Under the pieces are notes generated by a model. It was given only the letters and a program-made list of their open reading frames with translations, did not search any database and was not told the origin of the DNA. Below are positions 1 to 64,000 of a stretch of 64,000 nt of DNA, piece after piece (the first letter of the stretch is position 1; the number at the start of each line of letters is the position of its first letter). Source of the DNA: Tilletiopsis washingtonensis (taxonomy: Eukaryota > Basidiomycota > Exobasidiomycetes > Entylomatales); the NCBI RefSeq assembly GCF_003144115.1, contig NW_020312004.1, positions 636,085 through 700,084 on the forward strand. Direction: 5' to 3'. The translations under genes were made by a program, and so were the position numbers.

Positions 1-971
1 CGGCACGGCTGTGGGGCAGAGACGCCTCGGCTGCAGCGTGGGAAGCGTGATCGACAACCGCTCGACCCCGCGTCACGTGCGCGTCGAGCCCCACTGGCGA
101 CTGCACCCTGAGCCGCACCGCTCGTCCATCTTGATTGACGCCCCGGCATCGGAGAGATTTCCGCAAAGGTGGAGCACGCCGTGGGAACGAGACAAGCTCG
201 CAGCGGGGACGACGAGAAGCGGGCCAGCGAGGCGAGCTCGAGGCGTCGCGATGACGCACCCTGCACCGCATCGGCGCGCGCTACTCCGCCCCCAGACGCT
301 GCAAATAGCCTGCGCCCGAGCTCGATCATCTGGGCCTCTCAGCTGCGCCTACACAGCAGCAGAACAGCCCAGCGGACAGCATAGCTCACAGCTCGAGCAT
401 ATATGTCGCTCGCTGTTGCTGAGCGGCAGTAGCATAGATTGGGCCTGGGTGCTGGAGAAGAAGAGGTGCGTGCGAGGGACGCGCGGGGTGCTTTGTCAGC
501 GGTACAGCGCGCGCGAGGTGGAGGTCCATGCGCGTGCGGAGGCTGCACGCGAAGCAACATGCGGCAAGAAGAGCCCGACCGCTCGGCTCGCAGCGGCGTG
601 ATGATGCTCGAGCTGCCGTTCTGGCCTGGGCCTCTTCCTCTTCGGGCGCAGCGGGCAGGAGAGCTGTCGCTGTGCAGCAGGCACGGAGTTCCTGCGGTGC
701 GTGCGCCAGCGAGATGCAAGATGCCGTGCCCGCTCGCGCCAGCGGCAGCGCGTCAGAAGCACAGGGTCCGCCTCCGCGTCCGCCAGCGAGCGCAGCATGT
801 GGTCAGCAAGCTCCGCAGTGAGCTGTTCATCCGCACGCACGCTCTGCACCTTCGCTCGGAGGCACGCACGCCCAGACGAGCCCGCCCTCGAGCGAGGCCT
901 CTTCCTTCCCGACCACATCCACCCGCCAACTCAAACAGCCTCACCTCCTCCACCTACACACTCAGCCCGCC
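1..971. other. No supported gene; probable 5' leader at its right end
   Basis: Several long open frames exist here, but all are Arg/Ala/Ser-rich, overlap each other on both strands and resemble no protein family, as expected by chance in GC-rich DNA. The last ~65 bases (about 905-971) form a C/T-rich, purine-poor tract directly before the start codon at 972. That is the usual look of a basidiomycete promoter/5' leader, and I take it as the leader of the next gene. Confidence 0.5.
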
Positions 972-1973
972 ATGTCGCTCGCTCGCACCCTCCGCCCTGC
1001 CATGCGCACTGCGCCCCGCGCCATCGCCGCTCCCGTGCCCATGGCTCGCTCGTACGCCGCTCCCACCCCTGGCGCAGTGAGTGTCGCAGTGCCGAGAAGG
1101 GGTTCCTGCATGCGCCCTTTGTCCCTGTCGAGCAGAGCTGCGTGACAGGCGACTCGCCAGCTCAGAGCTGGCTCGCTCGCACCTGCAGCCTGCGCGGGCT
1201 CTGCGCTGCTCTTGGCCTTCGCCAGCAGTGTCTGCACGAGTATGACAGCCTTGCGTACTCAGAGCAGCCCTTCTCGCCTGCGAGCTGTCTCTCTCTGTGT
1301 GCGACAATGGGCCTCTTGTCTTCACCCGCTCTCGCGCCTCACGCATCAGCAGGGCGCGAAGCTTTCGTGCTGCGAGCTGCCGTGCTCGCAGCCTTGGCTC
1401 CAGCTCGCGCCAAAAGCACTGGCGCGGGCACACAGCTTCGCTCTGCACACACTTTCTACATGCGCTTCTCGGCTGCCTCCTCTGAGCCATGCTCACACTC
1501 CGCACCTTCAGCACCCGCCGGCGGAGCAGTCCGGCTCGCGCAAGACGGGCACGACGCAGATGCTCGCCGGCTCCGTCCTCGTGCTCGCCGTGAGCGCAGG
1601 CATCTTCATGTCGCTCGGCCGCGACAGCAAGAAGGCGACGGTCGGCGTGGGCAGCGAGGGTGCCTCCAAGCTCCAGGGTTCAAAGTACCGCGCGGCCAAG
1701 GCGCTTGAGAACGGCACGACGAGCGGCCACGAGGGCGTGCTCGGCAAGTCGGGCAGCCCCGCCAGCGTCGACCGCGCCGCAGAGGCGATCCGCGAGCGCG
1801 CCGCCGACGCAAAGGACAGTATCAAGGCCAAGTTTAGCGAGGCGAAGGACAAGACCGAGGGCCTGCGCGACCGCGCCGCCGGACTGAAGCGCGACGCTGA
1901 GGAAAAGACGGAGTCGCTGCGTGACCGTGCCTCGGAACTCAAGCGCCAGGCGGAGAACGCCACGCAGCGTTAG
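972..1973 (+). CDS. Small putative mitochondrial membrane protein with LEA/apolipoprotein-like helix
   Basis: Proposed exons are 972-1076 and 1512-1973, giving 188 residues. A second in-phase acceptor would start exon 2 at 1530 and give 182. Residues 1-30 are rich in Arg, Ala and Ser with no acidic residue and end in an RSYAAP-type motif, which suggests a matrix presequence. A hydrophobic stretch (MLAGSVLVLAVSAGIFMSL) follows as one membrane span. The C-terminal ~85 residues form a charged amphipathic helix with 11-residue-like repeats (ERAADAKDSIKAKF, DRAAGLKRDAEEK, DRASELKRQAENA), as in LEA group 3 or apolipoprotein-like proteins. I do not recognise a specific orthologue. The 435-453 nt intron is about eight times the local norm, so a missed small exon or alternative splicing is possible. 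The second exon is well supported by composition; the first is less certain. Confidence 0.6.
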
Positions 1974-2071
1974 GCTTCCGAGCCGGCGGCGGTACAATGA
2001 ATGCGTGATTGCGAGAGCAGCGGCTGATCCGGAAGGCTACAGAAGGGAGAGTTAGCGGGGAGCTGGGCGCG

Positions 2072-4864
2072 TCACGACTGCGCGCCGCTCGAGGCCATGC
2101 CGTCGACCGTGCTCAGGTGCGCCGTCAGCTCGGCCCAGTCGAGGTTGTCGAGCGCGAGCCAGTCGGTGCCGTCCTCGGGGCCCGGCATGCGCTCAAGCAT
2201 GATGAGCGGGTCGACGCCGCCCGGCCACTCCGCCGAGCCTATAGCGCCGAGCGGTGTGCCCGACGCAGGGTTGCGCGTCGTGCGTGCGGCGTTGGCGTTG
2301 GCGGTGGCAGGCGGCGCCATGGCGCCAGGCAGCGGCGGCGACATGGACGAGGGAGCGCTCAAGCCAGGCGTCGCAGCACCCTGCATGCGGAGCACGGCCG
2401 GTAGCTGTTCTGAGCGCGCAGGACGCGAGCTGCGCATGCTCGGAGCCTCTCGTCGGCGCGCCTGGAAGCCTGCATTTGGCTGTCAGCGAAGGACGCGGGT
2501 GTGCAGGCACGCGCTCAACTCACGCTCGCGCAGAAGGTCTCGCGACGTGCACAGGCCGACGAGCAGCTGATGGCTGATGCGTGCCGTGACGTTGCTCTCC
2601 GACAGCAGACTGAGCGTCTCGATTGCCTGTGTGACGCGGTCAGCACTAGTTCGGCGCCACGAGACGCTCTGCTCACCTCAAACACCTGCGACGAGAACCA
2701 GTCGAGATCGGCCGCCGGCCACATCTGCTTGTCGTTGCTGTCGTCCAGGAACATTGTCGCGAACGTCGTGGCGGCGACGAAGAGATGCTGGCTGTTCCAG
2801 CTCGTCTGGAACGCGACCCAGGGGCACGACGCGAGCGTGACGCTGTCACCGCGCGTCAGCAGCGTCAACGTGCCTGAGCAAAGCGGCACTCACAGAGTCG
2901 GCATCGTCTCGAGGATCTTGCGCGCGTGCTCGAGCGCCGCATACCGGAGGTTCGGAGGCGCCGCGCGGTCGAGCAGGAAGGGGCGCATGAGGCTGCAGCG
3001 CAGGTAGCGCGTGCTGCAGTGCCGCACGATGGCCTGCGCTGCGGTGACGTGGCTGGCCGGGTCGTTGGGCGTCATGTTGGCGCGTGCGTTCTCGAAGCGC
3101 AGCTCGGACGGCAGGCGGGCATCGGACTCGACGAAGCGCGCGTCGATGGCCAGTGCGGAGGCATATCGCTCTGCTGGCGGCGTGTTGGCCAGCGTGCGCA
3201 GGAAGCGATGCAGCTGCAAAATCAGCTCCGAATACTGGTTGCGCGAGACGAGATAGGCCGAAGAGTTCGGCGAGGCGGTGCTGGGCTCGATGCGCGCGCC
3301 CGTCGTGGTGTCCCAGCAGTCTGCCGACACGTACTCGGGCTGCTCGACAGCAATCGGCGCATCGAGATCCATCGCACGCTGATACAGCACGCCCAGCCCT
3401 GTGATGTGTGGTCAGCCACGTGCGACATGCTAGCCTTTGGCTGCGAGACTCACAGCGGTCAAGCGTCGCGAGATCGTGAGCGACGCGCCGCCAGAGCTCC
3501 TTCTGCAGCGCGCTGTGAGGAGTGTAAGGACGTTGCGCTGGCTGGGTGTCGACTCGACGTACCTCATCTCCCACGCGCGCCAGTGGCCCTCATCAAAGAG
3601 CTGCAGAGCCTTGCCCCGCCGGATGGCAGCGCCGACGTAGTACCACGCCTTCTCGCTGCCGTCATGCCCTCCCGCCAGCACCTGATAGAGGCAGATGCAC
3701 GTCTCTGCCTGCAGACGCGTGAAGTTCAGGCCAGTGTCCTCGGGTCCGCCTTGTGGCTGCAGCAGCTGGTGCGCACGCTCCGCGTACTCGCTGTGCGAGT
3801 GCGGCGCATTCGTGATGCGTGCCGCCTTGTGCGCTGTCGGTCGCAGCGCCAGCGTGAGCGCGACAACAGTGTAGAAGATGGTCGCTGAGTAGCGCGAGAT
3901 GCGATGCCCGGCCTGCAGCTGGTGCCAGACCCAGTAGAAGGTGCCGGAATGCAGGCACGAGACATGCCAGTCCAGCTATGCACGGCCGTCAGCGTGCGAG
4001 CCCACGCGCCGAGAGCGCTGCAACTCACCTCGCTGAAGAAGCACTGGAACAGCGTCATGCAGTCGTCGGGGGACGGCAAGTGCGGCGCCAGATCTGCCCA
4101 CCGCAAGTCTCTCCCTGTCGCTTCTGGCACTGCAGACGAGGCCGAAGCCAGCGCTGGCACAGCTTTCTCGACACTCTCCAGATTCGAGCGGATAGAGCTG
4201 AGCATCGAGCGCACAGTCGCTAGATCTGCCGCGCCAGCCGTGCTCCTGCCTGTATGGCTCGAGCTCGAGGGCGTGGGAGGCGGGTGAGGCCGAGGCGACG
4301 GCGTCTCTGTCGCCGACGGAGGTCGTGCAGAGAACTCGTTTGTGTTCAAGCGGCTGCGCTTTGCGCTGCGAGGTGCACCCGGCAGCTCGTCGCGCGGGCT
4401 GCGGTCGATGCTGTTGGCACTGTTGGGACTCGCGTCTTCGCGCGCGGCGCCGTTGGTGGGCCCGCCATTGCCCGCTTGCCGATCTCCGATGATCTTGCTC
4501 GACCGCGACGCCACGGCCGAGCCCTCGGGCAGCTCAGAGACGGTGTAGCAGAACGACTCGGTGCTACGCAGCACGCACGAGGAGCATGGCTGAGTGCCCA
4601 CGCGTCAGCGCCGGGGCCTGGCGCGGGCACAGAACCTGACTCACCTCGCCGCGGTCGCACTTCGACTTGCGCTTGCGGCTACGCAAAGGCGCACACACAT
4701 CAGCGACAGGGCTACCAAGACATTCTCGGCAGCGCTCACCACGGCAGACAGCTCAGCTTCGGGCCCCTCGCCGCGGCGCCCGCATCATGCCCCGTCGCGG
4801 CGGCGACGGCGGGCCGCGAGGCGCTGGCCGACGCCTCGGCAAGCGAGTGCTCGTAGCTGAGCAT
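2072..4864 (-). CDS. Zn(II)2Cys6 fungal transcription factor
   Basis: There are nine exons: 4864-4740, 4678-4645, 4589-4029, 3975-3563, 3512-3454, 3398-2894, 2842-2677, 2626-2524 and 2469-2072. They give 787 residues with eight 50-61 nt introns. The zinc cluster is split over the first three exons: Cys39, 42, 49, 55, 58 and 67 give C-x2-C-x6-C-x5-C-x2-C-x8-C with the basic RKRKSK stretch between. Cys42 is itself split by intron 1, which fixes that junction. The middle and C-terminal part is helical, with the character of the fungal-specific middle homology region (for example AIETLSLLSESNVTARISHQ). The last ~110 residues are Ala/Pro/Ser-rich and end with an acidic-aromatic patch (DWLALDNLDWAEL) that could be an activation segment. 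The DNA target is unknown. It is divergent from the DUF3712 gene across a 1.7 kb gap, so it could control that gene; this is inference. The start is the nearest in-frame ATG before the cluster. Confidence 0.85.
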
Positions 4865-6530
4865 CTCTGGAGCAGCAGTGCAGCGGGTAGCTGCGGTGAC
4901 GATGCGAGCCGGCGCCCGGGTCTCTGCGGCAGCAGAGCTGGCTGGCCAGACGACGACGCGGCGTGCGACGTGGAGGTCGGCGTGCGAAAAGTGCACAAGA
5001 TCTGCGTCGGCCGGGTGCGCAGCGACTGGCCGGCGGGAAGAGCAGCTATGGGACGAGCGAGGAGGGTGCACGGACGAGTATGTGGAAGGATGGTGCGCAC
5101 GGCGGGTGCGAGTGGTGAGATGCGAAGCAGCAGCTGCCCAGCCGGCGCCGGATGAGGGTCAGGAACGAAGGCAGCTGCGGAGCCCCAGCCAAGCCGCGAG
5201 ATCGCGTCTCCCGCCGCACCGACCGCGTGGCGCTCTTCCGCCTCTCCTCGTTGGCTGGACGCGCCGCGCCGCGAATCCGCGATGCAGGATGCACCGTGCA
5301 CCTCGGCCCTAAGCTGCACCTGACGGGGAGGCACATGCACCTACAGCTGAACCCTGCGTCCTGCTTGCAGCAGCTGGCCTTGTGGGCTGCTGCCCACGAG
5401 AGGCACACGGGGAGCGTCACCATGACTCGCATCTTGCAGCATGCAGCGCCAGCATGCAGAGGTTACGGCCGGCCTTTGCTCCGAAGGACCACGTTGCCCT
5501 CCGAAGCCACCAGCCGCCAGCCTCTGCATGCTGCACCTGGCGCTGAGTGCAGCACCAACGTCGCGATAGCTCGTAGCGTGCGACCGCCTCGGCGAGCTCC
5601 ACGTGGTGGGTGCGACGGCATCGCGCAGCCAGAAGCAGCGGCTGCGATGGCGGTCTGCACGCCCCCTCCGCTGCCGCCCTATCAAGATCCTCGCTTGCGA
5701 TTGATCGTCCGCCAGACACATGTGCCCCCTCGCGCGGAGTGTCCTGTGTGTGCTCGAAGTCTGATTGCGTCCGGAGCACCGTGTGCTTGACCGACAGCCG
5801 CAGCCCGGCTCCGTCAGCGCTTCGCACGTCCAGCATCGAGCCCTCGCCAAGCCAAGGGCGCACCTTCAGGCCCTCTGAGGGCTGGCGCTCGGACAAGCAT
5901 GCTCTGCGCAGCATGCCGCTCCAAGATGCTCATCAGAGCGCAGCGGTTACCTCTCACGAGGACCGCGATTGCGGGGAGCGTGCACAAGGCAGCGCTGAGC
6001 AGCACGGAGCGCAGCACATCAGCACGAGGATGCCTCGCGCTGAAAGCGGCGGAGCGGCGGCAGATCCGCAGAAAGAGTCGTGCGCAGCAGCAGCGCAGCA
6101 GAGCGGCGGCAGCGGCGCGATGACGCGCGTTGCTGCCTTTTTGGCGGCTGATCTGCGCCCGAGGCGGCGCCGCTTAACCCCGCTCTCTCCGGCGACGCTC
6201 CGTGTCTGCCATGACCAAGGGCAAGCTTCCTCTGCTCTTCTGCTGCAAGCAGCCAAGGGGCATGCTCTGCGTGGGGCAGCGCTGCTGCGCGCTCGGGCGC
6301 TCTCTGCAAGATGCATGATCGCCGTTCATTCCAGGTGCGGCGCCACGTCTCGGTCTCACGGACGCGGACCATTTCACGCTCCTCTGCTCAGCAGCGCAGC
6401 ACCCTGAGCAGGAGGCCCGCCTGAGCGGCTGAATGCCGATGCGGTCAGGCACGGAGCGGAGATGAGCTTGCCTCATCTTGCCAGAGCGGCAGAGCGGCGC
6501 AGCCTCTCATCCCACCACCACCACCTCACC
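4865..6530. other. Intergenic region between divergent genes; no supported gene
   Basis: This 1.67 kb region separates the start codons of the zinc-cluster regulator and the DUF3712 gene. Open frames in all registers are low-quality (Arg/Ala/Cys-rich, no family match). It is likely promoter and 5' untranslated DNA for both genes. An imperfect inverted repeat at 5445-5544 is listed separately. The start codon at 6531 lies in a favourable CACCATGGCC context after a run of CCACCACC. Confidence 0.5.
5445..5544. repeat. Imperfect inverted repeat in a divergent promoter region
   Basis: The left arm at 5445-5461 (agcgccagcatgcagag) is matched by the reverse complement at 5522-5544, with a 6-base insertion inside the right arm. 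The spacer is about 60 bases. It could form a cruciform or be a paired binding site. No function can be assigned. Confidence 0.4.
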
Positions 6531-9500
6531 ATGGCCACCTCCACCGACACGCCTCCCGGCGCCGCCGGCGCGCCGCCAAAGACGACGGGCCTCTCGCGCG
6601 TGCCGGCGGTGCGGGCGCTCGTCGACCGGCTGCTGCACCGCGCACGCCTCGACATCGCCGAGCTGCACGTCCACTCGCTCAGCGACACGGGCTTCCAGGC
6701 GCGCGCCAAGCTGCGCCTGTCGAACATCGGCACTGGGCCGCTCCCGCTCGTTAAGGTCAAGGTGTGCTTGCCGGCGCAGAGCACGGAGCTGCACTGGATC
6801 GAGCATGCCTCGGCCGCGAGCAGCAGCAAGAGCGGCAAGAGGGCCAGCTCGAGCAGCACTCCGTCTCTGCTGCCAGAGACCGGCAGCTGCCTCGTCGCGC
6901 ACGCCGAGATCCCTCCCTTTCGCCTGCGGCCCAGTGCCGTGCCGGGTGCGGCTAGTGCAGAGATCGAGCTTACAATCCGCACGCCGGCTGGCGGTAGCGA
7001 GGCGCTCTCGCGCTTCGTCCGCACGCTCCTTGCCGCACCAGCAGAGGGCGAGCCGCAGCAGCTCGTGCTGCGTGCTCGCGGCGCCGAGATCAAGGCCTAC
7101 GGCATGAAATTCTCCGGGCTCAGCCTGGAGAAGATCGTGCCGCTTGGGGGCCTGGCCGGACTCGGTGGCGTGCTGCAGCTTCCAGGCGCCTCTGGAGCGT
7201 CAGCAGGCTCCTTGGGCCTCCCATCGATGCCGGTCCGCACACGCGCATCGGATCTCAGCGCCTCGGAGAAGCACAGCAAGCGCCGCTCCTGGCTGTCGCG
7301 GGCCAGCTCATCACGAGCAAGCTCGTCTGCGGTCGGGACATCTTCACAGACCACAGCGCCTGTCTCAACACCCGGAGCGCCCCTCGAGATCGGCGAGTTC
7401 CAGATCGTGGCTGGCCATGCGCGTGAGGGCATCGAGCTCAGCGCCTCCGTCTCTCTCGTCAACCCGTCGCAGAGCCCGGCGTTGACCTTCGAGCCTGGCG
7501 AGCTTCGCTTCTCTCTGTGCTCACCCTCTGCGAAAGGCAGCATGGTCAGCCTCGGCTCGCTTACACTCGCATCAACGCCGCTACGGCCCGGCACAAACAA
7601 GGTCACTGCGAAAGGCTTTGTCATTCTCCCAGCGGAGCCGCCTGCAGGCTCTGCTTCGGATTCGCCAGCATCCTTGGCCTATGCGGCAGGCGCAAACCTG
7701 CTCTCCTCGCTGCTGCAGGACGAGCCGATCGAAATCTGTGCCGTTGCACAGGAGAGCAATGGCGGCGCCTCGCCTGTTGCCTGGCTCGCCGCGGCGCTGA
7801 AAGGCGCGCAAATCGACGCACGGGTGCCAGCTTTGGGCGACCGCTCGCGCTTGCTCGACGGCGCAGAGCTGCGTGTGGAGGGTGCAGCGATGGCAGCTCG
7901 GCCAACCCCTGCCTCTCCAAGGCTCGAGCGAGGTGTGTCTACAGCTTCGCGCAACAGTAACGGGGCTGCCGGCGGCTCCAGCGTGGCGCGCGCCACGCTT
8001 CACAACAGCTTTGGTGCAGACATCCACGTCGAGTCTCTCTCGGTCCAAGCGCTAGCGACCGAGCTGCCCGGCGAAGGCGGCAGCGAGCTCGAGCTCGCGA
8101 TGATCCAGACGCCGACTTCGTGGGATGGGCTGCGGCTCCCGGCTGGAGGCGAGGGTGTCGCGACCAGCTTGCCCATCGAGATCAACCGCGATCCCAACGT
8201 GCTCATCGCCATCATGCGGCGGACGGCGCAGACGCGGGGCGTTGACATCGGCGAGTCGCTCGAGGAGCTCTTCGATGAGCTGTGCGCTGGCGGCGGCACG
8301 GCTGGCAAGACACCGCACGGCTCCAAACGCAACAGCGTCGCATCCTCGCGCGCCAAGGGTCCTCGTGCAAGCGGCGACGCAGACCCTTCGCGAGACCTGG
8401 CGTCGCTGCTCTCCCGGGCTCTCGCGGACTTGCGCGTGACTGCGCATGTGAACGCCACTGCCAGACTAGGCGACTACCGCATCCCTGGTACTCTGCGCTT
8501 CACTCAGCGGCGGCTTCCGATTGCGCTCAGCACGGCCAGCTCGGCTGCACTGCTTCCGTCGGTGGGTGCACCCTTCGTCGGTGCGCTGGCCGAGCGGGCT
8601 GAGGTGCAGCTCGTCGCCGTTGTGGTGCACGGCATGGATGAGGACGGCATCGTGGCGAGCGCAGGCCTGCGTCTTGTCAACTTCGGCCCGCTCGCAGCCT
8701 CCATCCGCTTCGACGAGCCAGCAGACCTCTTCCGCGACGGCAAGAAGGTGGCTCGCCTCTTTATCTCCGGCAGCGTTGCAGTCGAGCCCGGCATGCTCGA
8801 AGCTGTGCGCACAGATGTCCGTCTCGCTCCGCCCACCGGCGCGGGTGCGACAGAGGCTTTCGGCGCCGTCGCGGCAGCCCTGCTCCAGGAGCACACCGCG
8901 GCGTTCGAGTTGCAAGCCCAGCACGTCGTCATCACCGCCGGTGGCGTGGAGTTCTTGACGCCGTTGAACAAGACGATCAAGCTCGCCGGCCTCGGAGGCT
9001 TCCCTGACCTTAGCGTAACGCACTTCAGCGTACTGGGCGAGGCTCGCCCACCGGCAGCAGGCGGCAGTCTGCTGCAGGCCGCACTGCAGAGCACAGCAGG
9101 CACGAACAACGGCGCATTTCAGATCTGCGCCGGCGTCACGTTGGTCAATCCGAGCGACATGACGATCAAGCTGGCGCGTCTCGAGCTGGCGCTGTCCTAC
9201 GACGGTGCGCAAGTCGGCCAGCTGGCTCTGGAGGATGTGGTCATCGAGCCATATGGAGAGACGCCGCTCGAGGCGCGTGGCCTCGTCTATCTCCAGGAGG
9301 ACGCAGATCGCGAAATTGTCCTGCCCAAGCTGGGCGAGATGATCAGCTCTCTCGTCGCCGGAAGGGAAGTGAAGCTCGGTCTGCGGGGCGCTCGAGCTTG
9401 GGCACAGCCGCCGCCTGCGGCTGTCGGCGGCGCGGCAGGCAAGCGTCGCGCCACAAGCGAGCCGCAGCGTCTGTCGTGGCTGGACTGTGCGCTCGCCTCC

Positions 9501-10850
9501 TTCTCTCTGTCGGCGACACTGCAGCAGGAGCCGCTGCGCCTCGTCGACGGCGTCGACGTCGGCAAGCTCGACGCCTCGTTCCCCGCCAACGGCCCGCCCG
9601 TCATCACCGCGACCGACATTCTGATCGACTACAGCTTGCCCTACCCCATCGAGCTGCGACCCGTGACCACCTCTGCGGACGTCGAGGTCATCTTCGACGA
9701 CGTCGTCGTCGGCCGGGCCAAGACGCGCGAAGGCGTGATCAGCGACGAGCACGCGCGCTCCGACGACGGCGGCGCCAAGGGCACCTTTACGCTGGGCCTC
9801 GAGCGCTTCGAGCTGCACACGCACGACGAGGCGATGATGGCCGATCTGGTCTCGCACGTCTTCGACGCCGGCGACAGCGGCACGACTCGCATCAGCCTGC
9901 GTGGCACAGCGCATGTGCGAGTTGCAACGACCCTCGGCGAGCTGCCGGTCACAGTCGACCTGGGCCGAGCACATCGCATCCGCGTGGCCGGCCTCAACAG
10001 CCTGCGCGAGAGTCCGCTGCAGTACAGCAACTTCCAGGTCGTCGACGCGAACCCCGAGTATCTGCGCGTGACGTTCTCGCTCTTCCTCAACAACCCCTCG
10101 ACGTCGATGCACATCCGTCTGCCGGACACGGGCCTGTCGATGGGCGTGTACCTGCGCGACACCTTCGTCGGACGCGCGCTCATCGCCAGTGGCTCCTTCG
10201 ACATGCCTGGCGGGCCCGTGGCCATCCACGGCGTCGAGTTCCGCTACTCGCCGGCGCGCGAGGACCGGGTGCGCGACCTGCCGTCGAACCTGCTGAGCGG
10301 CCGCAACACGGTGCTGCAGGTGCGCGGCGACGACGAGTCGACGGAGCTGCCGGTGCTGCGCGATGCCCTTTCGCGCATCCGCATGGAGTTCACGCTCAAG
10401 CCCATGCTGCACGAGCTGCTCGAGAGCATCTCGGTGCAGCTGGGCCCCAGCGTGCTCACGCACTCGACTGTCGAGGCGACGTACGTGGTGCGCAACCCGC
10501 TCGCCGTGCCCATCGACCTGTGCAGCCTGTCGTTTGCCGCCACGTTCCGCGGTGCGCCGTTCGGCAGTGCGCAGTGCACCTTTGTGCGCGATGCGCCGCT
10601 GCGCATCGCACCCGGCACGCCCACGGCGCCCGGCACGCAGAGCGGCAAGATCGACGTGCGCCTGGCGCAGTCGCTCGACAAGCTCGTCAAGACGTTCCTT
10701 GCCGAGCGCGGCCAGCTGACGCTCGAGCTCGACGTGCAGGCCAAGGTCGAGCTGCAGGGCTTCAGCATTCCCGTGTTTGACTATGCGCAGAGCCTGCCGC
10801 TGCACATCGAGGGCCTCGGCGGCGTGTCCAAGCTCCTCTCCATCTTCTGA
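6531..10850 (+). CDS. Large DUF3712/LEA2-like repeat protein
   Basis: A single uninterrupted exon encodes 1,439 residues, unusual beside intron-rich neighbours. I chose the ATG at 6531 over the in-frame ATG at 6462 because of its CACCATGGCC context and because the extra residues are low-complexity. The protein is a tandem of β-sandwich LEA2-like units. Repeated elements include KFSGLSLEKIVPLGGL (~190), NKTIKLAGLGGFPDLSVTHF (~815) and LHIEGLGGVSKLLSIF at the C-terminus. 'Dip' patterns such as NPSQSPALTFE, NPSDMTIKL, NNPSTSMHI and RNPLAVPIDL mark the start of each unit. No signal peptide or clear membrane span is seen. Fungal DUF3712 proteins include yeast vacuolar Tag1, but that one has a membrane anchor, so this protein should not be equated with it. 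LEA2 units bind or transfer lipids in some bridge-like proteins; a lipid role here is speculation. A Ser-rich linker lies near residues 235-290. An AATAATATTTT-like polyadenylation element follows the stop at ~10861. Confidence 0.85.
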   Translation: MATSTDTPPGAAGAPPKTTGLSRVPAVRALVDRLLHRARLDIAELHVHSLSDTGFQARAKLRLSNIGTGPLPLVKVKVCLPAQSTELHWIEHASAASSSKSGKRASSSSTPSLLPETGSCLVAHAEIPPFRLRPSAVPGAASAEIELTIRTPAGGSEALSRFVRTLLAAPAEGEPQQLVLRARGAEIKAYGMKFSGLSLEKIVPLGGLAGLGGVLQLPGASGASAGSLGLPSMPVRTRASDLSASEKHSKRRSWLSRASSSRASSSAVGTSSQTTAPVSTPGAPLEIGEFQIVAGHAREGIELSASVSLVNPSQSPALTFEPGELRFSLCSPSAKGSMVSLGSLTLASTPLRPGTNKVTAKGFVILPAEPPAGSASDSPASLAYAAGANLLSSLLQDEPIEICAVAQESNGGASPVAWLAAALKGAQIDARVPALGDRSRLLDGAELRVEGAAMAARPTPASPRLERGVSTASRNSNGAAGGSSVARATLHNSFGADIHVESLSVQALATELPGEGGSELELAMIQTPTSWDGLRLPAGGEGVATSLPIEINRDPNVLIAIMRRTAQTRGVDIGESLEELFDELCAGGGTAGKTPHGSKRNSVASSRAKGPRASGDADPSRDLASLLSRALADLRVTAHVNATARLGDYRIPGTLRFTQRRLPIALSTASSAALLPSVGAPFVGALAERAEVQLVAVVVHGMDEDGIVASAGLRLVNFGPLAASIRFDEPADLFRDGKKVARLFISGSVAVEPGMLEAVRTDVRLAPPTGAGATEAFGAVAAALLQEHTAAFELQAQHVVITAGGVEFLTPLNKTIKLAGLGGFPDLSVTHFSVLGEARPPAAGGSLLQAALQSTAGTNNGAFQICAGVTLVNPSDMTIKLARLELALSYDGAQVGQLALEDVVIEPYGETPLEARGLVYLQEDADREIVLPKLGEMISSLVAGREVKLGLRGARAWAQPPPAAVGGAAGKRRATSEPQRLSWLDCALASFSLSATLQQEPLRLVDGVDVGKLDASFPANGPPVITATDILIDYSLPYPIELRPVTTSADVEVIFDDVVVGRAKTREGVISDEHARSDDGGAKGTFTLGLERFELHTHDEAMMADLVSHVFDAGDSGTTRISLRGTAHVRVATTLGELPVTVDLGRAHRIRVAGLNSLRESPLQYSNFQVVDANPEYLRVTFSLFLNNPSTSMHIRLPDTGLSMGVYLRDTFVGRALIASGSFDMPGGPVAIHGVEFRYSPAREDRVRDLPSNLLSGRNTVLQVRGDDESTELPVLRDALSRIRMEFTLKPMLHELLESISVQLGPSVLTHSTVEATYVVRNPLAVPIDLCSLSFAATFRGAPFGSAQCTFVRDAPLRIAPGTPTAPGTQSGKIDVRLAQSLDKLVKTFLAERGQLTLELDVQAKVELQGFSIPVFDYAQSLPLHIEGLGGVSKLLSIF

Positions 10851-12568
10851 TACCCCCCGCAATAATATTTTGCCATCCACAGCGGCTGATCTTCGAGGTC
10901 TCGGGGCTGCATGACGGGACGGGACGGACCGGGCGTCTTGTCCCCGTTGTGGGGGCGGCGAAACGTGGGCCGATCGCGGCTGCATCGACGGTGCATCCAC
11001 TCCGGCGGGGCCCGGTCCGACGCGGAGAAGCGCGACACCTTCCCGTGCTGCAGCGTCGTGCATCGTGCCGCACCGCTCGCGACCGTCTCTCTTGGCACCG
11101 ATGCGCATGGTGCATGTGCTGGTACTTCCGCCTGCTGCCGACGCGGGCCATGCAGGTGTGACCAGCATGTGGTCATGCCTCGGCTGCCGACGGCTCGGCC
11201 TCGGCGGTGCGGCTTGTTCGTAGTGCCCCTCAAGCCAGGAGCTGGCCCGCCCGCCCCGGCCAGCGAGCTGTTGCATTCGGGTTCGCCATCCAGCCGCTCA
11301 GCGCAGATGCGAAATCTTCGGGCCGTCTGGCGTGCCTCGCGCTTCGATGCGATGCGTTCGGAGTCTGCGAACAGGCAACGCAGCATGCGGCGGCCGGATG
11401 CACAGCATGCTCGTCCTTCCATGCTCTCCTGAGCTGGGTCTCCGCATATGCTGCTGCTCCTGTGCTTCTGCTTCTCCGTCGTCCGTCGTGCATCTTGTTG
11501 ATGGCTTGCAGAGGGCCTTCGTGCCTGCACAGAAGGCCTCTCGACGCCCTTTGCCGCGCAGCGAAGGGAGATCTGGGGCGGAGCTGCAAATTGGCTGCCG
11601 TGTGCGGAGCGCCGCGGGCACACCGAGCGCCCCAAAGCACCGTCGTGGCTGCCGGTCGGCCGGCGCGGCGTCGATCCTGTGGCGCCACACCGGCGCCGAG
11701 GCGGCCGCATCCGAAGACGCTCGGCGCAGCAAATGGCGCGCCGACGCCGCACGCCCTCATCCCTCCGGGGCCGCATCGAAGCCAGCTGCTCTTCCAAGCG
11801 CCCGCGAGACGAGAGGCGCAGCATGCAGCAGCAGCGCCGACGAGGAGATGGTGTGCGGCGGCGAATGTCTACGCCGGCGGCGCTGAGGTGCGGCGACAGG
11901 AGAGATTGGTTATCGCGAATAGAAGCACCTGCAGGCCCGCTCTGTGACGCCGTGACTCGAGCGCAGGACGCCCGTCGTTCCTGCGATGAGCGAGAGAGGG
12001 GAGAGCGAGAGGTTCTCGCATGCTGTTGTCCGGCCCCTGAGACCAGGCACCTCAAACAGACAGGAGTCGAGAGCGCGGTGGGGTGCGTCGAACAAAGCAC
12101 GAGGTCGAACGCTGGCCGAAGCCGCACCGACGCCTGGCGCACCCCTTCTTCTTGTGCAGCTGGATGATCAGGACGACGTAGCTGCGGCGCAGCGAATGGT
12201 CATCGCTTAGCCTGCATGTCGTGTATGCGCTCCGAGGAGAGGGCTGAGGAGAGGCAGAGCGAGGAGAGCGCATGCAGAACAGCTCGCCCCGGCCGCGGAA
12301 TGGGCGCGCGCCGCGACACAGCGCGCCTGCCGCGCCCATCCATCCTTCCGGATCAACCGCGCGCAGCACGCGAAGCGCCACGGCAGGCCGCGAGTCTAGT
12401 GTGCGCCGCCACCGCCTGGCGCGCACCAGGCTTGGGCGCGCCGGCAAGAGTTTGCCGCACCGACAGCTGCCTGTTGTGTTTCTCTCCCCAACTCCATCCT
12501 CCATCCCATCGTGCTGTGCGCTGCAGCAGACGCAGCCCGCTGCACCCTCACACACACTCTTCGCCAGC
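10851..12568. other. Intergenic region; no supported gene
   Basis: This 1.7 kb stretch begins with an A/T-rich poly(A)-type signal just after the DUF3712 stop and ends in the leader of the glycogenin gene. A perfect short palindrome (tgaccagcatgtggtca) sits at about 11158-11174. Frames on both strands are Arg/Ala/Cys-rich with no family resemblance. Confidence 0.45.
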
Positions 12569-15500
12569 ATGGCTGTCCGTCCTGCGCCGGCCCACGGCAG
12601 CGGCGGCAGCGGCAGCAGCAGCAGCAGCAGTAGTGGGCGGGGCAATGGCTCCGGCGCGCTGGCACGCTTTGCCATTGCGACGCTCCTCACCTCGGACGCC
12701 TACCTGCCCGGCGCCCTGGCGCTCGCTGCCTCGCTGCGCCACTCGCTCGCAGACGCTCCGTCGCGCGCAGAGATCCACACTCTCGTCCTCGCCACGCCAG
12801 TCACGCTCAGCCCGCGCTCGCTGCGTTCCCTCGCCGCTGCGTACGATCGGGTGGTCGGCGTCGAGCCGCTCAGCATCGCCAGCGCCGTCGTCGACGAGGC
12901 AGACCGCAGGGTCAAGGATGCCGGCGTTGCTGCGCCGGATCCCAACGACGAGGCAGAGCAGGCAAAGGTGGGCAGACAGATTCGGCGCGAGGCGGCCAAG
13001 AACTTGGCCCTGCTTGGTGAGTGACTCGAAGCAGCAGAGAGGCGGGTGCGAGGGCGTCCGTCTTGTCGTCAGCTTGTAGAAAGACCTGTAAAGCGCCTTG
13101 AGCATTTCAGCCTTACTGTCCGTCCTGTCTCTGAGCCCTGGAGCTGACACGTCCTTTACTCAGGCCGACCCGATCTTGGCGAGGGCAGCGGTGCAGCACT
13201 CACGAAGCTGCACGCCTGGCGGCTGACGGGCTACGAGCGTGTACTCTTCCTTGATGCCGACACCATCGCGCTTGTGAGTCGTGCCAGCCGTCGCTCTTGT
13301 CGCGCCGAGGGCTGACGTGCTGCCGCCAGCGCTCGTTGCACCACCTCTTCGCCCAGCCGCAATCGCCACTCTACGCCGCACCAGACGTCGGCTGGCCAGA
13401 CTGCTTCAACTCCGGCGTTCTGCTCCTCACCCCAAGCGAGGCGACGTTTGGCGCCCTGCAGGTCCTGGCCGCGACGCGCGGCACGTGGGACGGCGCGGAC
13501 CAGGGCCTGCTGAACGAGTACTTTGGTGGCGAGCGCGGGCGCGGCGATGAGGGCGAGGGCGGAGGCTGGGACCGGCTGAGCTTTGGCTACAATGCGACGC
13601 CTAATGGCGGGTACACGTGAGTCGCCGTCTGCGGTGCCTATCAGCGGCCGCTGCTGTCCTGCTGTGCTGACGACATCCGACAGCTACGCGCCTGCGTATG
13701 CGCGGTACGGACGCTCCATTCACGTTGCGCACTTCATCGGCGCGCACAAGCCCTGGTCTCAGCCGCGGCCATCGACGCCCGTGCCGGACGCCGCCGCGCC
13801 AAACGACTACACGGCGCTCCTGCACGCATGGCATAGCTTCTACGAGACGGCGGTGCCCTCTGCTGCTCGCAGCTCCGGGCCGTCCGTCCGCGTCATCCAC
13901 ACGTCGCGCGGCGTCGAGGTCGTTGAAGAGCCCTTCCGCGTGCCGACCTACCAGGCGGCATGGGACGCCGGTGCGGAGGCCCACGACGTGCCGACTGGGC
14001 CAGGCAGCGTCGACGATCTCAAGGGCATGTTCCAAGGCGCCGGTCAGGCCGAAGCGAGCACGATCGCTGCGCCTGGCCGTCCGGGCCAGTACTTCAGTCT
14101 GCCGCTGATGGGCCGTGCCAGCCTGCTCGCGCCGAATCCGGGCGCCTGGGAGGTGCCCGGCGACAGCGACGACGACGCCACGCCTCGCTCCAGCCCGCCG
14201 CCGTCTGCCTCGCCGCGGCACGCCTCGCCACAAGGCTCCGGCCCGTCTTCGCCGCGCGAGCAACAACAACAGCAAGACCCATCTGGCTCGCCTACGGAGC
14301 CGTGGGAGGCGCCGTACCTCTCGTGGAACCCGGCCGTCGAGCCTCCGCCGCAAAACGTCGGCGCTTCGTCGTACCAGATGCGGGCGCCGCCGGACGCCTA
14401 CTACGAGAACGCGTGGGACCGGCCAGCGGCGGACGGACCGCAGGGCAAGGCGGCCTTCTTCCAGCCGGAGACGGGCAACGCTGCGGCGGAGAAGAGCCGG
14501 CGCCGGGCGATGGAGAAGCTGCAGCGCGAGCACTGGTTCGACAACCTCGCCTCGACGCGCCCGGATCCGAGCGCAGTCAAGCCCGTGTTCCCGTGGGAGC
14601 AGCGAGGCGCCGGCCGCCCTGGCTCGCGCATCTGGCCGGACGAGGAGCCGCCAAGCGTCTCGCCCGGCACAGGCGCACACGAGCAGAGCCTGCAGGCTGC
14701 GTCGACGACGAGCCCGACGTTCGCCCAACGCTCGTTTTCCGTGCCGGCCGAGGCGCCGCAGCGCGGCCTGCCGAAGGACCTCAGCTACACGAACGCATGG
14801 GACGAAATCGGCTCGCTCGGCCGGCCCAGCGGCGCGGCCTACCGCCGCACGCGCGAAGCGCACAACTCTCGTGGCGTGCAGGCTACGCCGTCGCTGAGCG
14901 CACAAGGCACGCAATCGGGCGGCCCGTACCGCAACTGGGGCGGCGGTGCTGGTGCGGGCGCAGGAGGCATGTCCGGCATCCAAGGCTCGCAGGACTGGAA
15001 CTCGAACAACGCCGCACCCGAGCCGATCTCTGCGGATCAGAGCGGCGATGGTGACGACGAGAGCAGCTCGGGCGAGGACAGCGGCAGCGACGAGGTGGCC
15101 AACGACGTGCTTCGCGCTGCCTCGCCGCCGCAGCGGGACGGCTCGCGTTCGAGCGGCGGCAACGGCGCGCGCTCGCATCGCTCGTCGACTGGCCCTGGCC
15201 GTGGCTACCAGCGCAAGGTCGAATCCTCGGCGCTCGCCCAGCAGAACGCCTCGCCGCGGTCGCCGCGCGGCCACACCATCTCCCTCGGCAGCGGCTCGGC
15301 GCCGCTTGGCACGCTGAGCGCCGCTGCTGGCGCCGCCGGCATCGTGGAGATGGGCCGCTCGCGCTCGTCTTCCGCCGAGGACTCGGCCAGCACGACTGGC
15401 CCAGCCAGCGATGTGCTCTCGTCGCAAGGCGGCCGCACTGTGCCTACCGGGCGCGAGCGCATTCGTCCCGACCCGCTGGGCTCCTCATATGACCGCTCGA

Positions 15501-15817
15501 CGCCGCTTGCGCCCGAAGGCCTGCGCGAGTACGGCTTTGGCAACTCGTCGGGCTACGCCTCTGCGCGTTCGCGCGGCGGCTCCAACTCGGGCGCCATCTC
15601 GCCGCCCGCATACCCCTTCACCTCGCGCCGGGCGCACCGTGGCGGCCACGGCAGCCGCGAAGGCAGCGAGGGCAGCGCCTTCTCGAACCCCAACAGCGGC
15701 GCTACATCGCCGACCTGGCCCGAAGGCGGCGCGTCGCCCGTCCTCTCGCGCGCCGACTTTGCGCAGCTGCAGCGGGCGCACTGGAATGCCAGCGTCGGAC
15801 GGCGTCGTGGCGCCTAA
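12569..15817 (+). CDS. Glycogenin (self-glucosylating glycogen primer), long fungal form
   Basis: Four exons (12569-13016, 13164-13273, 13330-13616, 13684-15817) give 992 residues. Glycogenin is a GT8 enzyme that transfers glucose from UDP-glucose onto its own tyrosine to prime glycogen. The GT8 domain covers roughly residues 30-310: [20 protein letters not shown] at the start, Mn-binding DxD as Asp180-Ala-Asp182 in [11 protein letters not shown], then [24 protein letters not shown], and HFIGAHKPW near the end. The ~680-residue C-terminal tail is Ser/Pro/Gly-rich and low complexity. It carries recurring Trp motifs ([49 protein letters not shown]). In the glycogenin family C-terminal motifs bind glycogen synthase, so these repeats may be docking sites; that is inference. 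Human glycogenin is about 350 residues, so the tail is the distinguishing feature. It converges with YAF9 downstream. Confidence 0.9.
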
Positions 15818-16144
15818 TCCGCCGCATCACGCCGCGCTCGCGCTTCCTCATCCTCTCACCCAAACACCTATACACGTCATGCCCCGACTCAAGAGACACA
15901 CAACCCGCCCCTATCGAGCCCCTTCACGTCATGATCCCCCCACCTCGGTCACCCGCGGCGCTCTCTACGAGCGCCTGCGCTGCAGTCGGCCGAGAAATGC
16001 GCACGACTGCGTCACGGATGTGAGATGCTGTGATGGTATTGCGGCGATGCGTGACTGATGAACCCGGGAGGCGTGGCGAAGGAAGCGCTGCAGAGGAGTA
16101 CGGCCCGAGTCGGAGCGGGCGCGAGGGGAGACACCGGCGAGACG
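15818..16144. other. Convergent 3' intergenic region (glycogenin / YAF9)
   Basis: These 327 bases lie between the stop codons of two convergent genes. They hold only 3' untranslated and terminator DNA. No gene is seen. Confidence 0.6.
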
Positions 16145-17454
16145 TCAAGCCATGCCGCTCTCCAGCCGCTTCTTGCCCTCGCGTAGCTTCTTCTCGCTCT
16201 CGATGAGCTTCGCGCGGCATGCCTCGAGCTCTCTGACCGCCATTGTCCGGGCGGCGTCGAGGCGGTCGGCCTCGTGCGCGACGGCCTCGAGCGACAGCGC
16301 ATCGAAGAGAGCGCCGGTCGAAGCGTGCAGAGGATGCGGTGGCAGGAGCGTGCCTGAGGCTGCTGCTGCGGAGCCGAGCTGGTGGGCGTCCGGCGCGAAA
16401 CCGACGCCGGCTGACTCGGAGGCGGGCAGCGAAGAGAGCAAGGAGAGGTAGGAACGATAGGCCGAAGGATCAGCAAACGCCTGCGCCGAGCTAGAGAAGA
16501 GCCTGAGAGGAGCAAGGCGTCAGACAGGAGTCACCGAGCAGATGCAGCGGCGCCTTACTCACGGCGTCGGCGGGTGCGCGATGAGAATGTCGTAGAACGG
16601 CTCAAGCGGCTCCGGAAAGACGATCTCCTCGTACGCCCACGAGTGCACGACCGGCGGCGGGTCCACGAGCTTCGACTGCGACTCGCTGCTCTCTTGCGTC
16701 GCAGCTGGCTGCGATGACTCTGCCTGCGGCTGCGGCTGCGCATCGTCTGCCTTCTCCTCCACGCTGGCCATGCTCACGTCCGCCGAGGCGTCGGCCTCTG
16801 CGCCTGCGGCTCCCTCTGTCGGCGCTGCCTCTGTTGGCGCAGCTGGCGGCGGCGCCACGACAGGCCGCGAGACGGGGTGCCACGGGTGCAGCTTGAGGTG
16901 ATGGTGCGTCTGCAGCGGCTTCTCGCCGCTCTCGGGCACGAAGAAGATCTTGATGGCAATCTCGAACTCGCCCCAGCCCGTCTCGGTGACCTGGAAAGGC
17001 GCGCGGTCGATGTCTGCGCAGACGTGTCAGAGCTCCAACAACGAGGGCGGTCTGTCTAGGACTCACTGCGCGTGGCATGAGCGTACGTGTCGTGCAGCTT
17101 GAACTGCACCCGCTTGATGAAGTGGCTGATGTCGTCCTTGCCGCCGGCGCAGCGGTGGAAGTCCGACTGGTCGCGGCCGCGCGTGCTGATGCCCTCCTCC
17201 TCCTGCGCTGCGCCTGCAGCTATGACGCTGGACGAGGCAGCGGCGGACGAGCCCGCGGCGACAGGCATGCCCGTCGTCGTCGCCGGCAGCGTCGGCAGCG
17301 GGTTCGAGGCGGCGGAGCGCACGGCGACGGTCCAGCGGTGCGTGTGGTCGGGCGGCGCGGTGAGGCGCTCGGCGGACGATAGGGGCGTCGCGGTGCTGCC
17401 GATGAGCAGGGCGCGGTGTATTGCCGTGCCGCGCATGCGGCGGGTCGAGGACAT
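16145..17454 (-). CDS. YAF9: YEATS-domain protein Yaf9 (SWR1 / NuA4 subunit)
   Basis: Three exons (17454-17067, 17013-16563, 16502-16145) give 398 residues. Yaf9 is a nuclear histone-acyl-lysine reader shared by the SWR1 remodeller and NuA4 acetyltransferase. The YEATS domain runs from the N-terminus (MRGTAIHRALLIGSTATPL, then HTHRWTVAVRSA) through HFIKRVQFKLHDTYAHATR and TETGWGEFEIAIKIFFVP to HHHLKLHPWHP (about residue 185). It is interrupted by two low-complexity insertions (near residues 60-85 and 195-230), which helps explain the length against ~226 residues in yeast. The C-terminal ~60 residues (ALFDALSLEAVAHEADRLDA to KKLREGKKRLE) form the coiled coil that anchors Yaf9 in its complexes. 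I chose the ATG at 17454 because the preceding in-frame residues do not align with the family's MxxxxRR(V/M)KG-like start. It shares a 193-base divergent promoter with mS23. Confidence 0.88.
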
Positions 17455-17647
17455 GCTGGGCCAGGCCGAGGGGGGGTGGATGTGGAGCGGTGCGAAGGAG
17501 AGCGGAGCAGCTCGAGCAGCGGCCACGGCCAGGGTGCGCGCGTCACGTGATGCTGCAATTGTCGCCCTCGTCCGACCTGCGCCGCGCTCCCTCCTTCCTG
17601 CCCACTACATCTCGCTCCCCGCTCCGGTCCCGCACGCGCAGCCCACC
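17455..17647. promoter_or_regulatory. Short bidirectional promoter (YAF9 / mS23)
   Basis: Only 193 bases separate the start codons of two divergent genes, so both promoters and both 5' leaders must lie here. A C/T-rich run at about 17575-17645 precedes the mS23 start. No TATA box is obvious. Confidence 0.55.
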
Positions 17648-18752
17648 ATGCCGCGGCGCATCGCACAGACGCTGCCGTCGACGCTCTCGCGGCTGCTGCA
17701 GGGCAACTACCTCAAGCAGGCGCCGCTCGTGCTGCCCGTGCTGGCGCTGCACCCGCCGGCGCCGCTGCCGCCGCGCGCCGCCGTGCCGCGCGCCGACCTG
17801 CCGCAGCTGGCCGCGCCGTCGCTGGCGCCGCGCAAGATCGTCTACCTCGAGGACCGCGTGCGGAGGCGCTTCTTCCACGACCACCCCTGGGAGACGGCGC
17901 GGCCGCGCAGCCTGACCGAGGCGGAGAAGACCAAGGAGGTCATGAGCAAGCCGGGCGTGGTGGACCTGCGCAACTGGGGCCCCAACCCGAGCGCCGAAGA
18001 GTGAGTCTGTGGTCGCTGCGGGGGCCGCCGATGAAGGAGATATGTCGCGGTGGGGCAGAGAGCAGCAGAGCTACAGAAGCGCGTCGAGAGGCTCGCTGCT
18101 CTGCACGAGGCAAGTCTGCTTGGTTGGTGAGAAGCTTGCCTTGCAAGAGCGCTTCCATTCGGCAGGAAGATGTAGCGGCGTATCACGAGGCAGTCGCCCT
18201 TTGCCTCCATGCTGACCCGTTTGCTGCAGCGTCGTCTCCTGCGTCGTCGCTCTGCACAAGAGCGAGGGCATCTCTCTTTCGACGGCGTACCACCACACGC
18301 TCTCGACCTTCTACGCACTGCGGGCGGCCCACGAGCACGCACGGCGCGCCGCCGTTGCCGAGGCTGTCGCATTCGGCGCCACCTTCCCCGTGCGGCTGCC
18401 GTGGGGCGAGGTGGCCGAGTCGGGCGGCGCCCGCGAGGCGGCGCGCTTCCACGCTCGCGAGCGGCGCGCCGTCGAGGAGGGCATGGCGTACCGGCAGGCA
18501 GAACGGCTGGCCGCTGCCGGCGGCGCCGTGGGTGTGGGTGGACAGCTGGGCGCCATGACCGACGCGCCGGCAGCACGGAACGACCACTGGGCCGGCGGCA
18601 AGCGGTATCTGGAGGCCAGCCTGCGCGCAAGAGACGGCACGCCGGCACCTGCTGCACCTGCGCAGGCTGACCAGATCGAGGAGCCGCCAGTCAGCCACCA
18701 GGCTGTGGCTGCGGCGCAGGAGGCTGCCAAGGTGGCAGTCGAGGTGCGGTAG
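17648..18752 (+). CDS. RSM25: Mitochondrial small-subunit ribosomal protein mS23 (Rsm25-type)
   Basis: Two exons (17648-18000 and 18230-18752) give 291 residues. This is a structural protein of the mitochondrial small ribosomal subunit. The signature is KIVYLEDRVRRRFFHDHPWE at about residues 60-80 (family pattern: D-R-[LV]-R-x2-F-F-x-D-H-P-W-E), followed by ARPRSLTE and the DVVSCVVALHKSEGISLSTAY segment. The second half is helical and Ala/Glu-rich (HEHARRAAVAEAVAFGATFP and onward), as in fungal Rsm25. The N-terminus, with early Arg and few acids, could serve in import. The intron is 229 nt, longer than the local norm, but its donor, acceptor and phase are all good and the split codon restores Asp. 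Confidence 0.85.
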
Positions 18753-18923
18753 CCGCTGGACATATAGAGACGCGACGAGAGTCACTGCGACGGCAGCACT
18801 TGTACACCAGCAATCCACTCTTGCGCCTGCGCTGCGCCTCATGATGACAGATGGGCCCTGCGGGCTGGCACAGCTGATGGTGAACTCTATATGATGACGA
18901 TGCTGTGTACAACGCACGGCGCT

Positions 18924-21048
18924 CTACCAGAGTGCCCGCCGCTCCTGCCGCTCGACGCTCGCCTTGCGCTTGTTGAAGCCCATGCTGTCGTCGAACAGCG
19001 ACCGCTCCGCCTCAAGCTCCCGCCGCACTGTCTTCGGCAACGGCGCGACAATCTGAATGAATGTTGCGCTGCAGCTGAAGCGCTTGGCACTGTGGAGGAA
19101 CACAGGCGTCAGCACCCCTGTGGCAGCAGCAGCAAGAGGCAGTGATACTCACAGTGCCCGAGCGCTGAGTGTCGGGTCGGCAGCGCGCAGCCGCCGGATC
19201 TCCGTGATTTCCTGCTCATTGAGCTCCGGCTCCTTGGCCGCGACCTTCGGCGCGCGGATCGGCGGCGGCAGCACACCCGTGCCGGCGTGCGGCGCCACGT
19301 TGAACAGCTCGCCTGCGCTAGCACCGGGCTGAGCGGGCCGCGCGCCAAAGTCGGCAATGGAGTGCGGCGTGCCGGCCGTCGGCGGAGCGCGCACGATCAG
19401 CGTCTCGCCGGAAGGAAGAGCGTGGCGCACGGCGTGCGGCGAGGTGGCCAGCGGGTCGCGAGGGCGACGGGCCGGCTGATCCCGAGCGGCGGCGGACGAC
19501 GTGCTGAAGCTGCGACGCGCGCTACTCGAGAAGCTGCGAGCCGAGGGCGCAGAGAGGCTCCAGCCCTTGGGGCCCTGCCACGTGCCCTTGATGAACGACG
19601 AGTAGTAGACGGACGGGAAGAAGTCCTTCTTGAGGTGGTAGAAAGCCCGCCGCGGCACCGTCTGGTCGATGCCGAAAAGGCGCGTGAAGCTGTGGCACGA
19701 GGTCAGCGGGGTGAGGGAGGCGAGGCACGGCGCACTCACGTCTCCTTCGGCTCGAGGCCGTACTTGAACTCGGCCAGCATCACCTTGCCGTAGGAGGTGA
19801 GGAGCGGGCAGCTCGTGTAGCCGTCGTACGTCGTGGCAGCCTCCTTGCCGTCGATGACGCTCAGCAGGTTCTCGACCAGGACGGGCGCCTGCGCCGTGAT
19901 GGCAGCGACCGTCTTGGACGTGGGCAGGCTGCTGGCGTCGCCGGCAGCCCAGACGTTCTTGTGCTTCACGTGCTGCAGCGTGCCGCTGTTGACCTCGATG
20001 TAGCCAGCCGCATCAGCGAGCGCCGACTTGGCAAAGACTTCGCGCGGGCCCTGCGGCGGCGCCACGTGCAGCAGGTCAAAGTCGAGCGTCACCTCGCCCT
20101 CGCCGGCGGCAAAGACGGCCTTGCGGCCGTCGATGCGGATCAGGTTGTGCTGCAGCAGCTTCTCGACGCCACGCTCCTCGCGGATCACGTCCAGCGCGGC
20201 AGAGTACTTGGGCACGGAGAAGAGCGAAGGCATGCCGCTCGCAAACGTGACGGAGACGGGCGAGTCGGCGTTGTTGGTGCGGCGCAGCGAGTGCGAGCGC
20301 CAGTGGTCCTCTGCCAGCCACATGGCCCTGCAGAGAGATCAGCTCGAGTGCTGCGACGCCGACGCCACCTCTGCCACGCACTTCTGCGGCGCACCGGCGC
20401 ACTTGATGATGCCGGCCGGCTGCGTGAAGACGGCCTTGCCCTTCTTGAGCTGGTCAATTTGCGGGAAGAGCTTGTCGCACGTGTCCTGTGCGTCGTGTGA
20501 GTGTGGCTCGCCGGTGCAGCTGCGGAACGGCGACTCACGTAGGAGTAGATGCTGCTGACGCCGCTGCCCTGCACCTTGAGCGCCTCGGCCAGGCCCTCCA
20601 CCTTGTCCCACTTGCAGTCGATGCCCGCAGCAACGACGAGGTGCTCGTAGCCGACCTCGCCGCTCTCCGTCTGCACGACGTTGCTCTCCGGCTTGAGGCC
20701 AGTGACGGTGTGCGGCAGCAGGCTCACGACGCCCGCCGTGTCAGCGAGCAGGTCGGCAAGCGGGCGGCGCAGCTCCTCCTTCTGCTTGAGGCCGCCGCCG
20801 ACGAGTGTCCAGCCGGGCTGGTAGTCGTGCGTCGAGGAGGGGTCGATGACGCCGATCTCGCCCGCCGCGAAGCGCCCCGAGCGCGTCAGCTGGTGCGCGA
20901 TGGCCTGGCCGGCCGCGCCGCCGCCGAGGATGAGCACGCGGTGCGAGGGCCGGTGCGGCACGGCCGCCGGCGTGGCGAGCGTGCGGGCGAGCGAGGGCGC
21001 GGCGAGCGACGCACGCGGCCGCGCGAGGGCGAGGCGGAACGAGGCCAT
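18924..21048 (-). CDS. Fusion: mitochondrial sulfide:quinone oxidoreductase - mitoribosomal protein mL58 (Mrpl20-type)
   Basis: Five exons (21048-20539, 20485-20382, 20327-19740, 19689-19153, 19089-18924) form one 634-residue frame. Residues 1-~443 are SQR, the inner-membrane flavoenzyme that oxidises sulfide and passes electrons to ubiquinone. Its features are an N-terminal presequence, the FAD-binding LILGGGAAGQAIAHQL (residues 39-54), DYQPGWTLVGGG, redox Cys199 in IIKCAGAPQK and Cys378 in GYTSCPLLTSYGKV (equivalent in position to human Cys201 and Cys379), NVWAAGDASSLPTSKT, and the C-terminal LKKDFFP-x4-YYSSFIKGTW. Residues ~444-470 look like a second mitochondrial presequence. Residues ~471-634 match mL58: LNEQEITEIRRLRAADP (557-573), then LAKRFSCSATFIQIVAPLP (580-598). 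There is no stop and no methionine between KGTW and the mL58 part, and the split codons at both flanking introns fit. Whether the protein is cleaved is inference. Its divergent neighbour is SNU13. Confidence 0.85.
19482..19562 (-). other. Internal mitochondrial presequence-like linker in the SQR-mL58 fusion
   Basis: Residues 444-470 contain only Ser, Ala, Arg, Phe, Thr, Leu, Pro and Trp, with no acidic residue. The motif R460-S-F462-S-T-S465-S-A-A-A fits the R-x-F-x-x-S-x4 'R-10' pattern processed by MPP followed by the octapeptidyl peptidase. A second R452-S-F-S-S-S copy lies eight residues earlier. Known precedent for an internal MPP site between two enzymes is the fungal arginine-biosynthesis polyprotein Arg5,6/arg-6. 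Cleavage here is predicted, not shown. Confidence 0.6.
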
Positions 21049-21420
21049 GGCGGGTATGGAGGAGGGTGGAGGTGGGCGAGAGGCAAGGTTCGCTCGCTGC
21101 CTGTGCGAGATGCTCAGCAGCAGCCAGCCACAAAAAGCGAGCGCAGGCCGAAGTCGCGCCGCGCCTCGGACAAGGCCCTGAGCGTGAGCGCGCCGCGCCA
21201 TGGCGTGCTCCCACGCCGTCCTGCCGCGCGAACTTCTGGCGGTCACGTGCCACGCCGATCTGTCTCGAGCTGCCGCGGCCGCCGCCGCTTCTTCCACGGC
21301 TGCCAGGCTCGCCCCGCCTGCCTCTGCTCCCCATCCCACCCGACCTGTGATCCCTAGTCGTGAGGTCCACCCAGCTCCCATACCACACCACCCCTCTCCC
21401 TCCTCCTTCTCTACTTCGCC
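21049..21420. promoter_or_regulatory. Bidirectional promoter (SQR-mL58 / SNU13)
   Basis: These 372 bases lie between the divergent start codons at 21048 and 21421. A strongly C/T-rich block at about 21380-21418 directly precedes the SNU13 ATG, and another pyrimidine-rich run lies at 21270-21350. The region must hold both promoters. Confidence 0.55.
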
Positions 21421-21976
21421 ATGTCTGCGCCCAACCCCAAGGCCTTCCCGCTGGCCGACGCCGCGCTCACGAACCAGATCCTCGACCTCGTGCAGCAGGC
21501 CGCGCACTACAAGCAGCTCAAGAAGGGCGCCAACGAGGCCACCAAGACGCTCAACCGCGGCATTGCCGAGTTCATCGTCATGGTCGCCGACGTCGAGCCG
21601 ATTGAGATCGTGCTGCACCTGCCGCTGCTGTGCGAGGACAAGGTGCGTGCTGCAGCTGACAGAGGAGGGCAATGCAGGCTCTCACCCATGGCTGACACCT
21701 CTCTGTGCAGAACGTGCCGTACGTCTTTGTGCCCTCCAAGACCGCCCTCGGCCGCGCGTGCGGCGTCTCGCGCCCCGTCGTCGCCTGCTCCGTCACCACC
21801 AACGAGGCGCGCGAGCTGCAGAGCCAGATCCAGTCCGTCAAGCAGGCTGTGAGTGCGGAGCGATCGCGATGAAGGAGATGAGCGCAGTGGCTCGAGCAAC
21901 CCCTGGAGCCGAAAGACCTGCCTCTTCCAGTCGCTGACACCCGTCTCTGCTGCAGATCGAGCGTCTTCTCATCTAA
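21421..21976 (+). CDS. SNU13: U4/U6.U5 snRNP and box C/D snoRNP protein Snu13 (15.5K)
   Basis: Three exons (21421-21642, 21711-21848, 21956-21976) give 126 residues, the standard length of the family. Snu13 binds the kink-turn in U4 snRNA and box C/D snoRNAs in the nucleus and nucleolus. The L7Ae-type fold is fully present: [16 protein letters not shown] (RNA contact), [40 protein letters not shown] and [14 protein letters not shown]. The final exon is just 21 bases and encodes IERLLI plus the stop, matching the conserved C-terminus. Confidence 0.97.
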
Positions 21977-22254
21977 TTCAGCGTTACGCTTCGCCCGGCG
22001 CGCCATGCACGCTCCATGCTTCGCCGCTGAGCGGCTTGTATTCTTTCCGCGGGCAAAAGCAATGCCAGGGCTCTTTTCACCTTGCACCGTGGGCTGTCAC
22101 GAGGGGATGAGGGCCAGGAGGAGAGGACGAAAGCGGTAAGATGGCTCTTGAAAGGGAGAGGCCCGACGCCTGCGCAGTCTCGCATACAGCCGCACCGCAA
22201 GGCTTTTGACGTGTGCATTGGCGCCCCGCGTACATGAAGTGCAAGAGCCGGCCC
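21977..22254. other. Convergent 3' region (SNU13 / acyl-CoA ligase)
   Basis: These 278 bases lie between two stop codons on opposite strands. No gene is seen. Confidence 0.55.
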
Positions 22255-24671
22255 TTACAGTCTCGCGCTCCGGCTGATCCTCGGTGCGACATGGCGAGTC
22301 CCAGCGACATTCTTCAGGTCCTTGCGGAGGATCTGTGACGAGGCATTAGCTTCGCAGCTGCATCCACGCGGCGAAAGCTACTCGCCTTGCCCGTCGGGCT
22401 CTTGGGGATCGCAGCGCAAAAGACGTAGAGAGATGGGTGTTTGTAGCTGCAGCAACGTGAGCACACGCGAATCGGACAGCGAGCACGGCACGTACTGTGC
22501 AATCTGCGGCGCAGCCCACTGCGCCAGCTGCTCGACCAAGCTCGCCTGCTTCGCCTCGTCCTGCAGCACGGCGCTGTCTGCCGGCGAGACGAATATGACG
22601 ACGCGCTCTTGGCCTTCTTGCGAGAGGCCGCACGCGGCTGCGTCGAGGAGGGCCGGGTGTTTGGCGAAAACTGTGGCAGCGGGTGAGAAGTGCGAAGAGC
22701 AGCAAGCAAAGGCGGAACGCACGGCTGTCAAGCTCGACGGGCGCCACTTGGAAGCCCTTCACTTTGATGAGTTCCTGACGAGCACAAGGTCAGCCGACGG
22801 CGGTAAGCGGGAACCAGTGGAGCTCACCTTGATGCGGCCCGTGATCCACAGGTTGCCCTTCGCGTCGAGCATGCCCTCATCGCCCGTGCGATACAGGCCG
22901 TCCGACGTGAAGGCGCCCTTGGTTGCCTCAGCATCCAGCGCACCGCCTTCCTCGGAGCCCTTGCCGGAGTAGTAGCCCAGCATGACTGTGTCGCCGCCGA
23001 TCAAGATCTCGCCCGGCGCGCCAGGGCCAAGCGGCACTCTCTCTCCTGCCGCGCGCTTCGCCTCGCACTCCTGCTGCCATTGATCAACCTCCTCCTTCGA
23101 TGCCCTGCCTGCGATGCAGATCTGCGCGCCGTCAAAGACAAGACCGCTGCTGCCGAGGTTACCCTCGCTCAGCGAGTGCTCAAGCGTAGTGCTGCGCACG
23201 CCGCTCGTCGAGATCGTCTCCGTCGTGCCCATCGACATCTGGATCATGATGCCCGTGCGGTGATACACGCCCTCGATGACCTCGGCCGGCACGGGTGCGC
23301 CGCCTGACATCATGCCCTTGACCGTCGAGAGGTCGAGCGCGTGCTTTTGCATCTCGGACGAGGTGAGCAGCGGCGTGTGACGCAGAATCACGGCGATTGG
23401 CGGTGCGATGTGGGCGTACGTTGCTCGGCACTGCGTCAGCAGACGCAGGTAGTTGAGCAGGTCGAAGCGGCCGGGAGGCGGGATGACCAAAGTCACGCCG
23501 AAGGCAAACGTCGGTAGCAGGAGCGTGCCGAGCCTGTGCAAAGCGGCGTGAGCATCATCCCGTGCAGAAGCAGCCAGGCAGGCGCACCCATAGACGTGGC
23601 ACCACCTGCGCAGGTCGAGACGAGTCAGCGGCATTCTCGAGGACTGGACACAGCACTCACGGGGCAAGTGCGACCCATCGCTCGCCGCCGCCAAAGGCGC
23701 CTCGGCGAGGCCCGTCGAGCACCGGGCAGCTGGTCCAAAAGCAATGCGTGTTGGCGACAAAGTTGCGGTGCGACAGCAGCACGCCCTTCGAAGCGCCTGT
23801 CAGGAGAGGGAGCGTCAGCGCAGGCCGCAGACGCGGGCTTCTACCGCGCTGACCGGTCGTGCCACTGCTCCAGAGTAGCACGGCTGCTCTCCGGCCCTGC
23901 TCGTCTCCGCTCATCTCTTTGCACACGAAGGGCTCTGCAGTCGGCTGCAGCAGCTGTGTCCAGTCGCTGGCTGCTCGCTTCTGTGTCGCTTGCAAGTCAA
24001 AGTTGTCCGCCATTGTGTCCACCGTGAAGATTCGAGAGCTCCAGTGCGCGATTGTGTCGTCTGCCCAGCGCTTCACCGCCTGCTTTCCAGGGCCGACGTC
24101 GAGCGGTTGCGTCGCAAGCTGCTGCACGGCTGAGCGCATGATGCTCTCGCCTGCGCCAAGAGTGGTGCACAGCAGCGCTGGTCGAGCCTTGGCGAGCAGC
24201 ACGCTCAGCTCGCTCGCCGTCAGCAGCGGAGAGATCGGCGAGACGGTGAGGCCGTTTGCGACGGCGCCGAGAAGCAGCATCGGGAAGGCGGGCGTGTTGG
24301 GCAGGTGGAGCAGGAGCGTGGTGCTGGGCGAGTGGAGCTGCGAGCGGCGTCAACCAGTGCGCAGCTTCGAGCGCCTTGCTGCGACGTACCACGCCGGCAT
24401 GATCGCTAGACAAGGGCGTGACACGGTCTCTCAGGCCGGCTGCGACAGCCCACACCCGGTCCCTGGCCTCGCCCCAGGAGAGCTTCTTGCCCGAGGCGGC
24501 ATCGACGAGACACGGCCGGTCCTCGGGGATGGGCTGTCCATCGAACGTGTGGCTGGGCGAGCCAGTGGGCGCCGGCGTGTGCTGGTGCGCGCTCGAGAAC
24601 AGATATGCCGCCAAGTTGACGTTGCGAGGGTACTCGCACGGCGCTCCGCGCACCGCGAGTGGCTGCGACAT
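22255..24671 (-). CDS. AMP-dependent acyl-CoA ligase (4-coumarate-CoA-ligase-like), peroxisomal
   Basis: Nine exons (24671-24390, 24337-23854, 23796-23661, 23605-23588, 23533-22828, 22774-22723, 22670-22496, 22446-22386, 22332-22255) give 663 residues. The enzyme adenylates a carboxylic acid and forms the CoA thioester. ANL motifs appear in order: LLWSSGTTGASKGVLLSHRN (A3), CHVYGLGTLLLPTFAFG (rebuilt across an 18-base microexon), GGAPVPAEVI, QMSMGTTETIS (A5), YRTGDEGMLDAKGNLWITGR (A7), KELIKVKGFQVAPVELDSL (A8 hinge), HYKHPSLYVF and AIPKSPTGKILRKDL (A10 catalytic Lys). The chain ends in Ala-Arg-Leu, a PTS1 signal, so peroxisomal location is likely. The substrate (fatty, aromatic or other acid) cannot be read from the sequence. 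One intron (22333-22385) is GC-AG, and without it the conserved A10 Lys-Ile-Leu junction is lost. One donor (23853) is the weak GTCAGC. Confidence 0.88.
22333..22385 (-). other. GC-AG intron in the acyl-CoA ligase
   Basis: Read on the minus strand, the exon ends ..GGCAAG and the intron begins GCGAGT and ends CACAG, length 53. Removing it joins SPTGK to ILRKDL, the conserved A10 motif, and leads to a C-terminal PTS1. Apart from the GC, the donor matches the local GTGAGT consensus. Reading through instead gives a frame that ends at a TAG within the intron. Confidence 0.8.
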
Positions 24672-25392
24672 GCCTCTTCGACTAGGCGTGGTGCTGCGTG
24701 GCTTGGATGTGGTGGTAGCCGGTCAAGCCGCGGCGTGTGCCTGGATCATGCTCATGAAGAGTGGCGCCTCTGCAATGCGATGAGGCGTCAGGGGTTCTCG
24801 CCGCGTGCCGAGCCTTCATTAGGATGAGAGGAACAAGTGGGGCGCCGGCACGATGAGGAGCCGTGCGCCAGGAGCGCGGCCGTGTCTGCCGGAGCCACAT
24901 GCGGCGCGAGTCGCACGGGAGATGTGGGACTCGTGGGAACGCGCCTAGTGCCGCTCCTCGCCGGCCCTCCTCGATGCTGGCGTGCCTCTCTGCCGACTGC
25001 TGTCGCTACGCTTGCTGTGGGCTCTTGGTGATGCTTTCACAATCCACATACGACTGTTCTCGAGTATTGGCGGCCGGACAGTTGCATAATCAGGATGCGC
25101 TGGACTCGGACGATTCAGCAGCCGACTTCACTTCAGCCTGTCCCCCGTGCTCATCTGGTCTCTGCTGGCTCTCCGTTCTGCCTGCGGGCGGCGAACTCCT
25201 GTCGCGGCGCCACACCATCTGACGGCTAAGCGAAGACCCACTCAGACGACTCTCGAGGCAGGGTGACTGCATGATTGTCCAGGCTATATGTGTAGAAGTA
25301 CAGATGAGATGCGTGCTTCGGAAGGCAGCTTGGGCCTGGCAGCGGAGCGAGGTCCGCTGGGCTCAAGCACGGAAAAGGAGAGTGTTGGCGTA
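24672..25392. other. Intergenic region between tandem minus-strand genes
   Basis: These 721 bases lie between the start of the acyl-CoA ligase and the stop of the ATR gene, holding the ligase promoter and the ATR 3' untranslated DNA. It is locally more A/T-rich around 25030-25100. No gene is recognised. Confidence 0.5.
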
Positions 25393-34294
<8,902 letters not shown>

Positions 34295-34952
34295 GGCGGC
34301 CGGCGAGGGCGGCTACGCGGACGCGAGACAGGCCGCACCGGCGCCGAGCGAGGAGCGGCAGGTGCGGAGGTGGGCGGAAGAGCCCGTGGGCGAGCGTGAG
34401 GTGCGGGTGATGTGGTGCAGAACGAAGTGGCGCGCGCAGCACCGCCGCGTGCCAGGTGTTGGACTCTTACTGCCGCCGCGCCACGCGGCAAGGCGGACGC
34501 GTAAATGGGGCGGGACGCGCCCGCTTGGCGAGGAAACGGCTCCAAGCAGAGGCGCCTTCGCAGGTGCACGACACTGCAAGCGCACAGACGCAGCCGGAGG
34601 AAGGGGGCGATGCAAGCAGCAGAATGTTGCAAGCAGGTCTACAGAGCCACAAAATGGTATTGCTCAATATCGTAGCGCGTCTATGGAGAGACGCTTTGCA
34701 GGCGCGGAAAGACGGGGGAGTCGGACGCGTCGCCGCGCCGCCGAAGCTCCACCGCAACCCAGGCTCATTTGAGCCCATCTGAGCTTTCGCCCAGATGCTC
34801 CTGATCAACCGGCAGTAGCAGTCATCGAGCTGCTAGTCAGAGCGCGCGCACCTAGGATGGCGCAGTCGGGTCGGTAAGAAAAGCATCACATTCCGGCAGC
34901 AGCGTCGCGTACCCTCGCCCTCTCCTCGCATGACCTCCACCCCTCGCCAGAT
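34295..34952. other. Intergenic region upstream of ATR
   Basis: These 658 bases hold the ATR promoter and the 3' end of the downstream-reading spherulin gene. A locally A/T-richer part spans about 34640-34900. No gene is supported. Confidence 0.5.
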
Positions 34953-36355
34953 CTAGAAGCGGTACTGTCCGCAACCACTGTACAGGTTGTTGGGATCGTT
35001 GTAGTACTGGAAGGACTTGGCGACGAGGTCGACGGCGGAAGGGAAGGCCGAGCCGATGACGTTGTACTGGGCGAGCAGCTGGTGAGAACGGGCGTGCATC
35101 TGCACACGGTCAGGCGATGCTCACCATGTAATCTTTGCCAATGGCGTGTAAGCTGTACGAGCCCAAGTTCGTGCCAACCATGTTGTTCGCCACCCGTCTG
35201 GCGAGGTTCGCGTCGTAGCTGCCCTGGTAGTAGTTGAGGACCGCCTGCTTCTCTCTCGGCGCGTTCGGGGCGCGGAAGACCCATCTGAGACACAGTGAGC
35301 TACGTTCCACTGACTTCCTTCACCTCGCACTTACTCGAGCGGCGCATAGTCGTACGAGACTTCCTGCGTCATGATCTGAAGGAATAATGTGAGAAGGCCG
35401 AGCCGCGGTGATGCGTCAGGCGCGTCGGACGCGTGCTACTCACTCTGTCCGCTGGTCCGTAAAAACCCGGCGACGTGGGGCTTCCCTGGAGACGCATGGT
35501 ATGAGTATCGCATCGCCAGGAAGCTCAAGAGTAATACTTAGGGGATTCCAGTAGCTTAGACCATTCCTGTAGCTCGGCGAGTTGAACCAGGGGCCCTCCT
35601 TGCGCCAGCCCGTGCCCGCGTGGATCCGGTCTCCGAAGTCCTGCTCGGCGCGCGTCAGCTCTGCCGCGCCTCTTCTACCTCCTTTCTCTGCTCTCCGCTC
35701 TCACCTGCCAAGCCGGGAGCAGTTCCTCCTGCCAGGGGCAGTCCTGGCAGCAAGTCGGATCAGAACAGGGCTTTGACACTTCATGGCGGCGTGTCGGCTT
35801 GCAGTCGTGCACTCACGTCGAGGAAGACGCCGTCGAGAGCCAGATCAGGTCTCAAGATACCCCACCGATTGTATTGGGCGATCTCGATCTGGTTCTGCGT
35901 GGCGTTGCGGTTGCCTGCGGCCGGCGTCAGCGCAACGCTCTTGTGGTGGTACGGCGGACCAGGGCGACGCGAGGCAGCGGCGCGGGCAGCAGGCGAAGCG
36001 GGCACGAGACATGGAGCGCGCGGCACCGCTATGAATCAAGCTACTCACCGTACGTCCACTTCGTGCGCGAGTAGCCAACAAGAACGGTGTTCGGGTAGGA
36101 CTTGAGCTTCAAGATGGTGTTTTGCCAATTGATGTCTGGCAGTTCCGTCTTGTTCACGTTGCCCGGACCGCCCGAAGGGTTCACGATGATCTCAAAGTTG
36201 ATCTCGGGGTGAGCGGCGATGGCCTGGTAGAGGTAGTTGAAGTCTGCGCTCGGGTAGCCGAAGAGGGCGACCGGGAGCCACGGCTGGCGCACGGCCTGCG
36301 CGGACGCGCAGACAGCCGCGGCGGCAAGCGCGCCGAGCGCGGCGAAGAAACGCAT
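34953..36355 (-). CDS. Spherulin-4 family (GH135-like) secreted protein, copy A, with a defective splice donor
   Basis: The model has eight exons: 36355-36049, 35914-35817, 35743-35705, 35640-35542, 35485-35444, 35375-35335, 35284-35125, 35078-34953, giving 303 residues. Residues 1-20 are a classical signal peptide (MRFFAALGALAAAAVCASAQ). Spherulin-4 features: WLPVALFGYPSADFNYLYQA, FEIIVNPSGGPG (family: I[IV]NPxSGPG), NTVLVGYSRTKW, LDGVFLD (Asp135), NPG at 180-182, MTQEVSY (Glu200). Against the Sph3/GH135 active site (Asp-Glu pair plus a later Glu), the pair here is Asp135-Asp136, so the Glu is replaced. The 39-base third exon is supported by alignment with copy B at 40772-41836. The donor after exon 4 reads CTAAGT instead of GTAAGT; see the separate entry. 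The gene may therefore be newly inactivated, may use a rare splice, or may reflect a base-call error. It is divergent from the secreted modular gene at 38031. Confidence 0.72.
35486..35541 (-). other. Intron with a lost donor (CTAAGT) in spherulin copy A
   Basis: On the minus strand the exon ends ..TGGAATCCC and the next bases are CTAAGT, one base away from the consensus GTAAGT. The acceptor is ..GTCTCCAG before GGAAGC. Removing exactly these 56 bases keeps phase and rebuilds the conserved Asn-Pro-Gly motif. Retaining them leads to a stop at TGA shortly after (around 35440). The only other nearby GT (four bases on) shifts the frame. Confidence 0.7.
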
Positions 36356-38030
36356 GCTGGAGAGAGGCAAGTGCTGCGGCTTCTTGTGGCAGCGAGGTGC
36401 GTGGAGTCGACGCCGACGAGAATGTGGAGCAGAAAGAAAGGTCGCCTCACGCTCACTTTTGCCGGCGAGAGGCTTTATACCGAGGTGAGAGGAGGCAAGA
36501 GGCGCGCCGCGGCTCGCGCGTCTACGCCCGCCGCGCGCCGCGCGCGCCGCCAGATCCGCTTTCTCTCGCACACCGCGGGCTGCCTCCTTTCTCTGGCACT
36601 CTCGCACGGGCGCTGCAGGCTGCCAGCCACAAGGGCCGTCTGTAGATCAGCACTCAGTCTCAGTGGGACAGGAGGCGGCGTTTGAGCGCTCTCTGTGCCT
36701 TGCAGGGCGAGATCCCTGCGGCGCCGCGCGGGACTGCCCGTCGGAGGCCAGACTCTGCGCCGGCGTGCCGCGCTGCCGAGCATGGCCTGCCCTCGCTGAC
36801 CTTCCAGAGAACCTTTCGCCCGCTCGGTTGCTGCTCTGCGACAGCCCGGCATCGAGCAGATGGCTGCATTTGCATGACGCCTGCCTCCCCGCCTCTGCAG
36901 CAGGCTGCCGAGCATGGCCTCCTCCGACCGATCTCAGACATCCATCGGCGGGTCCGCCCTCTGCCAAGCGGCCTGCCCAGCTTGGCGGCACGTTCGGCGG
37001 GAGATCCAGACCGGCTGTGCCGGTCTCAAACGAGCGGGGACGGGTCGTTCCGAGAGGGCTCGGCACGCCGGCGCCGCCGGGGAGCGTGCCGAAGGGCTCT
37101 GCCTTCGCGCCCGGCCCCGCGCTGCGAGAAGAAGGATCCGCGCGCAAGCCGCTGTCCTGCTGCCCTTCCGCAGGGAATCTGAGCGGCGGCCCGGCGCGCA
37201 CGGCTCGCTTGCCGCTCTCGCAGATCTTCAGCGGCGGCACCGACGCCGGCGCGGCGGTACGTCCGTTGTCTGCGCTGCTGCCGCGCGTGGTCCCAGGCAC
37301 AAGCACAGGCAGCCGGCACGCGCAAGGTTAGGCCGCGCCGGCGCACGCATGAGAGCAGGGTTGCCGCGCAAGATGGCAAGGCGGAGCTGCGCTGCACCAG
37401 CTTCCGCAGGCGCGGCACGAGGCCAGCACGCGGATCTGTTTGGACGCGCAAGAGCAAGCAGACGCAGCCGCTCAGGGCCCGCCGCTGCAGGAGAAGCCGC
37501 CTGAGACAGACGTGCAGCTGCGCGGCAGTCACGCGCGGTGCAGCGCCGGCACAGCACCGAGCACGGGCCCGGCGGCAGTTTCGCCTCGTGCCTCCGCGCC
37601 GTCATGGCTCGCTGCGCGCCGCACGCCGGCTCTTCTCTCCCTCGCCGCGCCTCGCCCGCAGCGCATCGGCCTTCACGCTTGGCACGGTGGTGCGGCGCTT
37701 GGCCCAGCCACACCTGCGCTGCCTGCCGCTGCTCTGCAGCTCGGGACGATCCCGGCGCCGCCGCCATGCCGCGCCCGGCACAGGGGCAGCTCTGTGCCGC
37801 CGCGGGCGTCTCACAAAGTGGCCCAGGGCCCTCGAGAGAAGTTCTGCCTGGGTGCTGCCTCTCGGTACGGCGTGCCTGCGTCTGAGATGCGGACAGGCGG
37901 CCGGCCGAGAGCGCGTGATCTACAGTGCCGACGCCGCGCCGCGGCGGCGCGCGACGCCTTGTCCGCTCAAGTATAGCCCTCTCACAGCGACTCGCATCGA
38001 CGCGCACCTCTCTCCCCCACCCCTCACACC
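36356..38030. other. Gene-free GC-rich island between divergent secreted-protein genes
   Basis: This 1.7 kb region is rich in CTGC/GCAG and short direct repeats. For example, gctgccgagcatggcct occurs near 36772 and again near 36902. Its frames are Arg/Ala/Ser/Cys-rich on both strands and fit no family. It must contain the promoters of spherulin copy A (leftward) and the modular secreted gene (rightward). The last ~40 bases before 38031 are a C/T-rich leader. Its texture resembles that of 44932-48225. Confidence 0.5.
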
Positions 38031-40249
38031 ATGAAGCTGCCGTCCGCCTGCTCCTGGCTGGCCCTGCTCAGCGCGGCGCACGCGGCCATCGCCGCCGTCG
38101 GCCCGCTGGCGCACGACGACCCGCTGCTGAACCGCAGCGCCGTGCACGCGCGCAACGCCGCCTGCGCGACGCAGAACCAGTGCGACGGCCCGCGCATGGC
38201 GCGCCGCCGAGCCAACGCACTCCAGGCACGCTCGGGGCTCGTGAGCCGCGACCAGCGAAACAATCCGGACAATGTCTTTGACAGTGCGCACTGGAACCGC
38301 CTCTCGTACCAGAACCCCAACGGCGGCTCGTGGCAGCAGATCTACGACTGCGTCTTTGCCGGCTACAGCCACCACGTGTCCAGCACCAACGGAGACAGTG
38401 TCACCGTGTATTTCAGCGGCACGGGCTTCAACCTCATCGGCGAGGCGCGCAGCAGCGGCGGCGTGGGCCAGGTGTGGGTCGACGACAAGGTTGTGGCGCT
38501 GTACGACAGCTACGCGCCGTACGGGCGCCCGCAGTACAACCTGCTCACCATCGACGGCCTCTCCGACGGCGGCCACAAGCTCGTGCTGAAGAACAACCTC
38601 ATCAAGGGCGGGCCCAACGGCGTCGGCGGCGGCACCACCATCTCGTTTGACGCGCTCGAGGTGACGCGCACGACCGGCGAGCCGGCGTGGACGGGCATCC
38701 CCATCACGGCCGCCAAGCGCGTCGGCTCGCGCTGGGGCGCCTGGGTCAAGGGCGACATTTCCAGCGCGCTCTGGTCGACGTGGGGCGCGGGCGACTACGC
38801 CCAGTTCACCTTCACGGGCACGGGCTTCCGCGTCTTCACGGCAGGCAAGTCGGACGGCGTGTACGGTGAGCAGCGCGCGACGTACTTCGCACCGACACAC
38901 ACTAACATCGCGCAGCTACGGTGCGCCTCGCGCCCGGCAGCGGCAGCGGCAATGACCCGGCCGTCGGCTACCTCAACTCGTGGATGCCCGACACGCAGCT
39001 CTCGCTCAACAACTTTGCCATGGAGGACCTCTGGCCGCGCACGTACACCGTCTCCGTCGTCAACACGGGCAAGCGGCCCGACGGCAGCGGCGGCTTCCTG
39101 AACATGGACGGCATCCGCTACATCGACCGGTCCAGCACGCGCCAGTACATCGGCGCCGATGACTCCTCCATCGTGACCACCGGCACGTGGACGACGGACA
39201 CGAGCATCTACGGCAACGGCAAGGCGCGCACCACGACGCAGGCCGGCGTGCAGATGACGCTGACGTTCACGGGCACGGGCATCTCGGTCATCGGCGAGCG
39301 CGGCCCGGAGAGCGGCAACTACCGCATCCTCATCGATGGCAACATCATCGTGTGGGACATCAACAACGAGGCCAACACCAAGGCGCAGTGGACGCTCTTC
39401 CAGACGCACAGCCTGCCGCCGGGCCGCCACACGATCACTGTGCGCTCCAACGACGACAGCAACGGCCGCCGCCTGCGCGTCACGCACTTTGTCGTGCGCG
39501 GCGGCAGCTCGGGCAACGTGAGCCCGGGCGGCAGCGTCGTGCCGGTCACGACGACGTCGACCACCTCGAGCTCGACGAGCACGAGCGCGCCCGCCACCAC
39601 CACCACGAGCTCGTCCAGCACCACCACGTCGAGCACCAGCACCAGCACCTCGGCCGCGCCGACGAGCTCCTCGCCAGCCAACGCCCTCATGTTCGAGTTC
39701 ACCGACGCGTCGGGCAAGAAGACGACGGCGAACCTCGGCACGTCGGCGAACCAGTACCGCAAGCAGGCGCTCGGCATCAACAGCAACGCCACCGTCGTGT
39801 CCGTGTCGGGCAGCACAAACGGCACGTACGAGCTGGTGCGCTCCGGCCTGACGTCGGTCATCGGCGCCGAGGCGTACATCTTCGGCAGCTCGATGGGCAA
39901 CTCGACGGACAAGTGCGCCGGCCTCGTCTTTGGCTACGACTCGCCGCGCGGCACGGGCTTCGATGCGAACAGCTACGGCCCGTTCAATGGCAAGCCCTTC
40001 ATCACCAAGGCCTACTCGCTCTCCGCGCCCGCCAACGGCCAGCAGGACGTCGGCCTCACGTGGATCGACCCCAACGGCAGCGCCATCCAGATGAAGTTCA
40101 TCTGGGTCAACGACGACGGCGTGCTCGTCGCCATCCCCGCCTCGACGCCCATCTCGCAGTACCAGGCCAACTGCGCATGGCAGTTTGACTCGAAGACGCC
40201 CTTCTCGTCCAACTCGGTGCGCGCGGCACGCCTGTACCTCCAGCTCTGA
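38031..40249 (+). CDS. Secreted modular protein with repeated galactose-binding-like β-sandwich units
   Basis: Two exons (38031-38865 and 38916-40249; 50-base intron with a CTAAC branch point) give 722 residues. Residues 1-22 are a signal peptide. Three similar units follow, at about 82-215, 216-335 and 340-472. Each carries a core strand of the type V-x-F-[ST]-G-T-G-[FI]-x-[LVF] (VYFSGTGFNLIGE, FTFTGTGFRVFTAGK, LTFTGTGISVIGERG) followed by a V-x-[VI]-D strand (QVWVDDKVVALYD, RILIDGNIIVWD). This resembles carbohydrate-binding jelly-roll modules; assignment to a named CBM family is not possible by eye. Residues ~474-531 are a Ser/Thr linker, probably O-mannosylated. The C-terminal ~190 residues form another globular domain (LMFEFTDASGKK to AARLYLQL) that I do not recognise. 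There is no GPI signal. It lies between two spherulin-4 genes, so a polysaccharide-binding role at the cell surface or in the matrix is plausible, but inferred. Confidence 0.82.
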
Positions 40250-40771
40250 GCGAGCGCGCGCGTCGGTCCCTACCCTCTCTCTTCTTCCCTTCGTCTTCTA
40301 CCCCTTCGCCTCTTTCTTACCCCTTTATTCGGCGCCCTCTCTGTCACTACTAGAACCGGAATTGCAGCGTGCTTGCTGTATGTCCTTGTGTGAGGCGTGG
40401 CAGCTGCGGACAGAAGGCGCGTCCGGCGGCGTCCGAGCCATGCGCGCGTCAGGGCCCGCGCGCGTCCGGCCCGTGCTCCCGCCCCATGGGAGCAGCGTGT
40501 GGCGCGCGTGCATATCAGCAGCCACCTGCTCCCGCCGCCGCCACACCTGCACGTCGCGGCTACACCCTGCTGCTTCACACGATGTGTCTCTGATGCGGCT
40601 TGCTTGCGCAGCAAGACTGAGTGCCGGGGTAACGATTGAAGGGGGGCAAGGCGAATGTTCGGCACGTCTGGCCGTCTATGTGGGATGTGGGGGAGGAGAC
40701 GAGCACCCGAGGGGCCGCGCGAGGATAGCTCCGGGCTACGGCTGCGCGAGCCCGTCGACTGTCGGGTAAAG
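40250..40771. other. Convergent 3' region (modular secreted protein / spherulin copy B)
   Basis: These 522 bases lie between two convergent stop codons. The first ~100 are strongly C/T-rich (3' untranslated region of the plus-strand gene). No gene is seen. Confidence 0.5.
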
Positions 40772-41836
40772 CTAGAGGCAGCGCTCGAATGCGTCGAGCC
40801 ACTCCTCGAAATTGCGTCCAAACGCAGCGTAGATGTCCTCGATCTCCAGCGAGAGAGACGTGAGGAAAAAGGCGCCGACGCGAGCGCGACGCAGCGCAAG
40901 TTCCGACACTGCCTGCGTCGTGCATGGCGTGTCGACGCTGAAGGCCAGATGCTGCGGAATGCTAGAGGCAAAGCCGCCGGGAGCCACAGCTGCGGTCCCA
41001 AGTGGCCCGTCGTGCAGCAGCAGCGCGTACTTGTGCGACGGAATGCTGCGGTGCGAGTACGGCCGGTTGAGGAGACTTCCGGGCCTGGACGAGGAACGGG
41101 TAAGCATGCGCCGGTTGAACCTCTCCGCGCCACGCACATCCACGACTGCACCGTCTGTTCGTGCACGACGATGTGGTCTGCGAACTGGAAGTAATCCTCG
41201 TGGACGTTGCATCCGGGATTGAGCGCAATAAGATCACTTCTTGCCGAGCTGCTCGCCTGCGCAGGCAAGGCCTTCCATGCGTCCCAGCGCAGCGTGCGAG
41301 CAAAGGCTGCGAGCTCGGCGTAGTGCGTCACCGCGCCCTCGTGCCAGGTCGACTCGTCGTAGTAGATGCCGTTGAGCGCGTATTCGGGACCCAAAGATGA
41401 CCAGCTGGCATACTGCCGCACGTCGCGCTTCACGTCGTGGACGCCGCGCTGTGTCCAGACAGTGCGCACGTAGCCCTGCAAAGCGAGGCGTGCAGTGAGC
41501 CATGCAGCTGCAGACAGTCGCGAGCGCGTGCCTGCTCACCAGCAGCTCGACCGCTTGTCCCGGTGCCGCAGCTTGACGCAATAACGGCAGTGCACGCAGG
41601 TAATCCTCATGCGGCGGATTCTCGCCTGGCCCAGAGTTGGGGTTGATGATTATGAGCCAGTCCAGCTGCGGACGCATGCGAATGCTGCCGGTCGCGCGCA
41701 TCCAACGGTCAGCCGGCGGCAGGACACGCCTGCTCTTGCGAGACGCTCACGCATCTAGAATAGGCTGCCATGGCTCACGGCCCTCGCGGAGCTCGGGCCA
41801 GATGAAGAGACAGAACAGCACGCGCGGCCGCAGCAT
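40772..41836 (-). CDS. Spherulin-4 family (GH135-like) protein, copy B
   Basis: Four exons (41836-41751, 41684-41540, 41475-41138, 41084-40772) give 293 residues with 53-66 base introns. Residues 1-13 (MLRPRVLFCLFIW) are a short hydrophobic leader, probably a signal peptide. Family motifs are clear: QLDWLIIINPNSGPGENP, GYVRTVWTQRG, ALNGIYYDESTW with the Asp117-Glu118 pair, LIALNPGCNV (Asn-Pro-Gly at 163-165), and HIVVHEQTVQSW with Glu183. The three acidic residues expected of the GH135 (Sph3-type) active site are all present, unlike copy A, so this copy is the better candidate for an active glycanase. Sph3 of Aspergillus hydrolyses galactosaminogalactan; the substrate here is unknown. The proteins from copies A and B look well diverged outside the motifs, so the duplication is not recent. 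Confidence 0.85.
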
Positions 41837-43425
41837 TGTGCAGTGCTGCGGTAGGGCGAACGCTGGCGAGAGCGTCAAGGGGTGGAGGGCGTGAGGCGAG
41901 CAGAGCAGCTTGGGCCGGCAGCGCAGCAGCGCGCTGCTTCTCGTGCGAGAGGCGCGTGCTCGCTCGGCCCGGCGCCGCGGCCGCGCCGGCGCCGCTCCCT
42001 CCCTCTCCTCCACGCTAGCCGCATCCTCACCAGCGCCCGGACGTATCAGACTTCGCACCTCTGCGAGCCGACGGCCAGCCGAGCCGGCGCCGCAAGCTCT
42101 GTCTCGCTGATCTCTCTGCGCGACGAGCGAAACTGTTTCGCACGCTATCACGGCCTCGATGCTCGTGGGCGGTGCCCTGCCTCGGCACGCAGCGTCATCG
42201 ACCCGCGTGCAAGACCAATACCATGTGGGCCCACTCTTAGCCTGGCTGCGCACGCTGAAACTGCAAACCTTTATGCCTCAGGGCATGCCAGGGGCAGGCA
42301 CGCCCGCGCTCCGCCCAAGGTCAGCGAGACAAGTGTCCGGAGCGCGCGGTGCAGCTCGGAATGGAGCGGAGCGCCGCGCACGCGCCGATGCGGTCTCGCG
42401 CGGCCTGAGGCGGAGCGTGGCCCTGCTGGCCCCTGCGTCGTCCTGCATCGGCGTGTGAGTGCAAGGCGATGATGCTCTCGTGCGGAAACGCCGTTGCAGA
42501 CGAAGGCCTTGTGCTCGTCATGCGGCCCAGAAGACTGACGCGGCGCCGAGAGGGGGGTGAGACATGAGGTGCAGGCGCTGGCGTCGGAGATCTTCTCAAG
42601 GGCGCGCCGCGACGAGGGCGAGAAGCTGCCGGCGTCTGCAGCGCGCCGGCTGCCGAACGCCGCTGCTGTGCTGCGGCGTCTCGACTCTCGCGCAAGGCCC
42701 AAGAATTCCGCAGCGCGGAAGCCTGCAGCGGCACGAGGCATCGGCACCTGCCTCTCTCGCATTGCACGAAGGTCTCGCCGGACACGAGCTAGACCTCAAA
42801 TAACAAACAAAGGAAGCCGAGCAAGAGCCAAGAGAGGACCATGCGTCAGGCGAGACCTGCAGGCCCTGAATCATGCCGAGCCGCTGTGCCGGGCGGATCG
42901 AGAGGGGCACGGCGTGACGCATTCGCGCAGCGTCCGCAGCGCGCAACGCGGCGCGTCTTCTTTGTGCCCCGTCGCCTGCTCGGACAAGGGCCGGCGCGGA
43001 AGCGAGCTCAAACGGACATTGCTCCGTTGCTTTCGCGCGTACTGTGCTCTTATTCCGAGCTTGCGCCGCGTCTCACCGAGGAGACAAGCATGCGCAAGTA
43101 ACTGCGCGAGGTCTCATCCACGAACAAGCACAACGTGCCCGGCACAACGGAGCGAGCATGTCTCGCCTGGCGACCCTAGGAGAGAAAGCACCGTCTTGCC
43201 CTGACCCTTGGCGCCCGAGGCGGCTCCGACTGGGAAACGACGACGCAGCGTTGCTCTTGCTATGCCGGGTTAATTACGGAGATAGATAGTGATACAGGGA
43301 ATAGCGCAGCGTCTAGGTGAGCAAGAGAGTGCAGGAGAGCGAGGATGCAGCAGAGAGGCCGGTGACGAGGAAGATAGCGGAGCCGCCGCCAGGGCAGCGA
43401 TAGGTGGAGGCGAGAGGCCTCTCTT
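41837..43425. other. Intergenic region; no supported gene
   Basis: This 1.6 kb stretch separates the spherulin copy B start from the epimerase stop. It contains the spherulin promoter and the epimerase 3' untranslated DNA (locally A/G-rich with 'gatagatagtgatac' near 43281). Open frames are Arg/Ala-rich and overlap on both strands. Confidence 0.45.
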
Positions 43426-44931
43426 TCAAGAGCAGGCGTGCGTCTGGAGGAAGTGCCACGTGTCGGCGCAGACGTCCTGCAGCGTCTTTGTGGCCTTCCA
43501 GTCGAGCTCCTGCTGCGCCTTGATGGGGTCGGCAATGCTGATGACAACGTCGCCCGGGCGGCGCGCGGCAGCGACGATGGGCAGCGGCAGGCCGGACGCC
43601 TCGCGCATGGCCGAGACCATCTCCATGACGCTGACGCCGGCGCCCGTGCCGAGGTTGAAGATGCGCAGGTCATTGGGCTGCGCGGCCTTGCCCGGCGAGA
43701 CGGGCGCGGAGGCCTCGAAGCGGCTCGACGCAGGCGTGCTCGGCGAAGTGAGCGACGTGCTGTCGGACGACGGCGTGTGCTCGTCGGAGAGCGACGACGT
43801 CGACACGGACTGGCTCAGGAAGTGGCCGTCGTCGGTGGAGGGCGACGACTCGCTCGAGTGGCCGTGCTCCGACGACGCGGGGCTCAGGTCGGCGGGCAGC
43901 GAGCCGAGCGCCTCCTGCAGCGCCTGCATCGGCAGCGAGCTCCCCGGCACGACGGGGTGCCGCTCCGTCGCCTTTGCAATCGCCGCGAGATGGCCGCGGG
44001 CGAGGTCGACGACGTGGATGAAGTCGCGGATGCACGTGCCGTCGGCCGTCTCGTAGTCGGTGCCGTACACCTGCAGCTCGCTCTTGCGCCCGTCGAGGAC
44101 GCGGATGATGCACGGCATGAGGTTGTTCGGCACGTCGAGCGGGTCCTCGCCGATGGCGCCCGAGGCGTGTGCACCGACTGGGTTGAAATACCGAAGAGCG
44201 GTGATGTCCCAAGCGGGGTCTGAGGCGCACACGTCCTGGAGGATGGCCTCGCCCATCCACTTGGTGCGGCCGTACGGGTTGGTGATGCCGGCGCAGCCCT
44301 GCAGGCCCTTGCTGAGGTCGGGCGACGCGGGCGCGGCGGGCGCGTCGGCGCGGTGCCGGCAGAGCGACTCCTGTGCCTGGCCGGCGGTGGTGAGCGAGCC
44401 ATAGACCGTCGCCGAGGAGGAGTAGAGCAGCGTCTTGACGTTGGCGGCGTCCATGGCGTCGAGCACATTGACGAGGCCGGTGATGTTGGTGCGGTAGTAG
44501 CTCAGCGGCTTGCTGATCGACTCGGACACGGCCTTGAGCGCGGCAAAGTGAATGACGCCGCCGATGCGCGAGCGCGCCTGGCCGCGGCAGTAGGGCAGGG
44601 CATAGTGCGCAAAGATGCTCGCCAGGCCGTCCTCGTCGAGGATGTCGAGCTCAAAGAAGTCAAGCCGCGGCGTCGCAGAGGCGTCGCCGTCGCGCGCAGT
44701 GTAGAAGGCAGCGACAATGTCCCGCACCTTGTCGGCGACGCCGGCGTGCGAGTTGGACAGGTTGTCGACGGCCACGACGGGGTAGCCGGCCTGCATCAGC
44801 TCGACGAGCGTGTGCGAGCCGATGAAGCCTGTGCGAGCAGAGAGTGTTCAGCAGCGGTCCACGAGCATGCGCTACTACTCGAGCCACGCACCGAGGCCTC
44901 CGGTGACGAGAATGGTGGGCTTGCTGCTCAT
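43426..44931 (-). CDS. UDP-glucose 4-epimerase (GalE/Uge type) with a Ser-rich insertion
   Basis: Two exons (44931-44892 and 44828-43426) give 480 residues. The enzyme interconverts UDP-glucose and UDP-galactose (some members also UDP-GlcNAc/UDP-GalNAc) with bound NAD. Visible: the Rossmann ILVTGGLGFIGSHTLVELM (residues 7-25, split by the intron inside the glycine motif), VVAVDNLSNS, VIHFAALKAVSES, catalytic YSSSATVYG and Tyr199-Gly-Arg-Thr-Lys203 (Y-x3-K), ALRYFNPVGAH, NLMPCIIRVLDGR, YGTDYETADGTCIRDFIHVVDLA, IFNLGTG and the RRPGDV region. About 95 residues (~305-399), rich in Ser, Pro, Asp and Glu, are inserted between the HVVDLARGHL helix and the LRIFNLGTG strand. The usual length is 340-370. 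No mutarotase domain is attached. Its neighbours suggest it supplies UDP-galacto sugars for an extracellular polymer. Confidence 0.92.
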
Positions 44932-47900
44932 CGTGTGGAGTGGGAGGGCGGTGATCGGGCGCTGGCTCGGTCCCTGGGCTGCGAGCAGGCTCATTATATG
45001 GATCTCTGAGCCAGCGGACTGTGCGGCAGAGAAGCGCCGCTGAGCTGATGCCGCTTCTGCAGGCTCGATCCTCTTGATCGTCCGCTTTGAGATCTGGCTG
45101 CGTCGGATTCTGCAGGCGAGCGGCAGCTGGGTGAGAGTGGAGAGGAAGCGAAGCCAAGAGCCGTCGTCAGCTCGGAGTGCTCTGCCGCTGCAGCGCGCGG
45201 TGCATCGCCGGTCGCCGGCACGGACCTGTCAATGCTGGGGTTCGTGCTGCGGCTGGGCAGGAGCCGATGCGCGGCTCAACGGAGGGCCAGGCACTTTTGC
45301 GCCCTCAGATTCAAATCCAGCAGCAGTAAGACTCGGAACCGGCGGCACAGGGAGGGAGCACTGGGGCGCAGGGGCCATGTAAAGTGCCCATTTGTTTCCA
45401 GCCCTTGGGCGCTCTGAGCTCAAAAGAAACGTGCGAGGCCCTGCAGCGCGCATTCGGAGGCCCATGCGCGCAGCCTGCGTCGGCGCAACGAGGAAAGAGA
45501 GCCCGCCGTCAGAGTGAGACAGGCGGGCCTGCACTTTCTCCTCTTCCGACGACTTGCTTGCGCCAAGGAGGGCGCAAAGTGTCTCTGAGAGGAGTGCGGC
45601 CGCACGTGGCAGCGCGGGCAGCAGCAGAGCCGCGGCGGCGCGCGCGCGAGAGACGAGAGGCAGCGGCACCGCCCGGCAGCGAGGCGCCCGCCGGCGTGCC
45701 GGCGCAGGAGCGCTGAGAAGGCAGCGGCACCTTCTTCTTCGCACCTTGTCGGGCCGGCTTGTTTGGCCGAGATGCTGTAGGCCTGCCTCGATCTGCCGAC
45801 GAATCCTTGGCCCACTCAGCTTGCAGCGGCGCTTCGCTCGTGCAGGCCCGCAGGAGGGCTGCACTGCCGCTGCGTGTGGTGCAATGCAGGCCCAGCAGCG
45901 CCGGAGGCGGCATTCCACCCCCTCCGAGAGGCCCAGAGGTGGACCGTGCAGTTTGCCAGGCTGGACGCCGGCCTTTCTTCGCTTCAGGTGAGACATGGCC
46001 ATGCCTGCGCAGCAGCAAGCCTGCACAGTCCCTCGTGAGAGCCGGCGGCGGAGCGAGCGCTTGCGCAGCAAGGCCGCGCTCCGGAGCCTACCTCTGCGCG
46101 AGGCCCGGGCGGCGCCGCACCACGAGGGGCGCACCACGCCATGTTGTGCTGCACCTTGCTTTGCCGGGCTCCCCTTTCTGCGGCTGGAGATCTTCTCTTG
46201 CACGCCAATCTGCGCCCACAGCAGGCGCCACACTGCCGCTCTGCTCCTATGGCGCAAGGAGCCGCGGCGCGGTGCGGCACCGACGTGCCGAGGAGGCGGC
46301 GCGCCTGCTGCGGCGCGGGAGCCCGCGGCAGAGTGCGCGGCCACCGGGGAGCTGAGCCTGGACTGCCGCTGCGCATGGCAAGCGTGGCTCGTCGTTCTGT
46401 CCTTCCTTTCTCCTCGCTGCATGCCCCGCCCACAAGCCGCCGAGCGCCGCCGCCGATCCGCAGGGGCTGCAGCGGCCGCGGGAGTTCAGCCGTCCTGCGT
46501 GTGTGCTTACGCACGCTTGGCTCGTCGCGATCTTCTGAGCTGCCGAAAGCCCCTTGTCCTCTCGAAGGGAGGGAGGAGAGCGTCACGGCTGAGGCCGGCG
46601 GGCGAACGCGGCGGGCATCGCCGATTTGCGAGGGGGGCCGGGCGCTCCTCGGCGGACCGTGCAGGAGTTCTCGGCGCGTCACGGCCGGCAAACGGAGCCG
46701 TGAGCCTTGTGCTTGTTCTGCGCGCTGCCTCAGGGCCGCTGGCGAGCCAAGCTTTCGGATAGAGGGCTCATGCGCAGCCGAGGTAAGGCCGTTCCTGGGC
46801 CCGCGGGCCAACGACGGCCGTGCTGCTTGTTCGCAGGCTGGAGGTCTCAGCGCAGAGGCTGCCCGGCAGCCGGCGGCAGCGCGGCCGCGTCTTGCTCTCG
46901 CGAGGCACGGCAGCCCATGTGACGGCGTACCGCGGCACGGGAGCAGTCAGGCGGGCCGCACGTGGGGCGCAAGGCGAGACCGCTTGCGCGCGTGCTGCAG
47001 CATGCACGAGGGTGTCTCAGAGGCGCAGGAGAGCAGCTGGCGAAACGCCGCCGGGGAGGAACGACGATGTCCCAGCGGAGCCTGTCGCTTTGCAGCGAGC
47101 AGCACCGACGAGCGAGCTCTGAATAGGCATGAGACTGGCGCTGCGCTGCAACGGCGGCCCTGAGCGGCCTTGTGCGCTTCCTTTCCTTTGTGCTCCGCTG
47201 TGCCTCAGGGCCGGCAGTTGCGCTCAGCATTCAGGCTCATCCTGCAGCTGCGGCGGCCTCTGCGGCCCTGCAGCGCAAGGTGCAGCAGCAGCGCCTTCTT
47301 CAGAATACACAGATGCACCTGCGCCTTCATGCCGTCGTGCGCCGCTGCCGCCATGCTGCTGCGAGCTTGCCGCAGAGGTGCTGGCGCCGCGCCTCGCTGC
47401 GCGCGCACGGGCAACCGGCGCCCGGCGAAGGAGCTCGGGCCTCGTCCCAGTTGCCCCGGAGATCAGACCTCTGAGACAGACGTCGCTGCAAGCAAATCCA
47501 GCGCATCGTTGCCGACGGCGCTCCGACAAAGAGCGCAGCGCAAGGTGGAGCAGCGCAGGAGCAGAGGCGGCGCCATGCCAACACCGCCTCGCGCCTCTCT
47601 GCAGCTGCTGCAGCCGGACCCAGCTTTCTTTGTTCGTTCTGCTGCCCTTGACGACAGCACACAGCGCGCTACTGCCGCGGTCGCACCTACACTGCCAAGC
47701 GTGCACTCGGCACCGGCCGAACGCTCTGAGTCGGACTCATGCCGCTGCCGCGGGAGAGCCAAGAGAGCATGCGCTCGCCCGCGCGAGACCGGCCCCGACC
47801 CGACGCGCCGGCGAGCTCGCCGTCATGCACCCCCGTGCGAGACGGTCCCGCGCTCGGCACACTTTCCTCCTGGGGAAGGCGCCGAGGGGTGCGGCTGCGC

Positions 47901-48225
47901 CGACGGGCCCACTCTTACCTGTTTCAGTGTTGTGCCTGAGTATCGCGGGAGGAGTTAGAGTGCAAGGGAGAAACCCTGAGTGCTGCGATTGTAGCATCGT
48001 GCATACGCGGTGCTCGCTGCGCACCGGCCTTCGTGCCACCGTCCCGTCCGGACCGTGCCGGCCTGCGGACTGGCCCTGGCCCCTGCCTCCCCTTAAGTAT
48101 CGGACTGCGCCGACGCCGACGCCCCGACGCCCACCATCCTACCGCCTCTACCTAATACCCACCACCCACCCCCCTCCGCCTCGTCCCACTCCGCGACTCG
48201 CTCCGCCTCGCCATTGCTTGCCAGC
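44932..48225. other. 3.3 kb gene-free GC-rich island between divergent epimerase and GT4 genes
   Basis: This is the largest stretch without a recognisable gene in the window. It is made of CTGC/GCAG/GCCG-rich DNA with recurrent short words such as 'gcctcagggccg' (near 46730 and 47205). Long open frames occur on both strands but are uniformly Arg/Ala/Cys/Ser-rich. The right 150 bases are a C/T-rich leader of the GT4 gene. It contains both promoters. Whether it also holds decayed transposon DNA or a long non-coding RNA cannot be told from reading. Confidence 0.5.
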
Positions 48226-51200
48226 ATGGTCGACCTGAGCATCTCGCACGAGGCCGCCGGCGTCATGGCCGAGACGCATGTGCTGCCCTGGGCGCGCATG
48301 ACGAGCCACGCCTGGCAGTTTGTGCTCGCCGGCCTGGCGCTGCTCGCCGCCCTCGTGGGCATCACCTACATTCTCGTGCAGTGCGTCGTTGAGCTGCGGC
48401 AATATCTCCAGCGCCGCCGCGCCGTCGCACGCCCCGGCTCCGTCACCAAGTACATCACCGAGCGCCTCAACGGCATGGCTGCGCTGCTTCAGACGCCCTC
48501 CGCCGACTTCACCACTGCCGCGTCCAAGCTCACGTTTGGCGTGTTCCTCGGCCACTTCTCCGCCATTCCGACGCCCGACGAGCAGAGCATGCTCTCGCGC
48601 TGGAGCGTCCTCGTCCTCGACCCGAGCAAGGAGAATGTGCACTCTGCGCTCGAGCACGCCGACGACACGCTGCAGGCGCGCATTGCGCGCGTCGACTTTG
48701 CCGCGCTCGGCAAGCGCTGCCAGGCGCACAAGCGCCGCTCGGACAAGGACGGCAGCAGCGTGCCCAACGACAAGCTGCGTGCCAACATTGAGGTCCTGCT
48801 CGACTTTGTCGCCGAGCGCGTGTGCAACCGCACGTCGCAGAACCCCGCCGCCCGCTTCAACGGCCTGCTCGTCGCCAACTGGGAGGACTACGTGACGCCG
48901 GGCGCGATGAACGAGCTGATGGACCAGTTCGCCGCGCTCAACGTCAAGGTGTACATTGAGGCGAGCGCGCCGCACTTCATCCGCGAGTTCTCGGCCGGTC
49001 TGACGGTGAGTAGTGCAGCGAGAGGGCGAAGAAGGCGGGCGCGGCGGCCGGGGCGTTGTCCGTGTCCCGAGCGGGGGGTACGCTGCGCTGCCGCGGCGCG
49101 TGTCTCAGGCGTCTCAGGCGGCGCTGCAGGCACGAGGCACGAGGCCACGCGGGTGACGCGCGCCGGCGCAGCGCGCATGAGCAGCGGCGCAGCGGCGCAG
49201 CGCCGCATCCGAGCTGCCGCCGAGCCGCCGGGCTGCTGCCCTGCGCCCGATCTGCTGCTGCGCTCTCTCTTCCCCACCACTCACACCCGTCCCGCCGCGC
49301 AGCTCGCCAGCTCCGGCGGTGTCATCTTCCGCAATGGCTCCATGCTCGAGAACGGCACGCGCCGCGACTTCTTCGACCTCATCCCCGCCAACTATGCGAT
49401 CCGCCTGTGCAGCAAGCAGACGATGCTGCGCTCCGACTTCGTGTTCGCCATGTACGAGGTGTACCTCGACGGCGAGGCCTGGGTGCCCACCAACGCCCAG
49501 CTGATGCGCTCCGCCACGTGGTCCGACTACTTTGGCGCCAAGACGTGGATCGGCTGCCAGTCGGCCCTCACCAACGCTGCGCTGAACCACAAGCTGCTCA
49601 CGCCGCTCAGCGCCTTCGACTGGCTCAAGCAGAAGGAGATCATCAAGGCCCACACGTTCTGGGCGCGCAACGCGCAGGTCATCGTCGACGCCGACAAGCA
49701 GCACAGCCTGCACACGCTCGAGGCCATCGACGACATCTTCCCCGGCCTGTCCGAGGCGCTCGCCCCCGTCGTCAACGGCTCGACGGACGTGACGGCCGCC
49801 GGCGACCCGGAGTCGACCGCACTGGTCAGCTCCAACTCGTTCGACATCGCCCAGACGCTCTACCTCTCTGGCCAGGCGCCCGGCGCGTGGGCCAACCTCG
49901 TCGTCGGCCGCCCGGGCAACCCGCTGAGCGACTCGCCGCGAGGCTATCCGCTCAGCGGCCTCGGCGCCTTCAGTCTCGCCTCGTTCCCGTCGCCCAACGA
50001 GTTCAACGCCGTCGTCGAGACGCAGTCGAAGCTGCGCCAGCACAAGACGCTCACCGCCATCGAGGCCGACGTGCAGCTCAACATTGCCGCCACGCTCGAG
50101 CAGCTCGCGCTCTCAATGGAGCAGGCCAGCCTCGGCCGCGTGTCGTACGTCAACGACAAGTTCCCCGACTACTGGGTGCCGCAGGAGGTCGAGGTTGCCG
50201 CCGTGAGCAACATCGCCGAGCTGCTCGGCAAGGGCAGCGGCCGCACGTCGGCCACGTCGTTTGAGATGCTCGCCTCGTCGCACTCGCCCGCGCAGCACTT
50301 CACATCGATCCGCGTCTACTCGGCCCTCGACACTGGTCTCTGCCCGCCGTGCCCGGCCGACCACCCGACTGGCAACGGCAAGAACCGCTTCAACGGCGTG
50401 TACGAGGTGCAGGGCACGACGCTCAACATCTACGTCTCGCGCCGCACGCAGAACCTCGGTGCCCTCATCCTCCACACGGCGCTCTCGGCGTACGGCATGT
50501 CGCGCGCCTCGTGCTTCAGCGCCGAGCTGCTCTACGACTCGATCCTCGCCGCCGACCAGGCCAAGCTGCCCGAGCTGCCGCTGCGCCTCGAGGCCGACAT
50601 TGCCCAGCTGTCGCCGGCCGAGGCGCTGCGCTCGCTGCAGCACATCACCATGTGCGACGACTGCCGCGACGACGGCCTGACCGAGGCCGTCGGCGAGCGC
50701 CTGCAGTTCTACCTCGTCCAGGCCCCGTCGGCCGCGCGCCTGAAGCAGATGCACGCCGAGGAGTTCCTCAGCGGCCGCATCACGCCCGAGGAGCTCATCC
50801 GCACGCGTCTCAACTGGTTCCTCGCGCAGGGCGCCTCGGCGCTCCCGTCGGAGGAGAAGTGCGTCGAGTACTTCAAGATCGTCGACCGCACCGTCGCGCA
50901 CTTCCAGCGCCACTACGACAAGTTCTCGCAGGAGCGCGTCAGCAAGCTGCTCGTGCACCTGCTCGACACGGAGCGCCCGTGCGTCGACATGGCCTCGGAC
51001 CTCTTCTCGCTCATGCTGCTGTGCGCCATCAAGCGTCTCGCCTTTGAGGAGGTGATGCTCGAGGCCACCGACCGTCTGCCGCTGCTCTCCAACCAGCCCG
51101 ACCAGGCGGCCGTGTACGCCGAGATGTGGATCATGGGCTCCAACTGCGAGATCTACTTCGACTGCACGCCGAAGCGGCTCGGCATCGTGCTCTGGGACTA

Positions 51201-54200
51201 CTACCGCGGCTACCTGCACGCCAAGAAGCCGGCGCGCGAGGCATACAACGGCATCGACCTCTTCACTGCCTACCCCTCAGCCAAGACGGACGTCGACCAG
51301 GCGGCCATGAAGGCGCGCAGCCAGGAGGACAGCAAGAAGTTCCGCGCCATTGCGTACTTTGGCGTCTTTGCCATCCCGGCGCTGATCGATGTCATGATGC
51401 TCACGTTCCACGGCCGCGGCCTGTACCTGGTGAGTGCGCCGCATTTGGCCACACATTGCCACCTGCTGACACTGCGCAGTCTGTCTCGATGAGCGCCGTC
51501 GAGTCGCGCAGCGCCACGCTCGCCCTCGTCATCTCGCTCGTGATCTGCGGCCCCTTCACCAACTGGATCGGCGCCGGCGGCTCGTACTACAAGTACGCCA
51601 TGACGCACGCCGTCATGGTCAACTTCGTCGCCAACAAGGTCACGGCCGCCATGCTCGTCGCCGCGTTCGGCTCGGTCCTCGGCTTCGTCTTCTTCACGGC
51701 CTTCGTCGGCCCGTACGCCGGCCTCATCTTCTTCTGCTACTTCATGCTGCTCTCGACGTACTTCACGTGCATGGGCGCGCTCTGCGTGCTGCACTGGGGC
51801 GACCACCCGCTGCCGTCGGGCCGCACGGCCGTCGGCAAGTGCCTCATGCTGCTGCTCGTCTCGCCCATCGTCACGACGTACGTGCACGGCTGGGACATTG
51901 CCGTGTACCTGCCGATGCTCGCCATCTTCACGGTGACGCTCTACATCACGACGTTCCGCCTGCTGGCGACATGGACGAACTGGCTGGCCGACTGCCCGAC
52001 GCCCAAGGACGACGACATCCTCGACTGGTACGCGCGCTCCTTCGGCGACGGCACGCACGAGAGCGTCTTTGCCGGCCTCACGGCGCCCGGCGCGCTCGAG
52101 CGTGCGCGCCTCGAGTTCTCGGCGCAGGTGACGCGCGAGCGCCACCGCCGCTTCTGGCAGAAGCCGACGCAGGACCCCTTCGTGGCCGAGATTGCCGCCA
52201 AGCAGCACCTCACGTCGGCGATCCTCAAGTGGTACTCGGGCCACTTCCACGCGTTCATCCCGCTGCCCTACTCGTCCACCTGGGCCCTGCAGAGCAAGGT
52301 CGCGCTCGACACGCTGCGCAGCTTCGACAAGGGCCTCGCGCCGCACTCGGCCTTCATCCTCTGGCGCCACTGCTCGCCCGAGGTCGCCTTCGGCGTCATC
52401 TACTTCGTCCTCGCGCTGCTCGACCGCTGGATCGAGCTCATCTGCGGCGGCCAGATCATCGGCCTCGTGCTGCTCACCAACGGCACGACGCGCATCGGCA
52501 TCTCGCTCGGCCTCATCTACTACCTCATGGGCGCCGTCGTGCTCGACATCCGCTGCGCACCGCTGTACATCCTCGCCCAGAAGACGTCGAGCGCGCCGCT
52601 GCGCTCGCTCACGCAGCTGCGCGAGGCCTCGACGCTCGACGCCCGCGCGCTGCGCAAGATGTACTGGACCGAGCTCGGCGCCGCGTCGGCGATGATGAGC
52701 CTGGCGTTCGCCTTCTGCGCGCTCCTCGTCTGGCTCTTCGTCGACAGCGCCGAGGGCTTTGCGATCTTCTGCGCCTACGTCGCCGGCTACACGGGCCTCA
52801 TGTGGTTCCAGTACAACCGCGTCTTTGCCGGCAACAACGCCATGAAGCCGGTGCTCACGGGCGTCGCTCTCGGCCTCGCCTTCGGCCTGCCGATCCGCAT
52901 TTGCCTGCCCGACTTCGCCTTTGGCCCGGTTATTGCCCTCAACGTCGCCACCTGGTCCGCCAGCCTGCTCTCGCTTGCGCCCTGCGGCCTGTTCAGCCTC
53001 TCGCGCGCCGACCCCGAGCGCGAGTACGACGAGCTCAGCACCAAGGACACGTCGCGCAGCAAGTCGCAGCGCTTCGTGCACTCGCAGGACGCCATCGGCC
53101 TCACGCGCCGCCTGGACGACAAGCAGAAGCAGGCGCTGCTGCGCTCCATCGAGGAGCTGCAGCCGATCCCGTCGAACAAGTTCTCGCTGCGCTGGGACCC
53201 CTCGGGAGACGATGCGCTGTCCAGCGCTGTGCGCCAGGTCCTCGAGGAGGCCTGCGCCGGCGCCAAGGCCGACGAGCTCGCCGCGGCCTTCCCGACTGGC
53301 GAGCGCATGCTCAACGACACGCTCCGCCGCTGGCAGGAGGGCCGCACGGAGGTCAAGCTGGTTAGCGAGAAGCACTTCGACCCGCGCGTCCGCGCGCTGA
53401 GCTACAGCCCCGACGACACGGCGCTCACCGTCTACATATCGATGCCCAAGGACTTCATGATCGGCACGCGCACGGCGCTGCCCTTCTACGCGCGCTGCAT
53501 TGCCGAGGCCGTCGTGCACGAGACGTTCGAGGTGCTGTTCAACTTCTCGCACACGGATGCCGTCCTTGCCGAGCTGCTCGTGTCGCCGCGTGCCACGCTC
53601 GAGGTGCCCTCGCGCGTCTTCGCCCAGCTCTTCTCCAAGACGGGCGCCGACCCGCGCGACATCGTTGCCAAGCGCGACACGGAGCTCTCGCGCCACCTCG
53701 CCCTCGGCCTGAACCCCGACGAGTGCTGGACGGAGCTGCCGGAGAACACGCGCAAGCACATTGTCAAGCGCTTTACGCGCACGCTGGACGACGATGCAGC
53801 TGTTGAGGACGAGGCACACCAGCGCTGGATCAAGGACACCTTCTCGCTCGCCAGCCAGACGGCGCCGTCGGTGTTCGTCGCCCGCCGCAACCTGCACGCG
53901 CGCCTGGTGCTGCTCATCGACGAGGCCGTCATCCGCTCCAACGTGCTCTCCGCGCCCAAGCAGTCCAACGAGGGCGTGCAGGAGGGCCAGGACGAGGACG
54001 CCGAGGAGAAGGTCGACGAGTACCGCATGTCCTTCGAGCCGCCCAAGGCCCACCACTCGGTCTTCCGCCGCGTCTACAACTACACGCTCAGCAAGGCCGG
54101 CACGATTGTCAAGCTCTTCTTCATCTGCCTCTGCGGCGACAAGGACTTCCAGCGCGAGCTGCTCTTCGCCATGCGCCACACGCGCCTGCGCCACGTCGTC

Positions 54201-57200
54201 GTGCCCGTGTGCGTGCGCGTGTGGATGGCCGCGCGCCTCGCCAACGTCTTCGTCACGGACCTCTTCCTCTTCCAGGGCCGCCCGCACCTGCGCACGCTCG
54301 CCAAGACGGCCAAGAACGGCTACAAGACGACGCTGCGCGGCAACCGCGTGCAGGTGCAGCACCCCACGGAGCCCGTCACTGCCTTTGTCCAGCCGCCGCC
54401 GCCGCCGAGCAACAGCAGCTCGGAGAAGCTCAACGAGAAGACGGCGCCCGTCGCGGCTGCCTCGACGCTGCGCGTCTACGACGGCCGCCTGGACAAGGAG
54501 CCCGAGGGCAACACGCTGCTGCGCGCCATCTGCTACTACGACGACGAGCAGCGCCTGCTGCGCCGCGAGACGTACAAGCACGCCCAGCTGCAGGACACGT
54601 TCGAGTACAACTACAAGAACAAGGACCGGACGCCCGCGGTGCGCAAGCGCCTCACGGCCGACGGCGGCGACATGGCGCTGTACGACAAGCACGGGCGCAT
54701 CTCGGGCGAGACGCGCACGCTCAACGGCCGCAACTACGCCTGCAAGCTGCACTACCACCGCAAGCGCGGCGGCGCCAAGGAGGGCGTCATCCGCGTCGAG
54801 TACGCGACGATCGACGACAACGAGTTCGAGGGCCTGGAGCACGACTCGTTTGAGGTGTACTACAGCAACCCGCCGACGCGCAAGGCCGAGGACCTGACGC
54901 TGTGGGTGCCGCAGCGCCACATCACGCGCCTCATCACGCCGTACATGGGCCGCAAGCGCGAGACGATCTGGACCTACGACCACAAGAGCCACCCGGTCAT
55001 CTCGACGCAGTGCGAGGGCCACCCCGTGCCCAACCCGGACCTGGCCGTCAACGACACGTACGGCGTGCACAAGCCGCCGACGGGCTTCGCCTTCAAGGCC
55101 GAGGACCCGGCGTTCGGCCTCTCGCTGCCCGGGCAGGGCGGCTTCTTCGGCAAGGTCAAGCGTGCCTTTGCGCCCACGTCGCGCACCTCGCGCTTCACCA
55201 CCTGGAAGGCGCGCGAGACGATCTGGCGCGGCTGGAAGAACTCGAGCAACGTCGACGGCGTCGCGGCCATGTACCTCGACGAGCAGGTGCTGCGCGGCGA
55301 GCCGCTGCTGCGGCCCTACTGGCACGCCCGCGACCGCGGCAACTTCCGCGCGGCCATCAAATACCTCAAGAAGCACGCCGAGGCCATCGAGGGTGCCATC
55401 GGCATGGCGCCCGAGGTCTCGGGCTGGACGATTCTCGCGACGAAGATGTCTGACCTCTTCGCCATGGGCGGCTCCTCCAACATGGTCCTCAACACGCGCA
55501 CCGCCGACGACCCCTTCGCGGGCCCCGAGGAGCAGATGCACGTGCTTGCCACCGACACCGGCACCTGGCCCACCGAGGGCGGCGGTGTCTCGTGCTGCCG
55601 CCGCGACGTCGTCGACAACCTGAAGAAGATCCGCTGGCACATCGTCGCCGAGGTGGCCAACGACCTCGGCATGCCGCGCTTCCAGATCGAGAACCAGGTC
55701 GCCTCCGTCAAGCTGCTCGCGCAGTGGGGCCTCGACTTCCTCACGCCGCACCACGGCATCCTGCAGAACATCCTCGACGGCCAGGTCGACGAGCGGATCC
55801 AGGGCGTCTCGTGAGTGGATTGAGCTGTCTAGCAGAGCCAGTGACTGACCCTTCTCCCAGCGACGCCGAGATCAAGCGCGACTTCATCCCGCTGCTGCGC
55901 ACCATCGTCATGGGCACGCGCACGCGCAAGTTCAGCAAGCAGGACATCAAGAACCTCACGCAGGCGCTGCTCGACCTCAACTCGTACTTCGAGACGCGCG
56001 ACTGGAACCGCGTGTGGCGCTCGGACCCCGTCAAGAAGGCCTTCCGCCGCTTCTGGCTCGACAACAGCGCCGAGCGCATCAGCTCGACGGAGGACGCGCT
56101 CGACATTGAGCTGCCGACGATTGGCAACCTCGACGACACGCTCGACCTCTACTCGCGCTACCTGTTCATCTTCGCGCTGCCCGTGCCCGCCGTGTGCCCG
56201 CCCGTGTTCCAGGCGACGCACCACTCGATCGGCGCGCTGTACGGCATCCTGTGCAAGATCAAGCGCAACTGCTCGTTCCAGGTGTGGGACCACTCGATCA
56301 TCTGGCGCGAGTGCAACACGTTCCTCAGCGCCTCGCAGTGCTCGCACCCGCCGTTTGTGCAGAACGCGCTGCTCGGCATCATGCGCATGGCCGCCGTGCT
56401 CAACCTGCACCACTGCGACGTCGTGCTGCCGTGCACCGACCTCTTCAACCCCGAGTGGGAGGTCGAGCTCGGCACCGAGATGGGCGTGCTCGAGGCGCGC
56501 GAGACGTTTGCGCGCAAGATCGACGCCGTCGTCAACGGCATCTGCAACATGGACTCCTTCGAGCCCGTGGAGAAGGTGCTCACCGAGAAGCCGACGGTGA
56601 CGATGCTGTCGCACGTGCAGTACGTCAAGGACATCAAGACGGCGCTGCTCGCCGCCGACATCATCGTCAACGAGTGGGGCTTCAGCGACTACCGCCTGCA
56701 CATCTACGGCGGCCTCGACCGCATGCCGTCGTACACCGTCGAGTGCCAGGAGCTGCTGGCGTCCAAGGGCCTGCGCGGCTTCGTCGAGTTCAAGGGCTAC
56801 GGCAACCCAAAGAAGGTGCTCGCCGACACGTGGCTCTTCCTCAACTCGAGCATCAGCGAGGGCCTGCCGCTGGCCATCGGCGAGGCGGCGCTGACGGGCG
56901 CGCCCATTGTGTGCACCGACGTCGGCGCCACGGCGCTCGTGCTGCAGGACATCGACGACCCCTCGAAGCTCTACGGCGAGGTCGTGAACCCGAACCGCGC
57001 GCGCGACCTCGCCCGCGCCCAGATCAACGTGCTCGGCGTCATGGGCCAGTGGGCCGACTACGCCGAGGTCGAGGGCGAGGATCCGTGGACGGGCGGCCTG
57101 TGCGACCACCCGACGATCGAGCAGGTCAACGAGGTGCAGGCGCGCATGTACACGCAGTCGGAGAACCGCCGCCGCCTTGGCCTCAACATGCGCACGACGG

Positions 57201-57634
57201 TGCAGAAGAAGTTCGACGGCGACCGCTACTTGCGCGAGCACGAGCAGATGCTCTGGGCGGGCAAGGAGCTCGCCGACGGGCGCCGGCGCATGTACGCCGG
57301 CACGTCGGAGGACGACCTCGTCGTCAACTACAAGACGCTCGAGAACATGTTCCGCCGCCCCACGATGCTCCAGAGCGTCTCGGGCTTCTCGGCCTTCAGC
57401 AGCAGCGGCGGCACGTCGCGCACCACCTCGACGCACAACCTCTCCTCCATCGGCGGCCACTCGGGCCCCTACTTTGGCCCCAACGGCTCGTACCCGACGT
57501 TCGGCGAGTCGTCCGACGGCCACGGCACGTGGGCCGGCGGCTCGTCGACGGGCCACGGCACGCCCAACTGGATCCAGTCCAACGCCGGCAGCACGACGTC
57601 GTCGCGCCGCGGCTCCATCTCTGGCGGCTTCTAG
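48226..57634 (+). CDS. Giant polytopic membrane glycosyltransferase with C-terminal GT4 domain (Gtb3-like)
   Basis: Four exons (48226-49005, 49303-51429, 51480-55810, 55861-57634) give 3,003 residues. One membrane span lies near residues 27-50 (FVLAGLALLAALVGITYILV). A large soluble region follows to ~950. A block of roughly 10-13 membrane spans lies at about 950-1490 (for example LVISLVICGPF, AMLVAAFGSVLGFVFFTAFV, LIFFCYFMLL, GVIYFVLALLD, LIYYLMGAVVLDI, SLAFAFCALLVWLFV). A long cytosolic part comes next. The GT4 (GT-B, retaining) domain lies near ~2340-2850: RWHIVAEVANDLGMPRF, YVKDIKTALLAADIIVNEWG, RLHIYGGLDRMPSYTVEC, FKGYGNPKKVLADTWLFLNS, and the E-x7-E motif EGLPLAIGE at Glu2746 and Glu2754, then TDVGATALVL. 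The last ~100 residues are Ser/Gly/Thr-rich. The architecture matches the large fungal GT4 membrane proteins typified by Gtb3 of the galactosaminogalactan cluster; the GT4 part also recalls bacterial PelF. Polymerisation plus export is inferred. The first intron is 297 bases, free of stops and in frame, so its retention would add 99 residues. Confidence 0.88.
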
Positions 57635-58053
57635 GCGGCGGACGCAGAAGCCCCACCCACACTCCTTGCCCTGCGCGCCCGGCGCCGCAGCGCCCCCACA
57701 CTCCTTCCGTAGAGCCCCTCATCATTCATTCACCCAGTGCCATGCAGCGCACGCCCACACTCCTTTGCATCACACCCCTCTTCCCGTCCTGGTCTTGTCG
57801 CTGCTGGCTCCGCCGCCGACCGTTACCTGCTCGCCGCTCCTTCTCGCTCCCCGCTTCGTGCTCGCTCGTCGGGCTTTGCACAGTTAATTTGAATAGAGTC
57901 CCTCGCACCTCGCTCTGAGTGATCTCGTGTGACGTCGCCCGCGGCCCAGTGGGAGGCCGAGAAGCATGCGCACCTCGACGTTGCGTCGAGCCCGGGAAGC
58001 GAGCCGTGGCTCCTGATCATTCTCGTGCTCGCGCAACGGGTATTGTCATTCCG
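57635..58053. other. Convergent 3' region (GT4 / MED1)
   Basis: These 419 bases lie between convergent stop codons. The start is C-rich and an A/T-richer patch lies at 57880-57900, consistent with 3' untranslated ends. No gene is seen. Confidence 0.5.
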
Positions 58054-60865
58054 CTAGCCCCTCCTCCTCTTCCTCCCCTGCTCCTCCTCCTCAAGCGGAC
58101 TGCCACTGCCCCTCCTCTTCAGGCCCTCTCTCTGCGTGACCTGCGGCGGCGCCGGGCTCTTGCTGCCGCGAGTGTTCTGCGAGCTGCGTCTGCGCAGCGT
58201 GCGCGTCTGCGGAGGCGCATCGCCTTCCTCGACGGGAGAGGTCTCGACGGCGGTGGCGAGCGCCGCCGAGGCTCGACGAGTAAGACGACCGGAGGGAGAC
58301 GTCTGGCCGGCGCTGCCACTGTTGCTGCCGCTTGCGGTCCCGCCTGCGGGAGGAGGAGAGCCGTCGGTCTGCAACGGCGACACTCGTCGGCGTCGTGTCA
58401 CGGGCGAGGTCGCAGGTGCTGCGCCAGCTTCACCTGAGGTCAAGGCGGCGGGAGAAGCTTCATCCTCGGCAATCGTAGCGAGCGAGCCGGAGGAGAGAGC
58501 ACTCGTCATGCCGCCCGCCGGGGGCGGAGGCGGGGCGGGCAGAGATGCAGGCTCGAGCTTGACTTGCGCCTGCGCCGGAGCTTCTGCTCGCGCCTCTGAA
58601 GCTGGAGGCGCCTCGTTGGTCTCTTCTTGCGCGGAAGGCTCGGGCACGATGGGCTCCGTCTTCATCTCCTCCGCGCTCGCCTCGACTTCGGCCTCGCCCA
58701 CTTCTTCTTGTTGCTCGTCCTCTTCTTGCTCCGGCGGGCCGAGCAAGCTCTCCGTCCAGCCCAGCAGCGCCTGCACTGCCGAGAGCACATCAAAGCGCTG
58801 CATCGCAGCCTTGACGCTCGCTGCGTGCTCGTCCGTCGCGCCGAGCTCGTGCGTCTCTTGCGTGCCGCCAAGCGAAGAAAGCCTCGCCGTCACCTGCACC
58901 TGCGTCTCTCCCTCCTCCTTGAGCTCCAAGCGTGCTTCGCACGTCCACGTCCCGCTTGCGCGCTGCACGAAGAACGAGAGTCCCAGTGCGCGCCGTTCTG
59001 GGCGCAGAGTGACTTGCGTCTGCCTCTTTGACGTCGCCGGCGACACGGCAGGAGCAGAGAGAGCGAGCGCAGCCTGCGCGACTCTCATGGCCCATGCTGC
59101 AGGACGGAGGACTTCGAGTGTTGCGTAGAGCGTGTCGCTTGAGGCGAGACTGAAGCGCGAGACGAGGACAGGCTCGGCGGGTGCCTTTGAGCCGTCGTTG
59201 CTGCTCTGCGAAACACGCGTGCTTCCGCGCGCCACGCGGAATGCAAGATGAGGCGAAGCGGCGATGGTGGGCAAAGGCAGAGCGTGAAGAGCGGAGAGAT
59301 AGGCGGCATCGATGAGGCCTGTCGCGGCCTCGTCACGAGACGTTGTAGAAGAAGCAGAGATCAAGTCGTGCCGACCGAGGGCGCGCGCGAGGAGGGATGC
59401 GTCCGTCGAGGAGAGAAGCACGGGCGGCTGAAGTGTGGCCTCGAGCATCAAGGAGCTGGGCAGCTCAAAGCGAGCGGCCTCGAAGTTCCACTTGAGCGTG
59501 TGCGTCTCTTCACTTGCCCGATCTGCGACAGACGCCGCCGCAGCGTTGAGAGGCGCAGTGTCCTCGGCCTCGCGCGCCCGGTGAGCCAATTGAACGCCCC
59601 AAGTACACAAGGGCGGCGGGACGACAAGTGCGCGTCTTGGATGAAGCGCACGGAACTTGGCCGCTCCTAAATCCGAGTACAAGCTGTCCGGGGCGTTGAT
59701 CATCGAGGAAGAGTAGAGATGAAGGACGTGGCAGACTCGAGGATTGTGAATGTCAGGTACGCCGCACCGGCCTGGTGAGATGAAGAGCTGCCGGAGTTGG
59801 TCAGAGGTGAAGCTCGCGAGACTGAGGGAAACAGGCGTCAGTAGCTCTCCTCTACCTGTGCGACGCGCCGTCGAGGCACACTCACTCCAGCTGTCCAATC
59901 TCCTTCAACGCATTGCCCTCCAATACACTGCCCACTTTGTGCATCGTCCCGAACGCATCCGCCTCTGGAAACTCGGCGTGCAGAGCGTCCAGGCTCGCCA
60001 GTGCCGCGAGATCCTGACGCAGGCGTTCGTGCTCCACGATGAGCTGCTCCTCTGACTTGAGCTGCAAAGCTTGTTCCAGACCTCTGATGCAGCCGTAGAG
60101 ACTCTCGGCGACTCGCCAGTACGACTCGTTGAGGGAGTCCTTGGCAGAGCCATCGGACGACGAGCCGAAGGAGAGACGCACGCGCATGTACTCTCCATTG
60201 CCCACCTTCTCTGTCGACGCAGGCGTCCACCAGGAAGGCACCGAGACGTCGAAATCTAGCACGAAGACTTTGCCCGCAAGTGTGAGGTTGAGAGGCGAGG
60301 CGGAGTCGTAGAACTCGTCGATGGACAAGGAGGCGGCGACCGCTCGCAGAACGGCAAGAATGTCGCTGGACACGTTGCGCGAGGCGATTTGGTCTAGCTC
60401 TGCGGGAGTGTAGCAGGCGAAGAGGTCGCTTCCCAGGCAGTCGGGCAGGTAGCCTGGCCGCACGGTGGGCTCTCTTGCCGCGGCGACGGATGCGCCGGCG
60501 AGGACGGGCGCGAGCAGAGTGTGGCGCAGCGCCTGGAGCAGGGCGTGCAGCTCGGGCCGCTCGCGCTGCGCCAGCGGCAGCTGTGCCAGCGTCGGCGAGC
60601 GCGGCGCCCGCGGCGCAAAGTGCGCCTGCAGCGGCGAGGCGGCTGCTGCGGCGCGAGGAGCGCTGCTGGCGCCTGAGAGAGAGGCGGAGAGCGGCAGCGG
60701 AGTGCCTGCCGCCATGGCGCTGCCGCCGCCGCCGCCGCCTGCGACACTGAGACTCTGGCTGCTGCTGCCGCCGGCGCCGGCGCCGGCGCTGCCGCTGCCC
60801 GCGCTGCCGGGCACGCCGAGGGCGGCGAGCATCGAGGGCGTGCCGAGCGAGAAGGGCGTCGACAT
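58054..60865 (-). CDS. MED1: Mediator complex subunit Med1
   Basis: Two exons (60865-59886 and 59821-58054; 64-base intron) give 915 residues. Med1 is a middle-module subunit of Mediator that bridges activators and RNA polymerase II in the nucleus. Family-type segments are SSDILAVLRAVAASLSIDEF, GKVFVLDFDVSVPSWWTPA (the characteristic 'VLDxD' strand), YMRVRLSFGSSS, LNESYWRVAESLYGCIRGLEQ, and in exon 2 VPDIHNPRVCHVLHLYSSSM and WNFEAARFELPSSLMLEATL. The N-terminal 100 residues are Gly/Ser/Ala-rich. The C-terminal ~270 are acidic then Ser/Pro-rich and end in basic KRRGS and GRKRRRG patches that could be nuclear localisation signals. Assignment rests on these partial motifs and overall layout, so it is a little less certain than for the enzymes. 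The split codon at the intron restores Asp. Confidence 0.72.
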
Positions 60866-61271
60866 GGCGGGAGGACGCGCGCGCGCGCACGCACGCCGTG
60901 TATCTGGCTGCCGCCGATGCTGAGGCGCGGCGAGGTGTGGCTGTGAGGCGCAGGCTGAGGGTGGTGCGGGGGTGAGGGATGGAGCGCCAGAAGGAACGGC
61001 CGCGCGAGTGGAGGCAGGGTGCGGCACGCCCCCGTCACGTGAGGACAGCGGCGGCGGAGGATGTGGTGGGGAAGCAAGATGCGGCGCGCGGCAATTTCGA
61101 TTTGAGCGCGGCGAGCAAAGGCTCGCATTAAAGCAGGCGGCGCGCGAGGTTGTATTCGTGCATGGGCCACTTTGCTGCTCCACTTCATTCACTTGCAAGC
61201 TGCACTCTGACCCTCAGGCCTCGCCTTCCCTTGCTTCTCGCCCCTCATCCTCGCGCCCGGGTCTGGGGGCC
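60866..61271. promoter_or_regulatory. Bidirectional promoter (MED1 / signal-peptide protein)
   Basis: These 406 bases lie between divergent start codons. A C/T-rich run at about 61215-61262 precedes the rightward ATG, and an A/T-richer piece lies at 61090-61160. Confidence 0.5.
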
Positions 61272-63202
61272 ATGCGCTCCTCTCTGCTCTTCCTTCTCTC
61301 CCTCTGCCTCTTCTCCCTCACCCGTGCCTCTTACTCGAGCGCAAGATGTTCTAGCCCCGCGTCTCGCCTGCGCCTGCCTTTGCGCCTCACCAGCGCCGGC
61401 GCCGCAAGCATCGTGCTCGCGGCCCACTCGGCATGCGCGCAGGCGGCGACGGGTGCAGCGGCGACGCGGGGCGATGTGTGGGATGACGAGCCGCTTGGTC
61501 CACTCGCCGTCGAGGCGGAAGCGCCGTCCGTGGCGCCCCTCACTGCTACGGCAGCTGCTCTGCCGCGGCGAGAGACCGAAGGTGTGGCATTGCGCATCGA
61601 GCGAGTGAGTTGGCCGCTTCCTCTCCCCCACCTTCTCGCCTCGTCAATCTCACGCGCTGCACGAGGCTGACCTTGATTTGGTCGGGCAGAACATGCGCAA
61701 GTGGCTCCTCAAGCAGTCCGACGCGCACATCGACGCCCTGCGCCTCTCGCCGTTGGAGACGCTGCACGAGCAGCTGCGTCTCGTGGGCGATGGAGCGGAG
61801 GAGACGCTGGAGAGCCGTGTTGCGCGAGAAGGGCGAGGATGGGTCCTTCTCGTGTGAGTATACTCCTCAGGAGCAACGAGCCGGGTAGAGGAGAAAGCAG
61901 GCTGATGCAAGCCACCTTCTCGCGAGCGCAGAGCGGGCGAAGAAGACACGCGATCCCTCTTCGTCTTGTCGCTCTTCAATCGTTCCGTCTCTCTACTTCA
62001 CACGCCTCCTTCATCCCTCTCTTCGTTAGAGGAGCTCACGCTCGAGACGCAGGACGACGAGCGTCTGCGCATCGGCGAGGAGGTGGCACTGCGCAGGTTG
62101 TGGGAGGAGCCAGGCAGGAGAGAGAGAGCGCTGGCGTGGAGCACTGCAGTCGTGCGCTTTGAAAAGGAGACGAGGCTCGTTTGGCGATGGTGGATCTGGC
62201 GGTACGTTGTTTGCCTCTCTCTCCCCCTTTCCCTTTTCTCTTGTCGCGCCGTGGCGCTGAACTGAGGTCTCTGCCCCCCCCCCCCCGGCGCACAGCGTCC
62301 CACTGCTAGTCTTCCTCACCCCCACCTCCTCCGGCGACTTGACGTTTCGCCATCTCTCGCTCGCATGGACGTCGCCTCCCTCTCCGCTCGAGCTGCTCGA
62401 GCTGATGGCTACGCCGCAAGCTTGGCTTGCGCTGCCTTCGTGGCACGGCCTGGGCGGAGGAGGAGGAGGAGAGAGAGGAGGGACATCGGGAGGAGGAGCT
62501 TGGTATGCCCGCTGGCTAGGCCTCCTCTTCTCCTACATCAATCCCTTGACGGATGCAATGCCTGCTTGGGCAATGACTGCAGTGAGTCCGCACAGCAGCT
62601 TCTGCGTCCGCCACCACTACACCTTGCTCCCCTATCACGGCTTGCGCAACGCGCGGCAGGGGCCAAGCTGACCGAACCTTATCGTTCTTGTCCCACTCTC
62701 CTTGTTGCCCCTTCTTCTGCGCCACAACCCTCTGGCAAAACTCGCCCCCCGCGTACAGGCGAGCGCAACACTGGCAAGTCTGCTCGTCAAGTGGCTACAT
62801 CGACCCTCTGTCTCGACCTCATCCTCTCCTTCCACCTCTGCGTCTACCGCCACGTCTTCCCGTCGAGCTCCGACAGCTGGCAGAACGCGACAATCTGCCG
62901 TCGGCGCGGCCTCAGCCTCGGCTTCAGCCTCGACTGCGTCTTCTCGCGCCGCGAGTGCACGCCCAACTGCGAGCGAGGAGAGCGGGCAGGTGCCGCCAAG
63001 CGTGCCGCGCTCGGCCGTGCCCTTCAAGCTGTCGCGCGCGCAGCTCGAAGCGATGGCGCTGCCGAGGGCCAAGCATGGGCAAGAAGAGATCGATGCGACA
63101 AGAGCGGCGGCGCAACCTGGCGACGAAGCAGTAGCAGCAGCAGCAGCAGCCGCAGCAGCAGTAGGGACAGCCAAGACAAGCGAGAGGGGAGGAGACAATT
63201 AA
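61272..63202 (+). CDS. Unrecognised protein with signal peptide
   Basis: Five exons (61272-61604, 61690-61853, 61932-62201, 62296-62581, 62759-63202) give 498 residues. The N-terminus MRSSLLFLLSLCLFSLTRA is a strong signal peptide or signal anchor. The middle is well-behaved globular sequence (NMRKWLLKQSDAHIDALRLS, WVLLVAGEEDTRSLFVLSLF, EEVALRRLWEEPGRRERALA, RLVWRWWIWRVPLLVFLTP), with a weakly hydrophobic segment near residues 345-365. The C-terminal ~130 residues are Ser/Ala/Thr-rich low complexity with a poly-Ala run. I do not recognise a family. The start of exon 3 is fixed by phase: the pyrimidine-rich acceptor at 62029 gives the wrong frame, while the one at 61931 keeps a long sensible frame. 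The last intron (177 bases) is the least certain junction. It converges with the gene at the right edge. Confidence 0.62.
62274..62286. repeat. Poly-C tract (13 C) in an intron acceptor
   Basis: Thirteen consecutive C lie 9-21 bases upstream of the acceptor at 62295. They act as the pyrimidine tract of that intron. Homopolymers of this length are prone to length variation and sequencing error. Confidence 0.8.
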
Positions 63203-63542
63203 GCCATTTCTGAGGTTGTTACAGCGTAGCGCGTTTCGACAAGGGCGGGTCGAGAGTCAAGTAGAGTGAAGAGAGTCGATGTGTGACTAGAGGACGGGGA
63301 AGGAAGAGACAGAAGAGGGAGGAAAAAGGCATGAGGTGAAAAAGTAGCGCAGTAACTAGACGGTGAGAAGAGGGGAAAAGAGGACTGGGCCGTTCAAGGT
63401 TGCGAGGCGGAGAGAGTGGAGAGGGTTCGAGGTGGTGAAATCTTTGAAGGAACAGAAAGGTCGAAGAGGGGGGAAGAGTAGGCTCGTGTTGCGCAACGGA
63501 GGAGCGAAACTCGTCTGGGCACGCTTTGCTGTTCGCGACGCT
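63203..63542. other. Convergent 3' region, A/G-rich
   Basis: These 340 bases lie between two convergent stops and are unusually A/G-rich on the plus strand, which is the C/T-rich 3' untranslated end of the minus-strand gene. No gene is seen. Confidence 0.5.
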
Positions 63543-63936
63543 TTACTCAGCGCGCACTTTCCTCGTCGGCATAGCGACGAGGCCGACCAATCCCACGACT
63601 CCAAACACGAGGACATAAGCGCTCCCCGCACCCGCCACGGCGCCGATCCAGCCCAGTGCGCCGACGTTGTTCTCCTTCCAGCTCTGTGCCCTTCCCTGCG
63701 CCGTCTCCAGCGAGGCCAGCAATGCGCCCCCTTGCTCGGCGGGCACGCCGAGCCGCCGAGCGAGCGCCTCGGCGTTGGGCAGACGCAGCGCCGAGAGGAG
63801 ATCGCGAGAGGGGAGCGAACGACGCAGATCGGAAAGAAGCAGTTGCGTGCCGGACGTCGCCGTTTGTAGGTTGGCGCCGAGAGATTGTGCGGTGAGAAGT
63901 AGACGCGAGGAGAGAGAAGCCGAGGGCGGAGCGGGC
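63543..63936 (-). CDS. 3'-terminal exon of an unrecognised membrane protein (runs off the window)
   Basis: The frame is open from a likely acceptor (..AAAAAACCAG, exon from 63936, first base completing a split codon) to the stop at 63543-63545, about 130 residues. The sequence has soluble helical character (TSGTQLLLSDLRRSL, LLSALRLPNAEALARRL) and ends with a hydrophobic span (LGWIGAVAGAGSAYVLVFGVVGLVGLVAM split over ~29 residues) and a short basic tail (PTRKVRAE). It is probably tail-anchored or a C-terminal membrane span. The 5' exons must lie beyond 64000, past the GA repeat. The family was not recognised. Confidence 0.6.
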
Positions 63937-63954
63937 CTGGTTTTTTGGAAAGCA

Positions 63955-63958
<4 letters not shown>

Positions 63959-64000
<42 letters not shown>
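63959..64000. repeat. (GA)n microsatellite at the window edge
   Basis: Twenty-one consecutive GA units run to the last base of the window. On the coding strand of the adjacent minus-strand gene this is a (TC)n tract, lying within the proposed upstream intron and forming part of its pyrimidine tract. It continues beyond the window. Confidence 0.95.

Follow-up and report, generated by a model that had tools for sequence, protein, structure and literature searches.

A probable GAG-type exopolysaccharide locus in a basidiomycete, with no deacetylase gene seen nearby

A run of five genes in a basidiomycete probably forms a galactosaminogalactan (GAG)-type exopolysaccharide locus, a reduced form of the mould pathway for this sticky polymer, in which precursor supply, chain synthesis with export, and trimming by GH135 enzymes would be grouped together. 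The genes were found at positions 34953-57634 of the window, by which we mean the whole 64-kb stretch of DNA that was analysed, with recognisable genes of a housekeeping or general kind outside (the basis of each assignment is in brackets):

ATG at 36355 to stop at 34953, minus strand: GH135/Spherulin4 gene A (Pfam PF12138; PDB 5c5g/5d6t)
38031-38865 + 38916-40249, plus strand: modular protein, 722 aa (gene model, CE2_N, unit comparison)
About 41836-40772, minus strand: GH135/Spherulin4 gene B (PF12138; PDB 5c5g)
44931-44892 + 44828-43426, minus strand: UDP-sugar 4-epimerase (GalE/Uge3-like), 480 aa (TIGR01179, human GALE alignment)
48226-57634, plus strand: polytopic synthase, 3,003 aa, hereafter the giant protein (gene model, hydropathy, NF038011 PelF, blastp, hhalign)

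Gene models and profile matches confirmed the five genes of the original prediction at these coordinates. Codon-usage scoring between 34.9 and 57.7 kb gave no segment above 25 bits beyond the five genes, in line with the original claim that no other recognisable gene interrupts the 22.7-kb run. The proposed likeness to a GAG cluster was upheld by a PelF-type GT4 domain in a giant polytopic protein, a pair of GH135 genes and a GalE with a small gatekeeper residue. In fact, the Aspergillus fumigatus GAG cluster (uge3, sph3, ega3, agd3, gtb3) likewise groups an epimerase, a GH135 spherulin-4 protein and a membrane GT4 synthase. The present window differs from it in that no agd3 or ega3 was seen, in its two GH135 genes and in the extra jelly-roll protein.

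The epimerase and the candidate secreted proteins

The epimerase belongs with certainty to the GalE family (TIGR01179, 8.2e-91), as predicted, and its 480-aa model has intact TGGLGFIG and YGRTK motifs and a Ser-rich insert of about 80 aa. When aligned with human GALE it shows a Ser at the position of Cys307; a GalE encoded next to a bacterial pel operon retains the Cys. A small gatekeeper residue in GalE fits GlcNAc/GalNAc substrates, and the Ser is consistent with the predicted UDP-Gal/UDP-GalNAc enzyme.

Both spherulin-4 genes are GH135 members, for which the spherulin-4 entries 5c5g and 5d6t are the sole significant solved relatives; gene A and both pieces of gene B pass the PF12138 gathering cut-off of 30.2. 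Gene A matches PF12138 at 2.8e-25 (89.7 bits) on its spliced 5' part and 5c5g/5d6t at 1.3e-15, with FDE of the solved structure over LDD. Its active site reads D-D where Sph3 has D-E, so that a catalytic E is replaced by D; by eye, the region of the second catalytic Glu reads MTQE. For one of its introns, the few ends tried included no frame-keeping GT-AG pair. Gene B matches PF12138 on two ORFs (8.8e-20 and 2.2e-7; 71.7 and 31.1 bits) and 5c5g at 3.2e-6, with YYDE under FFDE and VVHE under VVFE. Thus it keeps the D, E and E of the D-E...E set, which we take to be the catalytic residues of GH135 Sph3. The 3' end of the model is approximate: the last ORF (40772-41233) gave no Pfam hit and was added by eye only. 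Both proteins had been predicted to be secreted: gene A has a signal-peptide-like N-terminus by eye, but the modelled piece of gene B has no signal peptide. One possible upstream exon of gene B is the short hydrophobic ORF that lies at 42842.

The modular protein has a hydrophobic, secretion-signal-like N-terminus, three FxGTG jelly-roll-like units and a Ser/Thr-rich linker (77% S/T). Three sugar-binding units had been proposed, and the case differs from unit to unit. Unit 3 is the only one to match a carbohydrate-related family above its cut-off, CE2_N (PF17996) at 1e-6 and 2.6e-7 (31.1 bits, cut-off 27.9), and unit 1 stands as its homologue (score 80, with 0 of 500 shuffles as high); neither unit 1 nor unit 2 matches CE2_N itself. 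Unit 2 is marginal, its comparisons being equalled by 1 of 500 shuffles against unit 1 and 21 of 500 against unit 3. The C-terminal domain has no Pfam match above cut-off, and AlphaFold2 on the single sequence was uninformative (mean pLDDT 37.2). A sugar-binding role for this protein is a guess.

Could these genes be chance neighbours, an exopolysaccharide synthase beside unrelated secreted proteins, with GH135 enzymes that target the polymers of other microbes? The substituted catalytic residue in gene A would suit such an account, and so would the ambiguous sharing of k-mers upstream of the five genes. There, 24 9-mers are common to at least three of the five regions (mean 6.9 in 60 Markov controls, none as high), as are six 10-mers (0.8 in 60 controls, one as high); 8-mers in at least four regions and 7-mers in all five were each matched by 8 of the 60 controls. 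G+C-rich repeats may be the source of the excess. However, an epimerase, GH135 and a giant GT4 protein are the core grouping of published clusters, and those genes outside that can be recognised have housekeeping or general roles (ATR kinase, YEATS, MRP-S25, L7Ae, AMP-binding and oxidoreductase, by Pfam). We consider chance neighbourhood very unlikely.

The giant protein and its PelF kinship

The prediction of a 3,003-residue polytopic GT4 protein was borne out: four exons (48226-49005, 49303-51429, 51480-55810 and 55861-57634) give exactly 3,003 aa, and hydropathy finds 11-13 hydrophobic segments, one of them N-terminal. The protein is laid out as follows:

aa 60-940: unassigned region
aa 942-1445: TM block
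aa 1480-2300: unassigned region
aa 2330-2804: PelF-type GT4 domain, followed by a low-complexity tail

The best NCBIfam model for the GT4 domain is PelF (NF038011, 1.2e-20; runner-up 3.7e-9); at 74.1 bits the match lies under the curated cut-off of 100 bits, so we call the domain a PelF relative and do not file it as PelF. This kinship is seen again by blastp against Deinococcus PelF (5.9e-18, covering residues 10-431 of 485) and by hhalign against a bacterial PelF alignment (99.1%, 6.8e-19). Matches at E <= 0.001 occur in all nine Streptomyces genomes searched, the best one being, by coordinates, the PelF of the identified operon in seven and lying outside that operon in two. In a GT4 tree the fungal branch is unplaced, as its end branch of 3.27 pairs with another long branch (support 57/92).

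The domain keeps 26 of the 39 residues that are invariant across nine bacterial PelF proteins, including His, Lys and E-X7-E, and two of the differences, Arg to His2664 and His to Gln2530, look important. Such substitutions in a domain that keeps the PelF motifs could point to a PelF-like synthase of another galactose polymer, such as a galactan, served by the GH135 genes and by the epimerase, which would make UDP-Gal as well. Yet the small gatekeeper residue suits GlcNAc/GalNAc. GH135 is moreover described in PMC12054363 as specific for acetylated GAG, and we regard a different galactose polymer as quite unlikely.

Outside the GT4 domain, the giant protein matched nothing in the searches made. 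No homologue was found for exon 3 among plasmids, for exons 2, 3 and 4 among viral contigs, or for exons 2 and 3 in 149 Actinomycetota genomes, a search that has no positive control. A fusion of PelD, PelE or PelG with PelF was considered and rejected: when seven segments of the protein were compared by hhalign with alignments of bacterial PelF, PelD, PelE, PelG, operon membrane proteins, GH135, GH114 and CE18, only PelF matched. Some ORFs in this set of alignments extended too far upstream; with cleaner membrane-protein alignments the TM block still had no PelG match. As a control, the membrane proteins of the bacterial operons were compared with PelG and gave no match either, so the PelG comparison is weak and does not disprove a fusion. 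Internal duplication was also rejected (score 42, against a maximum of 56 in 300 shuffles). AlphaFold2 on the single sequence of the N-terminus, with the in-frame intron 1 included, gave a mean pLDDT of 32.9 and did not inform the guess of a TIM barrel there.

The likeness of the giant protein to Gtb3 is one of architecture, that of a giant polytopic protein with a GT4 domain. VdGtb, the GAG synthase of Verticillium dahliae that a knockout shows to be needed for GAG, is described as 2,856 aa long with 11 TM segments (PMC13245733); it agrees with the giant protein in size and membrane count, the features compared, and this supports the GAG likeness. VdGtb is clustered with VdUge and VdSph, and the cluster of this ascomycete retains VdAgd and VdEga, unlike the present window (PMC13245733).

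The bacterial Agd3-type operons (PMC7229062; our loci L001 and L004-L006, and Streptomyces loci) resemble the present locus in pairing a PelF-type GT4 and a polytopic protein; some also carry spherulin-4 and an NDP-sugar epimerase-family protein. They differ from it in encoding the GT4 and the membrane protein separately and in having CE18 and GH114, and the epimerase-family protein of Streptomyces is not GalE proper. PelF, spherulin-4 and GAG-modifying enzymes co-occur in bacteria, which speaks for the GAG reading: 53 of the 80 Streptomyces loci hold six parts. Such operons are already published, and those with counterpart parts are re-found here. The Pel operons (PelD-G) share PelF homology with the GT4 part of the giant protein, in which no PelD, PelE or PelG part was recognisable by the tests made.

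A proposed pathway with no deacetylase seen locally

The original prediction also held that the deacetylase and the GH114 enzyme are lacking locally, and the scans agree with this: Pfam found neither an Agd3 CE18 deacetylase (PF25115/PF25116) nor a GH114 Ega3 (PF03537) in the cluster ORFs and 36 flanking ORFs or segments of the 64-kb window, which took in some but not all of the short segments. A very distant deacetylase could escape Pfam, as a Streptomyces Agd3 relative scored only 0.022. Pfam was used in place of bacterial GH135, GH114 and CE18 profiles, which found nothing in six frames of the window and were uninformative because they missed the true GH135 genes too.

We propose that the epimerase supplies UDP-Gal and UDP-GalNAc, which the giant protein would polymerise with a C-terminal, cytosol-facing GT4 domain of PelF type. 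The chain would be extruded through the protein's own membrane block, making it a one-chain synthase-exporter as proposed for Gtb3. Outside the cell, one or both GH135 proteins would cleave the emerging N-acetylated chain, with the jelly-roll protein perhaps binding the polymer or the wall. Since no Agd3 or Ega3 gene was seen nearby, the Gal/GalNAc polymer is predicted to be N-acetylated and uncharged rather than positively charged; the case for an acetylated or a different polymer holds only if the whole genome lacks agd3 and ega3.

Alternatively, this may be an ordinary, complete GAG pathway with its deacetylase and GH114 genes elsewhere in the genome, and a partly deacetylated, cationic polymer. 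All core functions are present, the window covers just 64 kb, and gene order and orientation in the cluster are described as varying among species (PMC8224951). However, agd3 and ega3 lie within the fungal clusters described in PMC4817252, PMC8224951, PMC11356417 and PMC13245733, and the sole basidiomycete with a cluster in the survey of Lee 2016, Trichosporon asahii, has one containing the deacetylase (PMC4817252). We therefore think a complete pathway somewhat unlikely. T. asahii shares with the present locus a GAG-type cluster in Basidiomycota; its cluster is complete and has been interpreted as recently acquired from Sordariomycetes (PMC4817252). No deacetylase was seen at the present locus. 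Tentatively, we envision a basidiomycete lineage whose GAG-type pathway lacks the deacetylase: the GalNAc/Gal polymer would stay N-acetylated and uncharged throughout, would be trimmed by two diverged GH135 enzymes, and would be held by a dedicated jelly-roll matrix protein in place of charge.

In Aspergillus and in Neurospora, GAG is reported to become adhesive through deacetylation (PMC4817252, PMC11356417), and hyphae of a Neurospora deacetylase mutant are described as binding particles of, for example, chitin or alumina (PMC11356417). A natural deacetylase-free pathway, if true, would reveal the purpose of the acetylated polymer. Such a pathway would likewise broaden the published view of a cluster confined to a single basidiomycete, which comes from a survey in which the deacetylase was a requirement (PMC4817252), and its reduced gene set would help in understanding how polymerisation and export of such a chain are combined in one protein.

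Layout of the locus and its surroundings

Gene models built in this analysis place five genes within 34.9-57.7 kb of the window:

34953-36355, minus strand, spherulin-4 (GH135) gene GH135-A
38031-40249, plus strand, gene for a modular protein
40772-41836, minus strand, spherulin-4 (GH135) gene GH135-B
43426-44931, minus strand, epimerase gene GalE
48226-57634, plus strand, gene for the giant GT4 protein

GH135-A and the modular gene form a divergent pair, GH135-B lies on the minus strand, and the GalE and giant genes diverge across a 3.3 kb gap. The original prediction of an uninterrupted cluster is borne out by coding-bias scoring: besides the five genes, the interval holds no segment above 25 bits. 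Flanking genes, where recognisable, are housekeeping or general. An ATR-type checkpoint kinase gene (26244-31629, minus strand) adjoins the cluster; further up lie AMP-binding, L7Ae, oxidoreductase, MRP-S25, YEATS and DUF3712 genes.

The cluster had also been proposed to lack a nearby deacetylase or GH114 gene. None of 36 flanking ORFs or coding-like segments, some overlapping, matched CE18, CBM87 or GH114 in Pfam; they were scanned in batches of 10, 6, 10 and 10, and about five coding-scored segments, all but one short, were left out.

A giant GT4 protein related to PelF

The four-exon model of the giant gene, with GT-AG introns, yields 3,003 residues, exactly the length first predicted. The exon 4 ORF matches glycosyl transferase group 1 in Pfam; the ORFs of exons 1-3 match no Pfam family. 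By hydropathy the N-terminus has a single segment, residues 942-1445 form a block, and a further segment at 1875 is doubtful; the total is 12 or 13 by two counting methods, or 11 if the doubtful segment is dropped. The Verticillium dahliae GAG (galactosaminogalactan) synthase VdGtb is reported to have 2,856 residues and 11 membrane domains (PMC13245733). In the same paper VdGtb falls close to proteins from Ascomycetes and Basidiomycetes; relatives of the synthase in basidiomycetes have thus been published before.

PelF, the GT4 of bacterial Pel, is the top NCBIfam model (74.1 bits, 1.2e-20; runner-up 36.1 bits), with a score under the curated PelF cut-off of 100 bits. Residues 2330-2789 align with residues 10-431 of the 485 of a Deinococcus PelF (blastp, 5.9e-18). 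Of 39 columns invariant over nine bacterial PelF sequences, 26 are kept, including His2557, Lys2669, Glu2746 and Glu2754, and 13 differ, including an Arg replaced by His2664 and a His replaced by Gln2530; these residues are interpreted against general GT4 background. By tblastn the protein matched 45 plasmid records; among the matches listed, 18 of 30 carry a pelF annotation and most others are unannotated there. All nine Streptomyces genomes searched gave a match. The best was the operon PelF in seven, and another site outscored it in two (G007, G009).

Long PelF-like proteins (682-770 residues) also occur in Actinomycetota genomes (loci L103-L106), and in L104-L106 the gene adjoins one for a protein of 534-727 residues with 11-13 hydrophobic segments. 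The fungal GT4 matches these (L103 3.9e-19, L105 5.6e-18, L106 9.6e-16) better than Streptomyces PelF.

The putative secreted proteins and the epimerase

GalE is complete, with TGGLGFIG and YGRTK motifs. The Ser of its GDVVISIA aligns under the Cys of human GALE GDVAACYA, which we take to be Cys307. A small residue at this position, where E. coli carries Tyr299, admits N-acetyl sugars; in the galE that adjoins the pel genes of Paraburkholderia (L003) the residue is Cys. Ahead of the C-terminal segment lies an insert, rich in Ser and about 80 residues long, that is not present in the two bacterial sequences aligned.

For the modular protein three putative sugar-binding units had been proposed: one CE2_N-like unit is certain and a second is its homologue, while the third is marginal. 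A linker of 77% Ser/Thr leads to a C-terminal domain with no Pfam match above cut-off. The protein may bind sugar, a putative role assigned because of fold family alone.

Both GH135 genes, as anticipated, match PF12138 and solved spherulin-4. GH135-B aligns YYDE to FFDE and VVHE to VVFE of 5c5g, the Aspergillus clavatus Sph3 (PMC12054363). In GH135-A LDD aligns with FDE of solved spherulin-4, so its acid pair is conservatively changed. One GH135-A intron showed no frame-keeping GT-AG ends among those tried; the gene may be diverged, mis-sequenced at that intron, or decaying. A short minus-strand ORF, MVLSWLLLGFLCLLFEV, at window position 42842 upstream of GH135-B could be a separate signal-anchor exon. 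Sph3 is described as specific for acetylated GAG and is thought to act beside Gtb3 (PMC12054363).

Bacterial counterparts and reading of the locus

On Deinococcus, Streptomyces, Kocuria and Thermus plasmids, PelF adjoins a protein whose hydrophobic segments number 6 to 11, and these loci also carry a CE18/CBM87-like protein and a GH114 protein. Spherulin-4 is added in Streptomyces and Kocuria, and NDP-sugar epimerase-family proteins in Deinococcus and Streptomyces. The CE18/CBM87-like proteins of all four are homologous to one another; Pfam Agd3 domains are clear in that of Deinococcus (9.6e-17 and 5.8e-16) and reach only 0.022 in that of Streptomyces. All six Streptomyces parts lie within the locus in 53 of 80 Streptomyces loci (tblastn), some of the remainder being on short contigs. 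Such operons, including spherulin-4 in Actinobacteria, were described by Bamford 2020, who favoured transfer from bacteria (PMC7229062), and are therefore not new here. They support a functional link between PelF-type GT4 and GH135.

One such locus (L005), at 2986-12054 of the Kocuria rosea plasmid NZ_CP126484.1, typed as mobilizable, holds CE18-like, PelF, membrane protein, spherulin-4 and GH114 genes flanked by two inverted transposase copies of one accession (WP_284563886.1). It is possibly a composite transposon with a GAG-like pathway.

In the survey of Lee 2016, which selected clusters containing a deacetylase, 28 species among more than 250 genomes carried the cluster, and just one of them was a basidiomycete (PMC4817252). 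Among the papers listed, with subscription literature mostly outside this scope, titles and abstract openings held no report of a GAG-type cluster in Ustilaginomycotina. A deacetylase-free pathway at this locus is a tentative and somewhat doubtful proposal; the best reading is that these five genes probably form a GAG-type exopolysaccharide locus.
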